A DNA stretch of 63,803 nucleotides. It comes from an uncultured Bacteroidales bacterium (lineage in GTDB: Bacteria; Bacteroidota; Bacteroidia; Bacteroidales; Paludibacteraceae). Positions 1 to 63,803 of this stretch are shown piece after piece. The stretch covers positions 1-63,803 of the forward strand of contig CACZEL010000009.1 in NCBI GenBank assembly GCA_902780235.1. Direction: 5' to 3'. The notes below the pieces were generated by a model. It was given only the letters and a program-made list of their open reading frames with translations. It ran no database searches and was not told where the DNA came from. The translations under genes were made by a program, and so were the position numbers. Position 1 is the stretch's first letter. Each line of letters starts with the position of its first letter.

Positions 1-11
1 CCGTTTCAAAA

Positions 12-43
12 TTTGCATATTCCAAAATATTTTTGTACCTTTG
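12..43 (+). promoter_or_regulatory. Bacteroidetes-type promoter
   Basis: The -33 element TTTG is at 12-15 and the -7 element TACCTTTG at 36-43, with a 20-bp spacer. The flanks (GCATATTCC after -33, CAGCGGA after -7) match the other promoters of this window. It should start a transcript near position 50 with a leader of about 190 nt before the gene at 238. Confidence 0.85.
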
Positions 44-55
44 CAGCGGATTTAG

Positions 56-154
56 GAAGAAACCTCTTCTTCGAATTGAGTCGGATGCCATCCGACATCG
101 TTCCCCCGCCTTTCTCATCTTTCCGACCTAAAATAGGGTCAAAATAGGAGGCGG
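56..154 (+). promoter_or_regulatory. Structured 5' leader with several hairpins
   Basis: The leader of the gene at 238 holds a small hairpin (56-60 with 65-69), a perfect 7-bp hairpin GTCGGAT-gcc-ATCCGAC (80-96), and a larger fold pairing CCGCCT (106-111) with AGGCGG (149-154) around an inner GACC/GGTC stem (125-140). The GTCGGAT-N3-ATCCGAC hairpin recurs at 63610-63626 near the other end of the window. No known riboswitch class is recognised; a regulatory role is inference. Confidence 0.5.
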
Positions 155-237
155 AAGCAGAGTGTCTCGTATGCGTCCTAGACCATACTTATTTTTGCTA
201 GCATTTAAACAACACATATACAATCACTTATCAACAC

Positions 238-954
238 ATGGCAAAGCACTTAAAAACACGCATTCAACTGGGTATGAGAGGCATTATTAGCCGTTATGTG
301 CAACTCCCTCCCAATTCTGCACCTCGCACCCGAGGCGTGCGCTATTTTGTGCCTGTAGCCCTTTACGAAGCCTTCTGGGGAGCAATGAATATGGTCAAAG
401 AAGGCCGCCGTTACAAAAAACATATCGTGGTCCGCCGAATGCCTTATGCCAGAGGCCTTCTCCAACTCTATACCTACCATTTCCCCAAGACTTGGTCAGC
501 AGCCTGCGTAGCAAACCGCGAACTCATCAAGCAAGCCCAGCGCCAAGCCCATGCTCTTGAGCACGCTCATACGCCCGAAGCCCTCGAATGGCGTATCCGT
601 TTCTTCAACCATTATTTCTCCGTGGTCAAAGGCGGTGCCAAGCCCGAACCCGGCCTAAAACCCTATACCCGTTTCTATCAATATACCTACGTCGCCATCT
701 ACCGCCAGCTCCAAGCCCAACAACGTCAAACGACCTCAAACGACCTCCAACAACGTCAAACGCTCGAGGTCGTCTCCTTTGATTCTATTGATGTAGAGTC
801 CAAGATTCTTCAATTGCCGGCGGATAGTATCCGTCATTCTTTCTCCCGCACCTATGCCCGTTCCCCGCTCCGTTCCGCTGCCCGCCGCACTTTCCTCGCT
901 CCTTCTCTCGACGAGTCCTTCATCCTCAAACCCCTCGCTTGTTTTTCCGGCTAA
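238..954 (+). CDS. Basic hypothetical protein
   Basis: This encodes 238 residues, strongly basic, with no signal peptide or membrane segment. The N-terminal half is rich in R/K and aromatic residues; the tail is low-complexity with many S/R/P. A stretch near residues 160-175 is encoded by a short tandem DNA repeat (about 722-765, ten-base units AACGACCTCA/C). It has its own promoter and a long structured leader, and the next promoter starts at 1001, so it is a single-gene unit. I do not recognise the family. The leader hairpin is shared with the small-gene cluster at 63226-63803, which suggests the same kind of element. No function is proposed. Confidence 0.65.
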   Translation: MAKHLKTRIQLGMRGIISRYVQLPPNSAPRTRGVRYFVPVALYEAFWGAMNMVKEGRRYKKHIVVRRMPYARGLLQLYTYHFPKTWSAACVANRELIKQAQRQAHALEHAHTPEALEWRIRFFNHYFSVVKGGAKPEPGLKPYTRFYQYTYVAIYRQLQAQQRQTTSNDLQQRQTLEVVSFDSIDVESKILQLPADSIRHSFSRTYARSPLRSAARRTFLAPSLDESFILKPLACFSG

Positions 955-1000
955 ATAGGACCGAAGAAATACTTTCCCAATAATTTTCCCAAGCCTAAAA

Positions 1001-1032
1001 TTTGCGTATTTCGCAAAAAAGTTGTACCTTTG
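1001..1032 (+). promoter_or_regulatory. Bacteroidetes-type promoter
   Basis: TTTG at 1001-1004 and TACCTTTG at 1025-1032, spacer 20 bp, followed by CAGCAAA. It drives the TPR/HTH regulator and probably the two genes after it. Because it lies inside the longest open frame, it shows that the true start codon is downstream, at about 1059. Confidence 0.85.
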
Positions 1033-1058
1033 CAGCAAATTTAATATTAGAAGGATCA

Positions 1059-2270
1059 TTGCATAGAAAAGTATACATAAGGATCTTGCTTGTGCTTGCC
1101 GTTTGTATGATGGCTTGTTCTTTGCCGATGGCGGAGTCGTATTATCGGCAGGGTAGGCAATATCGCGAGGCGGGTGAACCTGTGGCTGCGATGAATGCTT
1201 TCATTGCGGCAACGCGTGTACATTCGTGCGAATACACGTTCAAAGGTCGTTCGTTCAGTAATATGGCGACGATGTGCCGAATCGGCGAGCGGCATGAATT
1301 GGCATATGCTCTGTATGAACAATCCCTCTATCAGTTCGAGTTTGCTCAAGACACGCCGGCACAGGCTTATGCCCTGAACAACATGGCGTGGGAGCAAGCG
1401 GTCTTGGCGCATAAGGAGGAAGCCCTGCGGCTGGTGGATAAAGCCTTGTCTGTTTGTTCCGATACGGCCGTGCAGAACAAAGTGCTTGAGTCGCAGGCTG
1501 CCGCTTGTCTCTATGCCGAAGAGTATGATTCGGTGCTGTATTATGCGCAACAGAGTCCATCCGAATCGGTGTATATGCATATGCTGATGGCGCAAGCTTA
1601 TACGTTCATCGGCATCAACGATTCGGCGCTCTTCTATGCCAAACAAGTCGTGACGCAGACATCCAATCCGCGCTATCTGGACGATGTCTATTATATCCTC
1701 ACTTTCTGTGATTCAACGGCCCAAGCGGACGAGGTTCGTGCGCTGGCTGCCGCACGGACGGACATTCAACGGGATCTGGAGCGCAATAACCCGGAGTGGA
1801 TAGAGGCGATGTTGCTCGCGGAGAACGCTCTCAAGGCTCCTAAGCCGACCTCTCCGAAGACCCTAGTGCTTCTTGTTGGCGTGCTGCTCGTGCTCTTAGC
1901 GATCGTCAGTTTCGTCTTCATCCGGCTTCGCAAACGCAAAGCGGATTCGTTGGAACAACAATGTCGTATTTTACGCCGTTGTACGGATCTGCGAAAGGAA
2001 CTCAACTGGAATAACTATCAGCAGTTTCGTCTCATTTGTAACCTGCGTCTATCGGGCATAGTGGATAAACTGGAGCGCAGAGGGCTCTCTGAACGGGAGA
2101 TACGTATCTGCGTGTTGGTACTGATCGGCTTGTCTTACGCCCAAATGGCGGAAGTGCTCATTCGCGCGGAGAACGGAATAGGAAAAGACAAATACCTCGT
2201 GGCGAAGCACCTTGGTGTGAGCGTCAAAGACCTGCAAGACACCTTGCGTCACATTGCTCGGGACAAATAA
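1059..2270 (+). CDS. TPR lipoprotein/membrane regulator with C-terminal HTH-like region
   Basis: The frame is open from 1002 but overlaps the promoter, so I place the start at TTG 1059, six bases after AGAAGG; it gives a signal ending LAVCMMAC, a lipobox-like site. Residues about 25-240 are helical TPR-like repeats. A single membrane span (TLVLLVGVLLVLLAIVSFVF) follows near residue 270, then a cytoplasmic part ending in a helical, HTH-like region (SEREIRICVLVLIGLSYAQ..., then AKHLGVSVKDL). This architecture, periplasmic TPRs, one membrane helix and a LuxR-like C-terminus, is common in Bacteroidales regulators, so a membrane-bound transcription regulator is likely. The gene at 2272 starts 1 base after its stop, so they are co-transcribed. 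Target genes are unknown. Confidence 0.75.
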   Translation: MHRKVYIRILLVLAVCMMACSLPMAESYYRQGRQYREAGEPVAAMNAFIAATRVHSCEYTFKGRSFSNMATMCRIGERHELAYALYEQSLYQFEFAQDTPAQAYALNNMAWEQAVLAHKEEALRLVDKALSVCSDTAVQNKVLESQAAACLYAEEYDSVLYYAQQSPSESVYMHMLMAQAYTFIGINDSALFYAKQVVTQTSNPRYLDDVYYILTFCDSTAQADEVRALAAARTDIQRDLERNNPEWIEAMLLAENALKAPKPTSPKTLVLLVGVLLVLLAIVSFVFIRLRKRKADSLEQQCRILRRCTDLRKELNWNNYQQFRLICNLRLSGIVDKLERRGLSEREIRICVLVLIGLSYAQMAEVLIRAENGIGKDKYLVAKHLGVSVKDLQDTLRHIARDK

Positions 2271-2271
2271 C

Positions 2272-2787
2272 ATGCGTAGAACCGGATTGACCATATTATT
2301 TCTGTTGCTCGTTATCTGCCTGATGGCGAATAACACGATCTCGATACCGCTGCAGATGTCGGTCTTTCACTATGTCACGCTGGACAAGCCGACCGGCAGT
2401 ACCCCTGATCCGACCGACCCGAACCAGTTCCGCGCTTCGCTCACGGGAAACACATTGCTTATTAAAACACAGGAGGACGCTGTCTCGTACGTGGCGGTTC
2501 AAGAAACGGAAAGTGACCGGCAAGGCGAAGACTATTTCTTTGCTGTCAGTTATGGCGCCGTCTCTTGTCCTATTACCCGTGCAGGAGCTTATACCATCCG
2601 AATCGGTTATTGGAATACGGATTTTGTCGGCTATCTGTGGGTGAAGAAAATCACGGTAGTTGACATCCACGGACATTTATGGAACGCATCGCTGGAAAAG
2701 ATCAACGAACTGCCCGAAGGATTGTATATCGTCCGCTTCGAGACTTCGTTAGGAAACACGATGTTCAAATTTTACAAAAAACCATGA
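2272..2787 (+). CDS. Secreted hypothetical protein (DUF3244-like)
   Basis: 171 residues starting at ATG 2272, just after the regulator's stop. The N-terminus has an export signal (RRTGLTILFLLLVICLMA). The mature part is beta-rich and ends LPEGLYIVRFETSLGNTMFKFYKK, resembling the C-terminal strand of DUF3244-type small beta-sandwich proteins of Bacteroides; that assignment is tentative. Its stop overlaps the ATG of the next gene (ATGA at 2784), so the two are translationally coupled. The co-transcribed regulator and lipoprotein suggest an envelope role; nothing more specific can be seen. Confidence 0.6.
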   Translation: MRRTGLTILFLLLVICLMANNTISIPLQMSVFHYVTLDKPTGSTPDPTDPNQFRASLTGNTLLIKTQEDAVSYVAVQETESDRQGEDYFFAVSYGAVSCPITRAGAYTIRIGYWNTDFVGYLWVKKITVVDIHGHLWNASLEKINELPEGLYIVRFETSLGNTMFKFYKKP

Positions 2788-3224
2788 AAAAGCACCTCTT
2801 TATCATAGTATTGACCCTCATCTGCTTTAGCTCTGTCGGATGTTCCAAAAGGGATACGTATGAACCCATACCTCTCGGTCTTCCGCGTATGATCATCTCA
2901 GGAAAGGTCACCAATACTTCATCCGAACCCTTGGAAGGCATTTATGTCGCTGTCTTCGGCGTGCGCGAACCGGAAGAAAAAGATATCATCACGTATAATT
3001 ATGCCATCACGGATACCGCAGGACAATACACGATCATCCGATACCGCGGACGAGAGATGCCGACGGAAGTAACGGTGGTTGCAACGGATTCTACGGGAGT
3101 TTATCAAGAGCAAGTCATCTTTGCGCCCGTTACGTATGATAAGGAATATCGATCCGGCAATGAGCCCTACAATGCCTTTGTAAATGCGGATTTTGTACTT
3201 TCCCAACAAAATTCCCAACCCTAA
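2784..3224 (+). CDS. Lipoprotein resembling radical-SAM-associated lipoproteins
   Basis: 146 residues. The signal peptide ends in a lipobox (SSVGC). The mature protein begins with a short linker and then has a carboxypeptidase-regulatory-like beta fold: SGKVTNTSSEPLEGIYVAVFG, then a DTAGQYTI stretch, then VTVVATDSTG. Bacteroidales genomes carry a class of such lipoproteins next to SPASM radical SAM proteins (described as radical SAM-associated putative lipoproteins), and one such enzyme lies 1.6 kb downstream at 4841. I infer membership from this resemblance and the context. It starts by ATGA overlap with the preceding gene. Confidence 0.7.
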   Translation: MKKHLFIIVLTLICFSSVGCSKRDTYEPIPLGLPRMIISGKVTNTSSEPLEGIYVAVFGVREPEEKDIITYNYAITDTAGQYTIIRYRGREMPTEVTVVATDSTGVYQEQVIFAPVTYDKEYRSGNEPYNAFVNADFVLSQQNSQP

Positions 3225-3227
3225 AAA

Positions 3228-3258
3228 TTGCATATTCCGAAAAAAGGCAGTACCTTTG
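3228..3258 (+). promoter_or_regulatory. Bacteroidetes-type promoter
   Basis: TTG at 3228-3230 (weaker -33, ATTG) and TACCTTTG at 3251-3258 with the usual 20-bp spacing, followed by CAGCGGA. It precedes the lipoprotein pair at 3285 and 3800. Confidence 0.8.
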
Positions 3259-3284
3259 CAGCGGAATTTAAAATCAACAGGTCT

Positions 3285-3803
3285 ATGAAACGTATTTTTC
3301 TATATGTCTTTGCCTGCGTGTGTCTTTGCGTGTCTTGTAGGAGATATGAGACGGTTACAGATACGTACTATATCAGTAACAAGACAGGGAATGAGGTATG
3401 TGTAGTGTTACAACGCTCTGTTGTTTGGGACACTTGTGTGACCGAGGGACTACATCGGGTGTGGTTTGATTCGAACACGCTGCCTATAGAAGCCGGTAAG
3501 ACCGTGCGACTACATCCTATCAAAAGGACTTTTACGAATCAAGTTGGCGGGCATTGGTGGAGTGTGATACCTGTGATAGGCCATTCAGCCCAACTGATAG
3601 CAGGTACGGACACCATCGTTTGGAGCGCAGAAAGACAGGAGAACTCTTACAGCATGTACTCCAGTGATACCCGTTGGAGTATCTTTAACGTGGAAAACTG
3701 GGAAACGGAAGACTGGAAAAGTTCCAAAGAGCATAAACTGCCGGACATGTATGACCATACTTTTATCATTACCACCGCAGATATAGAAAGGAGCAAACCA
3801 TGA
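3285..3803 (+). CDS. Hypothetical lipoprotein
   Basis: 172 residues from ATG 3285; the open frame extends upstream through the promoter, so this ATG is chosen. The signal peptide is Cys-rich and ends CLCVSC, the lipobox. The mature part starts RRYETVTDTYYISNKTGNEVCVVLQ and is probably a small beta-rich domain with two further cysteines. No family is recognised. Its stop overlaps the next ATG (3800), pairing it with another lipoprotein that has a similar opening theme (YQIGNFSSQDVTVNFYEQ), so the two may be distant relatives acting together. Confidence 0.65.
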   Translation: MKRIFLYVFACVCLCVSCRRYETVTDTYYISNKTGNEVCVVLQRSVVWDTCVTEGLHRVWFDSNTLPIEAGKTVRLHPIKRTFTNQVGGHWWSVIPVIGHSAQLIAGTDTIVWSAERQENSYSMYSSDTRWSIFNVENWETEDWKSSKEHKLPDMYDHTFIITTADIERSKP

Positions 3804-4327
3804 AAAAGTTTATTCTTATAGCCTTTGTGGCTGGTATGACATCCTGTCTTTCTTTGAATCGTCCTGACTATACTCTTTGGGAATCTTACCAGATAGGTAA
3901 CTTTTCCTCTCAAGATGTCACCGTCAATTTTTACGAACAGGGCGCTCCCAAAATGGTGTATGCGGAGATGAACGATCAAGGGTTTGTTACCGGCCTGACT
4001 GGGATGGATTCAAAATTGTGCACTGATTTATGGAGCGGTACACAAATGACCCTTGTGCCCGGACAGACGGCTTTCCTTTATTACTATTATACAAATTCCA
4101 ATGATACAACGCCGCGGTCAAGGGCGTACAATATGTCCATCTGTGGAAACTCGGATCACCGACTATACCTCTTTCAAGAACAACAGTATTATTTTGGCGA
4201 TAGTGTCACGGTATCTTTGAATGGCGCAGAAGCAATTCCTATTCCGATTCGGGATGGAGCATCATGGGAAACATGGTACGATGAGAAAAATTTTATCTAT
4301 TACCATTATTGGCGTATTACGGAGTAA
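3800..4327 (+). CDS. Hypothetical lipoprotein
   Basis: 175 residues, coupled to the gene before it by ATGA overlap. The signal peptide ends VAGMTSC. The mature part has features of a small beta-sandwich (SYQIGNFSSQDVTVNFYEQGAP, later GQTAFLYYYYTNSND and QEQQYYFGDSVTVSLNG) and resembles its neighbour in layout. No function can be assigned. It ends 14 bases before the promoter at 4342, so it closes this small operon. Confidence 0.65.
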   Translation: MKKFILIAFVAGMTSCLSLNRPDYTLWESYQIGNFSSQDVTVNFYEQGAPKMVYAEMNDQGFVTGLTGMDSKLCTDLWSGTQMTLVPGQTAFLYYYYTNSNDTTPRSRAYNMSICGNSDHRLYLFQEQQYYFGDSVTVSLNGAEAIPIPIRDGASWETWYDEKNFIYYHYWRITE

Positions 4328-4341
4328 AAAAGGAAGAAAAA

Positions 4342-4373
4342 TTTGCATATATCAAAAAAAAGCTGTATATTTG
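4342..4373 (+). promoter_or_regulatory. Bacteroidetes-type promoter
   Basis: TTTG at 4342-4345 and TATATTTG at 4366-4373, spacer 20 bp, followed by CAGCGCAAA. It drives the two tiny lipoproteins and the radical SAM/SPASM gene. Confidence 0.85.
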
Positions 4374-4397
4374 CAGCGCAAATCAAAAGTGAACGTT

Positions 4398-4634
4398 ATG
4401 AAAGCACGGATGTTAACACGGGTCAATGCGTTGATCGTTTTTCTGATCGGGCTATTAGGCATTGGTACGACCGGCTGTCTGCGAATGAAATACGGCGTGC
4501 CGTATTATGATGATCCGGAGCCTAAAGTCATCGCGGAATACGGCTGTCCGGTGCCGCAAGAGATGCGGGAAAAACTGCAGGAGATTCAAGCAGCAGAAGC
4601 AGAAATAAAAGAAGCAGAAGAACCCACAAAATAA
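4398..4634 (+). CDS. Small radical-SAM-linked lipoprotein
   Basis: 78 residues from ATG 4398; upstream in-frame codons lie before the promoter. The signal peptide ends GIGTTGC. The mature part begins LRMKYGVPYYDDPEP, and the YGVPY segment near the start is typical of lipoproteins found beside SPASM radical SAM genes in Bacteroidales. A Cys-Pro pair follows (EYGCPVPQ) and the tail is a charged helix rich in E/A/K. It is the first gene of a three-gene operon with 4644 and the radical SAM gene 4841, which makes it a candidate substrate or partner of that enzyme. This is inference from context. Confidence 0.75.
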   Translation: MKARMLTRVNALIVFLIGLLGIGTTGCLRMKYGVPYYDDPEPKVIAEYGCPVPQEMREKLQEIQAAEAEIKEAEEPTK

Positions 4635-4643
4635 GTTGTTTTT

Positions 4644-4844
4644 ATGCGTATTCTTTGGGATAAAATATTACGGATGGGCATCAAGCTGTGTATGCTGACC
4701 GGCGTGGCGTTTACGTTCGCGGCTTGTTATGCACCGGCGCCACCCGATCGGTGGATAGAGCCGGAGTACCAGCGCGATCAGGAGCAGACGGAGCAGCAGA
4801 TACAGGCTGCTTATGACCAAACGGACGAACAAGAAGCCGAATGA
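4644..4844 (+). CDS. Tiny lipoprotein next to radical SAM gene
   Basis: 66 residues. A signal peptide ends FTFAAC; the mature part is only about 40 residues, YAPAPPDRWIEPEYQRDQ followed by a Q/E/D-rich tail, with no cysteine besides the lipobox one. It starts 9 bases after the previous stop and overlaps the radical SAM start codon (ATGA at 4841), so the three are translated together. Its size and location suggest a substrate or membrane anchor for the radical SAM/SPASM protein, but the sequence does not decide this. Confidence 0.7.
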   Translation: MRILWDKILRMGIKLCMLTGVAFTFAACYAPAPPDRWIEPEYQRDQEQTEQQIQAAYDQTDEQEAE

Positions 4845-5914
4845 TGAATCTGCGTCTGAAATTAGCATTATGGTTGGAGCGCCTGAGGCGGCAAAACCTC
4901 AAGCAGCTTCACCCGTTGCAACAGCTGTTCTGGGAGTCCACGCTGCGCTGCAACGTGCATTGTCTGCATTGCGGGAGTGACTGCGTGGCATCGGTGGAGA
5001 CGCCGGACATGCCTGCCGAGGATTTCCTGCATGTGATCGACACGGAGATCACGCCGCATGTCGATCCGCATAAGGTGCTGATTATCATCTCCGGCGGTGA
5101 ACCGCTGATGCGCAAGGACTTGGCGGATATCGGTCGTGCGCTTCACCAACGCGGCTACCCGTGGGGCATGGTGACGAACGGTCTGGCGCTGACGGAGAAG
5201 CGCTTTGATGAACTGCTGGACGCCGGTCTGCGTTCGATCACCGTCTCGTGCGACGGACTGGAGCAAGATCATATATGGCTTCGCCAACACCCGCTGGCTT
5301 TCGAAGGCGCGACGAGGGCGATAAAGCTAATAGCCAATAGCCAACAGCCAATAGCCTGGGACGTGGTGACATGCGTGAATCAGCGGACGATCGACCATCT
5401 GCCGGCGATCCGCGACATGCTGTGGGGCTTGGGCGTACGCGACTGGCGGATCTTCGGCATCGATCCGATGGGTAGGGCAGCCGAGAACCCTGAACTGCTG
5501 CTGACGGACGAGCAGTTCAAGGCGCTGATGGATTTTATTGTGGCAGAACGCGAAGCGGGACGGCATGTGTCATATTCATGTGAAGGCTATCTGGGTTCGT
5601 ACGAAGGCCGCGTCCGTGATCATCTCTACCAATGTGCCGCCGGCATCAGCGTGGCTTCCATCCTCATCGACGGTTCGATCTCTGCTTGCACCTCCATCCG
5701 CGGCAAGTACTACCAGGGCAATATATACAAGGACTCGTTCTGGGAGGTATGGGAGCATGGCTTCCAGCCGTACCGCGACCGCTCGTGGATGAAAGAATGC
5801 GCGCCCTGCAAGGACTGCAAAGCGTTCGCTTTCTGCGAAGGGAACGGCATGCATCTGAGGCGCGAGGACGGCAGTCTGATGCTGTGTCATCTGCATCGCC
5901 TCGGGTTGGAATAA
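4841..5914 (+). CDS. Radical SAM/SPASM protein, lipoprotein-associated
   Basis: 357 residues. The radical SAM cluster motif CNVHCLHC is at residues 37-44, followed by GGEPLMR (the GGE motif) near 87 and an SCDGL segment near 140. From about residue 267 a SPASM domain carries many cysteines (QCAAG, ISACTS, CAPCKDC, FAFCEG, MLCHLH) for auxiliary iron-sulfur clusters. Such proteins modify peptides or proteins through radical chemistry; in Bacteroidales a distinct class sits beside small lipoproteins, as here. Residues about 162-172 (LIANSQQPIA) come from a 7-bp tandem repeat array (5326-5356) that is repeated exactly in the phosphopantetheinyl transferase gene, so they are probably an insertion in a loop. 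Likely cytoplasmic; the substrate is unknown. Confidence 0.85.
   Translation: MMNLRLKLALWLERLRRQNLKQLHPLQQLFWESTLRCNVHCLHCGSDCVASVETPDMPAEDFLHVIDTEITPHVDPHKVLIIISGGEPLMRKDLADIGRALHQRGYPWGMVTNGLALTEKRFDELLDAGLRSITVSCDGLEQDHIWLRQHPLAFEGATRAIKLIANSQQPIAWDVVTCVNQRTIDHLPAIRDMLWGLGVRDWRIFGIDPMGRAAENPELLLTDEQFKALMDFIVAEREAGRHVSYSCEGYLGSYEGRVRDHLYQCAAGISVASILIDGSISACTSIRGKYYQGNIYKDSFWEVWEHGFQPYRDRSWMKECAPCKDCKAFAFCEGNGMHLRREDGSLMLCHLHRLGLE
5326..5356 (+). repeat. Heptanucleotide array inside radical SAM gene
   Basis: Four and a half units of GCCAATA type (GCTAATA, GCCAATA, GCCAACA, GCCAATA, GCC). The 31 bases are identical to 17850-17880 in an unrelated gene and are read in the same frame. Confidence 0.9.
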
Positions 5915-5955
5915 GAAAATTATAAAAATTATACTTAATTACTCATTTTATCACC

Positions 5956-7071
5956 ATGGACAAGAAGGAAGAGAGAAAGCCTATTTATTTTGGCGGATGG
6001 CAATTCGGGGATGTCATTCGTCAGGAGTTACCGGGACCTTGCGGAGAAGGCGAAGTGCGCTTTCCCAACAATGACTATTTCAAGGGTCATTTCTGTCTGA
6101 GTTATGCCTCTATCTGGGGGTCCGCCTATCTGGCAACAGGAAGGTATGAGTTCGCAGACGGGCGCTATATTGAGCCGGCATATGTGCATTTCGACAAGAC
6201 AGGTACGCTCTTTATGTTAGACGGTTTCTATCGCGTCAAGCACCCGGAGCGTCCGGATTCGTTGGTATGTATCAAGTCGGGCGAATATTACGGCATCGAG
6301 TTGGTGCTGGCAGACGAACCGTTCATCAGGGAATGGTACGCGGGCGAACAGATCGAACGGGAGTCGCCGCTGCAGTTGAAACGATACGAACTGGATGACT
6401 CGAAAGGCGATGATTTCCTGGCTCTCACGCTCTATCTGCATAGCGACGAGGGTGATTTTGAGGTGCTTACCCGCGGTGGACAACTCTCGACGAACCAATA
6501 CGACAACAATATTTTTGAGCCCAGGATCTATCAACGCGTTCAGTTGCCCAACGGCAATATTTATGTAGCGGCTTACAGTTGTACGGCGCTCAAGCAGTTT
6601 GCTCCTTACGACGGCTATGTGACCTATTATGACACAGCCAATAAGCAGTTCCGCGAAGAACTATGGACCGAAGGTGTGCTGGAAAAAGCGGAGGAATGGG
6701 TCAAGGAAAAAGTAGAAGAACCGAAGCCCGAAGAGGCAAAGCCGGAAGAGCCCGTATGGGAAGGCGAACCGATCATCCTGCATCTGCAGTACGGCAACAG
6801 ACACTGGAGTATCAGCAATGCCGGCGAATGGGAGTATGAGCATGAGGACCGCGTGGCGCAATACGGTTCGTTCAAGTTAGTGGGCTTCTACAGTTATGAG
6901 ATCAAGAAGATCGAAGCCGACCGCATCACGATCGTTTCGTATGACGAGACGTATTACCTGACGCCGGACGAACCGCTGCATCTATACAACGAGATCGAAG
7001 GGCGCGAATGGAGCGACGGATGTGTGTACGACGGCGATGAGTACGCGCTGCATATTACCTGGAAGAAATAA
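5956..7071 (+). CDS. Hypothetical protein with MORN-like start
   Basis: 371 residues, no signal peptide or membrane segment, so probably cytoplasmic. The first third has a pattern reminiscent of MORN repeats (GEGEVRFPNNDYFKGHFCL, later GRYEFADGRYIEPAYVHFDKTG). An E/K/P-rich linker (residues about 240-270, EEPKPEEAKPEEP) joins it to a C-terminal beta-rich domain. I do not recognise a family. It lies 41 bases after the radical SAM gene without its own visible promoter and ends at a strong terminator (7074-7099), so it may be the last gene of that operon. Confidence 0.6.
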   Translation: MDKKEERKPIYFGGWQFGDVIRQELPGPCGEGEVRFPNNDYFKGHFCLSYASIWGSAYLATGRYEFADGRYIEPAYVHFDKTGTLFMLDGFYRVKHPERPDSLVCIKSGEYYGIELVLADEPFIREWYAGEQIERESPLQLKRYELDDSKGDDFLALTLYLHSDEGDFEVLTRGGQLSTNQYDNNIFEPRIYQRVQLPNGNIYVAAYSCTALKQFAPYDGYVTYYDTANKQFREELWTEGVLEKAEEWVKEKVEEPKPEEAKPEEPVWEGEPIILHLQYGNRHWSISNAGEWEYEHEDRVAQYGSFKLVGFYSYEIKKIEADRITIVSYDETYYLTPDEPLHLYNEIEGREWSDGCVYDGDEYALHITWKK

Positions 7072-7073
7072 AG

Positions 7074-7099
7074 AAAAAAGCGTCCGAGGACGCTTTTTT
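7074..7099 (+). terminator. Intrinsic terminator
   Basis: Stem GCGTC (7080-7084) / GACGC (7089-7093) with a CGAG loop, flanked by A6 and T6. It can act in both directions, ending the plus-strand gene at 7071 and, with the repeat array, the minus-strand hpf gene. Confidence 0.85.
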
Positions 7100-7161
7100 A
7101 GCTGTTGGCTGTTGGCTGTTGGCTGTTAGCTATTGGCTGTTAGCTATTGGCTGTTAGCTGT
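7100..7161. repeat. Intergenic heptanucleotide array
   Basis: About eight tandem units alternating GCTGTTG, GCTGTTA and GCTATTG. Read on the minus strand this is the GCCAACA/GCCAATA family seen inside several genes. It runs into the 3' end of hpf, whose last codons and stop (AAC AGC TAA) lie within the array. Confidence 0.9.
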
Positions 7162-7429
7162 TTTTGCGCTTTTCCAATTGGCCTTCCAGAGCGGAGAGGC
7201 AAGCGTCGATACCTTCTTCGAAGGTGTCAGCTGTTTTCTCGGCGAACAGCCCTGCGATACGCATCTTCACCTCTTTGTTGGCATTGGTCTGCGGTTTGAT
7301 GACAGACATGCGGATTTCCACTTTGTCATCCGGGTTTAAATGACGTTCAAAACGATTCATTTTCTTCTCAATAAATTGCTCGAGTTTCTCAGCCATCTCG
7401 AAATTTACGGCATTAATAGTCAGATTCAT
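7154..7429 (-). CDS. hpf: Ribosome hibernation promoting factor, short form
   Basis: 91 residues, the normal size of short HPF/YfiA proteins. It shows the fold's features: INAVNFEMAEKLEQFIEKKMNRFERH at the start, the middle strand VEIRMSVIKPQTN, then FAEKTADTFEEGIDACLSALEGQLEKRK. Such proteins bind the 30S subunit in the tRNA/mRNA channel and promote inactive 100S ribosomes in stationary phase. It has its own minus-strand promoter at 7466-7497. Its last codons and stop are formed by the heptanucleotide array at 7100-7161, so the C-terminus has probably been remodelled by the repeat. Confidence 0.9.
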   Translation of the reverse strand: MNLTINAVNFEMAEKLEQFIEKKMNRFERHLNPDDKVEIRMSVIKPQTNANKEVKMRIAGLFAEKTADTFEEGIDACLSALEGQLEKRKNS

Positions 7430-7465
7430 AGTACTAAAATTTTAAGTGTTTTTCAAAATTTGGTG

Positions 7466-7497
7466 CAAAGATACACATTTTTTTGCATATATGCAAA
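7466..7497 (-). promoter_or_regulatory. Promoter of hpf
   Basis: On the minus strand, TTTG (7494-7497) and TATCTTTG (7466-7473), 20-bp spacer, inside the gap between divergent genes hpf and the pectinesterase-like gene. Confidence 0.85.
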
Positions 7498-7555
7498 TAA
7501 AAAGAGATAAAAGTCGAAAGAAAAACGGAAAAAGCGCAAAAAAATCGCACGCGCG

Positions 7556-7587
7556 CTTGTATATGTCATTTTTTTGTAGTATCTTTG
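7556..7587 (+). promoter_or_regulatory. Promoter of the 7611-22457 gene run
   Basis: CTTG at 7556-7559 and TATCTTTG at 7580-7587, spacer 20 bp. It is the only good promoter I see before a nine-gene run with overlaps or gaps of at most 27 bases, and it fixes the start of the first gene at 7611. Confidence 0.8.
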
Positions 7588-7610
7588 CACCGCAAAATGT
7601 GCGAACTGCG

Positions 7611-9104
7611 ATGAACAGGATTTTTTGTTGGATAGCGATGACATTATTTAGCGCGTACGCCTTAGCGGGCGTACACGACCTTGTTTGGGACTATACGGTC
7701 TCGGCGCCGACGGAGAATCCGGATCGAGGGCTTCAGTACGGTTCGGCGGTGAATGATGCGGAAGGGGTGAAGAACGGTCTGAAGGGTATCAAGTTGAACA
7801 GTTCGGGGTGGTGCTCGTTTACGAAAGCCGCTGTACCCGGTGTACTAAAACTGACGTTCGGTCCGCGAAGCGGCATGAACCCTGCTTCGCTGCAAGTGCA
7901 TCTATGGGACGGTTCGCCGACGGGGGAAGTGACGCTTATTGCAGAGACCTGTGAGCAAAGATCATTGGCTACGCAGGCGATCCCGCTGACGGCGGAGCAG
8001 AACCATATTTTCATTACCCGCCTGCTGAACATGGAGACGGTGCTGCAGAAGATCGAGTTTGTGGCAGGTGAGACGGTCGAGCGGCAGCCGTGCGAAGAGG
8101 TGGCGGAGGAAGAAACTATCATGCCGGAGGTGCGCACAGATACCTTGTCCGCCAACGCACTTTTTTTCTTACGCGCGCTCGAGCAGGCGAACGCGACGGG
8201 CAAGCAGACGATCTATCTGCCCAACGGCGTGTATGACCTAGGCGGGTTGACGCTGACGACGATCGCGGCAAGCGGGATAGCGATCATCGGCGAATCGATG
8301 GAAGGGGTCGTCATCCGTAATACGCCGGATTACAGAGTGGAGTCGATTGACAAGAGTGCGACCTTGCGTATCGCACCAAACGTGGAGCATACCTATCTAC
8401 AGAATCTGACGATTCAGAACGCACTCGATTATTACGCCAATAACAACGGTCGTGCCGTCGCATTGTGGGATCAGGGCACTAAGACGATCTGCAAGAACGT
8501 ACGGCTGCTGAGTTATCAGGATACCTATTACAGCGACCATGTTGGTGCGCTCAAGTATTTCGAGGACTGCGAGATCCACGGCACGGTCGATTTCATCTGC
8601 GGGGACGGCAATGTGTATTTCAAGAACTGCCTCTTGTACTGCGAGAAACGCAGTGCGGACGGTCATGGATCGGATGCTTTGACGGCAAGTGGAGCAGACA
8701 AGGACGATAAGGGCTATGTGTTTGAGAGCTGCCGGGTGCAGAGCGAATGTCCGGTGGTGAGCCTCGGGCGCAGTTGGAAGAACAGTCCGCGGTGCGTGTT
8801 TCTGCGTACGGTTTTGGATTATAGCGCAGGGGATTTTGCATTGGAGAACAAAGATATCAAGCGCTGGACGATGCAAGGCATGTCGGTGCTTCCGAAGTGC
8901 TTCGGCGAGTACATGACGATGGACACGGAAGGACGTGTGATCTCGCCTGAGACGAATGACGTGACGTTTTTCTTCCGCGCTCGTACCAAAACGATACAAA
9001 CGATACTCACTCCTGCACAAGCGGAAGCCTACACGATGGAAAACGTGTTAGGTCCATGGGTAGAAGAAGCAAAACAACAAATACAAATTCATTTAACTAA
9101 CTAA
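7611..9104 (+). CDS. Pectinesterase-like secreted protein
   Basis: 497 residues from ATG 7611 (an upstream ATG lies before the promoter). A signal peptide (MNRIFCWIAMTLFSAYALA) is followed by a beta-sandwich-like N-terminal part and, from about residue 190, a pectinesterase right-handed beta helix. Family motifs visible: SYQDTYY (QDT), GTVDFICGDG (catalytic Asp; DFIFG in classical enzymes) and VSLGRSW (Arg). The QAVAL motif reads RAVAL, so the glutamine that helps form the oxyanion hole is replaced by Arg; GxYxE is also altered (GVYDLG). Carbohydrate esterase family 8 is therefore likely but the activity may differ. A paralogue follows 11 bases downstream. No SusC/SusD genes are nearby. Confidence 0.8.
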   Translation: MNRIFCWIAMTLFSAYALAGVHDLVWDYTVSAPTENPDRGLQYGSAVNDAEGVKNGLKGIKLNSSGWCSFTKAAVPGVLKLTFGPRSGMNPASLQVHLWDGSPTGEVTLIAETCEQRSLATQAIPLTAEQNHIFITRLLNMETVLQKIEFVAGETVERQPCEEVAEEETIMPEVRTDTLSANALFFLRALEQANATGKQTIYLPNGVYDLGGLTLTTIAASGIAIIGESMEGVVIRNTPDYRVESIDKSATLRIAPNVEHTYLQNLTIQNALDYYANNNGRAVALWDQGTKTICKNVRLLSYQDTYYSDHVGALKYFEDCEIHGTVDFICGDGNVYFKNCLLYCEKRSADGHGSDALTASGADKDDKGYVFESCRVQSECPVVSLGRSWKNSPRCVFLRTVLDYSAGDFALENKDIKRWTMQGMSVLPKCFGEYMTMDTEGRVISPETNDVTFFFRARTKTIQTILTPAQAEAYTMENVLGPWVEEAKQQIQIHLTN

Positions 9105-9115
9105 AATTATTCACA

Positions 9116-12061
9116 ATGAAAAAGATTTTTCTTTTTGCGTTAGGTGCTCTGATGAGCATAAGCGCATGGTCGTATGACAATGTGTCGGCGACGTTTAAGT
9201 GGACGGTCGGCAATGAGTCAGAGGCAACAATCATTTCGGCTGCGTCTGCGGGCGTAGGTTCGACGCAACGCAAGGTAGGTACGGCGCTGACCGAAGGTAC
9301 GCGTAACAACTTTGCTGCCAATCCCGGCGTGACGATGGTGACCTATACCCCGGCGAGCAACAAACCCGGTACGGTAGCCGAGGCCATGATCGAGTACAGC
9401 GTGAAGATGAAGAAAGGTGTCACTTTTACGCTGAAGGGTATTCACTACGATGCCATCAAACAGGGAACGAATAACGCTTCGTATCACTGGACGTATGCCG
9501 TAGATGGTGTGGAGGCAAACCCGACACAAGTGGTAGCGGATGATATCCTTCGCGATAACAACACGACCGGTACTCCCGATTTGCTTCACAGCCATCTGGT
9601 GACGGCTTCTGCAGGACGCGAGGTCGCTGTTCGATTCTATGTTTCCGGTTTTGATGCCACTAAGTTGTTTTGTCTTTGCAATATCATGCTGATGGGTACC
9701 ATTAACGGCGAAGAGGAAGTACGTTCGTTCACGGATTTCGAGATCGAGTTCCGCGATGATCCGTTCACCGTTTTGCTGCCGGAAGGCGGTGAGCTGCCTA
9801 CAGGCGTGACGGTAGAAGGCACGACTTATAACGGCGGTCAGCATGGCGTACAGGGCGGTACGATTACCGTTCCAGTAGATGGCCCGGTGAAATTCACCAT
9901 CGGTGCTTGCACCTATAGCCAGACCGGAATCACGGTGAAGAAGAACGGCGAGGATTTCGCAACTATCAGCAACAAAGCTGCTTGCGGTGAGCAGATACCG
10001 CACTATGACCAATTTATTACTTGGACCTACAACGTAGAGGAAGCAGCGACGTTGACCTTCGAGTTCGGCTCGCAGACCTACGTACCATATTTCTTTGCGG
10101 AGGCATGTGACTTCGTGCCGCAGGTAGAGGTGCGTTATTTCGATACCGACGGTAAGACCCTTATTGGTGAGCCGCAGATAGTAGAAGGCGGTTCGGCTCT
10201 GACTTTTGCCTATGGTGTAGAGAACGTGACGGTCGCAGAAGGAAAAGTTTTCCGCGGATGGTTTAACGCTTCGACTCCGACGGCTACAAAAGTGGCAGAG
10301 GGTACTCCGCTGACGGAGGATCTGAGTCTGTACGCAAAAGCAACCGAGTATGAGATCGCCGAAACAGGTAAGATCTTCACCTATGACCTGACGAAGAACT
10401 ACTTCTACATGGAGGATCATGAGCTCATCTCTACCGAGGGAGGTAAGTACCATAACGCTCAACACGGATGGGTCTTCGGAAACGGCAACACGCTGAGCAT
10501 CGAGGTAGCAGGTAACGCCCTGCTGTCCGTAGGTGTCTGCACGTATTCGAATACCGGCGCGACCTTGGTCAAAAATGCTACCGACAGCGTCATCGGACAG
10601 TTAGAGGTAGAGAAAGAAGTGACCCCGGACGGCTCGGAGCAAACGATCCACTACAACGGCGAAGCAACCGTGCTGACCTTCCATTTCACCGGCACGACTT
10701 ATATTCACTCGATCAAGGTCTATAACGTCAACACTATCCCGACGAAGAATGAGGCGGGTTACTTCATGATTGCACCGGACGATGCAGCGGGCTTCCTGCT
10801 GGCGCTCACTTCCGCTGCTGACGGAGATAAGATCTTCCTGCCGAACGGAACCTACGACCTCGGCGAGGCTGTACTGACCCCGATCAGCAAGAACAACCTC
10901 TCTATCATCGGTCAATCGATGGAGAACACGATCATCAAGAACGCTCCGGACTTCCATAATGAGGGTATCGGTACGACCGCTACTTTCCTCATCACTGCTA
11001 CCAACACCTATTTCCAGGATCTGACAATCCAGAACGCCTTGGATTATTTCGGTGCTATCAATGCCGGTCTGGGCGGTGGACGTGCTGTGTGTCTGCAGGA
11101 TAAGGGTACGAAGACGATCTGCAAGAACGTCCGTCTGCTCAGTAATCAGGATACCTACTACAGCAACAAGGTAGGTGCCGTCAAGTACTTCGAGACCTGC
11201 GATATCCACGGAACCGTCGATTTTATCTGCGGTGACGGTAGCGTTTATTTCCACGGCACGAGCTTGGTTTGCGAGCAACGCAACCCGAACGGCGGTGGAG
11301 CAGACGCAGTAACCGCCAGCAACGCCGACGCCAGCGACAAGGGATATGTCTTCAACTATTGTACGGTTACGTACGCAGAGAATATCGAGGGCGCCCTGCC
11401 GGTTGTCAGCCTGGGTCGTAGTTGGAACAACGCGCCGAAGACCGTCTTCCTCAATACTTTCCTCGATAACTCGAACGGTGAGCTGATCATGACCAAGGAT
11501 GCGTCTCAGCAGAAAGACAAAGTGGCTCGTTGGACCCTCGGCGCCATGAACGCGCTGCCGACACTCTTCGGCGAGTACAACTCGGTTGATAGCGAAGGCA
11601 ACGTCATCTCTCCGGAGTCAAACAATGTGACCTTTGTTCTCGGCGAGAGTGAGAAGCAGATGGAGACCATCCTCACGGCAGAGCAGGCGGCTACTTATAC
11701 CATCGACTACACCCTCGGCGACTGGTCTGAGACCGCTCAGGCAGACGCTACGCAGGCGATAGCGGACGAAGAGAATATCGATCCGGAGGGCATCTACCTG
11801 GTTGAGTACCTCGAAGGTGGTTACGCCATCGTAAAGGGTACCGACTTTACCCAGAGAGAATTCGTTCCGCAAGGCGATCACACGCTGCGTAAAGCGAACG
11901 CACGCGGCGGTTTCGGAGAAACAGCAGGCGAGGGCCCCGAAGGCGTGGAGAACGTCCTGAATAATAACAACGAGAGCGAATGGCAGAAAGTGCTGCGTGA
12001 CGGTCAGGTGATTATCCTCCGTGACGGTAAGGCATTTAATGTATTAGGTGCAGAGCTCTAA
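9116..12061 (+). CDS. Large multidomain pectinesterase-like protein
   Basis: 981 residues with signal peptide (KKIFLFALGALMSISAWS). Order: N-terminal beta-sandwich domain (about 20-195), a second beta-sandwich (about 200-335), an InlB/Flg_new-type repeat (VRYFDTDGKTLIGEPQIVEGGS... FRGWFNAS..., about 340-420), a third beta-sandwich similar to the second (YHNAQHGWVFGNG..., about 420-540), and a pectinesterase beta helix (about 545-880) with SNQDTYY, GTVDFICGDG and VSLGRSW. The QAVAL position again reads RAVCL. The C-terminus (KVLRDGQVIILRDGKAFNVLG) resembles the ends of the proteins at 50282 and 51469, perhaps a sorting tag. Its end overlaps the MATE gene by 14 bases. Confidence 0.8.
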   Translation: MKKIFLFALGALMSISAWSYDNVSATFKWTVGNESEATIISAASAGVGSTQRKVGTALTEGTRNNFAANPGVTMVTYTPASNKPGTVAEAMIEYSVKMKKGVTFTLKGIHYDAIKQGTNNASYHWTYAVDGVEANPTQVVADDILRDNNTTGTPDLLHSHLVTASAGREVAVRFYVSGFDATKLFCLCNIMLMGTINGEEEVRSFTDFEIEFRDDPFTVLLPEGGELPTGVTVEGTTYNGGQHGVQGGTITVPVDGPVKFTIGACTYSQTGITVKKNGEDFATISNKAACGEQIPHYDQFITWTYNVEEAATLTFEFGSQTYVPYFFAEACDFVPQVEVRYFDTDGKTLIGEPQIVEGGSALTFAYGVENVTVAEGKVFRGWFNASTPTATKVAEGTPLTEDLSLYAKATEYEIAETGKIFTYDLTKNYFYMEDHELISTEGGKYHNAQHGWVFGNGNTLSIEVAGNALLSVGVCTYSNTGATLVKNATDSVIGQLEVEKEVTPDGSEQTIHYNGEATVLTFHFTGTTYIHSIKVYNVNTIPTKNEAGYFMIAPDDAAGFLLALTSAADGDKIFLPNGTYDLGEAVLTPISKNNLSIIGQSMENTIIKNAPDFHNEGIGTTATFLITATNTYFQDLTIQNALDYFGAINAGLGGGRAVCLQDKGTKTICKNVRLLSNQDTYYSNKVGAVKYFETCDIHGTVDFICGDGSVYFHGTSLVCEQRNPNGGGADAVTASNADASDKGYVFNYCTVTYAENIEGALPVVSLGRSWNNAPKTVFLNTFLDNSNGELIMTKDASQQKDKVARWTLGAMNALPTLFGEYNSVDSEGNVISPESNNVTFVLGESEKQMETILTAEQAATYTIDYTLGDWSETAQADATQAIADEENIDPEGIYLVEYLEGGYAIVKGTDFTQREFVPQGDHTLRKANARGGFGETAGEGPEGVENVLNNNNESEWQKVLRDGQVIILRDGKAFNVLGAEL

Positions 12062-13385
12062 TCGCGACATATTACGTCTCGCCGTACCGAGTATCTTGGC
12101 GAACATAACAATCCCTTTGGTGGGCATTGTGGATACCGCTATCGTCGGGCATCTGAGTGATGCTGCGGCGATAGGCGGTATCGCCATCGGTACGATGCTC
12201 TTTGACCTGCTGTACTGGAACTTCGGTTTTCTGCGTGTAGGTACCTCCGGTCTGACAGCGCAGGCGTATGGGAAAGGTGAAAGGTTAAAGGAGAAAGGTG
12301 AAAGGGTTCCTCCGGAGTGCCGGAAGATCCTGACGCAGAGCGTGACGATCGCGCTGATAGCCGCTTTTGCCATATGGGCGATACAGTATCTCTTCGTGAC
12401 GGCCGTCTTGGCGATCGTGCCCTGTTCGGCAGAGGTGGCAGCGGTAGCACGGGACTATTTCTTCGTGCGCATCTGGGCAGCGCCGGCGACCATGATGCTC
12501 TTTACTTTCAAGGGTTGGTTCATCGGCATGCAAGACACGAAGAGTCCGATGGCGGTGGATATACTGGTTAATGTGGTGAACATGGCCGCCAGTTATTACC
12601 TCGCCGTTCATACCCCGTTAGGCGTAGTGGGCGTGGCACACGGTACGGTCATCGCGCAATATAGCGGACTGACGCTGGCGATCGGCATCCTGTGCATCAA
12701 GTACGGCATCATCCATATCGGTCTGAAGGAGATCATCGAGGCGATGCGGTGGACGGAAGTGAAGCGAATGATGTCGCTCAACGGCAATATATTCATTCGC
12801 TCGCTCTGTATGATGGTGGTGTATGTAGGTTATACGAGTCTGGCAAGCCGGTTCGGTGATACGGAACTGGCGGTGAGCAGTATTATGATGAAACTGTTCA
12901 TGTTCTTCTCTTTCTTCGTGGACGGTTTTGCCTATGCCGGTGAAGCGCTGGTTGGGAAGGCATTCGGGGAATTAAAAATTAAAAATGAAAAATTAAAAAT
13001 TGACGAAATAGTCCGTCAACTATTCAAATGGGCGATAGGGGTAGGACTGCTTTTCTCCTTGATCTATGGGGTATTGGGAAGGATGAATATCGAGTTGATG
13101 ACCAGCGATGAGACGGTGATTGAGGCTGCGATGCAGTATATCGGATGGTTGATCGCGATGCCGTTCGTCAGTGCGTTGGCGTTCATGTGGGACGGCGTTT
13201 ATATAGGTGCTACAGCCGGCAAACAGATCCGCAATGCGATGATCTGGGCAGCAGTCGGTTTTGTGGCAGGCTATTTGCTTACGTACCGTTGGTTCGGTGC
13301 GCAGGCACTTTATATCGGTTATTTCGCGCACTTGATAGCGCGATCACTTTATTTGACAGTAGAATGGAAAAAAGTTGAAAGGTGA
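12048..13385 (+). CDS. MATE-family multidrug/Na+ antiporter (DinF-like)
   Basis: 445 residues starting at GTG 12048, overlapping the previous stop. The start (ILRLAVPSILANITIPLVGIVDTAIVGHL) and the DTAIVGHL segment are typical of MatE proteins, which have twelve membrane helices and export cationic drugs or metabolites against Na+ or H+. Two loops are encoded by short tandem arrays: residues about 75-87 (GKGERLKEKGER, 12272-12306) and about 307-318 (ELKIKNEKLKIDE, 12970-13003), both falling between membrane helices. The gene ends in another array (KKVER then stop). It is followed at 4 bases by an RND adaptor gene, so two efflux systems share one transcript. Confidence 0.9.
   Translation: MQSSNRDILRLAVPSILANITIPLVGIVDTAIVGHLSDAAAIGGIAIGTMLFDLLYWNFGFLRVGTSGLTAQAYGKGERLKEKGERVPPECRKILTQSVTIALIAAFAIWAIQYLFVTAVLAIVPCSAEVAAVARDYFFVRIWAAPATMMLFTFKGWFIGMQDTKSPMAVDILVNVVNMAASYYLAVHTPLGVVGVAHGTVIAQYSGLTLAIGILCIKYGIIHIGLKEIIEAMRWTEVKRMMSLNGNIFIRSLCMMVVYVGYTSLASRFGDTELAVSSIMMKLFMFFSFFVDGFAYAGEALVGKAFGELKIKNEKLKIDEIVRQLFKWAIGVGLLFSLIYGVLGRMNIELMTSDETVIEAAMQYIGWLIAMPFVSALAFMWDGVYIGATAGKQIRNAMIWAAVGFVAGYLLTYRWFGAQALYIGYFAHLIARSLYLTVEWKKVER
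12272..12306 (+). repeat. Heptanucleotide array inside MATE gene
   Basis: Units of GAAAGGT type (GAAAGGT, GAAAGGT, TAAAGGA, GAAAGGT, GAAAGGG). The same family occurs at 13371-13391, 17453-17480, 20340-20373, 24016-24063, 32795-32821 and, inverted, 41706-41737. Confidence 0.85.
12970..13003 (+). repeat. Heptanucleotide array, AATTAAA family, inside MATE gene
   Basis: Units AATTAAA, AATTAAA, AATGAAA, AATTAAA, AATTGAC, read in frame as a Lys/Glu-rich loop. The inverse form occurs between genes at 63633-63668. Confidence 0.85.
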
Positions 13386-13389
13386 AAGG

Positions 13390-14412
13390 ATGAAAGAAAT
13401 TTATTATATATTCATTTTGGCGCTGCTTTTTCTTGGATCTTGCACGAAACATGACAGTGCGCAACGGGAGCAGGCACCTATCAAGGTGAAGACGATGGTG
13501 GTAGCACCGCAGGAGAACGGTGCGGTCTCGCGTTATGTGGGTGCGATCGAACCCGCGCACATTACGCCGCTGAGTCTGCAGACCACGGGTAGAGTAGTGG
13601 AGATAGCGGTGAAGAACGGTCAGCGTGTGACTCAAGGTCAGACGATTCTGGCGGTAGATAACACGCAGGCATTGAATGCGCTCCGCACCGCTGAGGCTTC
13701 GTTACGTCATGCACAGGACGGTTTTGACCGCGTGAGCAAGGTGCATGACAAGGGAGTCGTGTCAGATCAGAAGATGGTGGAGATAGAGAGCCAGTTGGCA
13801 CAAGCTCGCTCGCTCTATGAAGCGGCTCAACAGCAATTGAAGGAATGTACGCTGACCGCTCCCTGCGAGGGCGTGATCGACGGACTGAATATGGTGGTCG
13901 GACAAACGGTTCTGCCCGGAACGACGCTCTGTACGATCCTCGACATGCGAGCGTACAGTGTCCGCTTTACCGTGCCGGAAGCGGAGATCGGTGCCTTGCC
14001 CGATAAAGGGCAAGTCGTTTGTGAGGCTATTCATGCCGAACTGCCGATCACGATCACAGAACGCGGCATAACCGCCAACCCTCTCACGCATACCTATGAG
14101 GTGGTAGCTGACATCAAAGACAAAGCCGAAGGACTCAAAGCAGGTATGGTAGCCGTTGTCAAGCTAAAAGCTAACAGCCAACAGCTAACAGCTTCTCAAA
14201 ACATCGTTATTCCGGCACAATGCGTACTGTTAAAACCCGAAGGAGCGACCGTGTGGGTAGTGGAAGACGGAAAAGCTGCGCGACGCCTCGTGACGGTGGA
14301 CGGCTACCAGGCTGACGGCGTACGCGTGACGGAAGGATTACAAGAAGGCGATCAATTGATCACCGAAGGATATCAGAAACTTTACAACGGCTGTCTTGTT
14401 GAAAACGAGTAA
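13390..14412 (+). CDS. RND efflux membrane-fusion (adaptor) lipoprotein
   Basis: 340 residues. I choose ATG 13390; an in-frame TTG at 13375 lies in a repeat array. The signal peptide ends LLFLGSC (lipobox), so it is a periplasmic inner-membrane lipoprotein. Family features: YVGAIEPAHITPLSLQTTGRVVEIAVKNGQRVTQGQTILAVD (first lipoyl half; split here), a coiled hairpin with KVHDKGVVSDQKMVEIESQLAQA, the second half APCEGVIDGLNMVVGQTVLPGTTLC, and a C-terminal barrel. It links the RND pump at 14396 to an outer-membrane channel. Residues about 257-268 (KANSQQLTAS) derive from a heptanucleotide array. The GAAAGG before the start, a possible ribosome-binding site, is also repeat-derived. Confidence 0.9.
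   Translation: MKEIYYIFILALLFLGSCTKHDSAQREQAPIKVKTMVVAPQENGAVSRYVGAIEPAHITPLSLQTTGRVVEIAVKNGQRVTQGQTILAVDNTQALNALRTAEASLRHAQDGFDRVSKVHDKGVVSDQKMVEIESQLAQARSLYEAAQQQLKECTLTAPCEGVIDGLNMVVGQTVLPGTTLCTILDMRAYSVRFTVPEAEIGALPDKGQVVCEAIHAELPITITERGITANPLTHTYEVVADIKDKAEGLKAGMVAVVKLKANSQQLTASQNIVIPAQCVLLKPEGATVWVVEDGKAARRLVTVDGYQADGVRVTEGLQEGDQLITEGYQKLYNGCLVENE
14161..14193 (+). repeat. Heptanucleotide array inside RND adaptor gene
   Basis: Units AGCTAAA, AGCTAAC, AGCCAAC, AGCTAAC, AGC. Encodes the peptide KANSQQLTAS, close to IANSQQPIA at 5326 and 17850. Confidence 0.85.
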
Positions 14413-17400
14413 ACACATAGAAGGAGCCATGCGGCATCACGGCATCGTGATGGCGTTGTTCATCGGTTTGATGGCTTTTGGCATCTGGTCGTTGCCGCGG
14501 ATGAACAAGGATGAGTTTCCGCAGTTCTCTATTCGGCAAGGACTCGTCGTGGCGCTTTATCCGGGTGCTACCGCCGATGAGGTGGAGCAGCAGGTGACGA
14601 TGCCGTTGGAGGACTATATCAACTCATTCGAGGCGGTGGATAAGAAACTCACCTACAGCATCTCGGAGGACGGCATGGCGTATGTCTACGTGATGCTGCG
14701 CATGGCGGATATCGATAATGAGGTGGCGTGGAATAAGATTCGTGCCGGTCTGCCGCTCTTGCAGAAGACCAAGATGCCTACCGGAGTGTTGCAGACCGCG
14801 CTCATCGATGATTTCGGAAACACTTCGTCTATCCTTATCGCCGTGGAGAGTGACCAACGCAGCCCACGGGAGTTGGAGCAGTACGCCAAGCAGGTTTGTG
14901 CCCATTTGCGCACGATCCCCGAGATGGGCAAACTGCGTATCATGGGTCAGCAGACCGAAGAGATCGCGATCACGATTGATATAGAGCAGTTGTCCCGATA
15001 CGGCATCAACCCGACAGCGCTGCAGACGCAGTTGGCCTTGCAGGGTTTACGTACGATAGGAGGCGAACAGGCAGGGCAGAGTCTACAGGTACTCATCCCT
15101 TATCAGTCGGAATACGAGATGCAGGAACAGATCGTATGGTCGGATCCCGTCTCCGGCGCGACCTTGCGACTCAAGGATATCGCATCTGTCACGCGTCGCT
15201 ATCAGGCGCCGAAGCAATATGTGACTTTTAACGGTCAGTCCTGCCTGATCCTGAACATGGAGATGGTGCCTGGCAATAACATTGTGGCGTTCGGTCAAGA
15301 GGTGGATAAACAACTGACTGAGGCATCGGTGCTCCTTCCGCCGGATATTCAATTCCACCGCATCACCGATCAGCCGAAAGTAGTGAACGACTCTGTACTC
15401 TCTTTCTTGCGGGATATACTGATCTCCATCTTGGTGGTCATCGCCGTGATGCTGATGCTCTTCCCGCTGCGTACGGCGCTGGTGGCTGCAACGGGTCTGC
15501 CGGTCTGCACCGCTATCTGTATAGGCTTGATGTACGTGACGGGTATCGAACTGAATACCGTTACCTTGGCGGCGCTCATCTTCGTGCTCGGTATGATCGT
15601 CGATGACTCGGTGATCGTGATTGACGGATACACCAACTATCTGGACCGGCACCATTCGCGCTGGTACGCAGCCAACGTCAGCACGAGTCTCTTGTTCGTA
15701 CCGATGTCCCTCGCTACGATGGCTATTTGCGGTATGTTCTTCCCTATGACCCGTATCATCACGGGACCTTTGGGTGAGTTCGTGCAGTACTTCCCGTGGG
15801 CGGTGTTGTATGCCCTCGTGGCAAGTATTTTCTATGCGACATGGGTGACGCCGTTCTTATCGTTCCGCTATATCCGTTTACGCAAGGCCGATGAACTGAA
15901 TTTCGTGGAGCGTATCCAGAACCGTTTCTTCGCGTGGCTGCAAGCGGCGTATAAGAAAGGGTTGACGGCTTGTTTTGATCATCCGTTCATCGTGTGGCTG
16001 CTTTTGGGTGGCGCCACGACGATCGGTATCGTGCTGCTCTTTAACCGTAACTTGCAACTGCTGCCGAAAGCGGAGCGTGAGTTCTTCGCCGTGGAGATCC
16101 ACTTACGAGACGGAGCGACGGTGGAAGAGAGTGCGGTGGTGGCCGACTCCTTGGCTTCTATCTTACGTCAAGACGCACGCGTGCAGAGTGTGACGGCTTT
16201 CATCGGTCAGTCCTCCCCGCGTTTCCATGCTACCTATACGCCGCAGACGCCGGCGCCTAACTACGCTCAACTGATCGTCAATACGCCGTCGAGCAAAGCG
16301 ACAGGACAGTTGCTCAAGGAGTATGGAACGAAATACGATAACTATTTCCCGAACGCCTATGCGCGGTTCAAGCAGTTGGACTATCAGGCGGTGAAGAACC
16401 CGCTGGAGGTGCGTGTGCAGGGCGATAACTGGGAAGTCATGGCGCCTATTGCCGACAGTATTGCCCGCTTTATGGTGCGCCAGCCGGAGTTACGATGGAT
16501 ACATAGCGATTTTGACCGCACGGCGGCTTCGACCCGTATCGTGCTCAAGGCCGATGAGGCGACGCGACTCGGTATCACGCAGACGATGCTCTCGTTGTAC
16601 CTTCGTCAGGTGACGCAAGGCGCGACGCTCACCACGCTCTACGAAGGAAGTTATGGCGTACCGGTCGTGCTCTATACGGAAAATACGGCGCAGATGGGTG
16701 TGACGGATCTGGAGAATATCCAAGTGCCGACCGCGATACCCGGTGTATGGGTGCCCTTACGCCAAGTAGCGACGCTCGAACCCGCATGGCATCATACGAA
16801 ACTGGAACGCCGAAATGCGGTTCGTACAATCACCGTTGGAGCGGACCTGCGCGGAACGGTGAGCCAGGTGTCGGCGGAGAAGAAAGTGAAAGAATGGATA
16901 GATAGTCATCTGACTGAACTGCCGGAAGGCGTGACGGTGACGTATGGCGGTTTGAGCGAGATCAACGGACTGCTCATTCCACAGATACTATGGTCGGTAG
17001 TAGCCGCTTTGGCGGTGATGCTGCTGTTGCTGCTCTACCACTTCGGTAAGATCGGTTTGGCGTTGCTGACACTCTCGAGTGCGATCCTGTGTCTCTTCGG
17101 TTCGATGACCGGTTTGTGGCTTTTTGATCTGGATATATCCATCACGGCCGTGTTGGGTATTGTCAGTCTGATCGGAATCATCGTTCGTAATGCGATCATG
17201 ATGTACGAGTACGCGGAGGATGCCCGTAAGTACAAGCACTTGACGTACCGTGAGGCTGCGTTCCAAGCCGGTATCCGACGTATGCGTCCGGTGTTCCTGA
17301 CGAGTGCCACAACGGCTTTGGGTGTGCTGCCGATGATCATTGCCGCCACCAGCCTCTGGATGCCGATGGGAGTGGTGATTTGCTTTGGAACGATCTTTAC

Positions 17401-17467
17401 CTTACCGCTGACGGTGACGATCCTGCCGGTGGTGTATTGGAAAGTGCATGGGAAAGGTGAAAAGTGA
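14396..17467 (+). CDS. RND-family efflux pump permease
   Basis: 1023 residues, the usual RND pump length. Start taken at TTG 14396 overlapping the adaptor gene; ATG 14429 (MRHHGIVMALF) is an alternative and leaves a very short lead before helix 1. Features: N-terminal helix then FPQFSIRQGLVVALYPGATADEVEQQVT, porter domains, helix 4 region with GMIVDDSVIVIDGY (acidic residues of proton relay), repeated second half with LWSVVAALAVMLLLLLYHFGKIG and GIVSLIGIIVRNAIMMYEYAEDA, and FLTSATTALGVLPM. It pumps substrates with the adaptor at 13390. No outer-membrane TolC-like gene is in the operon, so the channel must be encoded elsewhere. Confidence 0.9.
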   Translation: MLKTSKHIEGAMRHHGIVMALFIGLMAFGIWSLPRMNKDEFPQFSIRQGLVVALYPGATADEVEQQVTMPLEDYINSFEAVDKKLTYSISEDGMAYVYVMLRMADIDNEVAWNKIRAGLPLLQKTKMPTGVLQTALIDDFGNTSSILIAVESDQRSPRELEQYAKQVCAHLRTIPEMGKLRIMGQQTEEIAITIDIEQLSRYGINPTALQTQLALQGLRTIGGEQAGQSLQVLIPYQSEYEMQEQIVWSDPVSGATLRLKDIASVTRRYQAPKQYVTFNGQSCLILNMEMVPGNNIVAFGQEVDKQLTEASVLLPPDIQFHRITDQPKVVNDSVLSFLRDILISILVVIAVMLMLFPLRTALVAATGLPVCTAICIGLMYVTGIELNTVTLAALIFVLGMIVDDSVIVIDGYTNYLDRHHSRWYAANVSTSLLFVPMSLATMAICGMFFPMTRIITGPLGEFVQYFPWAVLYALVASIFYATWVTPFLSFRYIRLRKADELNFVERIQNRFFAWLQAAYKKGLTACFDHPFIVWLLLGGATTIGIVLLFNRNLQLLPKAEREFFAVEIHLRDGATVEESAVVADSLASILRQDARVQSVTAFIGQSSPRFHATYTPQTPAPNYAQLIVNTPSSKATGQLLKEYGTKYDNYFPNAYARFKQLDYQAVKNPLEVRVQGDNWEVMAPIADSIARFMVRQPELRWIHSDFDRTAASTRIVLKADEATRLGITQTMLSLYLRQVTQGATLTTLYEGSYGVPVVLYTENTAQMGVTDLENIQVPTAIPGVWVPLRQVATLEPAWHHTKLERRNAVRTITVGADLRGTVSQVSAEKKVKEWIDSHLTELPEGVTVTYGGLSEINGLLIPQILWSVVAALAVMLLLLLYHFGKIGLALLTLSSAILCLFGSMTGLWLFDLDISITAVLGIVSLIGIIVRNAIMMYEYAEDARKYKHLTYREAAFQAGIRRMRPVFLTSATTALGVLPMIIAATSLWMPMGVVICFGTIFTLPLTVTILPVVYWKVHGKGEK

Positions 17468-17480
17468 AAGGTGAAAGGAT
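17453..17480 (+). repeat. GAAAGGT array between RND pump and Sfp genes
   Basis: Units GAAAGGT, GAAAAGT, GAAAGGT, GAAAGGA. It covers the pump's stop codon and supplies the AAAGG just before ATG 17479, a possible ribosome-binding site. Confidence 0.8.
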
Positions 17481-18066
17481 GAAGGTCGTCGTTTTTGATA
17501 GGATGGAAGAATGTACGGAGGCAGAGGTGCAGCGCATGCTGCCGCTCGTGAGTGCACAGCGACGTGAACAGGCGCTGAAGTACAAGCATACCTTCGGGCA
17601 GTTCTGTTGTTTGAAGAGTTGGTTGATGCTTTTCGACTTTGTCGAGATGTCGAGATATCGAGATCTCGAATGGAAATACAACGAGCACGGTAAGCCGTAC
17701 ATGGCGAACGGACCGTATTTCTCTATCTCGCACTGCAAAGAGGGGATCGCTGTCGCGATCGATGATGCACCGATCGGGATTGATATAGAAGCCATCCGGC
17801 ATGCCAATGAGGACTTGATCGAGCGCACGATGAATGAGGAGGAAAAACGGCTAATAGCCAATAGCCAACAGCCAATAGCCGATAGAGAGTTCACACGCTT
17901 TTGGACGCAGAAAGAGGCGATCGTGAAAGCCGAAGGAACAGGGATAATGTCTTTTGAGCAACTCCAAAAGACATTGGAAAGTGAAAAGTGGAAAGTGGAA
18001 AGTTTTGAGAAAGAAAAATATATATACAGTATAGCATATGGACAATTATGTAGTATCAGCGCGTAA
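17479..18066 (+). CDS. 4'-phosphopantetheinyl transferase (Sfp/AcpT type)
   Basis: 195 residues from ATG 17479 (GTG 17464 is possible but lies in a repeat). Signature motifs are IGIDIE (family GxDxE) near residue 95 and FWTQKEAIVKAEG (WxxKEAxxK) near 140, with PYFSISHC before them. The enzyme moves phosphopantetheine from CoA onto carrier proteins such as acyl carrier protein. It is unusual in containing three separate short tandem arrays: residues about 54-64 (VEMSRYRDLEW), 124-134 (LIANSQQPIA) and 165-175 (LESEKWKVE). The middle one separates the two catalytic motifs. It overlaps dnaX by 29 bases. Confidence 0.9.
   Translation: MKVVVFDRMEECTEAEVQRMLPLVSAQRREQALKYKHTFGQFCCLKSWLMLFDFVEMSRYRDLEWKYNEHGKPYMANGPYFSISHCKEGIAVAIDDAPIGIDIEAIRHANEDLIERTMNEEEKRLIANSQQPIADREFTRFWTQKEAIVKAEGTGIMSFEQLQKTLESEKWKVESFEKEKYIYSIAYGQLCSISA
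17640..17671 (+). repeat. Octanucleotide array inside Sfp gene
   Basis: Units TGTCGAGA, TGTCGAGA, TATCGAGA, TCTCGAAT. A related array on the minus strand ends engB at 37925-37970; both encode EMSRxRDLE. Confidence 0.8.
17850..17880 (+). repeat. Heptanucleotide array inside Sfp gene
   Basis: Identical over 31 bases to 5326-5356 and read in the same frame as LIANSQQPIA. Confidence 0.9.
17974..18004 (+). repeat. Third short tandem array inside Sfp gene
   Basis: Units GGAAAGT, GAAAAGT, GGAAAGT, GGAAAGT, related to the GAAAGGT family; encodes ESEKWKVES. Confidence 0.75.
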
Positions 18067-19756
18067 GTACAGGCCGCAGACGTTTGAGTCGGTAGTCGGT
18101 CAGCAAGCCTTGACGCAGACGCTTCAGAACGCGATTCGTCAGAACCGTCTTGCGCATGCGTATCTGTTTTGCGGTCCGCGAGGAGTAGGTAAGACCACTT
18201 GTGCGCGTATCTTCGCTAAGACGATCAACTGCCTCAACCCGCAGAACGGGTTCGATGCCTGCAACGAGTGTGAGTCGTGTAAGGCCTTCAATGAGCAGCG
18301 GTCGTTTAACATCCACGAACTGGATGCGGCATCGAACAACTCCGTGGATGACATCCGTGCTTTGATTGATCAAGTGCGTATCCCGCCGCAGATCGGTAAG
18401 TACTCCGTCTATATCATCGACGAGGTACACATGCTTTCGGCGGGCGCGTTCAACGCCTTACTGAAGACGCTCGAAGAACCGCCCTCATACGCCATCTTCA
18501 TCCTCGCGACCACGGAGAAGCATAAGGTGCTGCCGACGATCTTGAGTCGTTGTCAGGTGTATGACTTCAACCGTATCACGGTGCAGGACACGATCGCGTA
18601 CTTGCAGAAAGTGGCGGCGTCGGAAGGTGTAACGGCGGACGAAGGAGCACTGAACGTGGTGGCGCAGAAAGCCGACGGAGGTATGCGTGATGCCTTGTCG
18701 ATCTTTGATCAGTTGGTAGCCTTCTGCGGAAACAATATTACGTATGAGCGCACGATCGAGGTGCTGAACGTGCTCAATGCCGACTATTATTTTAAGTTGG
18801 TAGAACACGCTTTGCGGCACGATGTGAAAGGTGCTTTACTGCTGCTGAACGAGGTGCTGAATCACGGTTTTGATGCCGGTTTGTTCATCACGGGTTTGGC
18901 GCAGCATCTGCGCGACGTGCTGGTAAGCAAAGACCCGCAGACGATCACTTTGTTGGAGACGAGCGATGCGATTCGTCAGCGCTATGCCGCGCAAGCCAAG
19001 TTATGTTCGCCTGTTTGGATCTTCCAGGCACTCGATATCCTCAATACTTGCGATATCAATTACCGTACGGCGAAGAATAAACGTCTGACGGTTGAGTTGG
19101 CGCTGATCAAGTTGACCCAACTCGGCGTGCCGCAGAATATTCCTGCTGCTCAACCGACCCCTCAGCCGGCGCAAAAAACTAGTCAGCCTAGTCAGTCTAG
19201 TCAACCTAGTGCTCCTAGTTCGCCTGCTCCTCAACCCGCTCCTCAACCCGCTCCTCAGCCCGTTGCTCCGCAGCCGACGGCGGCTTCGGCGATGCCGAAG
19301 ATCCCTAAGATTGGTCTGGGGCTTGGTCCGAAGAAAAAAGAGGAATCTGCTGAGGCTAACAGCCAAGAGCCAACGGCTAACAGCCAACCTCAAAACAGCC
19401 CTTTTACGGCTGACCAACTCAAAGACGCGTGGGTTGGTCTGGCTACAACCCATAAAGAGGAATTGCGTCTAAAGGATCTGATTGAGACTTATATCCCGAC
19501 CTTGGTCGAAGAGAACACGGCTCAGATCGAGATGCCGAACCCTTGGCAGTTGAGTCAGATGCGTTCGGCCTTGCCGAAACTGTTAACACAACTGCGCAGC
19601 ATCCTGAAAAACGACCTGCTGAGTATCCAGTTGGTGCTGGCAGAATACGATCAGGAACAGATGGCGTTTACTGCCGATGAGAAATATGCGTTGATGGCGC
19701 AGGCAAACCCTGTGCTGACACAATTGAAAGAGAATTTGGATCTACAAGTAGACTGA
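18038..19756 (+). CDS. dnaX: DNA polymerase III subunit gamma/tau
   Basis: 572 residues. N-terminal AAA+ clamp-loader ATPase: Walker A GPRGVGKTT (about residues 46-54), four-Cys zinc module (CLNPQNGFDACNECESC with C61-type start), Walker B region DEVHML near 128, and arginine-finger region LSRCQVYDF. Domain III follows to about residue 365. A Pro/Ser/Gln-rich linker (about 370-420, many PQPAP units) and a heptanucleotide-derived segment (EANSQEPTANSQ, about 438-450) precede a C-terminal tau-like domain. It loads the sliding clamp during replication. It starts inside the end of the Sfp gene. The PQPAP linker is also encoded by 9-bp direct repeats (about 19220-19270). Confidence 0.93.
   Translation: MDNYVVSARKYRPQTFESVVGQQALTQTLQNAIRQNRLAHAYLFCGPRGVGKTTCARIFAKTINCLNPQNGFDACNECESCKAFNEQRSFNIHELDAASNNSVDDIRALIDQVRIPPQIGKYSVYIIDEVHMLSAGAFNALLKTLEEPPSYAIFILATTEKHKVLPTILSRCQVYDFNRITVQDTIAYLQKVAASEGVTADEGALNVVAQKADGGMRDALSIFDQLVAFCGNNITYERTIEVLNVLNADYYFKLVEHALRHDVKGALLLLNEVLNHGFDAGLFITGLAQHLRDVLVSKDPQTITLLETSDAIRQRYAAQAKLCSPVWIFQALDILNTCDINYRTAKNKRLTVELALIKLTQLGVPQNIPAAQPTPQPAQKTSQPSQSSQPSAPSSPAPQPAPQPAPQPVAPQPTAASAMPKIPKIGLGLGPKKKEESAEANSQEPTANSQPQNSPFTADQLKDAWVGLATTHKEELRLKDLIETYIPTLVEENTAQIEMPNPWQLSQMRSALPKLLTQLRSILKNDLLSIQLVLAEYDQEQMAFTADEKYALMAQANPVLTQLKENLDLQVD
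19353..19389 (+). repeat. Heptanucleotide array inside dnaX
   Basis: Units GGCTAAC, AGCCAAG, AGCCAAC, GGCTAAC, AGCCAAC. Encodes EANSQEPTANSQ in the linker before the tau domain. Confidence 0.85.
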
Positions 19757-19783
19757 TCACTGAATACTGAAAACTGAACACTA

Positions 19784-21499
19784 TTGGCTGACTTACTGCA
19801 ATATTTGCCGACGACAAAGAAGGAAACGGATTTGCGGGGCTGGGACGAAGTGGACATTGTCTTCTTCTCCGGTGACGCATATATCGATCATCCTTCTTTT
19901 GGCGCAGCCGTCCTCGGTCGCGTATTAGAAGCCGCAGGCTATCGTGTGGCGATCGTTCCGCAGCCGGACTGGCATGGGGACTTCCGTGACTTCAAGAAGT
20001 TCTGTCGTCCGCGACTCTATTTTGCCGTCTCGGCAGGCAGTATGGATAGTATGGTGAACCATTACACGGCCGCCAAGCGACGCCGTTCGGATGATGCTTA
20101 TACGCCGGAAGGGCGGGCCGGCATGCGACCGGACTATTGTACGATCACGTACTGCAAGATCCTCAAGCAACTCTATCCGGACGTGCCGGTGGTGATAGGA
20201 GGTATCGAAGCGTCGATGCGACGCCTGACCCATTATGACTATTGGCAGGACAAACTGATGCCGTCGATCTTGGTAGATAGCGGTGCCGACATCCTGGTCT
20301 ATGGTATGGGCGAACAGGCGATGACGGAGATAGCGGAGAAAGTTGAAAGGTTAAAGTTGAAAGGTGAAAGGTGTTCTTTGCACGACGTGCCCCAGACGGC
20401 ATTCCTGACGAGTGATAAGTCGGAGATACCGGAGGACGCTATCATGTTGTCTTCGCATGAAGAAGCCGTTCGGGACAAACGCAAGCATGCAGAGAATTTC
20501 CGACTGATGGAGATCGAGTCGAATAAGATTCATCAGACGACCCTCGTGCAGCCGGTAGGCAAGCAATATGTAGTTGTCAATCCTTCTTATCCGCCGATCA
20601 CCACGGAACAGTTGGATGCGATCTTCGATCTGCCGTACCAATATGCGCCGCACCCCAAATACAAAGACAAGCATATTCCGGCATATGAGATGATCAAATG
20701 GTCTGTTTGCATGCACCGAGGCTGTTTCGGTGGTTGCTCGTTCTGCACGATCAGTGCGCATCAAGGCAAGCAGATCGTGAGTCGCAGTAAGGAGTCCATC
20801 TTACGGCAGATAGAGCGACTCAGTCAATTACCCGACTGGCATGGGGTGATCTCGGATCTTGGCGGTCCGTCGGCGAACATGTACGGCATGCACGGAAAGG
20901 ATATGTCGCTTTGCGAAAAATGTGCGCGTGCGTCCTGTCTGCAGCCGGCGATATGCAAGAATCTGAATCAGGATTTCGGACCGGTCATAGACATATACAA
21001 GACGGTGGATAAACTGCCGTACGTCAAGCATGCGTTTGTGGGGTCGGGTATCCGGTACGACCTGATGAACGAAGCTTATGCGCGTCAATTGATCACGCGG
21101 CATGTGTCCGGTCGACTCAAGGTAGCCCCCGAACACTGCTCGGATACTGTGCTGCACGTGATGCGCAAACCGAGTTGGGCGAACTACCTCCGCTTCCGAG
21201 AGTTGTTTTTACGTATCAACAAAGAGGCGGGCTTGAATCAACAACTCATCCCGTATTTCATCTCTTCCCATCCGGGTTGCACCAAACGTGACATGGCGCA
21301 GTTGGCGGAGGAGACGAAGAAAATGCATTACCGGCCGGAACAAGTGCAGGACTTCACGCCGACGCCCATGACGTTGTCCACCACCATGTTCTACACCGGT
21401 ATCAACCCTTACACGCGCGAACCTATATACGTCGCGCGTACACCTGAAGAAAAGAAACAACAAAACCAATATTTTTTCTGGTACAAGCATGGCAAATAA
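19784..21499 (+). CDS. YgiQ-family radical SAM protein
   Basis: 571 residues, shorter than E. coli YgiQ. Starts at TTG 19784, supported by the conserved opening LPTTKKE...RGWDEVDIVFFSGDAYIDHPSFG. Radical SAM motif CMHRGCFGGCSFC is near residue 310, after a B12-binding-like N-terminal part (GAAVLGRVLEAAGYRVAIV, YCTITYCKI). The family is conserved in bacteria but its reaction is unknown. Residues about 185-196 (KVERLKLKGER) come from a GAAAGGT-type array. It follows dnaX by 27 bases, a gap that itself holds heptanucleotide units (CTGAATA, CTGAAAA, CTGAACA), and overlaps the peptidase gene by 11 bases. Confidence 0.88.
   Translation: MADLLQYLPTTKKETDLRGWDEVDIVFFSGDAYIDHPSFGAAVLGRVLEAAGYRVAIVPQPDWHGDFRDFKKFCRPRLYFAVSAGSMDSMVNHYTAAKRRRSDDAYTPEGRAGMRPDYCTITYCKILKQLYPDVPVVIGGIEASMRRLTHYDYWQDKLMPSILVDSGADILVYGMGEQAMTEIAEKVERLKLKGERCSLHDVPQTAFLTSDKSEIPEDAIMLSSHEEAVRDKRKHAENFRLMEIESNKIHQTTLVQPVGKQYVVVNPSYPPITTEQLDAIFDLPYQYAPHPKYKDKHIPAYEMIKWSVCMHRGCFGGCSFCTISAHQGKQIVSRSKESILRQIERLSQLPDWHGVISDLGGPSANMYGMHGKDMSLCEKCARASCLQPAICKNLNQDFGPVIDIYKTVDKLPYVKHAFVGSGIRYDLMNEAYARQLITRHVSGRLKVAPEHCSDTVLHVMRKPSWANYLRFRELFLRINKEAGLNQQLIPYFISSHPGCTKRDMAQLAEETKKMHYRPEQVQDFTPTPMTLSTTMFYTGINPYTREPIYVARTPEEKKQQNQYFFWYKHGK
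20340..20373 (+). repeat. GAAAGGT-type array inside YgiQ-family gene
   Basis: Units AGTTGAA, AGGTTAA, AGTTGAA, AGGTGAA, AGGTG. Encodes KVERLKLKGER, nearly the same peptide as in the MATE gene. Confidence 0.85.
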
Positions 21500-22457
21500 A
21501 AAGTATCGTATCAATCCCGAGACCCTGCAGTTGGAACGCATAGAGCACGGTCTTCGGTACTGGCTGCGCCGTTCCGGCGGATATATCATCGGAGGTATCT
21601 GCCTCGGAGTGATCTTTTTCTATACCTTCCTCTATTTCTTCCCTTCGCCGAGGGAGGCATCGTTGATGCAGTATAACCGAAACCTCTCGGCGCAGTTGGA
21701 GGTGATGGACAAACAGGTGGATCAGATGCTGATCGTCCTGGCGGACCTCTCTCAACGCGATGACAACTTATACCGCGCTATCTTGGGCTCCGAACCCATC
21801 CCGATGAGTGTGCGGTTGGGCGCCACGCAGCAGATCAGTTATTACGACTCTTTGGCGCGTATGACCAATACGCAGTTGGCGGCAGATCTGCAACGTAAAG
21901 TGGACGTGCTGGAGAAAGAACTGTATGTACAGGCGCGTTCGTATGACGAGATTCTGGAGATGGCGAAGAACCAGGAGACGCGTATGGAGAATATTCCCGC
22001 TATCCAGCCTGTGCTCAACAAAGACCTCAAACGCATGGCATCCGGATACGGATGGCGTATTGATCCGGTGTATCATATTCGTCGTTTCCATGAAGGTATG
22101 GACTTTACGGCGCCGGTCGGCACGGATATATATGCGACCGGAAACGGCGTTGTGACGTATTCGGGTTGGAAACAAGGATACGGCGAGACGGTGGAGATTG
22201 ATCATGGATTCAATTATACGACGCGCTATGCACATTGCTCCAAACGTAAGGTAAGGGTAGGGCAAAAAGTGCAGCGCGGCGATGTCATTGCGTTGGTTGG
22301 AAATACGGGTAAATCGACCGGTCCGCATTTGCATTACGAGGTGCATTATCTGGGTAAACCCATCGATCCGCGTAATTACTATTTCTACGATCTTAGCCCG
22401 GATGAGTACGACCGCATGGTGCAGTTATCATCGAATATGGGAAATATGTTGGATTAA
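21489..22457 (+). CDS. M23 family (LytM) metallopeptidase, membrane-anchored
   Basis: 322 residues. Short cytoplasmic start, one membrane helix (GGYIIGGICLGVIFFYTFLYFF, about 30-51), a coiled-coil stalk (about 60-170) and a C-terminal LytM domain: GYGWRIDPVYHIRRFHEGMDFTA carries the first zinc His and Asp, GPHLHYEVH the HxH zinc and catalytic His. Such proteins cleave peptide crosslinks in peptidoglycan or activate amidases. All expected metal-binding residues appear present. It is the last gene of the long operon, followed directly by the bidirectional terminator at 22455-22494. Confidence 0.92.
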   Translation: MANKKYRINPETLQLERIEHGLRYWLRRSGGYIIGGICLGVIFFYTFLYFFPSPREASLMQYNRNLSAQLEVMDKQVDQMLIVLADLSQRDDNLYRAILGSEPIPMSVRLGATQQISYYDSLARMTNTQLAADLQRKVDVLEKELYVQARSYDEILEMAKNQETRMENIPAIQPVLNKDLKRMASGYGWRIDPVYHIRRFHEGMDFTAPVGTDIYATGNGVVTYSGWKQGYGETVEIDHGFNYTTRYAHCSKRKVRVGQKVQRGDVIALVGNTGKSTGPHLHYEVHYLGKPIDPRNYYFYDLSPDEYDRMVQLSSNMGNMLD

Positions 22458-22494
22458 AAAAGAATCGCGTCTCATCCGAGGCGCGATATTCTTT
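22455..22494. terminator. Bidirectional terminator between M23 peptidase and Crp-like gene
   Basis: Stem ATCGCG (22464-22469) / CGCGAT (22482-22487) extended by CTC/GAG, loop ATCC. An A-run lies on one side and TTCTTT on the other. The last codon of the minus-strand regulator lies inside the stem. Confidence 0.75.
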
Positions 22495-23170
22495 CCAATG
22501 CTTTTTCGTCGAGGATCTTGATATGCCGTCCGTTGATATCGACGAGCCCTTCCTGGGCAAACTGGCTGAGCGTACGGATGGCGTTGCTGGTAGTCATATT
22601 ACTCATGTTCGCCAGATCCTCTCGCGGCAGTAACATGGCAAGCGTCTCTCCGTCCTCCTCGTATCCGTAGTTCTTGAGTAGCAGTAACAGACTCTCTGCC
22701 AAACGACCGCGAATATGCTTCTGCGTCAGGTTCACGGTCTGCAACTCCGAGAAAGCAAGGTCTTTGGCCATCATCTGCATCACCTCGTAGCATAACGCAC
22801 CGTTCTCTCGTACCAGTTGCACGAACTCTTCCCGACTGATCTGATAGACCACGCTGTCCTCGAATGCGCTTGCGTTCGTATTGTATGACTCGCCGGCGAT
22901 GCAGGCACGGTAGCCGAAGATGTCATAGGGTTTGAGCAAACGGATGATCTGTTTTTGCTGACCGATGCCCTCTTTGTAGATACGTACTTTGCCTTGCAGC
23001 ACCATCCACATGTGTTTCGACTCGTCGCCGTCATGGTGGATGATATCGTTTTTTTCAAAGCGGATGATTTGAGCGTGCGTACTGATTCGTTCGCGTTCCT
23101 CTGCGGTCAGAGTCAACCAAAGGCTGTTTAGTTCCCAAAGCGGTGCAAAAACCTCTTCTTGTTTTTTCAT
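22472..23170 (-). CDS. Crp/Fnr-family transcription regulator
   Basis: 232 residues from ATG 23170, placed downstream of the promoter at 23199-23230. The N-terminal cyclic-nucleotide-binding fold spans about residues 15-130 (FEKNDIIHHDGDESKHMWMVLQGKVRIYK...). The C-terminal winged helix carries LPREDLANMSNMTTSNAIRTLSQFAQEGLVDINGRHIKI, the recognition helix being the TTSNAIRTLSQF part. The phosphate-binding cassette RAC of cAMP-binding Crp is not clear, so the ligand is unknown. No Cys cluster of the Fnr type is present. Convergent with the M23 peptidase gene. Confidence 0.88.
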   Translation of the reverse strand: MKKQEEVFAPLWELNSLWLTLTAEERERISTHAQIIRFEKNDIIHHDGDESKHMWMVLQGKVRIYKEGIGQQKQIIRLLKPYDIFGYRACIAGESYNTNASAFEDSVVYQISREEFVQLVRENGALCYEVMQMMAKDLAFSELQTVNLTQKHIRGRLAESLLLLLKNYGYEEDGETLAMLLPREDLANMSNMTTSNAIRTLSQFAQEGLVDINGRHIKILDEKALERISRLG

Positions 23171-23198
23171 GCGTTTGCGTTTTGTTCTAAATCGGGTA

Positions 23199-23230
23199 CA
23201 AAGGTACGAAAAAAAAACCGAATATGCAAG
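23199..23230 (-). promoter_or_regulatory. Promoter of the Crp-like gene
   Basis: Minus strand CTTG (23227-23230) and TACCTTTG (23199-23206), 20-bp spacer. Confidence 0.85.
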
Positions 23231-23276
23231 CCTATGTGCGCAAAAACTATAAAAATCAATAAAAAATGTGAAATTA

Positions 23277-23308
23277 TTTGCACAATTCAAAAAAAAGTAG
23301 TAATTTTG
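23277..23308 (+). promoter_or_regulatory. Promoter of yceD/DUF177-rpmF
   Basis: TTTG (23277-23280) and TAATTTTG (23301-23308), 20-bp spacer. It sits back to back with the regulator's promoter. Confidence 0.85.
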
Positions 23309-23325
23309 CACTCGATTTTGCGCGT

Positions 23326-23781
23326 ATGAGTGAGCAGAACCACTATATAATCGACCTGTCGCGCCTGCCAATAGGTACGCATGTGTTTGATATTCAGCTG
23401 GATAACGAGTTCTTCGCTGGGTTGGAGAAGTCGGAAATTCTGAGCGGAGAGGTGGTGGCTAAAGCGACGCTTAATCTCCGAGAGGAGGACTATCAGCTCA
23501 ACATGGCGGTTCAAGGAACTGTTTTTGTTGTGTGTGATAGATGCCTCGACCCGATGCCCCTTGAAATAGACGACGAGCAAGAGATTTATTCGGAAGACGA
23601 AGAAAGCCAAGAGCTAAAAGCTAAAAGCCAACGTCTTGACTTGACCTGGCTCGCCTATGAAATAGTAAGTATCAATATTCCGATCGTTCACTGTCACCAA
23701 GAAGGTGAGTGCAACAAGCAAATGGAACTTCTCCTCCATGATCACCTATGTGACGATTTGGATCCCGAGATTGATAATTGA
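23326..23781 (+). CDS. YceD/DUF177 family protein
   Basis: 151 residues from ATG 23326, just after the promoter. YceD/DUF177 proteins lie directly upstream of the ribosomal L32 gene in most bacteria, as here, and have been linked to 23S rRNA handling. The CDRCLDPM segment near residue 77 and the later VHCHQEGECNK carry the conserved cysteines. A stretch at about residues 93-103 (SQELKAKSQRL) comes from a heptanucleotide array (23603-23633) just before the conserved WLAYEIV segment. The gap to rpmF (23781-23826) is made of AT-rich heptamer-like units. Confidence 0.85.
   Translation: MSEQNHYIIDLSRLPIGTHVFDIQLDNEFFAGLEKSEILSGEVVAKATLNLREEDYQLNMAVQGTVFVVCDRCLDPMPLEIDDEQEIYSEDEESQELKAKSQRLDLTWLAYEIVSINIPIVHCHQEGECNKQMELLLHDHLCDDLDPEIDN
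23603..23633 (+). repeat. Heptanucleotide array inside DUF177 gene
   Basis: Units AAGCCAA, GAGCTAA, AAGCTAA, AAGCCAA. Part of the GCCAACA family. Confidence 0.8.
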
Positions 23782-23826
23782 TAAATTATAAATTTGAAAT
23801 TTGAAATCTTAAAATTGTAAAACAAT

Positions 23827-24009
23827 ATGGCACATCCTAAAAGAAGACAAAGCCACACCAGACAAGCGAAACGTCGTACCCATGACGTAGTAAAAGCTCC
23901 GACATTGGCTACATGCCCGAACTGTGGCGCACTGCACATTTATCACACTGTATGTCCGTCCTGCGGTTACTACCGTGGTAAATTGGCTATTGAGCAAGCT
24001 GAGGCTTAA
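23827..24009 (+). CDS. rpmF: 50S ribosomal protein L32
   Basis: 60 residues, normal for L32. Opening AHPKRRQSHTRQAKRRTHD and the zinc-ribbon pairs CPNC (residues 36-39) and CPSC (49-52) are diagnostic. Follows the DUF177 gene by 45 bases, the standard order. The usual downstream plsX-fabH pair is absent; a pseudouridine synthase follows instead after a hairpin-rich gap. Confidence 0.97.
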   Translation: MAHPKRRQSHTRQAKRRTHDVVKAPTLATCPNCGALHIYHTVCPSCGYYRGKLAIEQAEA

Positions 24010-24015
24010 TCGAAA

Positions 24016-24063
24016 TGAAAAGTGAAAGGTAAAAGGTGAAAGGGTTCATCCCTTTTGCCTTTT
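24016..24063 (+). terminator. Repeat-built hairpin after rpmF
   Basis: Units of the GAAAGGT family are followed by their inverse, so AAAAGG (24031-24036) plus AAAGGG (24039-24044) pair with CCCTTT (24050-24055) plus CCTTTT (24058-24063) around a TTCAT loop. It could act as a terminator or attenuator, but no long T-run follows. Confidence 0.5.
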
Positions 24064-24080
24064 CTCCTTGTAAAAATTTC

Positions 24081-24116
24081 GCGTGCGTGAGCACGCACGT
24101 GACTCGTGAGAGCCAC
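24081..24116 (+). promoter_or_regulatory. Two hairpins with GTGA loops upstream of pseudouridine synthase
   Basis: GCGTGC-gtga-GCACGC (24081-24096) is followed by GTGACTC-gtga-GAGCCAC (24099-24116, one mismatch). They lie in the 150-base gap between rpmF and the gene at 24160. No known RNA family is recognised. Confidence 0.4.
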
Positions 24117-24159
24117 TTGGTACAAAAGATTAATGTTTAAAGTTTAATGTTTAAAGAAC

Positions 24160-25158
24160 ATGTACAACAATTCCAACAATGAAGGTGAGCGTCGTCCGAG
24201 ACCTCGCTTTCACCGCGAAGGGGCAGAACCTGTAGGTCGTCCCCGCTTTACCAGAGACGGCGAATCCCGTCCTCGTTTTTCCCGCGACGGAGAATCCCGT
24301 CCGCAACGTCCTCACTCTGATCGTCCGTTCAGCGGCGAGCGTACCGAGCGTCCGAACCGTCCGTTCGGAGGCAGACCTAAACGTAACAACGGTGTCTATT
24401 CCGGACACAAACAGCAAGTTTATCGTGAGCAACATGAAGATCCGACGAAGCCGGTTCGTCTGAATAAATACCTTGCCAATGCGGGTATCTGTTCCCGTCG
24501 TGAGGCAGATGATTTCATTCAGGCAGGTGTCATCACTGTGAACGGTGAGACCGTCGATAACTTAGGCGCAAAAGTGCTGCCGACGGATGATATCCGTTTC
24601 CACGGTCAGCCTGTTCGTCGTGAGCGTAAGGTATATATTCTGCTGAACAAACCCAAGAACACGGTGACTACCACCGATGATCCGCAAGAGCGTCATACGG
24701 TGATCGATATCGTTCGTAATGCCTGCGCAGAGCGTATTTATCCGGTAGGCCGACTCGACCGTAACACCACCGGTGTACTGCTGTTGACCAATGACGGAGA
24801 CTTGGCGGCAAAGTTGACGCACCCGAAATTCCATAAGAAGAAGATCTATGCCGTGACCCTTGACCGTGAGTTGGACGAGGTGGACGAAGCTATTCTTCGT
24901 GCCGGCGTAGTACTGGATGACGAGCGTGTTATTCCGGATGCACTGGAGTTCCCGAAGGCTGATCGTCGTCATATCGGTCTGGAGATTCACTCCGGTCAGA
25001 ACCGTGTCGTTCGTCGTATGTTCGAGAAGGTTGGTTACAAAGTCGTTAACTTGGACCGTGTTTCCTTCGCCGGCTTGACCAAGAAGAATGTAGGTCGCGG
25101 TAAATGGCGTTTCTTGACGCCCAAAGAGGTGGCATTCCTGCAAATGGGTCAGTTCTAA
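24160..25158 (+). CDS. 16S/23S rRNA pseudouridine synthase (RsuA/RluB family)
   Basis: 332 residues. An N-terminal tail of about 90 residues is low-complexity and rich in R, P, G and D/E, with repeats of the form RPRFxRDGES; it is likely disordered and may bind RNA. The S4 domain (VRLNKYLANAGICSRREADDFIQAGVITVNGE) spans about 97-145. The catalytic domain contains GRLDRNTTGVLLLTNDG, with the Asp after GRL being the catalytic residue, and RKVYILLNKPKN and NRVVRRMFEKVGY. It isomerises uridine in rRNA; which site is not decidable by eye. Its stop directly abuts the GTG start of the next gene. Confidence 0.92.
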   Translation: MYNNSNNEGERRPRPRFHREGAEPVGRPRFTRDGESRPRFSRDGESRPQRPHSDRPFSGERTERPNRPFGGRPKRNNGVYSGHKQQVYREQHEDPTKPVRLNKYLANAGICSRREADDFIQAGVITVNGETVDNLGAKVLPTDDIRFHGQPVRRERKVYILLNKPKNTVTTTDDPQERHTVIDIVRNACAERIYPVGRLDRNTTGVLLLTNDGDLAAKLTHPKFHKKKIYAVTLDRELDEVDEAILRAGVVLDDERVIPDALEFPKADRRHIGLEIHSGQNRVVRRMFEKVGYKVVNLDRVSFAGLTKKNVGRGKWRFLTPKEVAFLQMGQF

Positions 25159-28100
25159 GTGAGACGCGGCTTTCACTACATATTATTTGCGATCACGGTG
25201 GCGTTGGCAGTCGTCAGCGGCTTTATGATGTTCCATACGAACGTCAATGCCGACATGACGAAGTACCTGCCGGATGACTCGCAGATGAAAAGCGGCTTGG
25301 AGATCATCACCTCTGAGTTCGGTTCGGCTTCCCAAATGTCCGGTACCGATGTGCATGTGATGTTCGAAGGGATGCGGCCGAACGAGGTGCCGGGTATCAG
25401 GACCTTGCTCAACGGTTATCCGGATGTCAACGGCGTCTCATACCGTTATTCGGAGGACAGCACGCATACGGTCTTTGACCTGGATGTACCTAAGTCGGTC
25501 GATCAGAAAGCACTCGGTAAGCAGATCAGTACCCGTTTCGGCGGTAACTGCGTGGTGGAGACAAGTCAGGACGGTGCGACACCGCCTATCTCCGTTATCA
25601 TCATCGCAGCCGTGATGATCATGGCAGTGCTGTTCCTCATGGCGCAGAGTTGGTTCGAACCCGTAGTGATTCTTGTCACTGCCGGTTTGGCGATCTTGTT
25701 GAACATGGGCACAAACGCTTTGTTGCCCTCTGTTTCTATCACGACCAATTTCATCGGTTCGATCTTGCAGGCAGTACTCTCGTTGGACTACTGCATCGTC
25801 TTGCTGAACCGTTACCGTCAGGAGCAGGATGAGCATACGGACCGCCGGACGGCAGGCATAGCGGTGAATAAAGCGATCAAGAAAGCGGCACCGTCGATTC
25901 TCTCGTCGGCGCTGACGACCGTGGTTGGTTTGCTGATGCTCTGTTTCATGCGCCTCAAGATCGGTGCGGACATGGGCGTGGTGCTTGCCAAAGGTGTCGT
26001 TTGTTCGCTCATCTGTACGTTCACGGCGATGCCGGCGCTGATGCTTCTTTTCCGCAAGACGATCAATTTTACGGCCAAGAAAGCTTACGTGCCGCCTACG
26101 GATGCATTGGCACGTTTCATCTCGCGCCATAAACTGCCGATGGCGGTGGGGGCAGTGATCCTGTTCTTCGGTTCTTGGTATTTCTCCCGTCAGACAACGA
26201 TCTTCTTCTCTGCCGCGGCAGAGTCGCAAATAGAGAAAGTGTTCCCGTCCCCAAACCCCTTCGTTTTGGTGTATGAGACCCAGGACGAAGATTCGATCTA
26301 CGGTTTGGTGGAGAACCTGATGGCTCAGCCGGGCATTGAGACGGTGATCTCGTACCCGACGCTGATGTCCCAACCGCTGACACCGGAGGAGATGACGACG
26401 CACGTGCGATCGTTACTCACGGATTTCAAAGATTTCATGCCGGAGGGTACCAACGTACCGCAGGAGGCGCTTGATATGTTGATGCCTCAGACGATCGAGT
26501 TGCTCTATTACATGCATTTCAAAGACAGTGCAGAACAACTGTTGACCTTCCCGGAGATGGCGCATTTCCTGGATTCGCATGTGGCATCCAATCCGCTCTT
26601 TAGCAGTTATCTGGATGCGGACATGAAGAAGCAGATCCAGAACTTGCAGTCCATGCTGGATGTCTCGCCTGCAGAAGAAGAGAAGCCTGTAGCGAAAGTC
26701 GAAAGTCGAAAGTCGAAAGTCGAAATCGAAGAACCGGAAGATACGGTTATTCTTCCGCGTGAGATGATCGCTCCTCTTACAACGCATACTTCCCCGCTGG
26801 CTGTCAGCGGAGATACGGTCTCCGTGCCGCAGGTCGATTTCAACAAGATACCCGTCGTGCCGTTCATCGAGCGACTCAATGCGCTGCAGACTTCTGCGGT
26901 TTCGGTAGAGATGCGTAAACTGACCGATACCGCTGCTATCCGACTGCCGATGTCCATCAAGGAGATGTCTATCTTCATGGGTTCGACCCTGATGCAGACG
27001 ACACTTGTTTATGGATACGCGCCGGGTAAGATGCATAAGTTGACTCCGCTGCAATACGTACATCTGTTGGTTGATGACCTGTTCAAACGTCCCGGCCTGG
27101 CGGGTATGATCTCGGACGAACAGCGCACGCTCTTGGAGCAGCGTGCCTACCTTATGGACTTGGCGGACAAGAACGCATCGCTGACGGCGCAAGATCTGAA
27201 TATTCTCTTGCGCGCGTTCGGTGAACATAGTTTCACGGACGAGCAGATCCTTGCGATCGCGAACCCGCCGAAGAAGATTCAGAAAGAGGCAACGCCTCCG
27301 CAAGAGATGGATGCGGAGCTGATGGCGAACTCGATCGCCCATATCCAGTCTACGCTTCATAGTACGGATACGGCGCGTGCTACGATGGTTGAGACAGCGC
27401 CAGCGCCTGCTCCTGTCAAACGCGGACCGAGCAAAGCGGATCTGCAGGCAGAGCTGTTCGCTGAATTGGTGTTCGGCGGCAAGCAGTATACGCCGGAACA
27501 GATGGCTACTAAGTTAGCCCGCCTGATGAAACTGTCGGATGTGAAGGCTGATCCTGTCACGCCGGCGCAGATGTCCTTGCTCTACGACTACTACGGCGCG
27601 GTGCATCATTGTTGCGACACGCTCAAGATGGGCTTTGAACCGCTCTTGGTCTATGTGTGCGACACGCTGATTCGTGACCCGCGTTTGGAGGGACTGCTGC
27701 CGGATGGCGTACAGGAGCAGGCAGACAATGCCAAGGCGCAGATGAAGGATGGTTTGGGTATGTTACGCAAAGAGAATCACTCCTTGTTAGTGGTGCTTTC
27801 GTCCTTACCCAAGGAGTCGCAGGAGACCTATGCGTTCGTCGATACGCTCACCGCTTTGGCGGATGCACGTATGACGCATGAGCATTACTACGTAGGCGAG
27901 TCGGTGATGTATGCCGAGATGCGTGGTGGGTTTGATCATGAGATGAATGTGGTGTCCTTGCTGACCATTCTCTCCATTTTCCTGATTGTTGCCCTCACGT
28001 TCCGTTCGGTCATCGTGCCGACGATCCTTGTGGTGACCGTCATGACGGCTGTGTATGTGAATGTGGTTGTTGCCGGCGTGGTGGCGGGACAGATGCTCTA

Positions 28101-28485
28101 TCTGGCGTACCTCATCGTGCAGGCGATCCTCATGGGAGCCACGATTGACTACGGTATCTTGTTTGCCAACTACTACCGCGAGGGACGTAAGACGATGCTG
28201 CCCGTAGATGCTATCTGCGGAGCGTACCGTAACTCAATACGTACGATCCTTACTTCCGGTCTGATCATGGTGATAGGACCGGGCGTGATGGCGCTGTGTG
28301 TCGATGATCTGATGATCAGTAACATCGTCGGCTGCATCGCCGTAGGAGCCTTCATGGCGATCGTATTAACCCTCACTGTTGTGCCTGCCGTACTAGTGGC
28401 ATTGGATAGGTGGGTGGTGTATGGAAAGAAGAATAGATTTAACGGTCAAACCAATGACCAAAGTTCAATAACCAATGACAAATAA
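25159..28485 (+). CDS. MMPL/RND-superfamily transporter
   Basis: 1108 residues, starting at GTG 25159. Two sets of membrane helices typical of MMPL/RND exporters: TM1 near the N-terminus then periplasmic NVNADMTKYLPDDSQMKSGL, the first helix bundle about residues 140-330 (SVIIIAAVMIMAVLFLMAQSW, LSLDYCIVLLNRYRQEQ), a large periplasmic part (about 350-920), and the second bundle near the end (VVSLLTILSIFLIVALTF..., GATIDYGILFANYYREGRK). The SLDYCIVLLNRY and ATIDYGILFANYY segments hold the conserved Asp of the relay. Exported cargo is unknown; relatives move lipids or hopanoids. Residues about 512-524 ([13 protein letters not shown]) come from a heptanucleotide array (26693-26730). Overlaps the next gene by 11 bases. 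Confidence 0.88.
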   Translation: MRRGFHYILFAITVALAVVSGFMMFHTNVNADMTKYLPDDSQMKSGLEIITSEFGSASQMSGTDVHVMFEGMRPNEVPGIRTLLNGYPDVNGVSYRYSEDSTHTVFDLDVPKSVDQKALGKQISTRFGGNCVVETSQDGATPPISVIIIAAVMIMAVLFLMAQSWFEPVVILVTAGLAILLNMGTNALLPSVSITTNFIGSILQAVLSLDYCIVLLNRYRQEQDEHTDRRTAGIAVNKAIKKAAPSILSSALTTVVGLLMLCFMRLKIGADMGVVLAKGVVCSLICTFTAMPALMLLFRKTINFTAKKAYVPPTDALARFISRHKLPMAVGAVILFFGSWYFSRQTTIFFSAAAESQIEKVFPSPNPFVLVYETQDEDSIYGLVENLMAQPGIETVISYPTLMSQPLTPEEMTTHVRSLLTDFKDFMPEGTNVPQEALDMLMPQTIELLYYMHFKDSAEQLLTFPEMAHFLDSHVASNPLFSSYLDADMKKQIQNLQSMLDVSPAEEEKPVAKVESRKSKVEIEEPEDTVILPREMIAPLTTHTSPLAVSGDTVSVPQVDFNKIPVVPFIERLNALQTSAVSVEMRKLTDTAAIRLPMSIKEMSIFMGSTLMQTTLVYGYAPGKMHKLTPLQYVHLLVDDLFKRPGLAGMISDEQRTLLEQRAYLMDLADKNASLTAQDLNILLRAFGEHSFTDEQILAIANPPKKIQKEATPPQEMDAELMANSIAHIQSTLHSTDTARATMVETAPAPAPVKRGPSKADLQAELFAELVFGGKQYTPEQMATKLARLMKLSDVKADPVTPAQMSLLYDYYGAVHHCCDTLKMGFEPLLVYVCDTLIRDPRLEGLLPDGVQEQADNAKAQMKDGLGMLRKENHSLLVVLSSLPKESQETYAFVDTLTALADARMTHEHYYVGESVMYAEMRGGFDHEMNVVSLLTILSIFLIVALTFRSVIVPTILVVTVMTAVYVNVVVAGVVAGQMLYLAYLIVQAILMGATIDYGILFANYYREGRKTMLPVDAICGAYRNSIRTILTSGLIMVIGPGVMALCVDDLMISNIVGCIAVGAFMAIVLTLTVVPAVLVALDRWVVYGKKNRFNGQTNDQSSITNDK
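26693..26730 (+). repeat. Heptanucleotide array inside MMPL gene
   Basis: Five units of CGAAAGT. The inverse family occurs in the TonB receptor gene (36997-37027) and engB (38372-38393), each encoding [10 protein letters not shown] peptides. Confidence 0.9.
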
Positions 28486-29326
28486 CGAAAAATGGGATCT
28501 GACCATTACGCCGAAGGATAAACTGCTGGCGGTGGATTGGAAGGAAATATGGCGCTATCGTGACATGTTTGTGCTGTTTGTACAGCGAGCGTTCCGCGTG
28601 GCCTACAAGCAGACGATTCTTGGACCGCTTTGGTTCATCATCACGCCGGTATTGTCCGTCATCGTCTATGCGACGGTCTTCGGCGGCATAGCGAATATTC
28701 CGACGGACGGCATACCTCCGATCTTGTTTTACCTGCTCGGTATATCTGTCTGGGGCTATTTCTCAAGCTGTCTAAGCTCGACCTCCAACTCCTTTGTATC
28801 CAATGCAGACATCTTCGGTAAGGTTTATTTTCCGCGTATCATCATGCCTTTGGTGGCGGTGACAACGAACCTGTTGTCCTTTGCTATCCAAATGGCGATC
28901 TTTACGGCGTTCTATATCTATTATGCCGCAACGGGTACTGAACTGGTCATTCATTGGCAGATCGTTCTTTTCCCCTTCTTGATGCTGCTGCTGGCGTTTA
29001 TGGCGGTGGGATTTGGTATGATTTTCTCATCCATGACGACCAAATACCGTGACTTGCAGATCATGTTGGCGAAGATCATCTCCTTGTGGGTTTATATCAC
29101 GCCGGTCATCTATCCGCTGAGTATGGTGACGAACGAAAAACTGCATCTGGCGATGAGTCTGAACCCTGTCACACCGGTGATGGAGGCGATCAAGTATTCG
29201 CTACTCGGTCAAGGGCAGTTCAGCTGGCTTTGGCTGCTGTACAGCACAGTGTTCACGTTAGTGCTGCTGGTGTTCGGTTTGATGATGTTTAACAAAGTTC
29301 AAAAGTCCTTTATGGATACGGTGTAA
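28475..29326 (+). CDS. ABC-2 permease (polysaccharide/Wzm-like)
   Basis: 283 residues with six predicted membrane spans. Opening WKEIWRYRDMFVLFVQRAFRVAYKQTILGPLWFIITPVLS, then FGGIANIPTDGIPPILFYLLGISVWGYFSSCL, is typical of the ABC-2 permease subunits of lipopolysaccharide O-antigen and capsule exporters (Wzm/TagG type). A second copy follows two bases downstream. Neither is joined by an ATPase gene in this window. Its start overlaps the MMPL gene end, where units CCAATGA are repeated (28447-28484). Confidence 0.9.
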   Translation: MTNNEKWDLTITPKDKLLAVDWKEIWRYRDMFVLFVQRAFRVAYKQTILGPLWFIITPVLSVIVYATVFGGIANIPTDGIPPILFYLLGISVWGYFSSCLSSTSNSFVSNADIFGKVYFPRIIMPLVAVTTNLLSFAIQMAIFTAFYIYYAATGTELVIHWQIVLFPFLMLLLAFMAVGFGMIFSSMTTKYRDLQIMLAKIISLWVYITPVIYPLSMVTNEKLHLAMSLNPVTPVMEAIKYSLLGQGQFSWLWLLYSTVFTLVLLVFGLMMFNKVQKSFMDTV

Positions 29327-29327
29327 T

Positions 29328-30185
29328 ATGGCAAAGCAAGAAAATACATATTGGACGACGGAGATTTCTCCGAATACCTACGCCAAGGGGCTTGGACTGC
29401 GGGAATTATGGCAGAAGAAGTACCTTATCTGGCTGTTTATCAAGCGGGATATAACTGTTCAGTTCAAGCAGACGATCTTCGGTATGGGATGGTATTTCAT
29501 CTCGCCGCTGTTCACGATGTTCATGTACATCGTCGTGTTCGGTCGCATTGCGGAGATACCGACGGACGATATTCCTCAGCCGGTCTTCTACTTGAGCGGT
29601 ATCTGTCTCTGGGAATATTTCTCGGAGTGTTTATCTGCGGCAGCAGGCACATTCCAAACGAATGCCGGTCTGTTCGGAAAGGTCTATTTCCCGCGTCTGG
29701 TTTCGCCGGTGTCGGTGGTGTGCTCCAAACTATTCCGTTTCTCGTTGCAGTTAGGTACGTTCATCATCGTCTATCTGCTTTTCGTCTTCCGTGGGGTAGA
29801 TCTTCGTCCGAACTGGTATCTGCTGCTTTTCCCGGTCTTGGTGCTGATGATCCAGTGCTTGGCTTTGGGCTTGGGTCTGATCATCTCATCGCTGACGACT
29901 AAGTACCGTGACTTAACGAATTTCTTTGGCGTTTTCGTATCCCTTTGGATGTATGCGACGCCGATCGTCTATCCGCTCAGTTACGTGACGAACCCTACGC
30001 TGCATAAGATCATGCTCATCAACCCGATGACGGCGATCATCGAGACCTTCAAATACGGTGCGTACGGCGCAGGTGAGTTCAGTTGGACAGCACTCGGTTA
30101 TAGTGCCGCAACGATAGTTGTTTTGCTCGTTGTGGGAATAGCGATGTTCAATCGCAAGCAGAAATCGTTTATTGATACGATCTGA
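29328..30185 (+). CDS. ABC-2 permease (second Wzm-like copy)
   Basis: 285 residues, clearly paralogous to 28475: both share LRELWQKKYL/WKEIWRYRD-type openings, FGRIAEIPTDDIPQPVFYLSGICLWEYFSECLS, FGKVYFPRLVSPV and MATPIVYPLSYVTNP. Two unlike permeases in tandem suggest a heterodimeric channel, as in some O-antigen or teichoic-acid exporters, rather than the usual homodimer. The ATP-binding partner (Wzt-like) must lie elsewhere. Last gene of the run; a convergent minus-strand gene ends 7 bases on. Confidence 0.9.
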   Translation: MAKQENTYWTTEISPNTYAKGLGLRELWQKKYLIWLFIKRDITVQFKQTIFGMGWYFISPLFTMFMYIVVFGRIAEIPTDDIPQPVFYLSGICLWEYFSECLSAAAGTFQTNAGLFGKVYFPRLVSPVSVVCSKLFRFSLQLGTFIIVYLLFVFRGVDLRPNWYLLLFPVLVLMIQCLALGLGLIISSLTTKYRDLTNFFGVFVSLWMYATPIVYPLSYVTNPTLHKIMLINPMTAIIETFKYGAYGAGEFSWTALGYSAATIVVLLVVGIAMFNRKQKSFIDTI

Positions 30186-30192
30186 TCTGCTA

Positions 30193-30660
30193 TCACATGT
30201 TTGCGTTGTAATACTGAGGTAGACCGGTCACTTCATCACCGAGCCACTCTGGCTTGGTGAATGGTTCGCGCTCATCACCTAACTCGATTTCAGCTAATAT
30301 ACGTCCGTCCAGACGTCCATGGAAGACATCCACTTCCCATGCCCGTTCTTGTCCCTCGTAGGGTGGGGCAGGGATGATATATCGTGTTTTGGAAATAGCA
30401 CCGGGTAAGCATAAGTTCATCAACTCTTGCGCATCTGCCAAGTCGATCTCTCGCTCCCATTCGAATTTTGCCAATCCTTCACGGAGTTTGCCGGACTTAA
30501 TAGTAAGGAACGCACGTGCGTCGCGTATGCGCACGCGAATGGTTTTTGCGGGCTCTTTGCATAAGTAGCCCTGCTCAATCTCGTAATGCTTGGTCGCCTG
30601 TGCCTTAAAAGCATCCGACGTTACCAAAAACTTACGCTCAATTTCAGTGTTTTTAGGCAT
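30193..30660 (-). CDS. CYTH domain protein (adenylate-binding/triphosphate tunnel)
   Basis: 155 residues. The N-terminal EIERKFLV is the ExExK signature of CYTH (triphosphate tunnel metalloenzyme) proteins. Later tunnel residues fit: RVRIRDARAFLTIKSG, WEVDVFHGRLDGRILAEIELGDE. Members of this size act as inorganic triphosphatases or bind nucleotide triphosphates; the exact role cannot be read. Own promoter at 30680-30711, back to back with the tRNA promoter. Confidence 0.88.
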   Translation of the reverse strand: MPKNTEIERKFLVTSDAFKAQATKHYEIEQGYLCKEPAKTIRVRIRDARAFLTIKSGKLREGLAKFEWEREIDLADAQELMNLCLPGAISKTRYIIPAPPYEGQERAWEVDVFHGRLDGRILAEIELGDEREPFTKPEWLGDEVTGLPQYYNANM

Positions 30661-30679
30661 AATTATTCGTATTAGCGCA

Positions 30680-30711
30680 CAAAATTACTACTTTTTTGCG
30701 ATATACACAAA
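30680..30711 (-). promoter_or_regulatory. Promoter of the CYTH gene
   Basis: Minus strand TTTG (30708-30711) and TAATTTTG (30680-30687), 20-bp spacer. Confidence 0.8.
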
Positions 30712-30727
30712 AAAAAGTGCAAAAATA

Positions 30728-30759
30728 TTTGCACATGTCGGAAAATTGTTGTACCTTTG
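30728..30759 (+). promoter_or_regulatory. Promoter of tRNA-Ser
   Basis: TTTG (30728-30731) and TACCTTTG (30752-30759), 20-bp spacer, then CACCCGC. It lies about 40 bases before the mature tRNA start. Confidence 0.85.
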
Positions 30760-30799
30760 CACCCGCTTTTGAAAAAAAGCATTTCAGACACAGCTCTGA

Positions 30800-30886
<87 letters not shown>

Positions 30887-30887
30887 C

Positions 30888-30912
30888 AAAAAGACGCTTT
30901 GGCGTCTTTTTT
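30888..30912 (+). terminator. Terminator of tRNA-Ser
   Basis: Stem AAAGACGC (30890-30897) / GCGTCTTT (30902-30909) with a TTTG loop and a T-run, immediately after the tRNA. Confidence 0.9.
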
Positions 30913-31184
30913 GTTTTCGGATTGTTTTGGTTATTTGGGGCTATATTTTTAGACAAAAAAAAGAAGGTTGTCTCCTCTTTTAACTTTTCTCGATAAACAA
31001 GTTACCGACAAAAGAAAAAAAGAAGGTTGTCTCCCGACAACCCAATCTTTTCATTTAACCTTAAATCTAATACCATGAAAAACACGATGCAAAAGTACTG
31101 CTTTTTGACGATATGACCAAATATTTCGACAAAAAAGTGTTTATTTTCTAAAAAATGTAAATTTAAGTTAGCAAAATGATAGTA
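30913..31184. other. Intergenic region with duplicated AAGGTTGTCTCC hairpin element
   Basis: No convincing gene. AGAAGGTTGTCTCC occurs at about 30961-30974 and again at 31021-31034. In the second copy it folds with GACAACC into a 7-bp hairpin (31025-31042, loop TCCC); the first copy lacks the second arm. After the second copy, ATG 31075 opens a 13-codon frame (MKNTMQKYCFLTI). Whether that is translated cannot be told. The rest is AT-rich. Confidence 0.5.
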
Positions 31185-31757
31185 TTAGTCGCATAAAGAG
31201 AACAAATCTTCACGCGGGTTGACTAACATCACCGGAACTAAGGCCCGCTGTATCGCTTTGCGTTCCGGCGGTCCGAATAATATGTCATCCAGCCCATAGT
31301 CACGGCTGGCGGTAAGTATCAATAAGTCATGCCGAAAGTCTCGCTGCCGTTCCGACGCTTCGCGTACCAAACCGAAACTGTCCTTCTTCGCTTGCGCTAC
31401 TTCGTAGGATATATTTTCTCCCGTCCGTTCCATAACGGCTTTGATATGCGTGACGATGCGGTTGACATTCTGCCGTGCGTGCGAACCATAGTCGTTGGCT
31501 TGCAGTAAAATGATATGAGCGCCGGTCTTACGTGCGATATAGGTGCAGATCTCCGCTTTGTAGGTCTCTTCTTCGAGCATCGAAACGGGTACCAGCAGTC
31601 GGTGAAGTGGTTTTACGGTCATCGTGTTGGTCACAAAGACATACGGACGCCGTTCCTCCCGACACTCGTTCAAATGCTTTTGAATGGTGCACTTCTCATT
31701 TGCACATTCAATCAGTTTTATATCTTCGTTATTCTCCCAAATCATCGTACTGACCAA
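31185..31757 (-). CDS. Universal-stress-like (UspA fold) protein
   Basis: 190 residues, overlapping the mltG end by 16 bases; ATG 31745 (MIWENNEDIK) is an alternative start. The central part has a UspA-type pattern: LHRLLVPVSMLEEETYKAEICTYIARKTGAHIILLQA, then a DLLILTASRD strand and a final ALVPVMLVNPRE. The ATP-binding loop GxxGxxxxxxxxG(S/T) of ATP-binding Usps is not visible, so nucleotide binding is doubtful. Last gene of the minus-strand operon that begins at engB. Confidence 0.65.
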   Translation of the reverse strand: MVSTMIWENNEDIKLIECANEKCTIQKHLNECREERRPYVFVTNTMTVKPLHRLLVPVSMLEEETYKAEICTYIARKTGAHIILLQANDYGSHARQNVNRIVTHIKAVMERTGENISYEVAQAKKDSFGLVREASERQRDFRHDLLILTASRDYGLDDILFGPPERKAIQRALVPVMLVNPREDLFSLCD

Positions 31758-32794
31758 TCTATTGTGTCCATCGTGTGTCTATATTGCCGTGCAGCATTGG
31801 CGTGACTACTATACGAGGACGAGAAAATATGGGTGTTGTTTAGTTCCGGGCTGGCGCACATAAAGAGGTAGTCGGTCTTGGGTGCATTGAGCACGATGTC
31901 CAAGGTAGCCGGCGCCGGACAACGGATCGGTCCGGGAGGTAAGCCCGGATACTTATAGGTGTTATACGGTGAATCCACCGCCAAGTGCCGATAGAGCACG
32001 CGTCTGAGTTTGAAATCACCCACGGCATACTTCACGGTAGGGCAGGCTTGGAGCAACATACCTTTGTGAACGCGGTTGATATACAAGCTCGCGATAAGCG
32101 GTAACTCGTTTTTATTATGACTCTCGCCTTCTACGATGGACGCGATGATGGCTACCTCAATTGGCGTTAAACCTAACGAGTCCGCTTTCGCACGCCTTTC
32201 CTCGTTCCAGAAGCGGTTATACTCCTTGAGCATGCGGGTGAAGAGTTGTTCCGGCGTTACGTTCCAATAGACCTCGTAGGTGTTGGGTATGAAAAGGCAT
32301 CGGCTGGTCTCTTGGTTAAATCCGTACGGTGCAAGGAACGCATCGTCCTCAAGATGACGCAGTAGGGTAACGCTGTCCATGAGCAGATGGGTCGTCACTT
32401 TGCCGGCCAGGTCTTCACGGGTGCGCACGAAATTATTCCATGTGATACGAACCGGCGTCTGGTAGCCGAACTTAAGCCGTTCGATCAGTTCGCGGTCACC
32501 GATCTGCGCAGGGAAGGTATAATGACCGGGTTCGGGATGGTTAAAAACCAGAAAACGGATATGCAGATCCAAGTCGGTCTCCGAACTGATCTCATAGTCC
32601 TCGCGCAGCAAATTCAGCACGGAGTCGATGGACGCGCCCGCATACACATTATAACTATGCAACTCGCCGTCTTTTGCGCGGAAGTTGCATATATGCCAAC
32701 GGTAATACTGCTCTGCTACGAACGCGCAAGCAATTACGGATAACGAACCGATAACGATCAAAATCGTTCGTATGATATAGCGTTTCTTCATCAT
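31742..32794 (-). CDS. mltG: Endolytic transglycosylase MltG
   Basis: 350 residues, one N-terminal membrane anchor (RTILIVIGSLSVIACAFVA) and a periplasmic domain. VAIIASIVEGESHNKNELPLIASLYINRVHKGMLLQACPTVKYAVG contains the catalytic Glu of the family (in VEGES) and the conserved motif that follows it. SPYNTYKYPGLPPGPIRCPAPATLDIVLNAPKTDYLFMC is the matching C-terminal signature. It cuts nascent glycan strands to terminate peptidoglycan polymerisation. Follows mutS by 24 bases that are almost wholly GAAAGGT-type repeat. Confidence 0.95.
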   Translation of the reverse strand: MMKKRYIIRTILIVIGSLSVIACAFVAEQYYRWHICNFRAKDGELHSYNVYAGASIDSVLNLLREDYEISSETDLDLHIRFLVFNHPEPGHYTFPAQIGDRELIERLKFGYQTPVRITWNNFVRTREDLAGKVTTHLLMDSVTLLRHLEDDAFLAPYGFNQETSRCLFIPNTYEVYWNVTPEQLFTRMLKEYNRFWNEERRAKADSLGLTPIEVAIIASIVEGESHNKNELPLIASLYINRVHKGMLLQACPTVKYAVGDFKLRRVLYRHLAVDSPYNTYKYPGLPPGPIRCPAPATLDIVLNAPKTDYLFMCASPELNNTHIFSSSYSSHANAARQYRHTMDTIDWSVR

Positions 32795-32821
32795 ACTTCA
32801 CCTTTCACTTTTCACCTTTCA
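32795..32821 (-). repeat. GAAAGGT-type array between mutS and mltG
   Basis: On the minus strand units GAAAGGT, GAAAAGT, GAAAGGT, GAAG. It fills the gap, covers the mutS stop and supplies purine-rich bases before the mltG start. Confidence 0.8.
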
Positions 32822-35428
32822 TTTCCCTCCGACCAGTCGTTTGATCTCCGATAGCTTATTAAGAGCCTCCAGGGGAGTGAGGTTGTTGATATCCAATGAC
32901 TTTACTTCATCGCGTATCTGCTCCAGTACCGGATCGTCCAACTGGAAGAAACTCAACTGCATCCCTTCGCGACTCTCGCCGATATGACTTTTTGGGCTTA
33001 ACTCTTGGTTGTTGGATCCCTCTAACTCCTTGAGTATCTGGTTTGCCCGTTCCACGATAGAAGCAGGCATGCCGGCTAATTTGGCTACGTGGATACCAAA
33101 ACTATGCTCTGAACCGCCGCGTACTAACTTGCGCAGGAAAATGACCTTGCCGTTCACCTCCCGTACCGACACGTTGTAGTTGCGGATACGATCGAAAGTC
33201 TTCTCCATCTCGTTCAGTTCGTGGTAATGGGTAGCAAAGAGCGTCTTGGCGTGTCCTTTATGCTCGTGGATGTACTCCACAATAGCCCATGCAATACTTA
33301 TGCCATCATACGTACTCGTGCCTCGGCCGAGTTCGTCAAAGAGCACTAAACTGCGTTCGCTGAGGTTATTGAGGATCGAGGCTGCTTCGTTCATCTCCAC
33401 CATGAACGTCGATTCTCCGAGCGAAATGTTATCCGATGCTCCGACGCGGGTGAAGATCTTATCCACGATACCTATCGACGCACTCTCGGCGGGAACGAAC
33501 GAACCCATCTGGGCAAGCAGCACGATGAGCGCGGTCTGGCGGAGTAGGGCAGATTTACCTGCCATGTTCGGTCCGGTGATGATGATGATCTGCTGGCTCT
33601 TGTTGTCCAACAGTACATCATTGGCGATATACTGCTCGCCGAGCGGTAACTGCTGCTCGATGACCGGGTGACGTCCCTGACGGATGTCGATGACCAGGCT
33701 GTCGTTGACGTCCGGGCATACATAGCGGTACTCGGCAGCGACGGTAGCAAAACTGAGCAAGCAGTCCAATTGTGCCAGCACGTTTGCGTTCAACTGCATC
33801 TGCGGTACCCATTCGCATAGGGCAAGCATCAACTCCTGATAGAGCCGGTTCTCGATGATCTGGATGCGCTCTTCAGCGGTGATGATTTTCTGCTCGTAGG
33901 CTTTGAGCTCATCAGTGATATAGCGTTCGGCATTGACGAGCGTCTGCTTACGGATCCATTCGGGTGGCACTTGGTCTTTGTAGGTGTTGCGCACCTCAAG
34001 GTAATAGCCGAAAACGTTGTTATAGCCGATTTTGAGACTGCTGATGCCGGTTCGTTCTATCTCGCGTTGCTGGATTTGCAGCAGGTAGTCCTTACCGTCG
34101 GACTGGATGGCGCGTAACTCATCCAACTCGGTATCGACACCGCGGGCGATGATGTTCGGTCGTCCTTGTGCTACCGGCGGGTCGGGAACGATCTCCCGTT
34201 CGATACGCATGCGCATCTCCGAACAGGGGTCTAACTCTTGACCTAACAGGGACAAATAGTCATTGTCCCGTGCGGCTTCGCATACCTCTTTGATCGGCTT
34301 GACAGCCCGTAAAGCTCTGCCTAACTGCACCATCTCACGCGGACCGATACGACCGGTGGATACCTTGCTCACGATACGCTCGAGGTCGCCTACTTGGTTC
34401 AGCGCTTCGCGAATGATCTCCCGCGCTTCTGGGTTCTTGAACAAGTGCTCCACCACTGTCTGACGGTTTCGTATCAACCGAACTTCCTTGAGCGGGAAAG
34501 CCATCCATTGGTGCAATTTGCGTCCGCCCATAGGCGTGATTGTACGGTCGATGATATCATACAGCGTCCGGCTCTCTTCGGTTTGTCCGCCGACCAGTTC
34601 GAGGTTACGAATGGTGAAGCGGTCGAGCCAGACGTATTTGTCTTCTTCGATGCGGCTCAAATGCTGAATATGTCCGGTCTGCAGGTGTTGCGTCATGTCG
34701 AGGTACATCAATATACCGCCTGCTGCCGTCACGCCTGCCGGCATCTTCTCCAAACCGAAGCCCTTGAGCGAACTGACACCCCAAAGCTTCTGTAAGCGCT
34801 CCTTGGCGGTACTCTCCACCAGCATCCAGTCTTCCAACTCGAAGGTGAAGAACTTACTGCCGAAAAGACTCTCCAAGTCGGCTTTGCGACCGCGCAGATG
34901 CAGCACCTCTTTCGGTGCAAAATTGGTCAGCAGTTTGTCAATATAGTCGCTTTCTCCTTGTCCGGCAAGGAACTCACCGGTCGAAATGTCCAGGAACGCG
35001 ACACCGATCTGGTGCTTGTCGAAATGGACGCAAGCGACCCAGTTATTCTCTTTCTGTGTCAGGGTCGTGTCCGAATAACTGACACCGGGCGTCACCAACT
35101 CCGTCACGCCGCGTTTGACGAGTTTCTTCGCTAACTTCGGATCTTCCAACTGGTCGCATATCGCCACACGCAGCCCTGCCCGAACGAGTTTCGGCAGATA
35201 GGTGTCAAGGGCATGGAAAGGAAAACCTGCCATCTCCAAGGCTTGTGCCGCATTGCTACCTCCGTTCGAACGGTGCGTCAGCGTGATATTGAGGATTTTG
35301 GACGCCTTCACGGCATCTTCCGCATAGGTCTCATAGAAATCGCCACAACGAAACAGCAACATCGCATCCGGATATTGGGTCTTGATATCCCTAAACTGCT
35401 TCATCATCGGTGTAAGTTCTTCTGCCAT
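32819..35428 (-). CDS. mutS: DNA mismatch repair protein MutS
   Basis: 869 residues, full length. Mismatch-binding domain opens [31 protein letters not shown], containing the conserved Phe-x-Glu (FYE) that wedges into mismatches. ATPase domain: Walker [36 protein letters not shown] (Walker B and D-loop), and [11 protein letters not shown]. The protein recognises mispairs and recruits MutL. Starts 2 bases after the TonB receptor gene ends, which is an unusual neighbour. Confidence 0.97.
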
Positions 35429-35430
35429 AA

Positions 35431-37920
35431 TTATCGTAAATCTACTGTTATTTTCAAATTATATCTTCTTCCCGTTAAATAGTTTGGGCTGGCCCACTGG
35501 TTGTCGTAGGCATCGGCTACCCAGAAATAGGAGTTCACGTTCTTCCAGCCTACGACGTTAAATACCTCGAACTGGATCGACCATTGTTTGACATGCTTCG
35601 CGGTCTCGGCGCGCATGAACTTCGCCGTCTGGGCGTTGAACACGTATGTCGCACCGATATCGATACGTTTGTAGTTAGGCATACGTCCCCACGCTTGATT
35701 GTTACGCGGTGCGTAGTACGGCTGTCCTTCCACAAAATTCATCTTGAGGTGGAATTTCAACTGCGGTAACTGCGGGATATAGTCCTGAAACAACATCGAA
35801 AAGTTCCACCTCTGTTCGTTCGGACTCGGTATCCAAACCGTGCTACCGAGAAACCGCTGTTTGGCTACCATCGTGGAGAACGATATCCAACTGTCTGCGC
35901 CGGGGACCAACTCGCCGTACAGCTTCAGATCCAGACCGCCTGCGTAACCTTGCGAGTCGTTTTGACCCGAATAGCGTACCCGCACATTATCCACCGTGTA
36001 ACTCTCCATGCGGTCGATATACTTGTAATAGCCCTCTGCGGTCAACTTAAACGGTCGTCCCCATGCGCGGAAATAGTAGTCGCCGCCGAGCACGACATGT
36101 ACTGATCGTTGGGCCTTCAGATCCTTGTTCAGACGGATGCGGGTCACGCCCAAAGCGTCCGTCACCGTGTCGCGTAACTCCTTGTAGAAAGGCGCCTGAT
36201 AGTATAAACCCGTTGCCAGACGGAAACAGAAATCACGCTTCCAACCCGGGATCCATTCGATGGAGGCGCGAGGGGAGGGAAGTACTTCGTTGTTCCAACT
36301 CCACCACTGCAGGCGTCCGCCTATGGTCAGGATCCACTGACCCGACATCGTATGCCATCTGTGCTCGTTCTGAATATATCCCTGCACGCGTCCGGTGAGC
36401 ATCGAGCTGTCACCGCGAAGCGCATAATAGAGCGACATCGTGCGACCATCATTTGGCAGCGAAAAACCGGCACTGTCGCGCCATTCCCATTCGTTGATAT
36501 GGTCGCGGATCATCTCCGCCTGTCCGCTCACGCCCCAAAGGAGCGTGTTGTCGCCGCGTTTCCATGAACCGTGATGCGCCAAGGTCATCACACCTGCTTC
36601 GAGGTAGTTACGCGCATGCTGGTGGAAGACACCCGTACCCAACACATCGGCTTGCCCTTCGGACGGGTTCACTTGCTCGCCACCTTTATAACTGTTCGAC
36701 GAACCGTCTGCAGGCGCGTTGGACAAGACATACTCACCCGTGATGTCAAAATTCTCCCGCTCATTGGAATAAAATCCACTGAGGTCAAATCCTATCCGGA
36801 CGTCTGAATCCTGATGTCTGAATTCTCCCTTGGCGCTCAGAGCTCCGAAGGCGGTGATGAAGCGGTCTTTCTCTTGACCGTCATAGTAAATATTGAGTTT
36901 CTTGGCACTCTGCCCGCCAAAACTCTGGCTCAACGAATCGGGTCTGAAACGAAAATCGTTCATACTCACATTCCCCAAGAACGACATGGTCCACGGCTTT
37001 CGACTTTCGACTTTCGACTTTCGACTTGGTACGTTCCACGTCAAGTACGTCTGATAGTCCACGTAGGTCGGTTCGTAGTTACCGGCCGTCGAGAGACCGC
37101 CCAACATGTACTTGCTCGTTTTGTACCTCAAGCCGTGCATCTGGCTGTACGTACTGTCGCCGTGACCTATGTACAAATGTGCGCCGAGCAGACTCACGCT
37201 CATACTCGCTTCAAACGCCTGCGGACGCTTGTACGTAATATCCAGCACGGAGGCCATCTTATCGCCGTACTGTGCCCCAAATCCGCCGGCAGAGAACTGC
37301 ACATTCTCCACCATCTCGGGATTCACAAAACTCAAACCCTCTTGCTGTCCGCTGCGGATCAGCAACGGTCGATAGACCTCAATGCCGTTCACATAGACGG
37401 AGTTCTCGTCGAACGAACCGCCGCGGACGTTGTATTGGCTGCTCAACTCATTCGTCTGACTCACACCTGCGAACGTGATCAGCAGGCTCTCTATCGAACC
37501 GCCGGTAGCGTCCGGCATGAAACGGGTCGTGGTCGCATCAATGGTCTCCATCGTGCCCTGTGTATGTTTGATGCCGCGCACCTCGATCTCGGTCAACACT
37601 TGCTCGTCCGTCAATAGCTGCACGTTGATATTCATCACGTCGTGCAGGTCGATGATACGTTGCTGCACGGTCGTGTAACCGATCATGGAGAAACTCAGCA
37701 CTACGGTGTCCGTTTCCTCCATGAGCAATTCGTAATAACCGTTTTTATTGGTCGCTGTACCGATCGGACGGTCGCTGTTCACCACCGCTACATTTGCCAA
37801 CTCTATACCTACATTATCCTGATCCACGACGTACCCATACACACGCGCATTACGCGCGTATGAAGAAATAGTACTCGCTATCAACAAAAATAATATGGCT
37901 ATTTTTCGTAATGTCGTCAT
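35431..37920 (-). CDS. TonB-dependent outer-membrane receptor
   Basis: 829 residues. Signal peptide ([18 protein letters not shown]), a carboxypeptidase-regulatory-like domain ([42 protein letters not shown], about 25-110), plug domain with [24 protein letters not shown] (about 165-190), then a long beta-barrel with aromatic-rich strands to the end. No SusD partner gene is nearby and no obvious TonB box sequence can be fixed, so the substrate is unknown. Residues about 298-308 ([11 protein letters not shown]) come from a heptanucleotide array, and a second short one (CTGAATC-type) lies at about 36795-36820. Sits between engB and mutS in one operon. Confidence 0.93.
36997..37027 (-). repeat. 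Heptanucleotide array inside TonB receptor gene
   Basis: Four units of CTTTCGA on the plus strand, the inverse of CGAAAGT in the MMPL gene. Encodes [10 protein letters not shown]. Confidence 0.9.
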
Positions 37921-37924
37921 TACG

Positions 37925-37970
37925 TCATTTCGTCATCTCGAGATCTCGAGGTCTCGACATCTCCTCATTC
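37925..37970 (-). repeat. Octanucleotide array at the engB 3' end
   Basis: Minus-strand units of the GTCGAGAC / CTCGAGAT kind followed by GACGAAAT. Encodes the C-terminal [12 protein letters not shown] and contributes the stop codon. Confidence 0.7.
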
Positions 37971-38587
37971 AATTCCTCAATGTACTCCGTCAACTCCTCT
38001 CCGCCAAGTCCGGTCTCGGACGAGGTGACAAACACCGGTGGCAGTTCTTCCCATTCCTCCAGCAGACGCGCTTTGTATGCCTCTACGTTCTCAAGCAGGC
38101 GTACCTTGCCTAACTTATCCCCTTTGGTGAAAACGATCGCGAACGGTACACCGTTCTCGCCGAGCCAGTTGATGAACTCCAGATCGATCTTCTGCGGCTC
38201 GTGACGGCAGTCAATCAGCACAAAGAGGCAAACCAACTGTTCCCGCATCAGGCAGTACCGCTCGATCATCCGTTTGAGCGCCTCGCGCTGTTTCTGTCCC
38301 GCCTGCGCGTATCCATACCCCGGCAGATCCACCAAGTGCCATTCTTGGCTTTGAGCGACATTGTCGCGGTCTTTTGTCTTTCGACTTTCGACTAAAAAAT
38401 GGTTGATCAACAGGGTCTTTCCAGGCTTCTGACTCGTCTTTGCCAGTTTCGGGTTATGGCAAAGCATGTTGATCAAGCTCGATTTGCCGACATTACTGCG
38501 CCCGATAAAAGCATACTCCGGCAACGTACTCTGCGGACAACTCGTCACGTCCGGATTCGAAATGATATACTGTGCGTTCTTGATCAT
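37925..38587 (-). CDS. ysxC: GTP-binding protein EngB/YsxC
   Basis: 220 residues. G1 [10 protein letters not shown]3 DLPGYGYA, G4 TKGDK and G5-like TSS are all present. It is an essential GTPase in large ribosomal subunit assembly. Between the G2 region ([10 protein letters not shown]) and the strand before G3 (WHLVDLPG) there are about 14 extra residues ([15 protein letters not shown]) where most family members have only a few, and part of this comes from a heptanucleotide array (38372-38393). The C-terminal [13 protein letters not shown] is encoded by an octamer array and resembles a segment of the Sfp protein. First gene of the minus operon. Confidence 0.95.
38372..38393 (-). repeat. Heptanucleotide array inside engB G domain
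   Basis: Units of CTTTCGA (plus strand) with a TTTTGTC edge; encodes VESRKTKD between G2 and G3. Confidence 0.75.
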
Positions 38588-38605
38588 CGTTCACAAATTT
38601 TCGTG

Positions 38606-38637
38606 CAAATATACTGCTTTTTTCTGATATACGCAAG
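38606..38637 (-). promoter_or_regulatory. Promoter of the engB operon
   Basis: Minus strand CTTG (38634-38637) and TATATTTG (38606-38613), 20-bp spacer. Only this promoter is visible before the five-gene minus operon. Confidence 0.85.
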
Positions 38638-38673
38638 CGCATGTGCATTTTTTTTGTAAAAATCGTGCGCGGG

Positions 38674-38705
38674 CTTGCGTATGTAAAAAAAAAGTTGTAA
38701 CTTTG
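38674..38705 (+). promoter_or_regulatory. Promoter of the 38737-45752 gene run
   Basis: CTTG (38674-38677) and TAACTTTG (38698-38705), 20-bp spacer, divergent from the engB promoter. Confidence 0.85.
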
Positions 38706-38736
38706 CGCCCGATTTGAGAAATTATATCTAATCTAT

Positions 38737-39126
38737 ATGAGTACAACAGGAAAAGTGTTTGCATGGACGTCGGTACTGGCGGTGTTGGTGCTGGCGGGTT
38801 TTATTTTCTTTAAGTTCTGCTTTGTCTATAGCGAAGGCGTTAACGAGGGGGACATCAATTATTTCCAAAAAGAAGGTTTTATCTTCAAGACCTATGAGGG
38901 CAAGATGATTCAGACGGGTCTGAAGAACACGAAGGTGCAGGGCTCTATTCAGTCGAATGAGTTCAAGTTTTCTGTGGTGGACGAGCATGTGGCGAAACAG
39001 CTCAACGACGGAACAAATACCGGCGTGAAGTTGCATTGGAAGCGCTACCTCGGTACCCTGCCTTGGAGAGGGAACAGCCAATACATTGTGGACTCTGTTT
39101 ATACGGCGTCCACCATTAAGCATTAA
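38737..39126 (+). CDS. Small membrane-anchored hypothetical protein
   Basis: 129 residues. One N-terminal membrane segment (FAWTSVLAVLVLAGFIFFKFCFVYS) and a soluble part (VNEGDINYFQKEGFIFKTYEGKMIQTGLKNTKVQGSIQSNEFKFSVVDEHVAKQL) that looks like a small beta-rich domain outside the inner membrane. Such short proteins are conserved in Bacteroidales but I do not know a function. It leads the run with an acyl-CoA synthetase 30 bases downstream. Confidence 0.7.
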   Translation: MSTTGKVFAWTSVLAVLVLAGFIFFKFCFVYSEGVNEGDINYFQKEGFIFKTYEGKMIQTGLKNTKVQGSIQSNEFKFSVVDEHVAKQLNDGTNTGVKLHWKRYLGTLPWRGNSQYIVDSVYTASTIKH

Positions 39127-39156
39127 ATCGTAAATGACTAAATCGTAAATGATTTT

Positions 39157-40833
39157 ATGATGCTGGAAGAAAAATACAATTTTGTGAAGATCTATGAGCG
39201 GTCGCTTCGCGAGAACTGGGATGCGGAGGCGCTTACGGATTATGGTACGAACGTGACGCAGACCTATGGTCAGTTAGCCATTAACATCGAGAAGTTGCAT
39301 ATCCTCTTTAAGGAATGCGGCATCAAGAAGAATGACAAAGTTGCGTTGATGGGTAAGAACAACAGCAATTGGATTGCAGTCTATTTGGCGACCATCACCT
39401 ACGGCGCGATCATCGTGCCTATCCTGCAGGATTTCCGTGCGAACGATGCCATCCATATCATCAACCACTCGGGCTCGAAACTGCTCTTCATCAGCGACAT
39501 CAACTGGGAGGGAATCGACTTGGATCAGATCCCGAAGGTCTTGGCTGCCGTTAGTCTGAACGACTGGCATCCGATCTCGTTGGCTTTGGATCCGGAGAAG
39601 ATCAACTACGAGGCGGTCGCAGCCAAGTTCAAAGAGAAACACCCGGATGGATACTATGCGAACGATGTACATTTCGATGAGCGCAGTAACGAAGAGGTGG
39701 GGTCGATCAACTATACCTCCGGTACGACGGGCTTCAGCAAAGGTGTGATCATGCCGCTGAACGGTTTGGCGGGTAACGTACGTTACGGTCTGGAGTCGGG
39801 CTTGGTCTATAAGGGTTCGCGCTTCGTGACCTTCCTGCCGCTTGCACATGCCTATGGCTGCGCGTTCGATTTCCTGAGCTGTCTGGCAGCCGGTGGTCAT
39901 GAATGGTTGATCGGTCGTACGCCGTCCCCGAAGATCCTGCTCAAGGCCTTCGAAGAGATCAAACCGACACTCATCCTTTCCGTGCCGCTGATTCTGGAGA
40001 AGATATACAAGAAGATGATCGTGCCGCAGATCCAGAAAGCGCCGGTGAGTTGGGTACTCAAGGTGCCGTTCCTTGATTCGGTGGTTTGTACAAAGATACG
40101 CGAGCAGTTGGTTCAGGCTTTCGGAGGCGAGTTCCGCCAGATGATCATCGGCGGTGCACCGCTGAACCCAGAGGTGGAGGCATTCCTCTATCGTATCAAG
40201 TTCCCGGTGTCGGTAGGCTATGGTATGACCGAGTGTGCGCCGCTGATCACGTTTACGCCGTACGACCAAGGCTCGAAACTCTATGCCTGCGGTAGACCTT
40301 TGCCCGGCATCATGGAGGTCAAGATCGACAACCCCAACGAGGAAGGTATCGGAGAGGTAGTCGTTCGCGGCGAGAACACGATGACGGGGTATTACAAGAA
40401 CCCGCAGGCGACCAAAGAGGCGTTCACCAAGGACGGTTGGCTCCGTACGGGTGACCTCGGTCTGTTGGACGAAGACGGATTCCTCTATATCAAGGGGCGT
40501 TGCAAGACGATGCTGCTTGGCGCTTCGGGACAGAACATCTACCCCGAGGAGATCGAGGCGAAGATCAATAACATGCCTTTCGTGCTGGAGTCGCTGGTAC
40601 TGCAGCAGGAGGACGGACGTCTCGTGGCACTCATCTGCCCGGACTACAACGAGGTCGATGCCAGCGGTTTGACGCGCGAGCAACTCACCGAGTACATGGA
40701 AGACGCACGCAAGCAAGTCAACTCCGAGTTGGCGAACTACGAGCAGATCTCCATCGTCAAACTCTATCCGCATGAGTTTGAGAAAACCCCGAAGAAATCC
40801 ATTAAGAGGTTCCTTTATACCTCGATGGTATAA
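39157..40833 (+). CDS. Long-chain acyl-CoA synthetase (AMP-binding)
   Basis: 558 residues. Adenylation signatures: YTSGTTGFSKGVIMP (P-loop) near residue 185, GYGMTECAPL near 350, GWLRTGDLG near 425, and the C-terminal lysine motif KTPKKSIKRFL near 548. The enzyme activates a fatty acid with ATP and CoA. It likely feeds lipid or LPS acyl metabolism, in keeping with LptC and FabG downstream. Start ATG 39157; a second ATG is at 39160. Confidence 0.93.
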   Translation: MMLEEKYNFVKIYERSLRENWDAEALTDYGTNVTQTYGQLAINIEKLHILFKECGIKKNDKVALMGKNNSNWIAVYLATITYGAIIVPILQDFRANDAIHIINHSGSKLLFISDINWEGIDLDQIPKVLAAVSLNDWHPISLALDPEKINYEAVAAKFKEKHPDGYYANDVHFDERSNEEVGSINYTSGTTGFSKGVIMPLNGLAGNVRYGLESGLVYKGSRFVTFLPLAHAYGCAFDFLSCLAAGGHEWLIGRTPSPKILLKAFEEIKPTLILSVPLILEKIYKKMIVPQIQKAPVSWVLKVPFLDSVVCTKIREQLVQAFGGEFRQMIIGGAPLNPEVEAFLYRIKFPVSVGYGMTECAPLITFTPYDQGSKLYACGRPLPGIMEVKIDNPNEEGIGEVVVRGENTMTGYYKNPQATKEAFTKDGWLRTGDLGLLDEDGFLYIKGRCKTMLLGASGQNIYPEEIEAKINNMPFVLESLVLQQEDGRLVALICPDYNEVDASGLTREQLTEYMEDARKQVNSELANYEQISIVKLYPHEFEKTPKKSIKRFLYTSMV

Positions 40834-40845
40834 ATGAATACATTA

Positions 40846-40912
40846 GCTGTTAGCTGTTAGCCGTTAGCCTTAAAAAGCCAATAGCCAATAGCCAAAAGCC
40901 AAAAGCTAAAGT
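40846..40912. repeat. Convergent heptanucleotide arrays forming a hairpin
   Basis: TTAGCTG units (40846-40870) are followed after AAAA by the inverse AGCCAAT/AGCCAAA units (40875-40912). Together they can fold into a long imperfect hairpin in the gap between the synthetase and coaX. Confidence 0.85.
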
Positions 40913-40913
40913 A

Positions 40914-41666
40914 ATGAACCTCTGTATTGACCAAGGAAATAGCCGGACGAAAGTGGCGTTGATGACGGATGAAGGGAAGATGATCAATCACTTCATCTAT
41001 AAGTCTTTCTCCTCGGCAGAGGTGGAGCGCCTGTTCGAACTCTATCCCATTACGGACTCGATCATCTCGTCCGTGGTGAATATCGAGGCTGCGGTGGTCA
41101 ATACGTTGCATCGTCATTCGCAGCATTTTGTGCTCTTTGATCATAATACGCCGGTACCCATCAAGAACGGATACGATACGCCGCATACGCTCGGTCAAGA
41201 CCGTCTGGCTGCGGCAGTAGGTGCGAAGAGCCTGTGCCCGAACGAGAACTTGCTCATCATTGATGCGGGTTCGGCGATCACGTACGATTATGTGACGGAA
41301 GAAGGGGAGTATATCGGCGGCAATATCGCGCCGGGACTGAAGATGCGGTTCACGATGCTGCACCGCATGACGAAGAAACTGCCGCAGGTAGAGGTGGATG
41401 AGAACGAACTGATCCCGCTGTTCGGCAAGAACACGCGCGATGCGATCGCTGCCGGAGTCATTCGAGGCGTAGCCTACGAGGTCAAAGGGTACATGCGTAC
41501 CTTGGGCGAGAAAGTGCCGCACTACAAGGCTTTCCTTACCGGCGGAAACGCACCCTTTATATTGAATAACGTGCGTACCTCGCGCACCGAAAAAAGAGAA
41601 CTGCATTACGAGAAACATCTGGTCCTCATCGGACTGAACAACATATTAGTTTATAATAAAAAGTGA
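40914..41666 (+). CDS. coaX: Type III pantothenate kinase
   Basis: 250 residues. CoaX motifs: CIDQGNSRTK (nucleotide binding) at residues 4-13, HTLGQDRLAAAVGA near 97, IIDAGSAITYDYV near 121 and GGNIAPGLKMRF near 140. It makes the first committed step of CoA synthesis and does not need the type I/II kinase fold. Placed in the usual Bacteroidales context with an outer-membrane protein, TPR protein and LptC. Start follows a repeat array with no clear Shine-Dalgarno beyond GCTAAAG. Confidence 0.95.
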   Translation: MNLCIDQGNSRTKVALMTDEGKMINHFIYKSFSSAEVERLFELYPITDSIISSVVNIEAAVVNTLHRHSQHFVLFDHNTPVPIKNGYDTPHTLGQDRLAAAVGAKSLCPNENLLIIDAGSAITYDYVTEEGEYIGGNIAPGLKMRFTMLHRMTKKLPQVEVDENELIPLFGKNTRDAIAAGVIRGVAYEVKGYMRTLGEKVPHYKAFLTGGNAPFILNNVRTSRTEKRELHYEKHLVLIGLNNILVYNKK

Positions 41667-42907
41667 CAAAAAGAATAATCATATTGTTGGTGGAAATGGT
41701 GCTCCTTTCAACTTTCACCTTTCACCTTTCACCTTTATCGGCGCAGAACATGACGAGTTCGCCGTACTCGCGCTATGCGTATGGTGATATGAACGAGAAC
41801 GTGCCGACCGCTTTCCGTGCGATGGGTGGAGTAGGGTTTGGTATGCGCAATAACAAAGCCATCAACCCGGCTCAGCCGGCTTCATATACCTCGATGGACT
41901 CGCTGACGTTTATGTTCGACATCGCCGGAGGCGTCAACTGGAGTCGTTACACCGATGCCGGAGGCATGAAGAACAAAGCGAACGGAAACCTCGAGTACGT
42001 GACGCTGCAGTTCCCGATATGGAAACGATGGATCGCGATGTCCGTCGGTCTGCTGCCCTATAGTTCGGTGGGATACGATATCGCGTTGAGCGATTCTACA
42101 GCCAACGGCGACTATCATTTCACCAAGACCTTCTCCGGCGAAGGAAACATCAGCCAGGTGTATGGCGGTTTGAGTTTTAATATCTGCAACTGGTTTGCCC
42201 TTGGCGCGAACGTATATTATATGTGGGGTGACCTCAACCGTTTGCGTGCGCTGACCTTCACCGAAGCGGGTATGAACACGACTATTCAGGACGAGTTGCT
42301 CTCTGTGAGCGACGTACGCGTCCGTGCCGGCGCACAGTTCTTCCATACTTTCGGCGATCATACCTTCAACGTGGGAGCGGTGTTTGAGCCGCAGATGAAG
42401 CTGAACAGTGCCTTGGTGGTCATCGAGACCCAGACGGATGATTCGATTCCTATCTTCCAAGACGGCTGGGATCTGCCGATGGTTTGGGGCGTCGGTGCCT
42501 CTTATAATTGGGCAAACCGCCTCACGATCGGTTTTGACTATGAGCGCCAATGTATGGCTTCGGCGCGTTATAACGGTGCGCCGGGTTCGGAAAGCGGTCT
42601 GCAGGACCGAAGCCGCTATGCTTTGGGTGTCGAGTACCGCCATAACCCGATGGGGCGTAAGTACGTAGAGCGTATGTTGTGGCGAGCCGGTCTGAGCGTG
42701 CAGAACGAGTACCTCGTTTCCATTGGAGCACCGAAGATCACCGCTTCTATCGGTATCGGTTTTCCGCTGTGGTCCATCGGCTCGGTCATCAACACCACCA
42801 TCGAGTACAGTCACCGCGGTACACCTGCTGGACTCGAAGACAACGCGCTGCGTTTCACCATCGGTGCCTCTATCGCAGAGAACTGGTTCTTCAAGCGAAA
42901 ACTATAG
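41663..42907 (+). CDS. Outer-membrane beta-barrel protein
   Basis: 414 residues from GTG 41663, overlapping the coaX stop. The signal peptide is built partly from repeats: LLSTFTFHLSPLSAQ matches inverse GAAAGGT units (41706-41737). The mature part begins NMTSSPYSRYAYGDMNENVPTAFRAMGGVGFG, a pattern of FadL/OmpP1-like barrels, with alternating aromatic strands to the end. It is conserved beside coaX and lptC in Bacteroidales. A role in lipid or LPS handling is inferred only from that context. Confidence 0.8.
   Translation: MTKRIIILLVEMVLLSTFTFHLSPLSAQNMTSSPYSRYAYGDMNENVPTAFRAMGGVGFGMRNNKAINPAQPASYTSMDSLTFMFDIAGGVNWSRYTDAGGMKNKANGNLEYVTLQFPIWKRWIAMSVGLLPYSSVGYDIALSDSTANGDYHFTKTFSGEGNISQVYGGLSFNICNWFALGANVYYMWGDLNRLRALTFTEAGMNTTIQDELLSVSDVRVRAGAQFFHTFGDHTFNVGAVFEPQMKLNSALVVIETQTDDSIPIFQDGWDLPMVWGVGASYNWANRLTIGFDYERQCMASARYNGAPGSESGLQDRSRYALGVEYRHNPMGRKYVERMLWRAGLSVQNEYLVSIGAPKITASIGIGFPLWSIGSVINTTIEYSHRGTPAGLEDNALRFTIGASIAENWFFKRKL
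41706..41737 (+). repeat. Heptanucleotide array in the signal peptide of the OMP gene
   Basis: Units CTTTCAA/CTTTCAC (inverse of GAAAGGT), encoding TFTFHLSPL within the hydrophobic core of the signal sequence. Confidence 0.75.
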
Positions 42908-42994
42908 TTTGGCACGATATTTGAAAAGATTGTTATGACGACATGACGTCATGACGTAATGACGACAATAATTTAACACTAAAATATCATCATT

Positions 42995-44401
42995 ATGAAA
43001 CTGAAAAATCTATTTGTTGTAGCTTTGGCAGCAGCCGTTCCGGCGCTGACGATGGCTAAGAAACCGACGAAAGTAGCGGCAGAAACGCCCGTGGAGGCAG
43101 CGGCCGAGAACGATGCTGAACCGGTGATCACCGAAGAGTGCGTCATGAACGTGTCCCTCTTCCATGAGTCTGTGAAGAACAAGATGTTCGCCGATGCGTA
43201 TGAACCCTGGTATGAGGTTTATACTACTTGCCCGAACGCCAACAAGTCCATCTATTCCGATGGTTCGAAGATCGTGGAAGCCCTCTTTCAGGCTACTTCC
43301 GATCCGGCAGAGAAAGAGCGTCTGGCGAAACTGGCGATCGAGATGCAGGACAAACGTATCAAGTATTTCGGCAATGATCCCAAGTACCCGAAGGCTTATA
43401 TCTTAGGCGAGAAGGGTCTGGCTTATATCGATTTCTACGGAGATACGAAGATGGCTGAGGCGCGCGAGTGCCTGCGCGCATCAGTAGAAGGTATGGGTGC
43501 TGCAAGTAAGATCATGGTGCTCGTTAAACTCGTGGATGCTTCCTACGCTGTTTACAAGCAGAACGGTAACGCAGAGCAGTTCATCTCCGACTATGAATTG
43601 GCTTCCAACGCCTTGGCTGAACAGGCAGGTAACGCCAATAACAAGAACGCTGAGATCGCCGGCAAGCAGAAAGATTATGTAGATAATATCTTCGCTATCT
43701 CCGGTGCTGCTGACTGCTCCAAACTGGATGAGATCTATGATGCAGCGGTAAAGGATAACTTGACGAATCTCGACATGTTGACCAAGATCGCGAAACTCTA
43801 TCGTCGCGTTCGTTGCACGGAGAGCGATGTCTATTTCGCAGCCTGCGAGGCAGCGCACAAACTGCAACCGACCCAAGAGTCTGCTGCCGGATGCGCTTCG
43901 ATGGCCGCTAAGAAAGGAGACTATGAGCAGGCGATCGCTTACTACGATCAGGCCATCAAGCTAGCGATGGTTGAGGATGAGTTGGAGGATGTAGCGGACT
44001 ATCAGTATAACGCAGCGTTCTACTGCTATAACAACCTCAAGAAGTATGTAGAGGCACGTAAATATGCGTTAGCATCTATCGCTACCCTCAACGGTCTGGG
44101 TATGAACAAAGGTCAGGGTCGTTGCTATATCATCATCGGTATGTGCTACGCTTCGACACAACTCTATCCGCAAGACGCGAAGGGACGTATCCTTAACAAG
44201 ACCGTTTATTGGGCAGCTGTGGATAAGTTCGTGAAGGCAAAACAAGTCGATCCGTCGGTAGAGGCACAGGCGAACGAGTTCATCAGCTCGTACAGCAAGT
44301 ACTATCCTACCAAGGAGGAGCGTTTCGACCTGCCGAACGAGTTCAGCGGCAACACCTACTACGTAGGAGGATGGATCGGTGAGAGTACCTCTATCCGCTA
44401 A
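42995..44401 (+). CDS. TPR repeat protein, periplasmic
   Basis: 468 residues. Cleavable signal peptide (KLKNLFVVALAAAVPALTMA) and a helical body with TPR-like pairs (VHLF..., QEMQDKRIKYFG, EQAIAYYDQAIKLAMVEDELEDVADYQYNAAFYCYNNLKKYVEARKYALASIATLNG, then GRCYIIIGMCYAS). Ends TYYVGGWIGESTSIR. Likely a periplasmic scaffold for outer-membrane assembly. Octamer-type repeats (GACGTCAT units, about 42936-42962) precede it, and its end overlaps the GTG of lptC. Confidence 0.85.
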   Translation: MKLKNLFVVALAAAVPALTMAKKPTKVAAETPVEAAAENDAEPVITEECVMNVSLFHESVKNKMFADAYEPWYEVYTTCPNANKSIYSDGSKIVEALFQATSDPAEKERLAKLAIEMQDKRIKYFGNDPKYPKAYILGEKGLAYIDFYGDTKMAEARECLRASVEGMGAASKIMVLVKLVDASYAVYKQNGNAEQFISDYELASNALAEQAGNANNKNAEIAGKQKDYVDNIFAISGAADCSKLDEIYDAAVKDNLTNLDMLTKIAKLYRRVRCTESDVYFAACEAAHKLQPTQESAAGCASMAAKKGDYEQAIAYYDQAIKLAMVEDELEDVADYQYNAAFYCYNNLKKYVEARKYALASIATLNGLGMNKGQGRCYIIIGMCYASTQLYPQDAKGRILNKTVYWAAVDKFVKAKQVDPSVEAQANEFISSYSKYYPTKEERFDLPNEFSGNTYYVGGWIGESTSIR

Positions 44402-44951
44402 ATACCGTTTTAGCATGGCGAGTATCCTGGTGATGCTCGCTATGTTTGTCTTTGGCTGCAAGGAGAAATCCGTGCAGCAGAGTCAGCAGTCCCAACCGCG
44501 CGAACAAGCGGCTGTGCTGCTGACCGACAGCGTCAGTACGCTCATCTCCGACTCCGGCATCACCCGTTACCGCATCGAGGCACCGCAATGGTTGATCTTC
44601 GACAAGACCGATCCGCCATATCAGGAGTTTCCGAAAGGGATCTACTTGGAGCAGTTCGACGAAGATCTGTCCGTTGCTGCATCCCTCGAAGCCGACTATG
44701 CCTATTACAATGAGACTGCCCAACAATGGACCCTCATCGGGAATGTGAAGGCGATGAACCGCGAAGGAGAGCAGTTCGAGACACCGAAGATGATGTGGAA
44801 TCAGCAGACGCACCGCGTCTTCTCCGATACCTCCATCCATATCACCCGCGAGACGAGTATCATCGAGGGTGTCGGCTTCGACTCCAACGAGCAGATGACG
44901 CAATATACCATTTTACACCCGACGGGAGTCTTCCCCATCAAGGATGAGTAA
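44379..44951 (+). CDS. lptC: LPS export ABC transporter periplasmic protein LptC
   Basis: 190 residues from GTG 44379, preceded by AGGAGG at 44365-44370. ATG 44415 is an alternative without such a site. Signal segment ASILVMLAMFVFGC gives a lipobox. The LptC fold is seen in TDSVSTLISDSGITRYRIEAPQWLIFD, ASLEADYAYYNETAQQWTLIGNVKAMN and TPKMMWNQQTHRVFSD. The protein passes lipopolysaccharide from the inner membrane toward LptA. The C-terminus GIEG...HPTGVFP fits. Confidence 0.88.
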   Translation: MRVPLSAKYRFSMASILVMLAMFVFGCKEKSVQQSQQSQPREQAAVLLTDSVSTLISDSGITRYRIEAPQWLIFDKTDPPYQEFPKGIYLEQFDEDLSVAASLEADYAYYNETAQQWTLIGNVKAMNREGEQFETPKMMWNQQTHRVFSDTSIHITRETSIIEGVGFDSNEQMTQYTILHPTGVFPIKDE

Positions 44952-45011
44952 CGATTTAACGTTTTGATGAAATCAAAACCATTTTAACTATTTAACTATT
45001 TAACGTTTTTT

Positions 45012-45752
45012 ATGTTGTTAACAGAAAAAACTGCATTGATTACAGGAGCAGCGCGAGGCATTGGCAAACAGATCGCTTTGGCTTTTGCGCGGGAAGGAGC
45101 GAACATAGCATTCACCGATCTGGAGTTGAACGAACAGGCACAGGCTACACGCGATGAGATAGCGGCTTTAGGCGTGAAGGTGGCTTTCTACGCTTCTAAC
45201 GCGGCGGATTTTGAGGCGGCACACCAAGTGGTAGAGCAGGTGATGGCTGATTTCGGTCATCTCGATATCCTGGTCAATAACGCCGGCATCACGCGCGACA
45301 CCCTGTTGATGCGTATGACCGAGCAGATGTGGGATCAAGTGATTCAAGTCAACCTCAAGTCGGCGTTTAACTTCACCCATGCCGTGACACCGGTCATGAT
45401 GCGTCAGCGCAGCGGTTCGATCATCAGCCTCAGTTCGGTAGTCGGTCTGAACGGTAACGCCGGGCAAGCCAACTACGCCGCTTCCAAAGCCGGCATCATC
45501 GCCCTCACCAAGTCGGTAGCCAAAGAGTTAGGCGCACGTGGCGTACGCGCGAACGCGATCGCACCGGGCTTTATCATCACCGATATGACCAAGGCACTGA
45601 GCGAAGAGACGCTCAAGTCCTTTGTTTCCATGATCCCGATGAAGCGTGGAGGTGAACCCGAAGAAGTAGCAAAAGTCGCCCTCTTCTTAGCGAGCGACCT
45701 TTCCTCCTACGTCTCCGGACAAGTGATCCAAGTCAACGGAGCGATGGCTTAA
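45012..45752 (+). CDS. fabG: 3-oxoacyl-ACP reductase FabG (SDR)
   Basis: 246 residues. NAD(P)H loop GAARGIGK (residues 10-17), NNAG near 86, catalytic Ser in SLSSVVG and YAASKAG with Tyr and Lys near 150. C-terminal DMTKALSEETLKSFVSMIPMKRGGEPEEVAKVALFLASDLSSYVSGQVIQVNGAM is characteristic. It reduces 3-ketoacyl-ACP in fatty acid synthesis. A 60-base gap with ATTTAACT-type repeats precedes it, and it ends at a strong terminator. Confidence 0.94.
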   Translation: MLLTEKTALITGAARGIGKQIALAFAREGANIAFTDLELNEQAQATRDEIAALGVKVAFYASNAADFEAAHQVVEQVMADFGHLDILVNNAGITRDTLLMRMTEQMWDQVIQVNLKSAFNFTHAVTPVMMRQRSGSIISLSSVVGLNGNAGQANYAASKAGIIALTKSVAKELGARGVRANAIAPGFIITDMTKALSEETLKSFVSMIPMKRGGEPEEVAKVALFLASDLSSYVSGQVIQVNGAMA

Positions 45753-45788
45753 AAATAAATCCCGCAACGCAATGCGGGATTTATTTTT
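45753..45788 (+). terminator. Terminator after fabG
   Basis: Stem AAATAAATCCCGCA (45753-45766) / TGCGGGATTTATTT (45773-45786), loop ACGCAA, ending in T-rich bases. Symmetric, so it could also serve the minus-strand amylase operon. Confidence 0.9.
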
Positions 45789-45805
45789 GACGTTAGCCCG
45801 TCTGT

Positions 45806-45857
45806 AACAGCCAAGGGCTTAGCCTTAGAATGCCAATAGCCAATAGCTAATAGCTAA
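45806..45857. repeat. Heptanucleotide units before the GH13 gene end
   Basis: GCCAAGG, GCTTAGC, then GCCAATA, GCCAATA, GCTAATA, GCTAAAG units reaching the stop of the minus-strand GH13 gene at 45854. Confidence 0.75.
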
Positions 45858-47140
45858 AGTTCAATAATCTCGTACCCCCACGGCTCCATCTCAAACGTCT
45901 CGCCGGTCTCCAGCGTGACGTTTTGTTTTTCGCCGCTCATATTCATCACAGCCATCACGCTGTTCGTATGCCAGCGGCCTTCTTTGACGCGCTTGCAAGC
46001 AAAGATAGCCTCGTTGTCGCAAGCCACACGCTCCATCGGTGCACCTACCTCCGGACTGAACAGCGCTTTGTTGCGCTCACGCAGGTTATTGAGTTTCTTA
46101 TACAGGTCATACTGTGCAAACTCCTCGTCGGTGTCGATGAGATCTTTCTCGAAGAACTCCAGACGGTGATGGTTTCCGCTTAACTGACCGGTGTAGATCA
46201 GCGGCATGCCCGGTACGATGTAGGTGAACACAGCGAACAGCTCGGCTGCATCGCCCATACGTTCGAACTCGGTACCTGCCCAACTGTTCTCGTCGTGGTT
46301 GGTGATGAAGTTCATACGGATCGCTTCGGGACGGACGGTCGTGTCGGCTTTTGCGAAATAGTCCCAGAGGTCCTCTACGTTGTTCTTGCCTTGTGCCACG
46401 CCGTTCATCAGCTTATGCAGCGTCCAGCCGTAGTACATGTCAAACGCCGTCTCGGTCAGTTCGTCCGCTTTGTCCTCATCTTCGGCCAACGTGAACATAT
46501 CCGGATGAGTCAGACGTAACTCGCCCATCGCGTCATTCCAGAAATCGGTCGGCACTTCGCCTGCTACGTCGCAGCGGAATCCGTCGATACCGATCGAGTC
46601 CATCCACCAATGCATCGCTTTCTTCATCTCCGCACGCATCGCCTCGCTGTGGTAGTCGAGCTTGGAGATATCCGTCCAGTCGTACTGAACCATCAGCTGA
46701 CCGAGGCTGTCGCGGTAGTGCCAACCTTCGTTCTTGGTCCACTCGCTGTCCGGCGCGGTATGGTTAGCTACCCAATCGAGGATAACCTTAAAGCCCATCT
46801 TATGCGCTTCTGCGAGAAAATGCTCGAAGTCGGCACGGGTACCGAACTCAGGATTGATCGCGCAGTAGTCGATGATGGAGTAGTAGCTTCCGAGTGTCCC
46901 CTTACGGGTGATGACGCCGATAGGCTGACAAGGCATGACCCAGATGATGTCGATGCCGTTCTGCTTAAGCGTCGGCAGCAAGGCTTCAGCGGCTGCAAAC
47001 GTACCTTCTTCCGTTGCCTGACGGGTGTTCAGTTCATAGATCGTTGCGTCGTACGCAAACTTCGGGTGACGTAAATTCGTCTCCTCTGCGCAGCTCATCA
47101 GTCCAAGAAGAGCTAACGCAAAAAAGAGTGTCTTTTTCAT
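45854..47140 (-). CDS. GH13 alpha-amylase-family lipoprotein
   Basis: 428 residues. Signal peptide ends LLGLMSC (lipobox). TIM-barrel motifs of glycoside hydrolase family 13: DWVANHT (region I), GFRCDVAGEVP with the nucleophile Asp (region II), LAEDED with the acid/base Glu (region III) and FITNHDEN with the third catalytic Asp (region IV). A C-terminal beta domain ends the protein. Cleaves alpha-glucans, probably on the cell surface or in the periplasm. Eleven bases after the other GH13 gene. Confidence 0.92.
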   Translation of the reverse strand: MKKTLFFALALLGLMSCAEETNLRHPKFAYDATIYELNTRQATEEGTFAAAEALLPTLKQNGIDIIWVMPCQPIGVITRKGTLGSYYSIIDYCAINPEFGTRADFEHFLAEAHKMGFKVILDWVANHTAPDSEWTKNEGWHYRDSLGQLMVQYDWTDISKLDYHSEAMRAEMKKAMHWWMDSIGIDGFRCDVAGEVPTDFWNDAMGELRLTHPDMFTLAEDEDKADELTETAFDMYYGWTLHKLMNGVAQGKNNVEDLWDYFAKADTTVRPEAIRMNFITNHDENSWAGTEFERMGDAAELFAVFTYIVPGMPLIYTGQLSGNHHRLEFFEKDLIDTDEEFAQYDLYKKLNNLRERNKALFSPEVGAPMERVACDNEAIFACKRVKEGRWHTNSVMAVMNMSGEKQNVTLETGETFEMEPWGYEIIEL

Positions 47141-47166
47141 GCTATTAATTATTAATTATTAATTAT
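47141..47166 (-). repeat. TATTAAT heptamer array between the GH13 genes
   Basis: Three and a half TATTAAT units fill the intergenic gap. Confidence 0.7.
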
Positions 47167-49197
47167 CTCATAGGTTAATTCTTTGCGATCAATCGTGACA
47201 ATGACCTTTTGGCCTAAATAGACGCGTTGGTAGCGGATCACGTCGGCGTTGCTCTCCATCGGGATGAACTCGCCGTAGAGCAGCGGCATGGAGCCGCGAC
47301 GCATGTGGATCAGTTCGGCTACCTGTGCGCGCATGTCCTTCTCGGCGTCGTTGAGCGTCTCAAAACGCATCATATGCCGGTTGTCGGGGTCGTTACCGCC
47401 TACCTCGGCGTACTCATCGCCCTGATAGATACACGGTACACCCGGAAGGGTGGTGTTCAGCACCTCGAGCAGCAAGGCTAACTTATACGCTTTCTCGGCA
47501 TCGCCGATACCGATCTCGCGCGTCCAGCCTTCCTCTTTGCCTTGCGAATGAATGTCGATCGCACCGCCGGCTATCGAAGCGAAACGGATCTGGTCGTGGT
47601 TTCCGCTGATGTTACCCATCGTGTGGTGCGAACCGTAGGTGCGGAGCGAGGTCAGTTCGTTCTTCAGCACCTCATCCATGCCGGTCAGACCGCAGAGGGC
47701 TTCACGCGCGGTGAAATAGACATTGAAATCGAACTGGGCATTGAGCATGCCGCTCTTCACATAACTGCCGATCAGTTCGGGACTGCCGTATGTCTCGCCG
47801 ATCATCCATATCGGACGTCCCGGCCAGCGGGTCGCGATCTTCTGACCCAACATACGCCAGTAGCCCTCGGGAATATGCTTGCAGGCATCGTGACGGAAAC
47901 CGTCCAAGTCGTAGTTCTCCAGCCAATAGAGGGCGCTGTCGGTCATCTGCTCGCATACCTCGGGACGCTCCAGATCGAGCGTCGGGATATGTTTGTCGAA
48001 CCAAGTGGTCAGACGTGCCTCGTCCCAGAGCTCGAAGTTACGCCGTCCGTCGGGCAGGATAGAGTCCGTATGCCAATCCGGATGTTGCTGCAGCGTCGGC
48101 GAGTTGATATGCATGTGGTTCGCTACGTAGTCCAGCACCACGTTGATCCCGTGCGCGTGCGCGCTATCTAATAAGGTGTGGAACTCTTCCGGCGTACCGA
48201 AACGCTGCTCCAACTGGGTCGCGTAGATCGGCCAATAACCGTGATAACCGCTGAAACGGGTGTAGGTCTTCGACGGATCGTACTTATTGCCGTTCTTGAA
48301 CTCATAGCAGCCCCATGCGTCCCACGGGTTCTGCGTGATCGGACTGATCCACAGCGTGTTAACGCCGAGCTTGTCGAAATAGCCGTCGCTGATCTTCTTC
48401 GTGATACCGGCGAGGTCGCCGCCTTGGTAGTCCACGATATCCAGCACCTCGGGCGAGTTCATCTTCCAGTTATTGGAGGCATTGCCGTCGTAGAAACGGT
48501 CGATCATCAGCGAGTAGAGCACTTGTGCCTGCTGGTCATGACGGTCGAGCTGCGCGGCATCGGTAACGATCTTGCCGTCCTCCATCGGCAGCAACAGGTC
48601 GTTGTACAAATACGTCTCATCCTCCGCATAGATCCGCAGATACGTGCGTCCGCTGAAATTTGAATTTTGAAATTTGAAATCTGAAATATCCAATGTCCAC
48701 GACCCATCCTCGTTGGCGCTCCAACGGTTGTGATCGATGAGCATGTTCTGGATGTAGGCCTCAAAAGTAGGGTTGGCTACGCTGTCGCAGAAACCGACGC
48801 GCAGTTGGTCGTCCGCATAACTGAGCGAGATGAGCGACGGACGAACGGGCTTGTTCGGCAGAACAGGAATGGCAAAACTGCCGCTCTTGTCGTGGAACGT
48901 GATGGCATGAATGCCGCGGTCGCGGTTCACGAGGTCCATCTCGCGAAGTACCTGCGGCGTACCGATCAGGTTCAGACACTCGAGCGCTTCGGGAGCCGTC
49001 CATTGAAGTCCTTTCCATAAGCTCGTGTCGCCGTACAACGCCGGCAGATAGTCGGTCAATACGACATGGGTCGTGTCACTCGTCATGCGAACCGGCATGA
49101 TCGGGTTTTCCTGCGCCAAACGGCTGGCGATGAGTTCACTGCGCTGGCATGCTGCCAAACAAAGCATCAGGGATGTAAATACAAGAATTTTCTTCAT
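47152..49197 (-). CDS. GH13 alpha-amylase-family lipoprotein, larger
   Basis: 681 residues from ATG 49197, below the promoter. Lipobox MLCLAAC. The first about 240 residues form beta-sandwich domains, likely starch- or glycan-binding. The barrel carries DYVANHM (region I), GFRHDACKHIP (region II), WMIGETYG (region III) and GNHDQIR (region IV), all catalytic residues present. The layout suggests a surface neopullulanase or amylase. Residues about 169-182 (ISDFKFQNSNFSG) come from AT-rich heptamers (48652-48690) in the linker. Upstream of the second GH13 gene, likely one operon. Confidence 0.92.
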   Translation of the reverse strand: MKKILVFTSLMLCLAACQRSELIASRLAQENPIMPVRMTSDTTHVVLTDYLPALYGDTSLWKGLQWTAPEALECLNLIGTPQVLREMDLVNRDRGIHAITFHDKSGSFAIPVLPNKPVRPSLISLSYADDQLRVGFCDSVANPTFEAYIQNMLIDHNRWSANEDGSWTLDISDFKFQNSNFSGRTYLRIYAEDETYLYNDLLLPMEDGKIVTDAAQLDRHDQQAQVLYSLMIDRFYDGNASNNWKMNSPEVLDIVDYQGGDLAGITKKISDGYFDKLGVNTLWISPITQNPWDAWGCYEFKNGNKYDPSKTYTRFSGYHGYWPIYATQLEQRFGTPEEFHTLLDSAHAHGINVVLDYVANHMHINSPTLQQHPDWHTDSILPDGRRNFELWDEARLTTWFDKHIPTLDLERPEVCEQMTDSALYWLENYDLDGFRHDACKHIPEGYWRMLGQKIATRWPGRPIWMIGETYGSPELIGSYVKSGMLNAQFDFNVYFTAREALCGLTGMDEVLKNELTSLRTYGSHHTMGNISGNHDQIRFASIAGGAIDIHSQGKEEGWTREIGIGDAEKAYKLALLLEVLNTTLPGVPCIYQGDEYAEVGGNDPDNRHMMRFETLNDAEKDMRAQVAELIHMRRGSMPLLYGEFIPMESNADVIRYQRVYLGQKVIVTIDRKELTYEIINN
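48652..48690 (-). repeat. Heptanucleotide array inside larger GH13 gene
   Basis: Plus-strand units GAAATTT, GAATTTT, GAAATTT, GAAATCT, GAAATAT. In frame as a linker segment; related units lie at about 23790-23820. Confidence 0.8.
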
Positions 49198-49217
49198 GGT
49201 CACATAGTTTTGCGCTG

Positions 49218-49249
49218 CAAAGATACAACAAATATTTGGAATATACAAG
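49218..49249 (-). promoter_or_regulatory. Promoter of the GH13 operon
   Basis: Minus strand CTTG (49246-49249) and TATCTTTG (49218-49225), 20-bp spacer. Confidence 0.85.
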
Positions 49250-49284
49250 TATTTAACGGAAAAAATCATTTTATTTTAAAAAGA

Positions 49285-49316
49285 TTTGCATAATTCAAAA
49301 TTTTTCCGTAATTTTG
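49285..49316 (+). promoter_or_regulatory. Promoter of small lipoprotein gene
   Basis: TTTG (49285-49288) and TAATTTTG (49309-49316), 20-bp spacer, then CAGCCGG. Confidence 0.85.
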
Positions 49317-49385
49317 CAGCCGGAAGTTGTGGAATAGAATGATTGGAAATCAAATCAACAATAAATCATTTTAATTTGTATTAAC

Positions 49386-49763
49386 ATGAAAAAGATTCTT
49401 TCTTTGGCAGTTGTATGCTGCCTCGCCCTGGTGGGCATCGTTTTCAGTTCTTGTAAAAAGGAGCAAAAAAGCAGTTATCCGTACACGGTACAGTTGGCTG
49501 CAGTAGAGCAAGACCAGGCATTGTGCGGTGAGTTTGAACTGCACGGACTGCCTATCATCATTGAAGAGATGCAGAAGGTATCCGACCAAGCGGGTTCGAT
49601 CATCTTCAAGGACACGCGTGCCAATGCGGACAAACGTGCGAAAGATGCGTTTGCAAGCGGTGTAGCCAGAGTGCGCAAAGAGACCAATGATTCGTATAAG
49701 GGCCTGATCGTAGATTTGTTCCTCGAGGATCCGAAGACCCAGATCGAACGTGTTACGTTGTAA
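49386..49763 (+). CDS. Small hypothetical lipoprotein
   Basis: 125 residues. Signal peptide ends LVGIVFSSC. The mature part is a compact alpha/beta domain: YPYTVQLAAVEQDQALCGEF, HGLPIIIEEMQKVSDQAGSIIFKDTRANADKRAKDAFASGVARVRKETNDSYKGLIVDLFL. No family is recognised. Single-gene unit between its own promoter and the terminator at 49823-49850. Confidence 0.7.
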   Translation: MKKILSLAVVCCLALVGIVFSSCKKEQKSSYPYTVQLAAVEQDQALCGEFELHGLPIIIEEMQKVSDQAGSIIFKDTRANADKRAKDAFASGVARVRKETNDSYKGLIVDLFLEDPKTQIERVTL

Positions 49764-49822
49764 TTGGAAAACACAAGGCAAAAAATAAACTTCTCTATAG
49801 CCAATTGCCAACAGATAACGTT

Positions 49823-49850
49823 AAAAGTGTCCTTCGGGGCACTTTTTTTT
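49823..49850 (+). terminator. Terminator after small lipoprotein gene
   Basis: AAAAGTGTCC-TTCG-GGGCACTTTT stem with a UUCG-type tetraloop and a T8 run. Preceded by AGCCAAT/TGCCAAC units (49798-49815). Confidence 0.93.
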
Positions 49851-50029
49851 GTAAATTTAAGGTCTATTACGCGGCTCCCCAAGCCGCATACTACGCAATC
49901 CCAAACGAAGAGGTTTTTAGAGGTGTGTCTCTACCAGCCAGCAAAATGACCCATAGAGACACACTTACTCTTTTACAGCCTGCAAAAAGACAAACAAGAC
50001 GTGTAAAAATATAAAAATATTCGGAATAA
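49851..50029. other. Intergenic region with two inverted repeats
   Basis: Contains hairpin GCGGCT-cccca-AGCCGC (49871-49887) and a perfect 11-bp inverted repeat GTGTGTCTCTA/TAGAGACACAC (49923-49933 and 49954-49964, 20-base loop). No gene that I can support. It lies between a terminator and the next promoter, so it may be a remnant. Confidence 0.5.
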
Positions 50030-50061
50030 TTTGCATATATCAAAAAAAAGTTGTAACTTTG
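50030..50061 (+). promoter_or_regulatory. Promoter of the surface-protein pair
   Basis: TTTG (50030-50033) and TAACTTTG (50054-50061), 20-bp spacer, followed by TCGCCGAA. It gives a leader of about 210 bases before the BspA-like gene. Confidence 0.85.
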
Positions 50062-50098
50062 TCGCCGAATTTGAGGAAAATATCGCATTTTAGATATA

Positions 50099-50179
50099 AT
50101 GTGTAAATCGATGTTCAATTTTACCCCCCCCCCATGTCGCGAATGGCGCATTTGGGAACAAGAGGGAATATCTTCGTAA
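50099..50179 (+). CDS. Possible leader peptide crossing a C10 tract
   Basis: A 26-codon frame (MCKSMFNFTPPPCREWRIWEQEGISS) opens at ATG 50099 and crosses ten consecutive C bases at 50124-50133. Loss of one C (9) would shift to a frame running to the TGA at 50232-50234, inside the downstream hairpin; gain of one (11) would stop soon after. No Shine-Dalgarno is obvious. Translation is inference; the tract itself is a direct observation. Confidence 0.3.
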   Translation: MCKSMFNFTPPPCREWRIWEQEGISS

Positions 50180-50209
50180 TGTAATCGTTACGGATACTAT
50201 AAGCAACGC

Positions 50210-50250
50210 AAAGAGCGGTGCTCACGGAATGTGAGTGCTGCTCTTTTTAT
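50210..50250 (+). terminator. Terminator-like hairpin in the leader (possible attenuator)
   Basis: Left arm 50210-50225 (AAAGAGCGGTGCTCAC) pairs with right arm 50231-50246 (GTGAGTGCTGCTCTTT) with G-U pairs, 5-base loop GGAAT, then T-run. It lies between the promoter and the surface-protein gene, so transcription must read through it or start after it. Confidence 0.75.
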
Positions 50251-50281
50251 GTGTATATCAATTTTAAAAACTTAATATATT

Positions 50282-51376
50282 ATGAAAAAATTTACTTTTT
50301 TACTTTTTTTTGTGAGCGCTCTCGCCTATGTTCAGGCTGAGGATGTCATGTACACGCGTTTTAGCCAGTCAACCCGCACGCTGACCTATTATTACGGCGT
50401 GAAACCGTCCGGTAGCAACTATGAGCAGTATAATCCGGGTACAGGGGGTATCCGTTTCAAAGAGTATGCAAAGGAGATTGATATCGTAGTTATCGACGCC
50501 TCTATGCTCAATGTGCATCCTACGAGCCTGCGTAATATGTTTTACGGCGGGTATATCAACGCTACGGATTCTCTGCGTCTGGTGAATCTGAAAGAGATTA
50601 GGGGCTTGGAGAACCTGCAAACGGACGAAGCCGTTACTTTGGAGGATATGTTCTACGGCTGCGAGTCTTTGCAGTCGATTGACCTTAGTCATTTCAATAC
50701 TTCCAAGGTGAAAATCTTTTCCGGTATGTTCTACGCCTGCGCTGCTTTGACTTCCCTGGATCTAAGCTCCTTTGAAACCTCCGCTGCAACCAAGATGAAG
50801 AGTATGTTTGGTCATTGCTATAGCCTGACCGATTTGGATCTCAGTAATTTCAATACGGAGAACGTGACGGATATGGCGGGTATGTTCATCCGGTGTGATG
50901 CGTTGGAGACTTTGGATATCAGCAGTTTTAATACAGGGAATGTGACCGATATGGGATCGATGTTTAACAATTGTGCGGTGCTCAAGACGCTGGATATCTC
51001 CCGTTTTGATTTTAGCAAGGTAACCCGTGTGGATGATATGTTCCGGTTTGACCATGCCTTGGAGACCATCTATTGCAATACGGATTTCAACGAGCTTACC
51101 TCTCTGGAGAGCTCGGACGTGATGTTCGGTGGTTGTTTTGCTCTGGTGGGTGGTAACGGAACTACCTATGATACAAGTTTACCCAAGGACAAGACCTACG
51201 CCCGTCCGGACGATCCGGATAATGGCAAGCCCGGCTATTTCACCGTCAAGAGTTCGGAAGGCGTTGAACAAGTACAAAGGGACAAGGTACAAGGTACAAA
51301 GGTTATCGAGGACGGCGTTCTCTATATAAAGTACAACGGGACAAAGTACAATGTACAAGGCACTGAAGTAAAGTAA
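50282..51376 (+). CDS. BspA-type leucine-rich surface protein (DUF285)
   Basis: 364 residues with signal peptide (KKFTFLLFFVSALAYVQA). From about residue 110 to 270 there are five to six BspA/DUF285 repeats of the pattern LDLSxFNTSxVTDMxxMFxxC (CESLQSIDLSHFNTSKVKIFSGMF, CYSLTDLDLSNFNTENVTDMAGMF, and so on). Such proteins bind host matrix components or other bacteria. The C-terminal 35 residues include GTACAAG-type DNA repeats and end DGVLYIKYNGTKYNVQGTEVK, like the ends of the proteins at 9116 and 51469. Followed after 92 bases by the giant repeat protein. Confidence 0.85.
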   Translation: MKKFTFLLFFVSALAYVQAEDVMYTRFSQSTRTLTYYYGVKPSGSNYEQYNPGTGGIRFKEYAKEIDIVVIDASMLNVHPTSLRNMFYGGYINATDSLRLVNLKEIRGLENLQTDEAVTLEDMFYGCESLQSIDLSHFNTSKVKIFSGMFYACAALTSLDLSSFETSAATKMKSMFGHCYSLTDLDLSNFNTENVTDMAGMFIRCDALETLDISSFNTGNVTDMGSMFNNCAVLKTLDISRFDFSKVTRVDDMFRFDHALETIYCNTDFNELTSLESSDVMFGGCFALVGGNGTTYDTSLPKDKTYARPDDPDNGKPGYFTVKSSEGVEQVQRDKVQGTKVIEDGVLYIKYNGTKYNVQGTEVK

Positions 51377-51380
51377 GTGA
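51270..51380 (+). repeat. GTACAA-type repeat array at 3' end of BspA-like gene
   Basis: Irregular units of 7-9 bases containing GTACAA/GACAAAG, coding for QVQRDKVQGTKV and KYNGTKYNVQGTEV; the units run past the stop codon. Confidence 0.65.
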
Positions 51381-51409
51381 CAAAGTACCAAGAGACAGAA
51401 CATATACTT

Positions 51410-51444
51410 CGCGCGTATGCGCGGACTATATAATAATTTATAGT
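51410..51444 (+). promoter_or_regulatory. Two hairpins before the giant gene
   Basis: CGCGC-gtat-GCGCG (51410-51423) followed by ACTATA-taataatt-TATAGT (51425-51444). They lie in the 92-base gap; role unknown, no T-run. Confidence 0.4.
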
Positions 51445-51468
51445 ATTAACCAAATTTATTAACAAACA

Positions 51469-54400
51469 ATGAAACGTTTTTTCCTTTTTGCATTGATGGC
51501 ACTGGCAGTGCTGGTTAATGCACAAGCTACAACGTGGAATTTGGACAATTGCACGACTGATGTAACTATGAGGAACGGCGATGTGCTCATCGGTGAGATT
51601 CAGCCCGGTGTTGCCATTAACGTGACGATAGCGGCTGGTGCAAAGGTCACTTTTAACAATGCCCACGTCATCTTTACCCCCAGTGGTAGCGGTCAAAAAG
51701 CTAAGGCGGCTCCTTCGGTGAACTGTCTTGGAGATGCCGAGATTACCATTGTCGGTAATGACAACAAAATCATCAATTCGAACAACGGCCCGGGTATCTA
51801 TATCCCGTCTGGTAAGAAATTGAAGATTTACGGTACGGATGCCGACTCGATTTACATTAAGGGTGGTATCCAGTCTGCCGCTATCGGTGCGTACCATGAC
51901 GTAGATGCCGGAAGTATCCAGATTAACGGCGGTAAGATCGAAGCCCATGGTGGTTACCAGGGTGCCGGTATCGGTGGCGCTCACTGGGCTAACTGTGGTG
52001 CGATTGACATCTACGGCGGTAAGGTAAAAGCCTACGGTGGTGATCGCTCTACGGGTATTGGTTCCGGTTTCGATTCCAGCCAAGCAGGTTATGTCAATAT
52101 CACCTCAATGGAGGGAACATCAACTACCGTTTACGCCGAGGGTGGCTATCGTGCCCCGGGTATCGGTGGCGCTTGCTTAAGCACGTGTGGCTTCATTAAT
52201 ATCTCCGGTCCCCGCGTCAACGTGACGGCTGTCAAAGGAACGGATTCTCCTTGTACCATAGGTTGGGGATTCGGCTGCACCAAGTCCCACGTAGGGAATA
52301 TTACCATCGGCGGACAGACCTATGCCAACGGTGTGGACCGAAGCTATTTCAACTATCCGAACGTACATGACATCGATCTGAGCAAGATGCACAGCGATTT
52401 CACGATGCAGGATGGCGATATCCTTACCGGAACACTGGGCAATGACATGATCCGCGTAATGGTTGCGGACGGCGCGCATGTGACGTTGCGCAATGCCAAT
52501 ATTCCGGAGTTGTTGGGCAAAGGTTCCAACTGCGGTATTGAATGTCTCGGTAATGCGGAAATTACATTGGAGGGAACCAATGAGATCTGGCATCGTGGTG
52601 GTGCTTATTATCCGGCTATTTTCTATCCTGAGAATAAGACCTTGGACATCAAAGGTAACGGTAAACTGATAGCTCATGGTGGAGGTTATTCCGCTGGTAT
52701 CGGTACAGGTGCTTGCACAGCAAAGGGTTATTCATCTGGTCTTTTAGTATTTGATCCGGATGATAAGTCCACTTGTTTGAACAAATGGGCAGGAAACCTC
52801 AATATCTATAGCGGAACGATCGAGGCCTATGGTGGAAATAACGGTCCCGGTATAGGTTCTGCAAGACACGCGCATTGCGGAATGATTCAGATTCTTGGCG
52901 GTAAAGTGACCGCTATTGGTGGAAACCGGGCGCCGGGTATTGGTGCGGCAGCGGTTACTGGGAATATAGGTGAGGAATGGGCGACCGGTACTGATCATCC
53001 GACGGTATGTGGTGTGATACGTCTTTCCGGCGGAACCGTTTATGCACAAGCCGGTAGCGGATATGCTCCTGCTATCGGAGGTTCTGATATTACAAGCTTA
53101 TGTGATAAGATTTATATCGCAAATACCCTCACCAAACTGACGGCTGTCAAAGGAGATTTTGCGCCTAAATGTATAGCCAGCCCGAAGGGTGAGGGAGAAT
53201 ACAATCCGGTTTATATAGCATCCGATACGTATGCGCAAGGTATTGACTTTAGTCCGTATTATTATCCGGACAGCAAAGTCATTAACCTGTCCGAGCAAAA
53301 CACCAATATCTCGGTGCCGGACGGTTATACACTGACGGGTAAGCTTGCTAAAGACTATATGGTTGAAATTGAGGACGGCGCAGAGGTCATCCTTGACGGA
53401 GTAGAAATCGATAATGACGGAGAAAGTTCCAACGCTCCTGCGGCTAATCGTGCTCCGAAGGGCGCAGCGGTGAATATGAACAAATCCGGTATCATGCTCC
53501 AAGGTAACGCAACGCTTCGTCTGAGAGGCGAGACGACCGTCCGCAGCAAAGGCGACGGATGTCCGGGTATTTATGTTCCTTCTGGTAAAGTATTGGAGAT
53601 CAAAGGCGATGGTGTCATGAATGTCTATGGTGGTCGTACCGCTGCCGGTATCGGTGGTGGACTCGATGTGGATGCCGGTCATATCTTGATTGAGGACCAT
53701 GCGTCAGTCAATGCCTATGGCGGTAATGGCGGTGCCGGTATCGGCGGAGGTTATTGGTCCAACTGCGGCGATATCATCATCACGACGGATGGAACTGTGA
53801 ACGCAACCGGTGGTCAGGATGGTACCGGTATCGGCTCCGGATATGACAGCAGTCATGCGGGCAAGATTATCATCCAATACGGTAGTGTCAATGCCACCGG
53901 TGACGGCAAATCTCCGGCTATCGGTGCGGGTTGTATGAGTACCTGCGGTATGATCTATCTCTATTCTACCATCCGCAGCCTGAAGGCGGTGAAGGGTAAC
54001 CAAGCGGATCATAGTATCGGAAAGGGCTACGGCAGGGATTCCCAGCACGGCGGAATCGCGATGGACGACAAGTTCTACTCCCGCGGTATTGATGTCAGCC
54101 CCTATCTCTATCCTAACAACGTAATCGATCTGGCTACTGTCAATTCCGATTTCACGGCTTATCATGGTGCTATTCTGACCGGTAAGTTGAAAGGTGCGTA
54201 CAAGATTTCTATTGAGGACGGCGCAACCATCACGCTTCGTAACGCGGAGATCATGCGTTATGCGCAGACGAACGATATGAGCAACTATTGGCCGGGTATT
54301 ACCTGTAAAGGAAAAGCGATCATCAAACTGGAGGGCACGAACACCGTAATGGGTATGGACCGCAACGATCCGGCAATCTATGTCCCGGAGAACAAGACTC

Positions 54401-57400
54401 TCTTTATCCAAGGACCCGGTACGCTCTATGCACATTCGCAAGGAGCGGCCGCTTCTATCGGTGCCGGTGTAGGTAAACCTTGCGGAAATATCGAGATTCA
54501 GGGTGGTCGTGTAGAGGCGTATAACTTGGATTCCGAGTCAGCACTCTATGGTGCTGGAATCGGTGGTTCCACCGCTAATGGCTCCGCTTTAGGTAAATGT
54601 GGAAATATTATCATCACCGGCGGTACGGTTGTAGCGCGGGGTAACAGTGAAGCCCCGGGTATCGGTACCGGTGCTAACGGATACCTGTCCGCCGACAAGA
54701 AGATTTATATTCTGGGCGGAATCGTGTATGCATACGGCGGTAAGGATGCGCCTGCTATCGGTGCCGGTTGGGGAAGTCAGATCGGCGGTGTTGAGATTTC
54801 GGAAGATGTAGAGTTCCTCCGCGCTGAAGCGGGAGAGGGTGCTGTTTACAGCATCGGTAAATCCATGATCCGTCCGGATAAAGTGACCAAGTGCGGTCCG
54901 GTTAAGGTAGAAGACGAAGTCTATACAGAGGGTATCATCGATGAGGTGTTCTACTATCCTTCGGAGGCTGCTTATTTGCGTTATCGCGCTCCGAAAACCA
55001 TCAAACTTGACACGCTCGCTAATTGGCCCAAACTGGTACTTGTAAATGGCGATAAGATTACCGGTACGCTTCCTAAAGCGATGTTTGTTTCGATTGTCAA
55101 GGGTGCTACCGTTACCTTTGAAAATGTAACCATCAACGGTGTTAACGACGCGCAGAAAAACTATGCAGGTGTTACCTGCGAGGGCGATGCAGTGATCCAA
55201 TTGGTAGGGGCCAATACTGTTAAAGGTAATGATTCCCAGTACCCGGCGTTCTTTGTGCCGGAAGGCGCAACGCTCCAGTTTGGCGGTAGCGGCTCGCTCA
55301 CGGCGAACAGCTGGGGTCTCGCTCCGGCTATCGGCGGTAAACTCAATACCAACTGCGGTAACATCCTTCTTGCCAGCGGTACGTTTGATCTGGAGGGCGG
55401 TGTGAACTGTCCGGCAATCGGTAGTATACAAAACTACGGATGCGGTAATATTACCATAGAAGACGGTGTTAACCTCACGGCTACTAAAGGTGCTATGGCT
55501 CCGTACACCATCGGTCCGGCTAAGTATGGTACCTGCCAAGTGGTCCGAATTGGTAACAAGACCGGCGAAGTAAACGTGAGTCCGTACTATTTCCCGGAGC
55601 AGTATTCTTATGACCCATACCTTCTTGACTTGTCGACCTTGACAAACGATAGGCATGAAGTGTACGTGCAGACGGAAAATACCGTGATAACGGGTACGCT
55701 TCCTGCCGGTGTCAAAGTACAAATCTACATACAAGATCGCAGTATTCAAGGTGTTACCTTACGAAACGTGACTATCAACGGAACCAATAGTTCCGATGCA
55801 CAGTATGCAGGTCTGACACTTACAGGGACAAACATCATCCGCTTGGAGGGTACGAACACGATCCGTGGTTTCTACAAGGATTATCCGGGTATTTATGTGA
55901 ATGCAGATGCTCGACTGATTATCTATGGTCCGGGTACGCTGAATGTTTCAAGCAATGGTAACGCACCTGCTATAGGTGGTACACGCCAATACGGTTGTGG
56001 AGCAATTACCATCAAGGGTGGTACAATCAATGCTACCGGTGGTACCGGCTGTCCGGCTATTGGTGCGGCTCCTAACAAAAAAGTTTGGTCGAATATCGAA
56101 CTCATGGGTGGTACGATTTACGCTACGGGCGGTCTTGACGCTCCTGCTATCGGTGCCGGTCGAGGCGGTGAAGTATATAATGTCGTAATCCATAACAGTA
56201 TTACAAAACTGCGAGCTGCCAAAGGAAGCGGTTCTACTTATTGTATCGGAACGACTGCGGATCCGTCCAAATCTTATGTCACATTTGCGGGGCAGCATTA
56301 TTATCCGGCTAATATTCAAAAAAGTTGTTTTGGTACCGAAAACGTCTTTACGTATGATCCGACGCAAACCTCTTTGATTAAATATAGCATTAATGACGGA
56401 GCAACACTATGGGGTGATTTCAGTAACTTCGAACTTACTGCACCAGAGAACGTGTCCTTCACGTTGGATTATTTTACCTATAATCAAACAGGTAATTCTG
56501 TGAATCCGGCCATTAAATGTTATGGAGGCAACACGATTGCATTAAATGATGAAGGCAAGATCAATATGATAGGCGTTGGTGAGCCGGGTATATGGTGCGC
56601 TGCAAATAAGACAATTACCATCAAGGCTAAAAACGTAAATTATCAGAAAGAATTTGAGATAAATAGCAAGTACGGACCGGCAATCGGTGCATCTAATCTT
56701 ATGCCTTGCGGTAATATTATTATCGAAAGTGGTGTTATTAAGGCTACCGGTGGCGCCGGCAGTCCGGCAATCGGTGGTTATGCAATGTATCCATGCGGCG
56801 ATATTACCATTAAGGGAGGTACCTTGACCCTGAAGGGCGGAAAGAACGCCCCGGCTATCGGTGCAAGCGCAAATGTTGGCGGAAACTGCGGTGCCATCAA
56901 GTTATATAACACGATTACCTCTTTGGAGGCTACCGCAGGTGAAGGTGCTCTCTATAGTGTCGGTAGATCAGAACTTGCTGAATGTGGTACGATTTCGCTC
57001 TATGACAATGGCGAAAGTGCTACTCCGGAAGTAATCGAGAATGGTATCGAGCAAAATCCGTTCATCTATCCGCGTTCAGCCGGTCTGTCGGTTCGCAGGC
57101 TCCTAAACCTCGAGTATCTCGAAGGCGAAGTGAACGAGCGTATTCGTATCGCGCCGGATGCTGTAGTTACCTTCAGCGATGTTACTATCGGCGGTCAGGA
57201 GGGGTACGACTATCATGAGCCGGGTGTTTACTGCGAAGGTAATGCAGGTATTATCCTCATGGGTCACAGCACCGTGCAGTCCTTCAACCCGAACTATCCT
57301 GGTATCTATGTTCCCGAAGGCAGTACGCTGGTTCTCTATGCGCTTGTCGGCTCGACCGATGCAGCGCTGGATGCAACCTGTAAGGGGACGGTGGCACGCG

Positions 57401-58023
57401 TGAATATGCTCAAGAAAGTGAACGGACGCTTTGTTCCTGCTGACGACAGCAATCCGAAGATGGCAGCCGGTATCGGTGGATATATAGATGCCAATGGTAA
57501 ACCGAAGAACTGCGGTAATATCCTCATCAATGGTGCGAACATCACGGCTACCGGTGGTGCAGGTCACCCGGGTATTGGTGGCGGTACGCTCGCTAGTTGC
57601 GGTACGATCACCATCAACGGCGGTTCCGTATTGGCTATCGGCGGTCCGGAAGCACCGGGTATCGGTGCCGGTACAAGCGGTAGTTGCGGCGCTATCCGTC
57701 TGACCAACCAGGTAACCCGCGTAGAGGCACGTGCCGGTGAAGGCGCTCAGAACAGCGTCGGATTCGCTAACACCGATGCTGAAGCGGGTATGGAGAGCTC
57801 TTGTAATGGTATCATCGTAGGCTCTATAGAGTATGGCGAGGGTATCACCGACCCTATCTTCATCTACGAACCGACGGATGAGGAACGTAAGGAAGATATC
57901 GAGATCGTGAACGGTAACGCTCAGACCAATGACGGTAAGATCTATAAGGTAATGATTAATGGTCAGCTGTTGATCATCAATGGCAACCAGATCTACACCA
58001 TCACAGGTCAACGTGTTAAATAA
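51469..58023 (+). CDS. Giant secreted repeat protein (2184 residues), beta-helix-like
   Basis: A signal peptide (KRFFLFALMALAVLVNA) is followed by about eight modules starting near residues 24, 301, 605, 886, 1178, 1385, 1635 and 1877. Each opens with a strand such as TxxxDxxxLTGxLxxxxxVxVxDGAxVTLxNAxI, then CxGxAxIxLxGxN, then GPGIYIPSGKKLxIxG, then several sub-repeats of the form IxGGxVxAxGGxxxxGIGxG. This glycine-rich pattern implies a right-handed beta helix or solenoid, as in large adhesins. Few cysteines, no catalytic motif recognised. It ends KVMINGQLLIINGNQIYTITGQRVK, the C-terminal motif also found in two other secreted proteins. Follows the BspA-like gene in the same operon, so both are likely adhesion proteins. 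Confidence 0.85.
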   Translation: MKRFFLFALMALAVLVNAQATTWNLDNCTTDVTMRNGDVLIGEIQPGVAINVTIAAGAKVTFNNAHVIFTPSGSGQKAKAAPSVNCLGDAEITIVGNDNKIINSNNGPGIYIPSGKKLKIYGTDADSIYIKGGIQSAAIGAYHDVDAGSIQINGGKIEAHGGYQGAGIGGAHWANCGAIDIYGGKVKAYGGDRSTGIGSGFDSSQAGYVNITSMEGTSTTVYAEGGYRAPGIGGACLSTCGFINISGPRVNVTAVKGTDSPCTIGWGFGCTKSHVGNITIGGQTYANGVDRSYFNYPNVHDIDLSKMHSDFTMQDGDILTGTLGNDMIRVMVADGAHVTLRNANIPELLGKGSNCGIECLGNAEITLEGTNEIWHRGGAYYPAIFYPENKTLDIKGNGKLIAHGGGYSAGIGTGACTAKGYSSGLLVFDPDDKSTCLNKWAGNLNIYSGTIEAYGGNNGPGIGSARHAHCGMIQILGGKVTAIGGNRAPGIGAAAVTGNIGEEWATGTDHPTVCGVIRLSGGTVYAQAGSGYAPAIGGSDITSLCDKIYIANTLTKLTAVKGDFAPKCIASPKGEGEYNPVYIASDTYAQGIDFSPYYYPDSKVINLSEQNTNISVPDGYTLTGKLAKDYMVEIEDGAEVILDGVEIDNDGESSNAPAANRAPKGAAVNMNKSGIMLQGNATLRLRGETTVRSKGDGCPGIYVPSGKVLEIKGDGVMNVYGGRTAAGIGGGLDVDAGHILIEDHASVNAYGGNGGAGIGGGYWSNCGDIIITTDGTVNATGGQDGTGIGSGYDSSHAGKIIIQYGSVNATGDGKSPAIGAGCMSTCGMIYLYSTIRSLKAVKGNQADHSIGKGYGRDSQHGGIAMDDKFYSRGIDVSPYLYPNNVIDLATVNSDFTAYHGAILTGKLKGAYKISIEDGATITLRNAEIMRYAQTNDMSNYWPGITCKGKAIIKLEGTNTVMGMDRNDPAIYVPENKTLFIQGPGTLYAHSQGAAASIGAGVGKPCGNIEIQGGRVEAYNLDSESALYGAGIGGSTANGSALGKCGNIIITGGTVVARGNSEAPGIGTGANGYLSADKKIYILGGIVYAYGGKDAPAIGAGWGSQIGGVEISEDVEFLRAEAGEGAVYSIGKSMIRPDKVTKCGPVKVEDEVYTEGIIDEVFYYPSEAAYLRYRAPKTIKLDTLANWPKLVLVNGDKITGTLPKAMFVSIVKGATVTFENVTINGVNDAQKNYAGVTCEGDAVIQLVGANTVKGNDSQYPAFFVPEGATLQFGGSGSLTANSWGLAPAIGGKLNTNCGNILLASGTFDLEGGVNCPAIGSIQNYGCGNITIEDGVNLTATKGAMAPYTIGPAKYGTCQVVRIGNKTGEVNVSPYYFPEQYSYDPYLLDLSTLTNDRHEVYVQTENTVITGTLPAGVKVQIYIQDRSIQGVTLRNVTINGTNSSDAQYAGLTLTGTNIIRLEGTNTIRGFYKDYPGIYVNADARLIIYGPGTLNVSSNGNAPAIGGTRQYGCGAITIKGGTINATGGTGCPAIGAAPNKKVWSNIELMGGTIYATGGLDAPAIGAGRGGEVYNVVIHNSITKLRAAKGSGSTYCIGTTADPSKSYVTFAGQHYYPANIQKSCFGTENVFTYDPTQTSLIKYSINDGATLWGDFSNFELTAPENVSFTLDYFTYNQTGNSVNPAIKCYGGNTIALNDEGKINMIGVGEPGIWCAANKTITIKAKNVNYQKEFEINSKYGPAIGASNLMPCGNIIIESGVIKATGGAGSPAIGGYAMYPCGDITIKGGTLTLKGGKNAPAIGASANVGGNCGAIKLYNTITSLEATAGEGALYSVGRSELAECGTISLYDNGESATPEVIENGIEQNPFIYPRSAGLSVRRLLNLEYLEGEVNERIRIAPDAVVTFSDVTIGGQEGYDYHEPGVYCEGNAGIILMGHSTVQSFNPNYPGIYVPEGSTLVLYALVGSTDAALDATCKGTVARVNMLKKVNGRFVPADDSNPKMAAGIGGYIDANGKPKNCGNILINGANITATGGAGHPGIGGGTLASCGTITINGGSVLAIGGPEAPGIGAGTSGSCGAIRLTNQVTRVEARAGEGAQNSVGFANTDAEAGMESSCNGIIVGSIEYGEGITDPIFIYEPTDEERKEDIEIVNGNAQTNDGKIYKVMINGQLLIINGNQIYTITGQRVK

Positions 58024-58173
58024 ACTGTAAGCTGTCAGTTATCAGCTGTCAGTCTTCAGACAGGCCATGCGGGGCTGATCCCCCGCATGGTTACAAAGCC
58101 CGCAAGGGCAAAACGTTCTTTGACATAATGGATTACCGAATATTAAGGATTAGGGGATTAGATATAAAATTTA
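58024..58173. other. Intergenic region with CTGTCAG array and strong hairpin
   Basis: CTGTAAG, CTGTCAG, TTATCAG, CTGTCAG, TCTTCAG heptamers at about 58025-58059. A perfect 10-bp hairpin CCATGCGGGG (58065-58074) / CCCCGCATGG (58081-58090) and a small GCCC-gcaa-GGGC hairpin (58098-58109) follow. No T-run. Probably the end of the giant gene's transcript. Confidence 0.6.
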
Positions 58174-58250
58174 TCGGAATAAAACTTTTAAAATCTTCGG
58201 AGTAGATTTATTAAAAAGTTCGGAGTAAAATCACGAAAATCTTCGGAATT
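58174..58250 (+). repeat. 23-bp tandem repeats directly upstream of a promoter
   Basis: Units starting TCGGAATAAAA/TCGGAGTAGAT/TCGGAGTAAAA begin at 58174, 58197 and 58220; a fourth start TCGGAATTATT at 58243 runs into the -33 element at 58252. They are about two helical turns long, so they may be binding sites or a promoter-linked repeat. Confidence 0.7.
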
Positions 58251-58251
58251 A

Positions 58252-58283
58252 TTTGCATATATCAAAAAAAAGTAGTACCTTTG
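58252..58283 (+). promoter_or_regulatory. Promoter of DUF4143-type ATPase gene
   Basis: TTTG (58252-58255) and TACCTTTG (58276-58283), 20-bp spacer, then CAGCGGA. The leader holds hairpin GGCAC-aagc-GTGCC (58302-58315) and a 13-base direct repeat AGCGGATTTTTAA at 58285-58297 and 58333-58345. Confidence 0.85.
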
Positions 58284-58356
58284 CAGCGGATTTTTAATCA
58301 AGGCACAAGCGTGCCGAGAAAAAAGACACATTAGCGGATTTTTAAACGATATACAT

Positions 58357-59631
58357 ATGGAATATCTCGAACGAATTGATGACGAACTGCTCAAACGCAA
58401 ATTACGCAGTAGCGCAGCAGTACTGATTGAAGGACCGAAATGGTGTGGAAAAACCTCGACCGGTGCACAGTTGGCAAAGAGTATCATTTATATTCAAAAC
58501 CCAGACCAACGCGTCATGTATCGCAAGATGGCTGATACCCAACCTTCGTTGTTATTGGAAGGCGAAACACCGCGTCTGATCGACGAATGGCAGACGATTC
58601 CGGTCTTGTGGGATGCAGTGCGATTTGCAGCCGACCAAAGGCAACAAATGAATCAGTTCATACTAACAGGCTCGGCTACGCCCTTGGACGAAGAACAAAA
58701 TGAAGAGATGGAGCATACCGGTACGGGACGAATAGCTCGACTGCGTATGCGACCGATGAGTCTGTGGGAGTCGAAGGAGTCGCGTGGACAAGTGTCGCTC
58801 AAAGCACTCTTCGACGGGACGCAGCAGATGGGACTCTTCGAAAGTCCGCTCACCATCAAGGATATCGCTTATGTCATGTGCCGTGGCGGTTGGCCGGGTG
58901 CATTGGCATTGGATAAAGAGGATGCGTTGGAAGTGGCGGTTAACTTAGTGGATGAACTGGTGAACACAGATGTCAATCGCGTGGATGACTCCGAAAAGGA
59001 TCCTGACCGAGTGCGTGCGGTGTTGCGCAGTTATGCTCGAAATATCTCCACCATGACAGCAGCTACTACCATCATGGCGGACGTGCGGGCGAACGATATC
59101 TCTATTACCGACAAGACGCTTACCAGTTACTTGAGAGCATTGCGTCGCCTGTTTGTCATCGAGGATGCCAAGGCTTGGCAACCATCGTTACGCAGCAAGA
59201 CCGGTATTCGTACGTCCCACAAACGCCATTTTGTGGATACAAGTCTGGCTACAGCGGTGTTGGAACTGAATCCGACAAGTGTATTAGAGGACTTCAACCT
59301 GTTTGGATTCTTGTTCGAGGACTTCTGTCTGCGTGACGTGCGTGTATATACTGAGGCACTACGCGGAACCGTCTTCCACTATCACGACAACTCTGATTTG
59401 GAGTCTGACTTGATCATTCGTTTGCACGATGGCCGTTGGGCTGCGGTGGAGGTTAAGACTGGAAGCAAGGAGATTGAAGATGCCGCACAAAACTTGACGG
59501 AATTGGCAAAACAAGTGGATACATCCAAGATTGGTCAACCTGCATTCTTGATGGTCCTAACCGGCGGTCAATACGCATATCGGAGAGACGATGGTGTATA
59601 CGTTGTACCGATCGGCTGTTTAAAGCCGTAA
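58357..59631 (+). CDS. ATPase of the AAA/DUF4143 family
   Basis: 424 residues. Walker A EGPKWCGKTSTG near residue 25-36, Walker B-like RLIDEWQ near 70-80 (LIDEWQTIPVLW), sensor LTGSATP near 105, an RMRPMSLWES segment typical of the family, then a C-terminal nuclease-like DUF4143 region (VKTGSKEIEDA...). These large stand-alone ATPases are widespread in gut bacteria and archaea, often as many copies; their task is unknown. Single-gene unit with its own promoter and a terminator at 59653. Confidence 0.92.
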   Translation: MEYLERIDDELLKRKLRSSAAVLIEGPKWCGKTSTGAQLAKSIIYIQNPDQRVMYRKMADTQPSLLLEGETPRLIDEWQTIPVLWDAVRFAADQRQQMNQFILTGSATPLDEEQNEEMEHTGTGRIARLRMRPMSLWESKESRGQVSLKALFDGTQQMGLFESPLTIKDIAYVMCRGGWPGALALDKEDALEVAVNLVDELVNTDVNRVDDSEKDPDRVRAVLRSYARNISTMTAATTIMADVRANDISITDKTLTSYLRALRRLFVIEDAKAWQPSLRSKTGIRTSHKRHFVDTSLATAVLELNPTSVLEDFNLFGFLFEDFCLRDVRVYTEALRGTVFHYHDNSDLESDLIIRLHDGRWAAVEVKTGSKEIEDAAQNLTELAKQVDTSKIGQPAFLMVLTGGQYAYRRDDGVYVVPIGCLKP

Positions 59632-59652
59632 ACTTTACCTTCCATTTATCGA

Positions 59653-59690
59653 ATAAGCGGTAATCCAATTAAGCGGGTTACCGCTTATTT
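59653..59690 (+). terminator. Terminator after the ATPase gene
   Basis: ATAAGCGGTAA (59653-59663) pairs with TTACCGCTTAT (59678-59688), followed by TTTT. A similar terminator with GGCGGTAA/TTACCGCC lies at 62673-62706. Confidence 0.85.
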
Positions 59691-59750
59691 TATGTCTTTT
59701 GGGAACATTTCGGGACATTTTGGACCAATCATTATTAAATTAGTGAATAG

Positions 59751-59944
59751 ATGAAGCGTATCCTTTTTGCACTGACAGGAGAGAGGATTACCTCTCATCT
59801 GCTCAATAGGATAACAAGTACACCAATACCTATACGTATCAGTACGATGAGCAAGGTAACTGGATCCTCAAGTACACCATGTACTCCGGCGGCTATGAAC
59901 GACCATCCTATGCCATCGAGGAACGTACTATCGTCTATTATTAA
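59751..59944 (+). pseudogene. Decayed relative of the YD-repeat lipoprotein
   Basis: ATG 59751 opens a frame with a signal-like start (MKRILFALTGE), but the recognisable homology is in another frame from 59810 to the TAA at 59942-59944: YTYQYDEQGNWILKYT and IEERTIVYY, matching the C-terminus of the protein at 60508 (FLYEYDEQGNYIRKIT, IETREITYYE). The N-terminal portion of that family is missing, so this is a gene remnant. Confidence 0.75.
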
Positions 59945-59956
59945 CACTTCCTCGAT

Positions 59957-60442
59957 ATGAACCAAAAATTATTTCTAATCATACTGACTATGCTGCTGAA
60001 TCTCTTTGCCGGCTGCACGCATGCCAAGCCGGTACCGGATAGCCCTATTGCTTTCATGGAGTACCGCGTGGATAATGCCACACGCTATCCCACACTTCAT
60101 TTCATCCTTCGTCGCGATGATGACGGACGCTATTGGCTCACCAACGCTTCGAACTGCGATCCCGAGCTGGCACACGCTATCGAAGTGCCTGCCTCCTTTG
60201 CTGAACAACTCAAGCAAATCGTTGTAGAAGAGCGTATGCTCGCATACAAGGAGCATTATATATCATGGCGGCATCGGCACGTATGTGGGGGCTCGGCTTG
60301 GAAACTGTACATCCGCTTCGTGAACAGTGATACCTCCGTCTCCTCCTCCGGGTACATGGTACGCCCGAAGGGAAACGGACTTAAACGACTCGAATCGCTC
60401 TGTCTCGAGACATGGAAGAACGCAAAACAACCGGAAAAATAA
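59957..60442 (+). CDS. Hypothetical lipoprotein
   Basis: 161 residues, ATG 59957 right after the gene remnant. Signal peptide ends LLNLFAGC. The mature part begins THAKPVPDSPIAFMEYRVDNATRYPTLHFILRRDDDGRYWLTNASNCDPELAHAIEVPASFAEQLKQIVVEERM, with a likely disulfide region (NCD, HVCGG). No family recognised. A short stretch after it (60456-60510) encodes a signal-like start (MKRTILLALNCLFALN) without a mature part, probably another fragment. Confidence 0.65.
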   Translation: MNQKLFLIILTMLLNLFAGCTHAKPVPDSPIAFMEYRVDNATRYPTLHFILRRDDDGRYWLTNASNCDPELAHAIEVPASFAEQLKQIVVEERMLAYKEHYISWRHRHVCGGSAWKLYIRFVNSDTSVSSSGYMVRPKGNGLKRLESLCLETWKNAKQPEK

Positions 60443-60507
60443 AACTTACACACGTATGAAAAGGACTATCCTTTTAGCACTCAACTGTCTCTTCGCACTC
60501 AACAATT

Positions 60508-61314
60508 ATGAAAAAATATTTTTATTTGCTTCCTCTCATCCTTATTGGATGTAAGAACACAGCTTTACCGCCATCAACCGACAAGGAAGATTTGCATCTT
60601 GCAGGACCGGTACAGACGGTCGCAATCACCGAGTATGACGCCATCCTGGAGAACGGCGAGTTCGTGCCGCTGGATACCCTCACCACCCGCACCATCACTT
60701 TCTCCCAAGACGGACATATAGAGAAGATGGTACACGAAAACGGCGAGGAACACTATTTCTACACCCCCGGATGCCGCACCATCAAACGCTATGACATAGC
60801 CGGCGAACCGGATCACGACGAGATAGCCCGATACGATGCCAAAGGCGATATGGTTTCATGGGGTTTGTACGGCGCGGATGGCGCAGTCATGTCCCGAGAG
60901 GAGTACAGCTATGTCAGCCATCGATGTATCGAGAAACATGTCTTCGACGGCGGCGATGAGGAGAGCCTTATCGTACGCGATTATCGCTACGATGATGCAG
61001 GACGTGTACTCGCTTATTCCGCTTTTGAACCGAAGGGAACCCTCGCCTATAAATGGAACTGCGCTTACGATGAGCAGGGAAAACCCGTTTGCGAACATTG
61101 GATAGATGAGAACGACAGGGTCATGTCCACCGATATTTATACCTATAACGATCACGGACTCATTGCCTCGGATCAAGCCGATTTATACTACAATACCTTT
61201 TTGTACGAATACGACGAACAAGGCAATTACATCCGAAAAATAACCACGCCTTCCGAAAACGACGAACGACTCGTTTACACCATCGAGACCCGAGAAATAA
61301 CGTATTACGAATAA
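60508..61314 (+). CDS. YD/RHS-like repeat lipoprotein
   Basis: 268 residues. Signal peptide ends LLPLILIGC. Repeats reminiscent of RHS/YD proteins (RYDAKGDMVSWGLYGADGAV, YRYDDAGRVLAYSAFEPKGTL, YDEQGKPVCEHWIDENDRVMSTDIYTYNDHGLIASD, YDEQGNYIRKITT) make up the mature part, so it is probably a beta-rich surface protein. A remnant of a relative lies at 59751-59944. Its stop overlaps the next start (ATAATGA). Confidence 0.75.
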   Translation: MKKYFYLLPLILIGCKNTALPPSTDKEDLHLAGPVQTVAITEYDAILENGEFVPLDTLTTRTITFSQDGHIEKMVHENGEEHYFYTPGCRTIKRYDIAGEPDHDEIARYDAKGDMVSWGLYGADGAVMSREEYSYVSHRCIEKHVFDGGDEESLIVRDYRYDDAGRVLAYSAFEPKGTLAYKWNCAYDEQGKPVCEHWIDENDRVMSTDIYTYNDHGLIASDQADLYYNTFLYEYDEQGNYIRKITTPSENDERLVYTIETREITYYE

Positions 61315-61703
61315 TGAAAATGAATAGAATGAAAAAACTCCTTTTTTTCGCTACTTTGGCAGTTGCCGCGCTGAGTATGAGCGGATGTATCGCCTATTCG
61401 CTCAGCCGTTCCTGTACCGTTACGGTACGTGTCTATGACCGCAACGGATATACTGTTCCCGATGAGACGGTGTATCTCCTCTACGGAGACGCCACCGAAC
61501 TCACCAAAGACCATGCTATCAAAACGATGGATACGGATTATGCCGGCTATGCCGAGTTCCGACTCTCCGAACTCGAGATGACTTATCAGGAGAAGAAAGC
61601 CTTTTTTGCACTAACCTTCAAAGGCAATGATATCTCCGGTAAAACAGCCTTCACCGCCCTCCAAAACGACAGGGTAAGCGTCACTATAAATCAAATAAAA
61701 TAA
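61314..61703 (+). CDS. Hypothetical lipoprotein
   Basis: 129 residues from ATG 61314 (ATG 61329 would give MKKLLFFATL). Signal peptide ends LSMSGC. A beta-rich domain follows (IAYSLSRSCTVTVRVYDRNGYTVPDETVYLLYGDATEL, AFTALQNDRVSVTINQ) similar to carboxypeptidase-regulatory or bacterial Ig-like folds. Overlaps the YD-repeat lipoprotein gene and is part of the same operon; function unknown. Confidence 0.7.
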   Translation: MKMNRMKKLLFFATLAVAALSMSGCIAYSLSRSCTVTVRVYDRNGYTVPDETVYLLYGDATELTKDHAIKTMDTDYAGYAEFRLSELEMTYQEKKAFFALTFKGNDISGKTAFTALQNDRVSVTINQIK

Positions 61704-61728
61704 TGTAAAACAACTAAAATAAACACGT

Positions 61729-62634
61729 ATGAAAAAACTATTTTTTATCTTAGTTGCATCGCTCATCGCCTTCAGCTTCACCTCCTGTGAGAATTACGGA
61801 GGACATTCCTCGTCAGACCCCTCATCTTCCTCTGATAAGGATAAACCGTTGAAATTCACCATCAGCGTTCCGCAGGACGAGATCACCGAGACCTCCGCCC
61901 ATATCATCATCACGCCTTCCGATCCCTACGAGGAATACTGCTGGCTGATGTTCCCCAAAGAGGTTTTAATGGACGAAAAGGGAAATATTGGTTCTCTCAA
62001 TCAATATGTCCAAGGCTTGGCTCACGATGGTAATTCCTATGAAAGTTATAAGAGAAATTATCCGGTTCAGATCGGTAAATTCGATCAAGTTTTTAATGAA
62101 CTGGATCCGGGAATTCAGTACTTCGTTTGTGCATTCTGTCTGGATTCGAATCTGAATATCGTTCGCGATTATGTAGCGAGTGAGTTCTTCACTACGCTTG
62201 ACGAACAAGAAATCGCCGGCTATGTGAATTTCGGTCTGCCGTCCGGTACCCTTTGGGCGGAAGAATCGGCTGGTACGGGATACTACACCATCGATGATGC
62301 CAAAGCTGAGTACGGTAACCAACTCCCGACCAAAGAACAATGGCAAGAGCTGATCGATAATTGTAACTGGGAGTGGAAAAATGATGAAAAGGGCTATCTG
62401 GTATCGTCCAAGACGGATCCGAAGACGAATATCTTCTTGGACGCGTTCGGCTATATGAATAGCAAAGAAGAGATTATCAATGCCCGCTCGAGAGGATACT
62501 ACTGGTCCCGTACCGAAGAATACGATAATACGTTTGGCGATATTGTGTATTGCATGACCTTCATGGAGTCTCGGTACGAGGTTGTCTTTTTTGACTATAA
62601 CGACGTTGCACGTTCTGTCTGGCTGGTTAAATAA
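61729..62634 (+). CDS. Lipoprotein with FISUMP-like domain
   Basis: 301 residues. Signal peptide ends FSFTSC, then a Ser/Asp linker. A middle beta-sandwich (FTISVPQDEITETSAHIIITPSDPYEEYCWLMFP) precedes a C-terminal domain of the Fibrobacter paralogous (FISUMP/DUF1566) kind: YVNFGLPSGTLWAEESAG, LPTKEQWQELIDNCNWEW, GYYWSRTEE. These domains are common on Bacteroidales surface proteins. Last gene before the terminator at 62673. Confidence 0.8.
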   Translation: MKKLFFILVASLIAFSFTSCENYGGHSSSDPSSSSDKDKPLKFTISVPQDEITETSAHIIITPSDPYEEYCWLMFPKEVLMDEKGNIGSLNQYVQGLAHDGNSYESYKRNYPVQIGKFDQVFNELDPGIQYFVCAFCLDSNLNIVRDYVASEFFTTLDEQEIAGYVNFGLPSGTLWAEESAGTGYYTIDDAKAEYGNQLPTKEQWQELIDNCNWEWKNDEKGYLVSSKTDPKTNIFLDAFGYMNSKEEIINARSRGYYWSRTEEYDNTFGDIVYCMTFMESRYEVVFFDYNDVARSVWLVK

Positions 62635-62672
62635 CCCCCATACAATTTATATAAGCTAATAGTAGCACAAAT

Positions 62673-62706
62673 GGCGGTAATCCGACATGGGTTACCGCCT
62701 TTTTTA
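62673..62706 (+). terminator. Terminator after the lipoprotein run
   Basis: GGCGGTAA (62673-62680) pairs with TTACCGCC (62692-62699), followed by T7. Confidence 0.9.
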
Positions 62707-62753
62707 TATCTATCAAACAACAAAAATTTAAATTATTAACTATTATTTATTCT

Positions 62754-62992
62754 ATGACCAAGTATCAATTTCTGCTCAAAAAAAAGAAGAAGGAGAACTG
62801 AGCATTCTCTTCAACCATTTCGAGCTTCCGCTCAAGTATCAGCAACAAATGGACATCTATGCCTTTCATCTTGCCCATCCGGACTATTCGCAGCTGAAAT
62901 TGGCAAACCTCCTCAACACCAGCCAAGCTACCGTCCAACGGGCGATTGCTTTTATGAGTATGCCCGTCCGATGGGACGATTCATATTTATGA
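62754..62992 (+). CDS. HTH-like small protein, split by possible -1 frameshift
   Basis: ATG 62754 reads MTKYQFLLKKKKKEN and stops at 62801. A slip of -1 on A8 (62778-62785), where the frame shows A AAA AAG, the same heptamer used for programmed -1 frameshifting in E. coli dnaX, would give about 79 residues: MTKYQFLLKKKEEGELS..., QLKLANLLNTSQATVQRAIAFMSM..., ending at TGA 62990-62992. The QLKLANLLNTSQATVQRAIAFM part resembles a helix-turn-helix. A simple one-base indel in a pseudogene is the alternative. A promoter (62993-63024) starts right after it. Confidence 0.5.
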
Positions 62993-63024
62993 ATTGCCCA
63001 TGTCTGAAATTAGCAGTAATTTTG
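62993..63024 (+). promoter_or_regulatory. Promoter before the terminal small genes
   Basis: ATTG (62993-62996) and TAATTTTG (63017-63024), spacer 20 bp, then CACCG. Confidence 0.8.
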
Positions 63025-63040
63025 CACCGTCTTTCAATCC

Positions 63041-63199
63041 GCCGTCCTTCTCATCCATACGCCATGATTGGCGGATAAGGACGGCACGAAAGAAAAAGAA
63101 AAGAAAAAGAACCAAAAAGAAATTATAAAAAGAAAGCAGTCCACCGGCGTAGCCGGTAGTCTACCGTCTTTTAGACGGTGGTCTATCGGCAAAGCCGAT
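63041..63199 (+). promoter_or_regulatory. Leader with a long hairpin and three tandem hairpins
   Basis: CCGTCCTT (63041-63048) pairs with AAGGACGG (63077-63084), with inner CGCC/GGCG. Then ACCGGC-gta-GCCGGT (63143-63157), ACCGTCT-ttt-AGACGGT (63163-63179) and ATCGGC-aaa-GCCGAT (63185-63199) repeat every 20-22 bases, each set off by GTCT/GTCC. The whole lies in the 5' leader of the gene at 63226. No known RNA class is recognised. Confidence 0.6.
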
Positions 63200-63225
63200 G
63201 GTCGGTCGGACTAAAATTATTGAAC

Positions 63226-63591
63226 ATGATGGAGTATCCATTTATTGATTTCTGGCATCTCTATGCCCCGGACAAGCAGTTCTTCAACCGCTACCGTGCT
63301 TGTGAGCGTCTATGGGCAGCGAAGAGCGAACGTGATCGTTCCCTCATTCTTCGCGAACTGCAAAACGAGCAGTCTGAACGATCTCCGCCTCTCCATACCA
63401 AGAACCCCTATTTCTACCTCATCGACTGGCAACCTCCGCAACCGCACTGGCTCAGTCCGGCAGAAACAGGGCATCTTCTGGCGCAGCAAGTCCCCCTCGC
63501 TGTCTGCCGTAATCCGCAGACAAAGCTTTTCGGTACCGTCACCAAGTCCGAAGCGGACATCTTCGCCCTCGAAGTACATCATTATATGTAA
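63226..63591 (+). CDS. Small conserved hypothetical protein
   Basis: 121 residues from ATG 63226 (ATG 63229 is also possible). No signal peptide. Notable segments: FIDFWHLYAPDKQFFNRYRACERLWAAKS and NPYFYLIDWQPPQPHWLSP, a W/P/Y-rich signature I recall from small Bacteroidales hypotheticals near HTH genes, without function. Preceded by a long structured leader, followed by the GTCGGAT-tta-ATCCGAC hairpin. Confidence 0.65.
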   Translation: MMEYPFIDFWHLYAPDKQFFNRYRACERLWAAKSERDRSLILRELQNEQSERSPPLHTKNPYFYLIDWQPPQPHWLSPAETGHLLAQQVPLAVCRNPQTKLFGTVTKSEADIFALEVHHYM

Positions 63592-63609
63592 ATCCCTTTG
63601 TCTATTAAC

Positions 63610-63626
63610 GTCGGATTTAATCCGAC
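63610..63626. promoter_or_regulatory. Hairpin GTCGGAT-tta-ATCCGAC
   Basis: Perfect 7-bp stem, same arms as the hairpin at 80-96 but a different loop. It lies between the genes at 63226 and 63672, followed by AT-rich heptamers (63633-63668). Confidence 0.7.
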
Positions 63627-63632
63627 AAAAAT

Positions 63633-63668
63633 ATTCACTATTAATTATTAATTTTTAATTTTTAATTC
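63633..63668 (+). repeat. AT-rich heptamer array before the last gene
   Basis: Units ATTAATT, ATTAATT, TTTAATT, TTTAATT, inverse of the AATTAAA family seen inside the MATE gene. Confidence 0.75.
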
Positions 63669-63671
63669 CTT

Positions 63672-63803
63672 ATGAGATGCGTACTTATGCCCGGAATCAG
63701 AAGTATCTCCGGCACAATGAAAAGAAACGCCGATGGCAGCCGTTTGGAGTTTAGAACTTTCCAGCGTCCCGACGGCACTACGGAAACACGAGCGTATATC
63801 TGC
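63672..63803 (+). CDS. Small hypothetical protein, cut by window end
   Basis: 44 codons are visible from ATG 63672: MRCVLMPGIRSISGT, then a basic stretch and RLEFRTFQRPDGTTETRAYIC, open to the window edge. The GIRSISGTMK start recalls a group of small basic Bacteroidales hypotheticals; function unknown. Confidence 0.55.
   Translation, partial: MRCVLMPGIRSISGTMKRNADGSRLEFRTFQRPDGTTETRAYIC

What the first reader, a model, noticed from the sequence alone, without database searches (positions are those of the whole stretch)
5326..63668. A family set of heptanucleotide tandem repeats, between genes and in frame inside conserved genes
Imperfect arrays of 7-bp units (GCCAACA/GCCAATA, GAAAGGT, CGAAAGT, AATTAAA, GAAATTT, CTGTCAG, CTGAATA and others) occur at more than 25 sites. 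Many are inside genes for widely conserved proteins: DnaX, EngB, Sfp, MATE, RND adaptor, MMPL, YgiQ, DUF177, TonB receptor, GH13. They stay in frame. Because 7 is not a multiple of 3, each array must satisfy length and stop-codon limits to be tolerated. The pattern resembles the short tandemly repeated repetitive (STRR) heptamers known in heterocystous cyanobacteria and, in its coding insertions, the Rickettsia palindromic elements, but neither is known to me from Bacteroidales. The repeats may be spread by a copying or slippage mechanism, or used as recombination sites.
Basis: partly seen in the sequence, partly recalled or inferred. Interest (0 to 1): 0.82.

Follow-up and report, generated by a model that had tools for sequence, protein, structure and literature searches.

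The report
Heptamer micro-arrays turning over inside protein loops
A rumen-type gut bacterium and its relatives carry hundreds of tiny blocks of 7-letter repeats, many inside the loops of essential proteins, and closely related species hold different repeat words, or none, in the same loop, so some copying process seems to spread and replace them in a way that ordinary repeat slippage does not explain well.

Summary
The window holds 26 imperfect 7-bp arrays (score >=11; 0-5 at the twelve other lags tested), 14 inside reading frames against 0.28 after synonymous-codon permutation. About 464 kb of the same genome holds 119. They are mostly 30-38 bp blocks (4-5 units), without an excess of 2-3-unit precursors, and a few word families dominate. 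Some families are lineage bursts: the AGCYAAN pattern hits 379 times here and 9 times in the closest genome. Among orthologues from 27 related genomes, 78 genic arrays fall at 22 sites, mostly variable loops or gene ends (EngB, YgiQ, MATE, Sfp, TonB receptor); the same loop carries different words, another repeat type or nothing. In a pair about 95% identical, 7 of 19 comparable sites were gained, lost or replaced, among them loops of MetK and HolA. Heptamer repeats are known in bacteria, including some Bacteroidetes; many families in frame in conserved proteins, with bursts and turnover at fixed loops, I did not find described. Best reading: copying between arrays (template switching or short-tract conversion), filtered by selection for frame, stops and loops. 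The machinery is not identified; an RVT_1 reverse transcriptase is not required.

The parts
5325..5356 (.). AGCYAAN array in frame in a gene that looks like a radical SAM protein (by eye; LIANSQQPI)
7098..7162 (.). intergenic array, AGCYAAN family reverse strand, next to a terminator-like hairpin (by eye)
12272..12305 (+). AAAGGTG array in MATE gene (KGERLKEKGER), site 1; same array in G029, AGCGGTT array in G103, short loop in seven species
12970..13001 (+). AATTAAA array in MATE gene (ELKIKNEKLKI), site 2; 8 of 21 genomes have arrays here with different units
13371..13396 (+). AAAGGTG array across MATE stop / RND adaptor start; 26 bp absent in G029
14161..14193 (+). AGCYAAN array in RND adaptor; AAAGGTG array in the same register in G029
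17452..17478 (+). AAAGGTG array at RND stop / Sfp start; conserved in G029
17640..17669 (+). 8-bp array (TCGAGAT+N) in Sfp; the same loop has 7-mers in G103, G006 and G069
17850..17885 (+). AGCYAAN array in Sfp (LIANSQQPIAD); ATCAAAA, GGTTACG, AAAGGTG or no array in relatives
17975..18003 (+). GGAAAGT array in Sfp; GGACATT in G029, same length and register
19354..19387 (+). AGCYAAN array in DnaX (ANSQEPTANSQ), imperfect, seen at lag 21
19752..19782 (+). ACTGANN array at DnaX stop / YgiQ start, 28 bp longer than G029
20338..20373 (+). AAAGGTG array in YgiQ (KVERLKLKGER); 10 of 21 genomes have an array in this loop
23605..23631 (+). AGCYAAN array in YceD/DUF177
23770..23813 (.). AT-rich array at YceD stop / intergenic
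24013..24043 (.). intergenic AAAGGTG array
24130..24154 (.). array upstream of a pseudouridine synthase-like gene (by eye)
26693..26725 (+). AAAGTCG array in MMPL gene (VESRKSKVE)
32797..32821 (-). AAAGGTG array between MltG-like and MutS-like genes (names by eye)
36994..37027 (-). AAAGTCG array in TonB receptor; 7 of 21 genomes have arrays here, 8 have the short loop
38369..38393 (-). AAAGTCG array in EngB (residues about 65-73), end of strand 61-69 and following turn of a predicted beta hairpin
40843..40910 (.). inverted pair of AGCYAAN arrays between two genes
41705..41736 (+). AAAGGTG family read on the other strand, near the N-terminus of an exported-looking protein (by eye; STFTFHLSP)
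45832..45857 (-). AGCYAAN array at the end of an amylase-like gene (by eye)
47143..47166 (-). TATTAAT array between two amylase-like genes
48654..48699 (-). TGAAATT array in the alpha-amylase (GH13) gene
51277..51299 (+). ACAAGGT array near the C-terminus of a leucine-rich-looking surface protein (by eye)
63632..63667 (.). TATTAAT/AATTTTT array near the window end, not in a long frame

Best explanation
These are dispersed micro-arrays of short words (mostly 7-bp period, usually 4-5 units, about 30-38 bp). SHOWN: a few word families per genome; some families multiplied in one lineage only; blocks of characteristic size without a tail of 2-3-unit arrays; placement in gene ends, intergenic DNA and a small set of variable protein loops; the same loop holding different words, another repeat type or no array in related species. 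INFERRED: an array is laid down or overwritten by copying from other arrays of the same genome, by template switching at the replication fork or short-tract, non-crossover conversion that pairs arrays through partly matching words. Selection then keeps only those that preserve frame, avoid stops and sit in tolerant loops. Slippage adds or removes copies afterwards. The enzyme or template is unknown.
For: Family skew: 119 own arrays use 47 words, 417 identical pairs; random genomic 7-mers give 7.1 pairs (max 16 in 500 draws) and letter-shuffled units 27.1 (max 50). The six family words checked are of middling frequency outside arrays (ranks 209-745 of 1172). Bursts: AGCYAAN pattern 379 hits in this genome, 9 in G029, 0 in G017 and G082, 3 in G087, 9 in G102; reversed control 5 here and 5 in G029. 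AATTGAG 163/116/80 in G082/G087/G017, 1 here, 0 in G029 (control 3 here, 0 elsewhere). Words of one genome at different sites are closer to each other than site membership predicts (0 of 200 permutations). Size: 46 of 60 in-frame and 15 of 33 intergenic arrays (score >=13; edge cases not tabulated) fall in the 30-38 bp bins; exact lag-7 runs of 7-13 nt outside arrays number 24 against a control-lag mean of 48.6. Turnover at fixed loops. Register kept through a change of word: 16 of 25 equal-length pairs with words >=2 letters apart match best unshifted (pairs not independent). Close pair: MetK 39-bp array present/absent; HolA loop of equal length holding an array or other sequence; 7 of 19 sites gained, lost or replaced (classed by eye).
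Against: Whole arrays are not copied as blocks: unit order in the AAAGGTG family is no more shared than in shuffles (16 pairs against 16.9) and only modestly in AGCYAAN (8 against 2.4). Copy-number changes of 7, 14, 15 and 60 bp in the close pair look like slippage. Inverted arrays at one YgiQ site (G021 against G031) and failure of the register test at three of eight sites argue for fresh insertion there. Words at one site are also alike between genomes (only 3 of 200 permutations reach the observed likeness), so inheritance counts too. Loop tolerance alone could explain why sites coincide. No machinery was found.
Confidence: 0.45

Rival explanations
1. Ordinary replication slippage of heptanucleotide simple sequence repeats at independent seeds, kept only in tolerant places.
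For: Heptanucleotides are reported as the most abundant long SSR class in most prokaryotic genomes studied, with a polymerase-footprint slippage idea (Mrazek 2007 as described in PMC4679880, passage read). Copy-number changes seen between G082 and G087. One near-empty site keeps about one unit (G087 55313).
Against: Few families instead of many random words, lineage bursts of one word, no excess of 2-3-unit arrays, a MetK empty site without a unit, in-frame arrays although one-unit steps of 7 break the frame.
Confidence: 0.25
2. Telomerase-like or DRT-type reverse transcriptase writes heptamer arrays from short RNA templates.
For: DRT10 makes tandem-repeat cDNA from an A-B-A' template with system-specific repeat words (PMC12632851, passages read). 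This genome has one RVT_1 match. Families with fixed words, and array ends on a word boundary in some families, would fit.
Against: RVT_1 is found in only 21 of 81 genus genomes and not in G034 or G004, 97% and 96% complete, which carry arrays (36 and 12 pattern hits, reversed control 6 and 0). RT types outside RVT_1 were not searched.
Confidence: 0.07
3. Functional DNA or RNA binding sites (regulatory), as proposed for TAACTGA repeats upstream of start codons.
For: Within-array variation is concentrated in about two of seven phases: 0.854 of variants against 0.693 expected (max 0.750) in 53 own arrays. Array ends fall on word boundaries in some families. Several arrays abut start codons.
Against: 47 words in 119 arrays, more than half inside long open frames, and quick replacement between sister genomes.
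Confidence: 0.1
4. Low-complexity loops shaped by protein-level selection; the DNA repeat is incidental.
For: Many in-frame arrays read as hydrophilic peptides, others (often the reverse reading of the same word) as hydrophobic ones.
Against: Arrays vanish when synonymous codons are permuted (14 against 0.28); the same words occur between genes; the 7-bp period means three reading phases per array.
Confidence: 0.03

Closest known systems
Heptanucleotide long simple sequence repeats of bacteria (Mrazek 2007, known to me here only through PMC4679880 and PMC4692102)
   Same: 7-bp tandem units in excess over other lengths, patchy between relatives
   Different: many word families in one genome, more than half inside open frames, characteristic block size with no excess of short precursors, lineage bursts and change of word at fixed loops
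TAACTGA direct repeats of Beggiatoaceae, Cyanobacteria and five Bacteroidetes (MacGregor 2015, PMC4679880, passages read)
   Different: there one word and mostly intergenic; here dozens of words and in frame in core genes
GGGNATC repeats of Xanthomonas and GGGGA(C/T)T of Nostoc (Rehm 2015, PMC4692102, passages read)
   Same: in Xanthomonas 183-186 heptamer arrays per genome, mostly four units, heterogeneous units, length and sequence variation between close relatives
   Different: G-rich single family studied in intergenic regions; here many AT-richer families, many of them coding
Rickettsia palindromic elements (from recall)
   Same: in-frame insertions in conserved proteins
   Different: those are longer palindromes; these are mostly 30-38 bp tandem arrays, units no more self-complementary than shuffles
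DRT10 / telomerase repeat synthesis (PMC12632851, passages read)
   Same: tandem short words, word differs between systems
   Different: no dedicated RT needed here as far as RVT_1 shows; products there are cDNA, not chromosomal arrays

Membership tests
Bacterial heptanucleotide SSR | excess of 7-bp tandem period | tested here: met
Bacterial heptanucleotide SSR | length distribution grading from 2-3 units upward, as slippage predicts | tested here: not met
   24 exact lag-7 runs of 7-13 nt outside arrays against control mean 48.6; 30-38 bp mode
Bacterial heptanucleotide SSR | units not divisible by 3 mostly outside genes | tested here: not met
   67 of 119 inside long open frames, 17 at frame edges, 35 elsewhere (crude frame call); 14 in window genes
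TAACTGA repeats | unit TAACTGA, related heptamers rarely repeated | tested here: not met
   47 canonical units, the TAACTGA class (canonical AACTGAT) not among them; one array of that class in relative G064
TAACTGA repeats | location just upstream of start codons | not tested
   several arrays abut starts, no systematic count
Cyanobacterial STRR | named heptamer families of heterocystous cyanobacteria | not tested
   family sequences only recalled
Rickettsia palindromic elements | palindromic element inserted in frame in genes | tested here: not met
   in-frame yes; self-complementarity equal to shuffles
Telomerase-like/DRT10 product | encoded reverse transcriptase with template RNA | tested here: not met
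   no RVT_1 in array-bearing G034 and G004; other RT models and template RNA not searched

The most novel reading that the evidence does not exclude
A new class of mobile micro-element: word-spacer arrays (for example five AAAGG words with four 2-nt spacers, 33 bp) written in one step and over-written in register by a dedicated, sequence-tolerant copying process. It would run through bursts of one word per lineage, use protein loops as landing sites and drive rapid loop evolution in essential enzymes.
Probability: 0.3. Interest if true: 0.9.

Novelty: new variant of a known kind. Interest (0 to 1): 0.74.

Why it matters
If confirmed, a neglected repeat class is a major source of insertions, deletions and loop replacement in essential bacterial proteins, at a rate visible between genomes about 95% identical. 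It raises a testable question: how can a 7-bp repeat spread in frame through genes when single-unit slippage breaks the frame? It also matters for alignment, phylogeny and structure prediction of Bacteroidales proteins, where these loops are non-homologous filler.

Tried and rejected
A universal unit motif: an EM fit on own units gave MRYYRWW above shuffles, but it failed on held-out units of the genus (0.16 against 0.17) and of other genera (0.15 against 0.15). A looser form (NNYYRWW) stayed above shuffles in the genus (0.70 against 0.57) but not in other genera (0.50 against 0.60). I dropped it as general.

Hairpin avoidance or enrichment of units: no difference from shuffles.

Block copying of whole arrays: not supported in the AAAGGTG family (arrays of one local duplicate in L111 were dropped before the count).

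RVT_1-dependent writing: not required.

A strict 5-nt word plus 2-nt spacer rule for all families: adjacent-phase clustering of variants is only modest (own 0.680 against 0.603, max 0.653; genus 0.682 against 0.609, max 0.671; other genera 0.662, inside the null range). Five words are the most frequent count for AAAGG and AAATC only; for AATT, AGCC and AAAG three words are. The spacer match falls to near chance after the last AAAGG, but before the first AAAGG one position still matches at 0.70. End phases are uneven for AAAGGTG, AAAGTCG and AGCCAAT, not for AATTAAA ends, and the trimming rule may bias them. The five-word preference may itself reflect that 33 bp keeps the frame.

A master locus: three regions with long AGCYAAN arrays, picked from a capped hit list, showed nothing obvious (only arrays, ORF lists and sequence looked at).

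Polarity of MetK and HolA events: not resolved; flank residues in G087 MetK hint at loss there.

Literature searched for a prior description (one search was for DRT10): search listings only, except PMC4679880, PMC12632851, PMC4692102 and PMC4060949 (passages). Mrazek 2007 itself is not held.
Full report
WHAT WAS CHECKED. The window is part of a 2.28-Mb, 58-contig, 78.6%-complete genome. Its closest named matches in one protein scan are rumen and gut MAGs, several titled Paludibacteraceae. They are there. Counting segments in which the sequence matches itself at a fixed lag (score >=11), the window has 26 at lag 7, 5 at lag 8 and 0-2 at the eleven other lags tested. In 41 window genes there are 14; permuting synonymous codons within genes leaves 0.28 on average and shuffling codons 0.05. 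In 463,803 bases of the genome (20 stretches of 20 kb plus the window) the score >=13 counts are 110 at lag 7 and at most 18 at any other lag from 4 to 30.

ANATOMY. The 119 own arrays (score >=11) use 47 words up to rotation and strand; AAAGGTG alone accounts for 25 and the AGCYAAN group for about 30. Random genomic 7-mers would give about 112 distinct words. A crude open-frame call puts 67 of 119 inside long frames, 17 at frame edges and 35 elsewhere. The size is narrow: with score >=13, 46 of 60 in-frame and 15 of 33 intergenic arrays are in the 30-38 bp bins (edge cases not tabulated). Outside the 114 arrays of 24 bp or more, exact lag-7 runs of 7-13 nt are 24 against a mean of 48.6 for ten control lags, which were not masked for their own arrays. 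So there is no excess of two- and three-unit arrays. Variation inside arrays is concentrated: the two most variable of seven phases hold 0.854 of variant letters (null 0.693, max of 300 draws 0.750) in the 53 own arrays with at least three variants and 0.816 (null 0.702, max 0.753) in 45 of relatives. In the AAAGGTG family arrays end on AAAGG in 24 of 46 cases, and AAAGTCG arrays on AAAG in 12 of 16; AATTAAA ends are not uneven. Counting words, five AAAGG (14 of 38 arrays) and five AAATC (15 of 30) are the most frequent counts, while for AATT, AGCC and AAAG three words are. The match to the spacer falls from 0.74/0.86 inside to 0.33/0.30 after the last AAAGG; a control phase (GGTGA) does not show this drop. 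The start is less clean: the base before the first AAAGG still matches at 0.70. Because 33 bp is divisible by three, selection for frame may contribute to the count of five. Arrays of period 8-11 exist in smaller number and many look alike, with a constant word and a variable spacer (by eye).

READING FRAMES. Arrays in sense frames avoid their own stop codons. For GGTGAAA arrays read in sense, the phase that would be TGA is TTA in the ten own-genome arrays and five relatives' arrays that I read by eye, giving ERLKVKGER-like peptides, while none of seven intergenic AAAGGTG-type arrays has GGTTAAAG. Some in-frame arrays read as hydrophilic peptides, others as hydrophobic ones; the reverse reading of AAAGGTG lies in an N-terminal hydrophobic stretch at 41705.

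SAME LOOP, DIFFERENT WORD. For 24 window proteins I collected orthologues from 40 stretches of 27 genus genomes; 14 proteins had at least four orthologues and were analysed, 10 had too few and were dropped. The 14 families hold 78 arrays at 22 alignment sites (23 genomes counting this one), and five families (M23 peptidase, MltG, MutS, Crp and a small CYTH-like protein, names by eye) have none. YgiQ has arrays in one internal loop in 10 of 21 genomes, MATE in two loops (5 and 8 of 21), the TonB receptor loop at residue 295 in 7 of 21, EngB in one loop in 4 of 20 at this threshold. The words differ: at the TonB site AAAGTCG, AATTAAA, ATCAAAA, CCGTCAG and others, with eight genomes holding a short loop. 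In EngB residues 49-64 and 85-92 around the loop are invariant or, at one position, nearly so in 20 sequences. The array lies in an insertion relative to the solved B. subtilis protein and covers the end of a strand and the turn of a beta hairpin in a model of mean pLDDT 80. MetK's array is likewise an insertion relative to the E. coli structure. Against the closest genome G029 (about 82% DNA identity over the block) I looked at 14 sites: two have the same array and one a similar one (24013), three have different words in the same register and nearly the same length (MATE site 2, RND adaptor, Sfp site 2), four differ by gaps of 21-30 bp, two (DnaX, YceD) face unrelated sequence of about the same length, and two AT-rich intergenic ones have diverged. 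Over all equal-length loop pairs, 16 of 25 pairs with words at least two letters apart match best without shift (one in seven expected), but 11 of the 25 come from YgiQ and three of eight sites fail; of 14 pairs with like words 13 match unshifted. Units are more alike within a genome at different sites (mean distance 2.505) and at one site between genomes (2.519) than in the remaining pairs (2.838); permutations reach these values in 0 of 200 and 3 of 200. So both genome repertoire and inheritance count.

BURSTS AND RECENT EVENTS. The AGCYAAN pattern has 379 hits in this genome and 9 in its closest relative, with 5 reversed-control hits in each; hits overlap, so they are not array counts. AATTGAG is a family of G082, G087 and G017 (163, 116, 80 hits; G017 is only 54% complete) and nearly absent here (1) and in G029 (0). 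AAAGGTG is shared: 142 here, 93 in G082, 108 in G087, 92 in G029, 39 in G017, with up to 10 reversed-control hits. G082 and G087 are a close pair, about 95% identical in the longest aligned blocks (90-96%), with array flanks 91-99% identical apart from one at 81%. Of 19 lag-7 sites that could be compared (2 arrays of G082 and 10 of G087 could not; 8-bp arrays left out), by eye: five unchanged in length and word, four changed in copy number, three kept the word but changed spacers or units, seven were absent, or faced another array, a palindrome or unrelated sequence. In MetK, G082 has a 39-bp array in frame that G087 lacks. In HolA, the loop of G082 is an AATTCTC array and that of G087 other sequence of the same length (perhaps a palindrome remnant), with near-identical flanks. 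In 30 genomes each, the same MetK loop holds arrays in 6 (score >=9), a short loop in 14 and other sequence elsewhere, and the HolA loop arrays in 4.

WHAT IT MOST LIKELY IS. Slippage explains copy-number change but not family bursts, the lack of short arrays or replacement. Because many arrays of one word appear in one lineage, new arrays are most likely copied from existing ones. Because unit order is not shared beyond chance in the commonest family, the copied tract must often be about a unit, or mixing follows. Template switching or short-tract conversion between arrays is my choice (0.45); no enzyme was found. RVT_1 reverse transcriptases were not found in two nearly complete genomes that carry arrays, so they are not required.

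KNOWN OR NEW. Heptamer repeats are an established class, and TAACTGA arrays occur in five Bacteroidetes (PMC4679880, passages); Xanthomonas and Nostoc have G-rich ones (PMC4692102, passages). Heptamer arrays also occur in some other Bacteroidales loci fetched here. I found no description of multi-family, in-frame heptamer arrays with turnover at fixed protein loops. I call it a new variant of a known kind.

Noticed in passing
EngB, MATE, MetK and HolA loops of G078, G033, G103, G017 (for example loci L108, L102, L107, L144, L216, L186): The same loops carry REP-like palindromes in some species (CTCTCCCC..GGGGAGAG and GACCGC..GCTCAAAG types, by eye), so the loops are landing places for more than one repeat kind.
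   Followed up: partly
window 17640-17669, 42935-42964, 44983-45004: Arrays of 8-bp period with the same word-plus-spacer look, some nearly palindromic (TCGAGATA).
   Followed up: partly
L112 10277-10833, L122 8008-8330, L128 2412-2502: A multi-copy cluster of 9-bp arrays and palindromes (TGGCGATAT..ATATCGCCA) at three places of the same genome.
   Followed up: no
L242 7762-7885 and 8066-8123: 124-bp and 58-bp heptamer arrays in a 325-aa open frame that looks like a CPBP-type membrane protease (by eye).
   Followed up: no
L059 9797-9984, L076 19695-19938: Much longer heptamer arrays (188 and 244 bp) in other Bacteroidales, one a Prolixibacteraceae MAG.
   Followed up: no
G058 (whole genome): The reversed control pattern hits 193 times, so another family of the order has its own abundant heptamer word close to CCGAYAA.
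   Followed up: no
window 24238-24302: 30-bp tandem repeat in the N-terminal part of a pseudouridine synthase-like gene.
   Followed up: no
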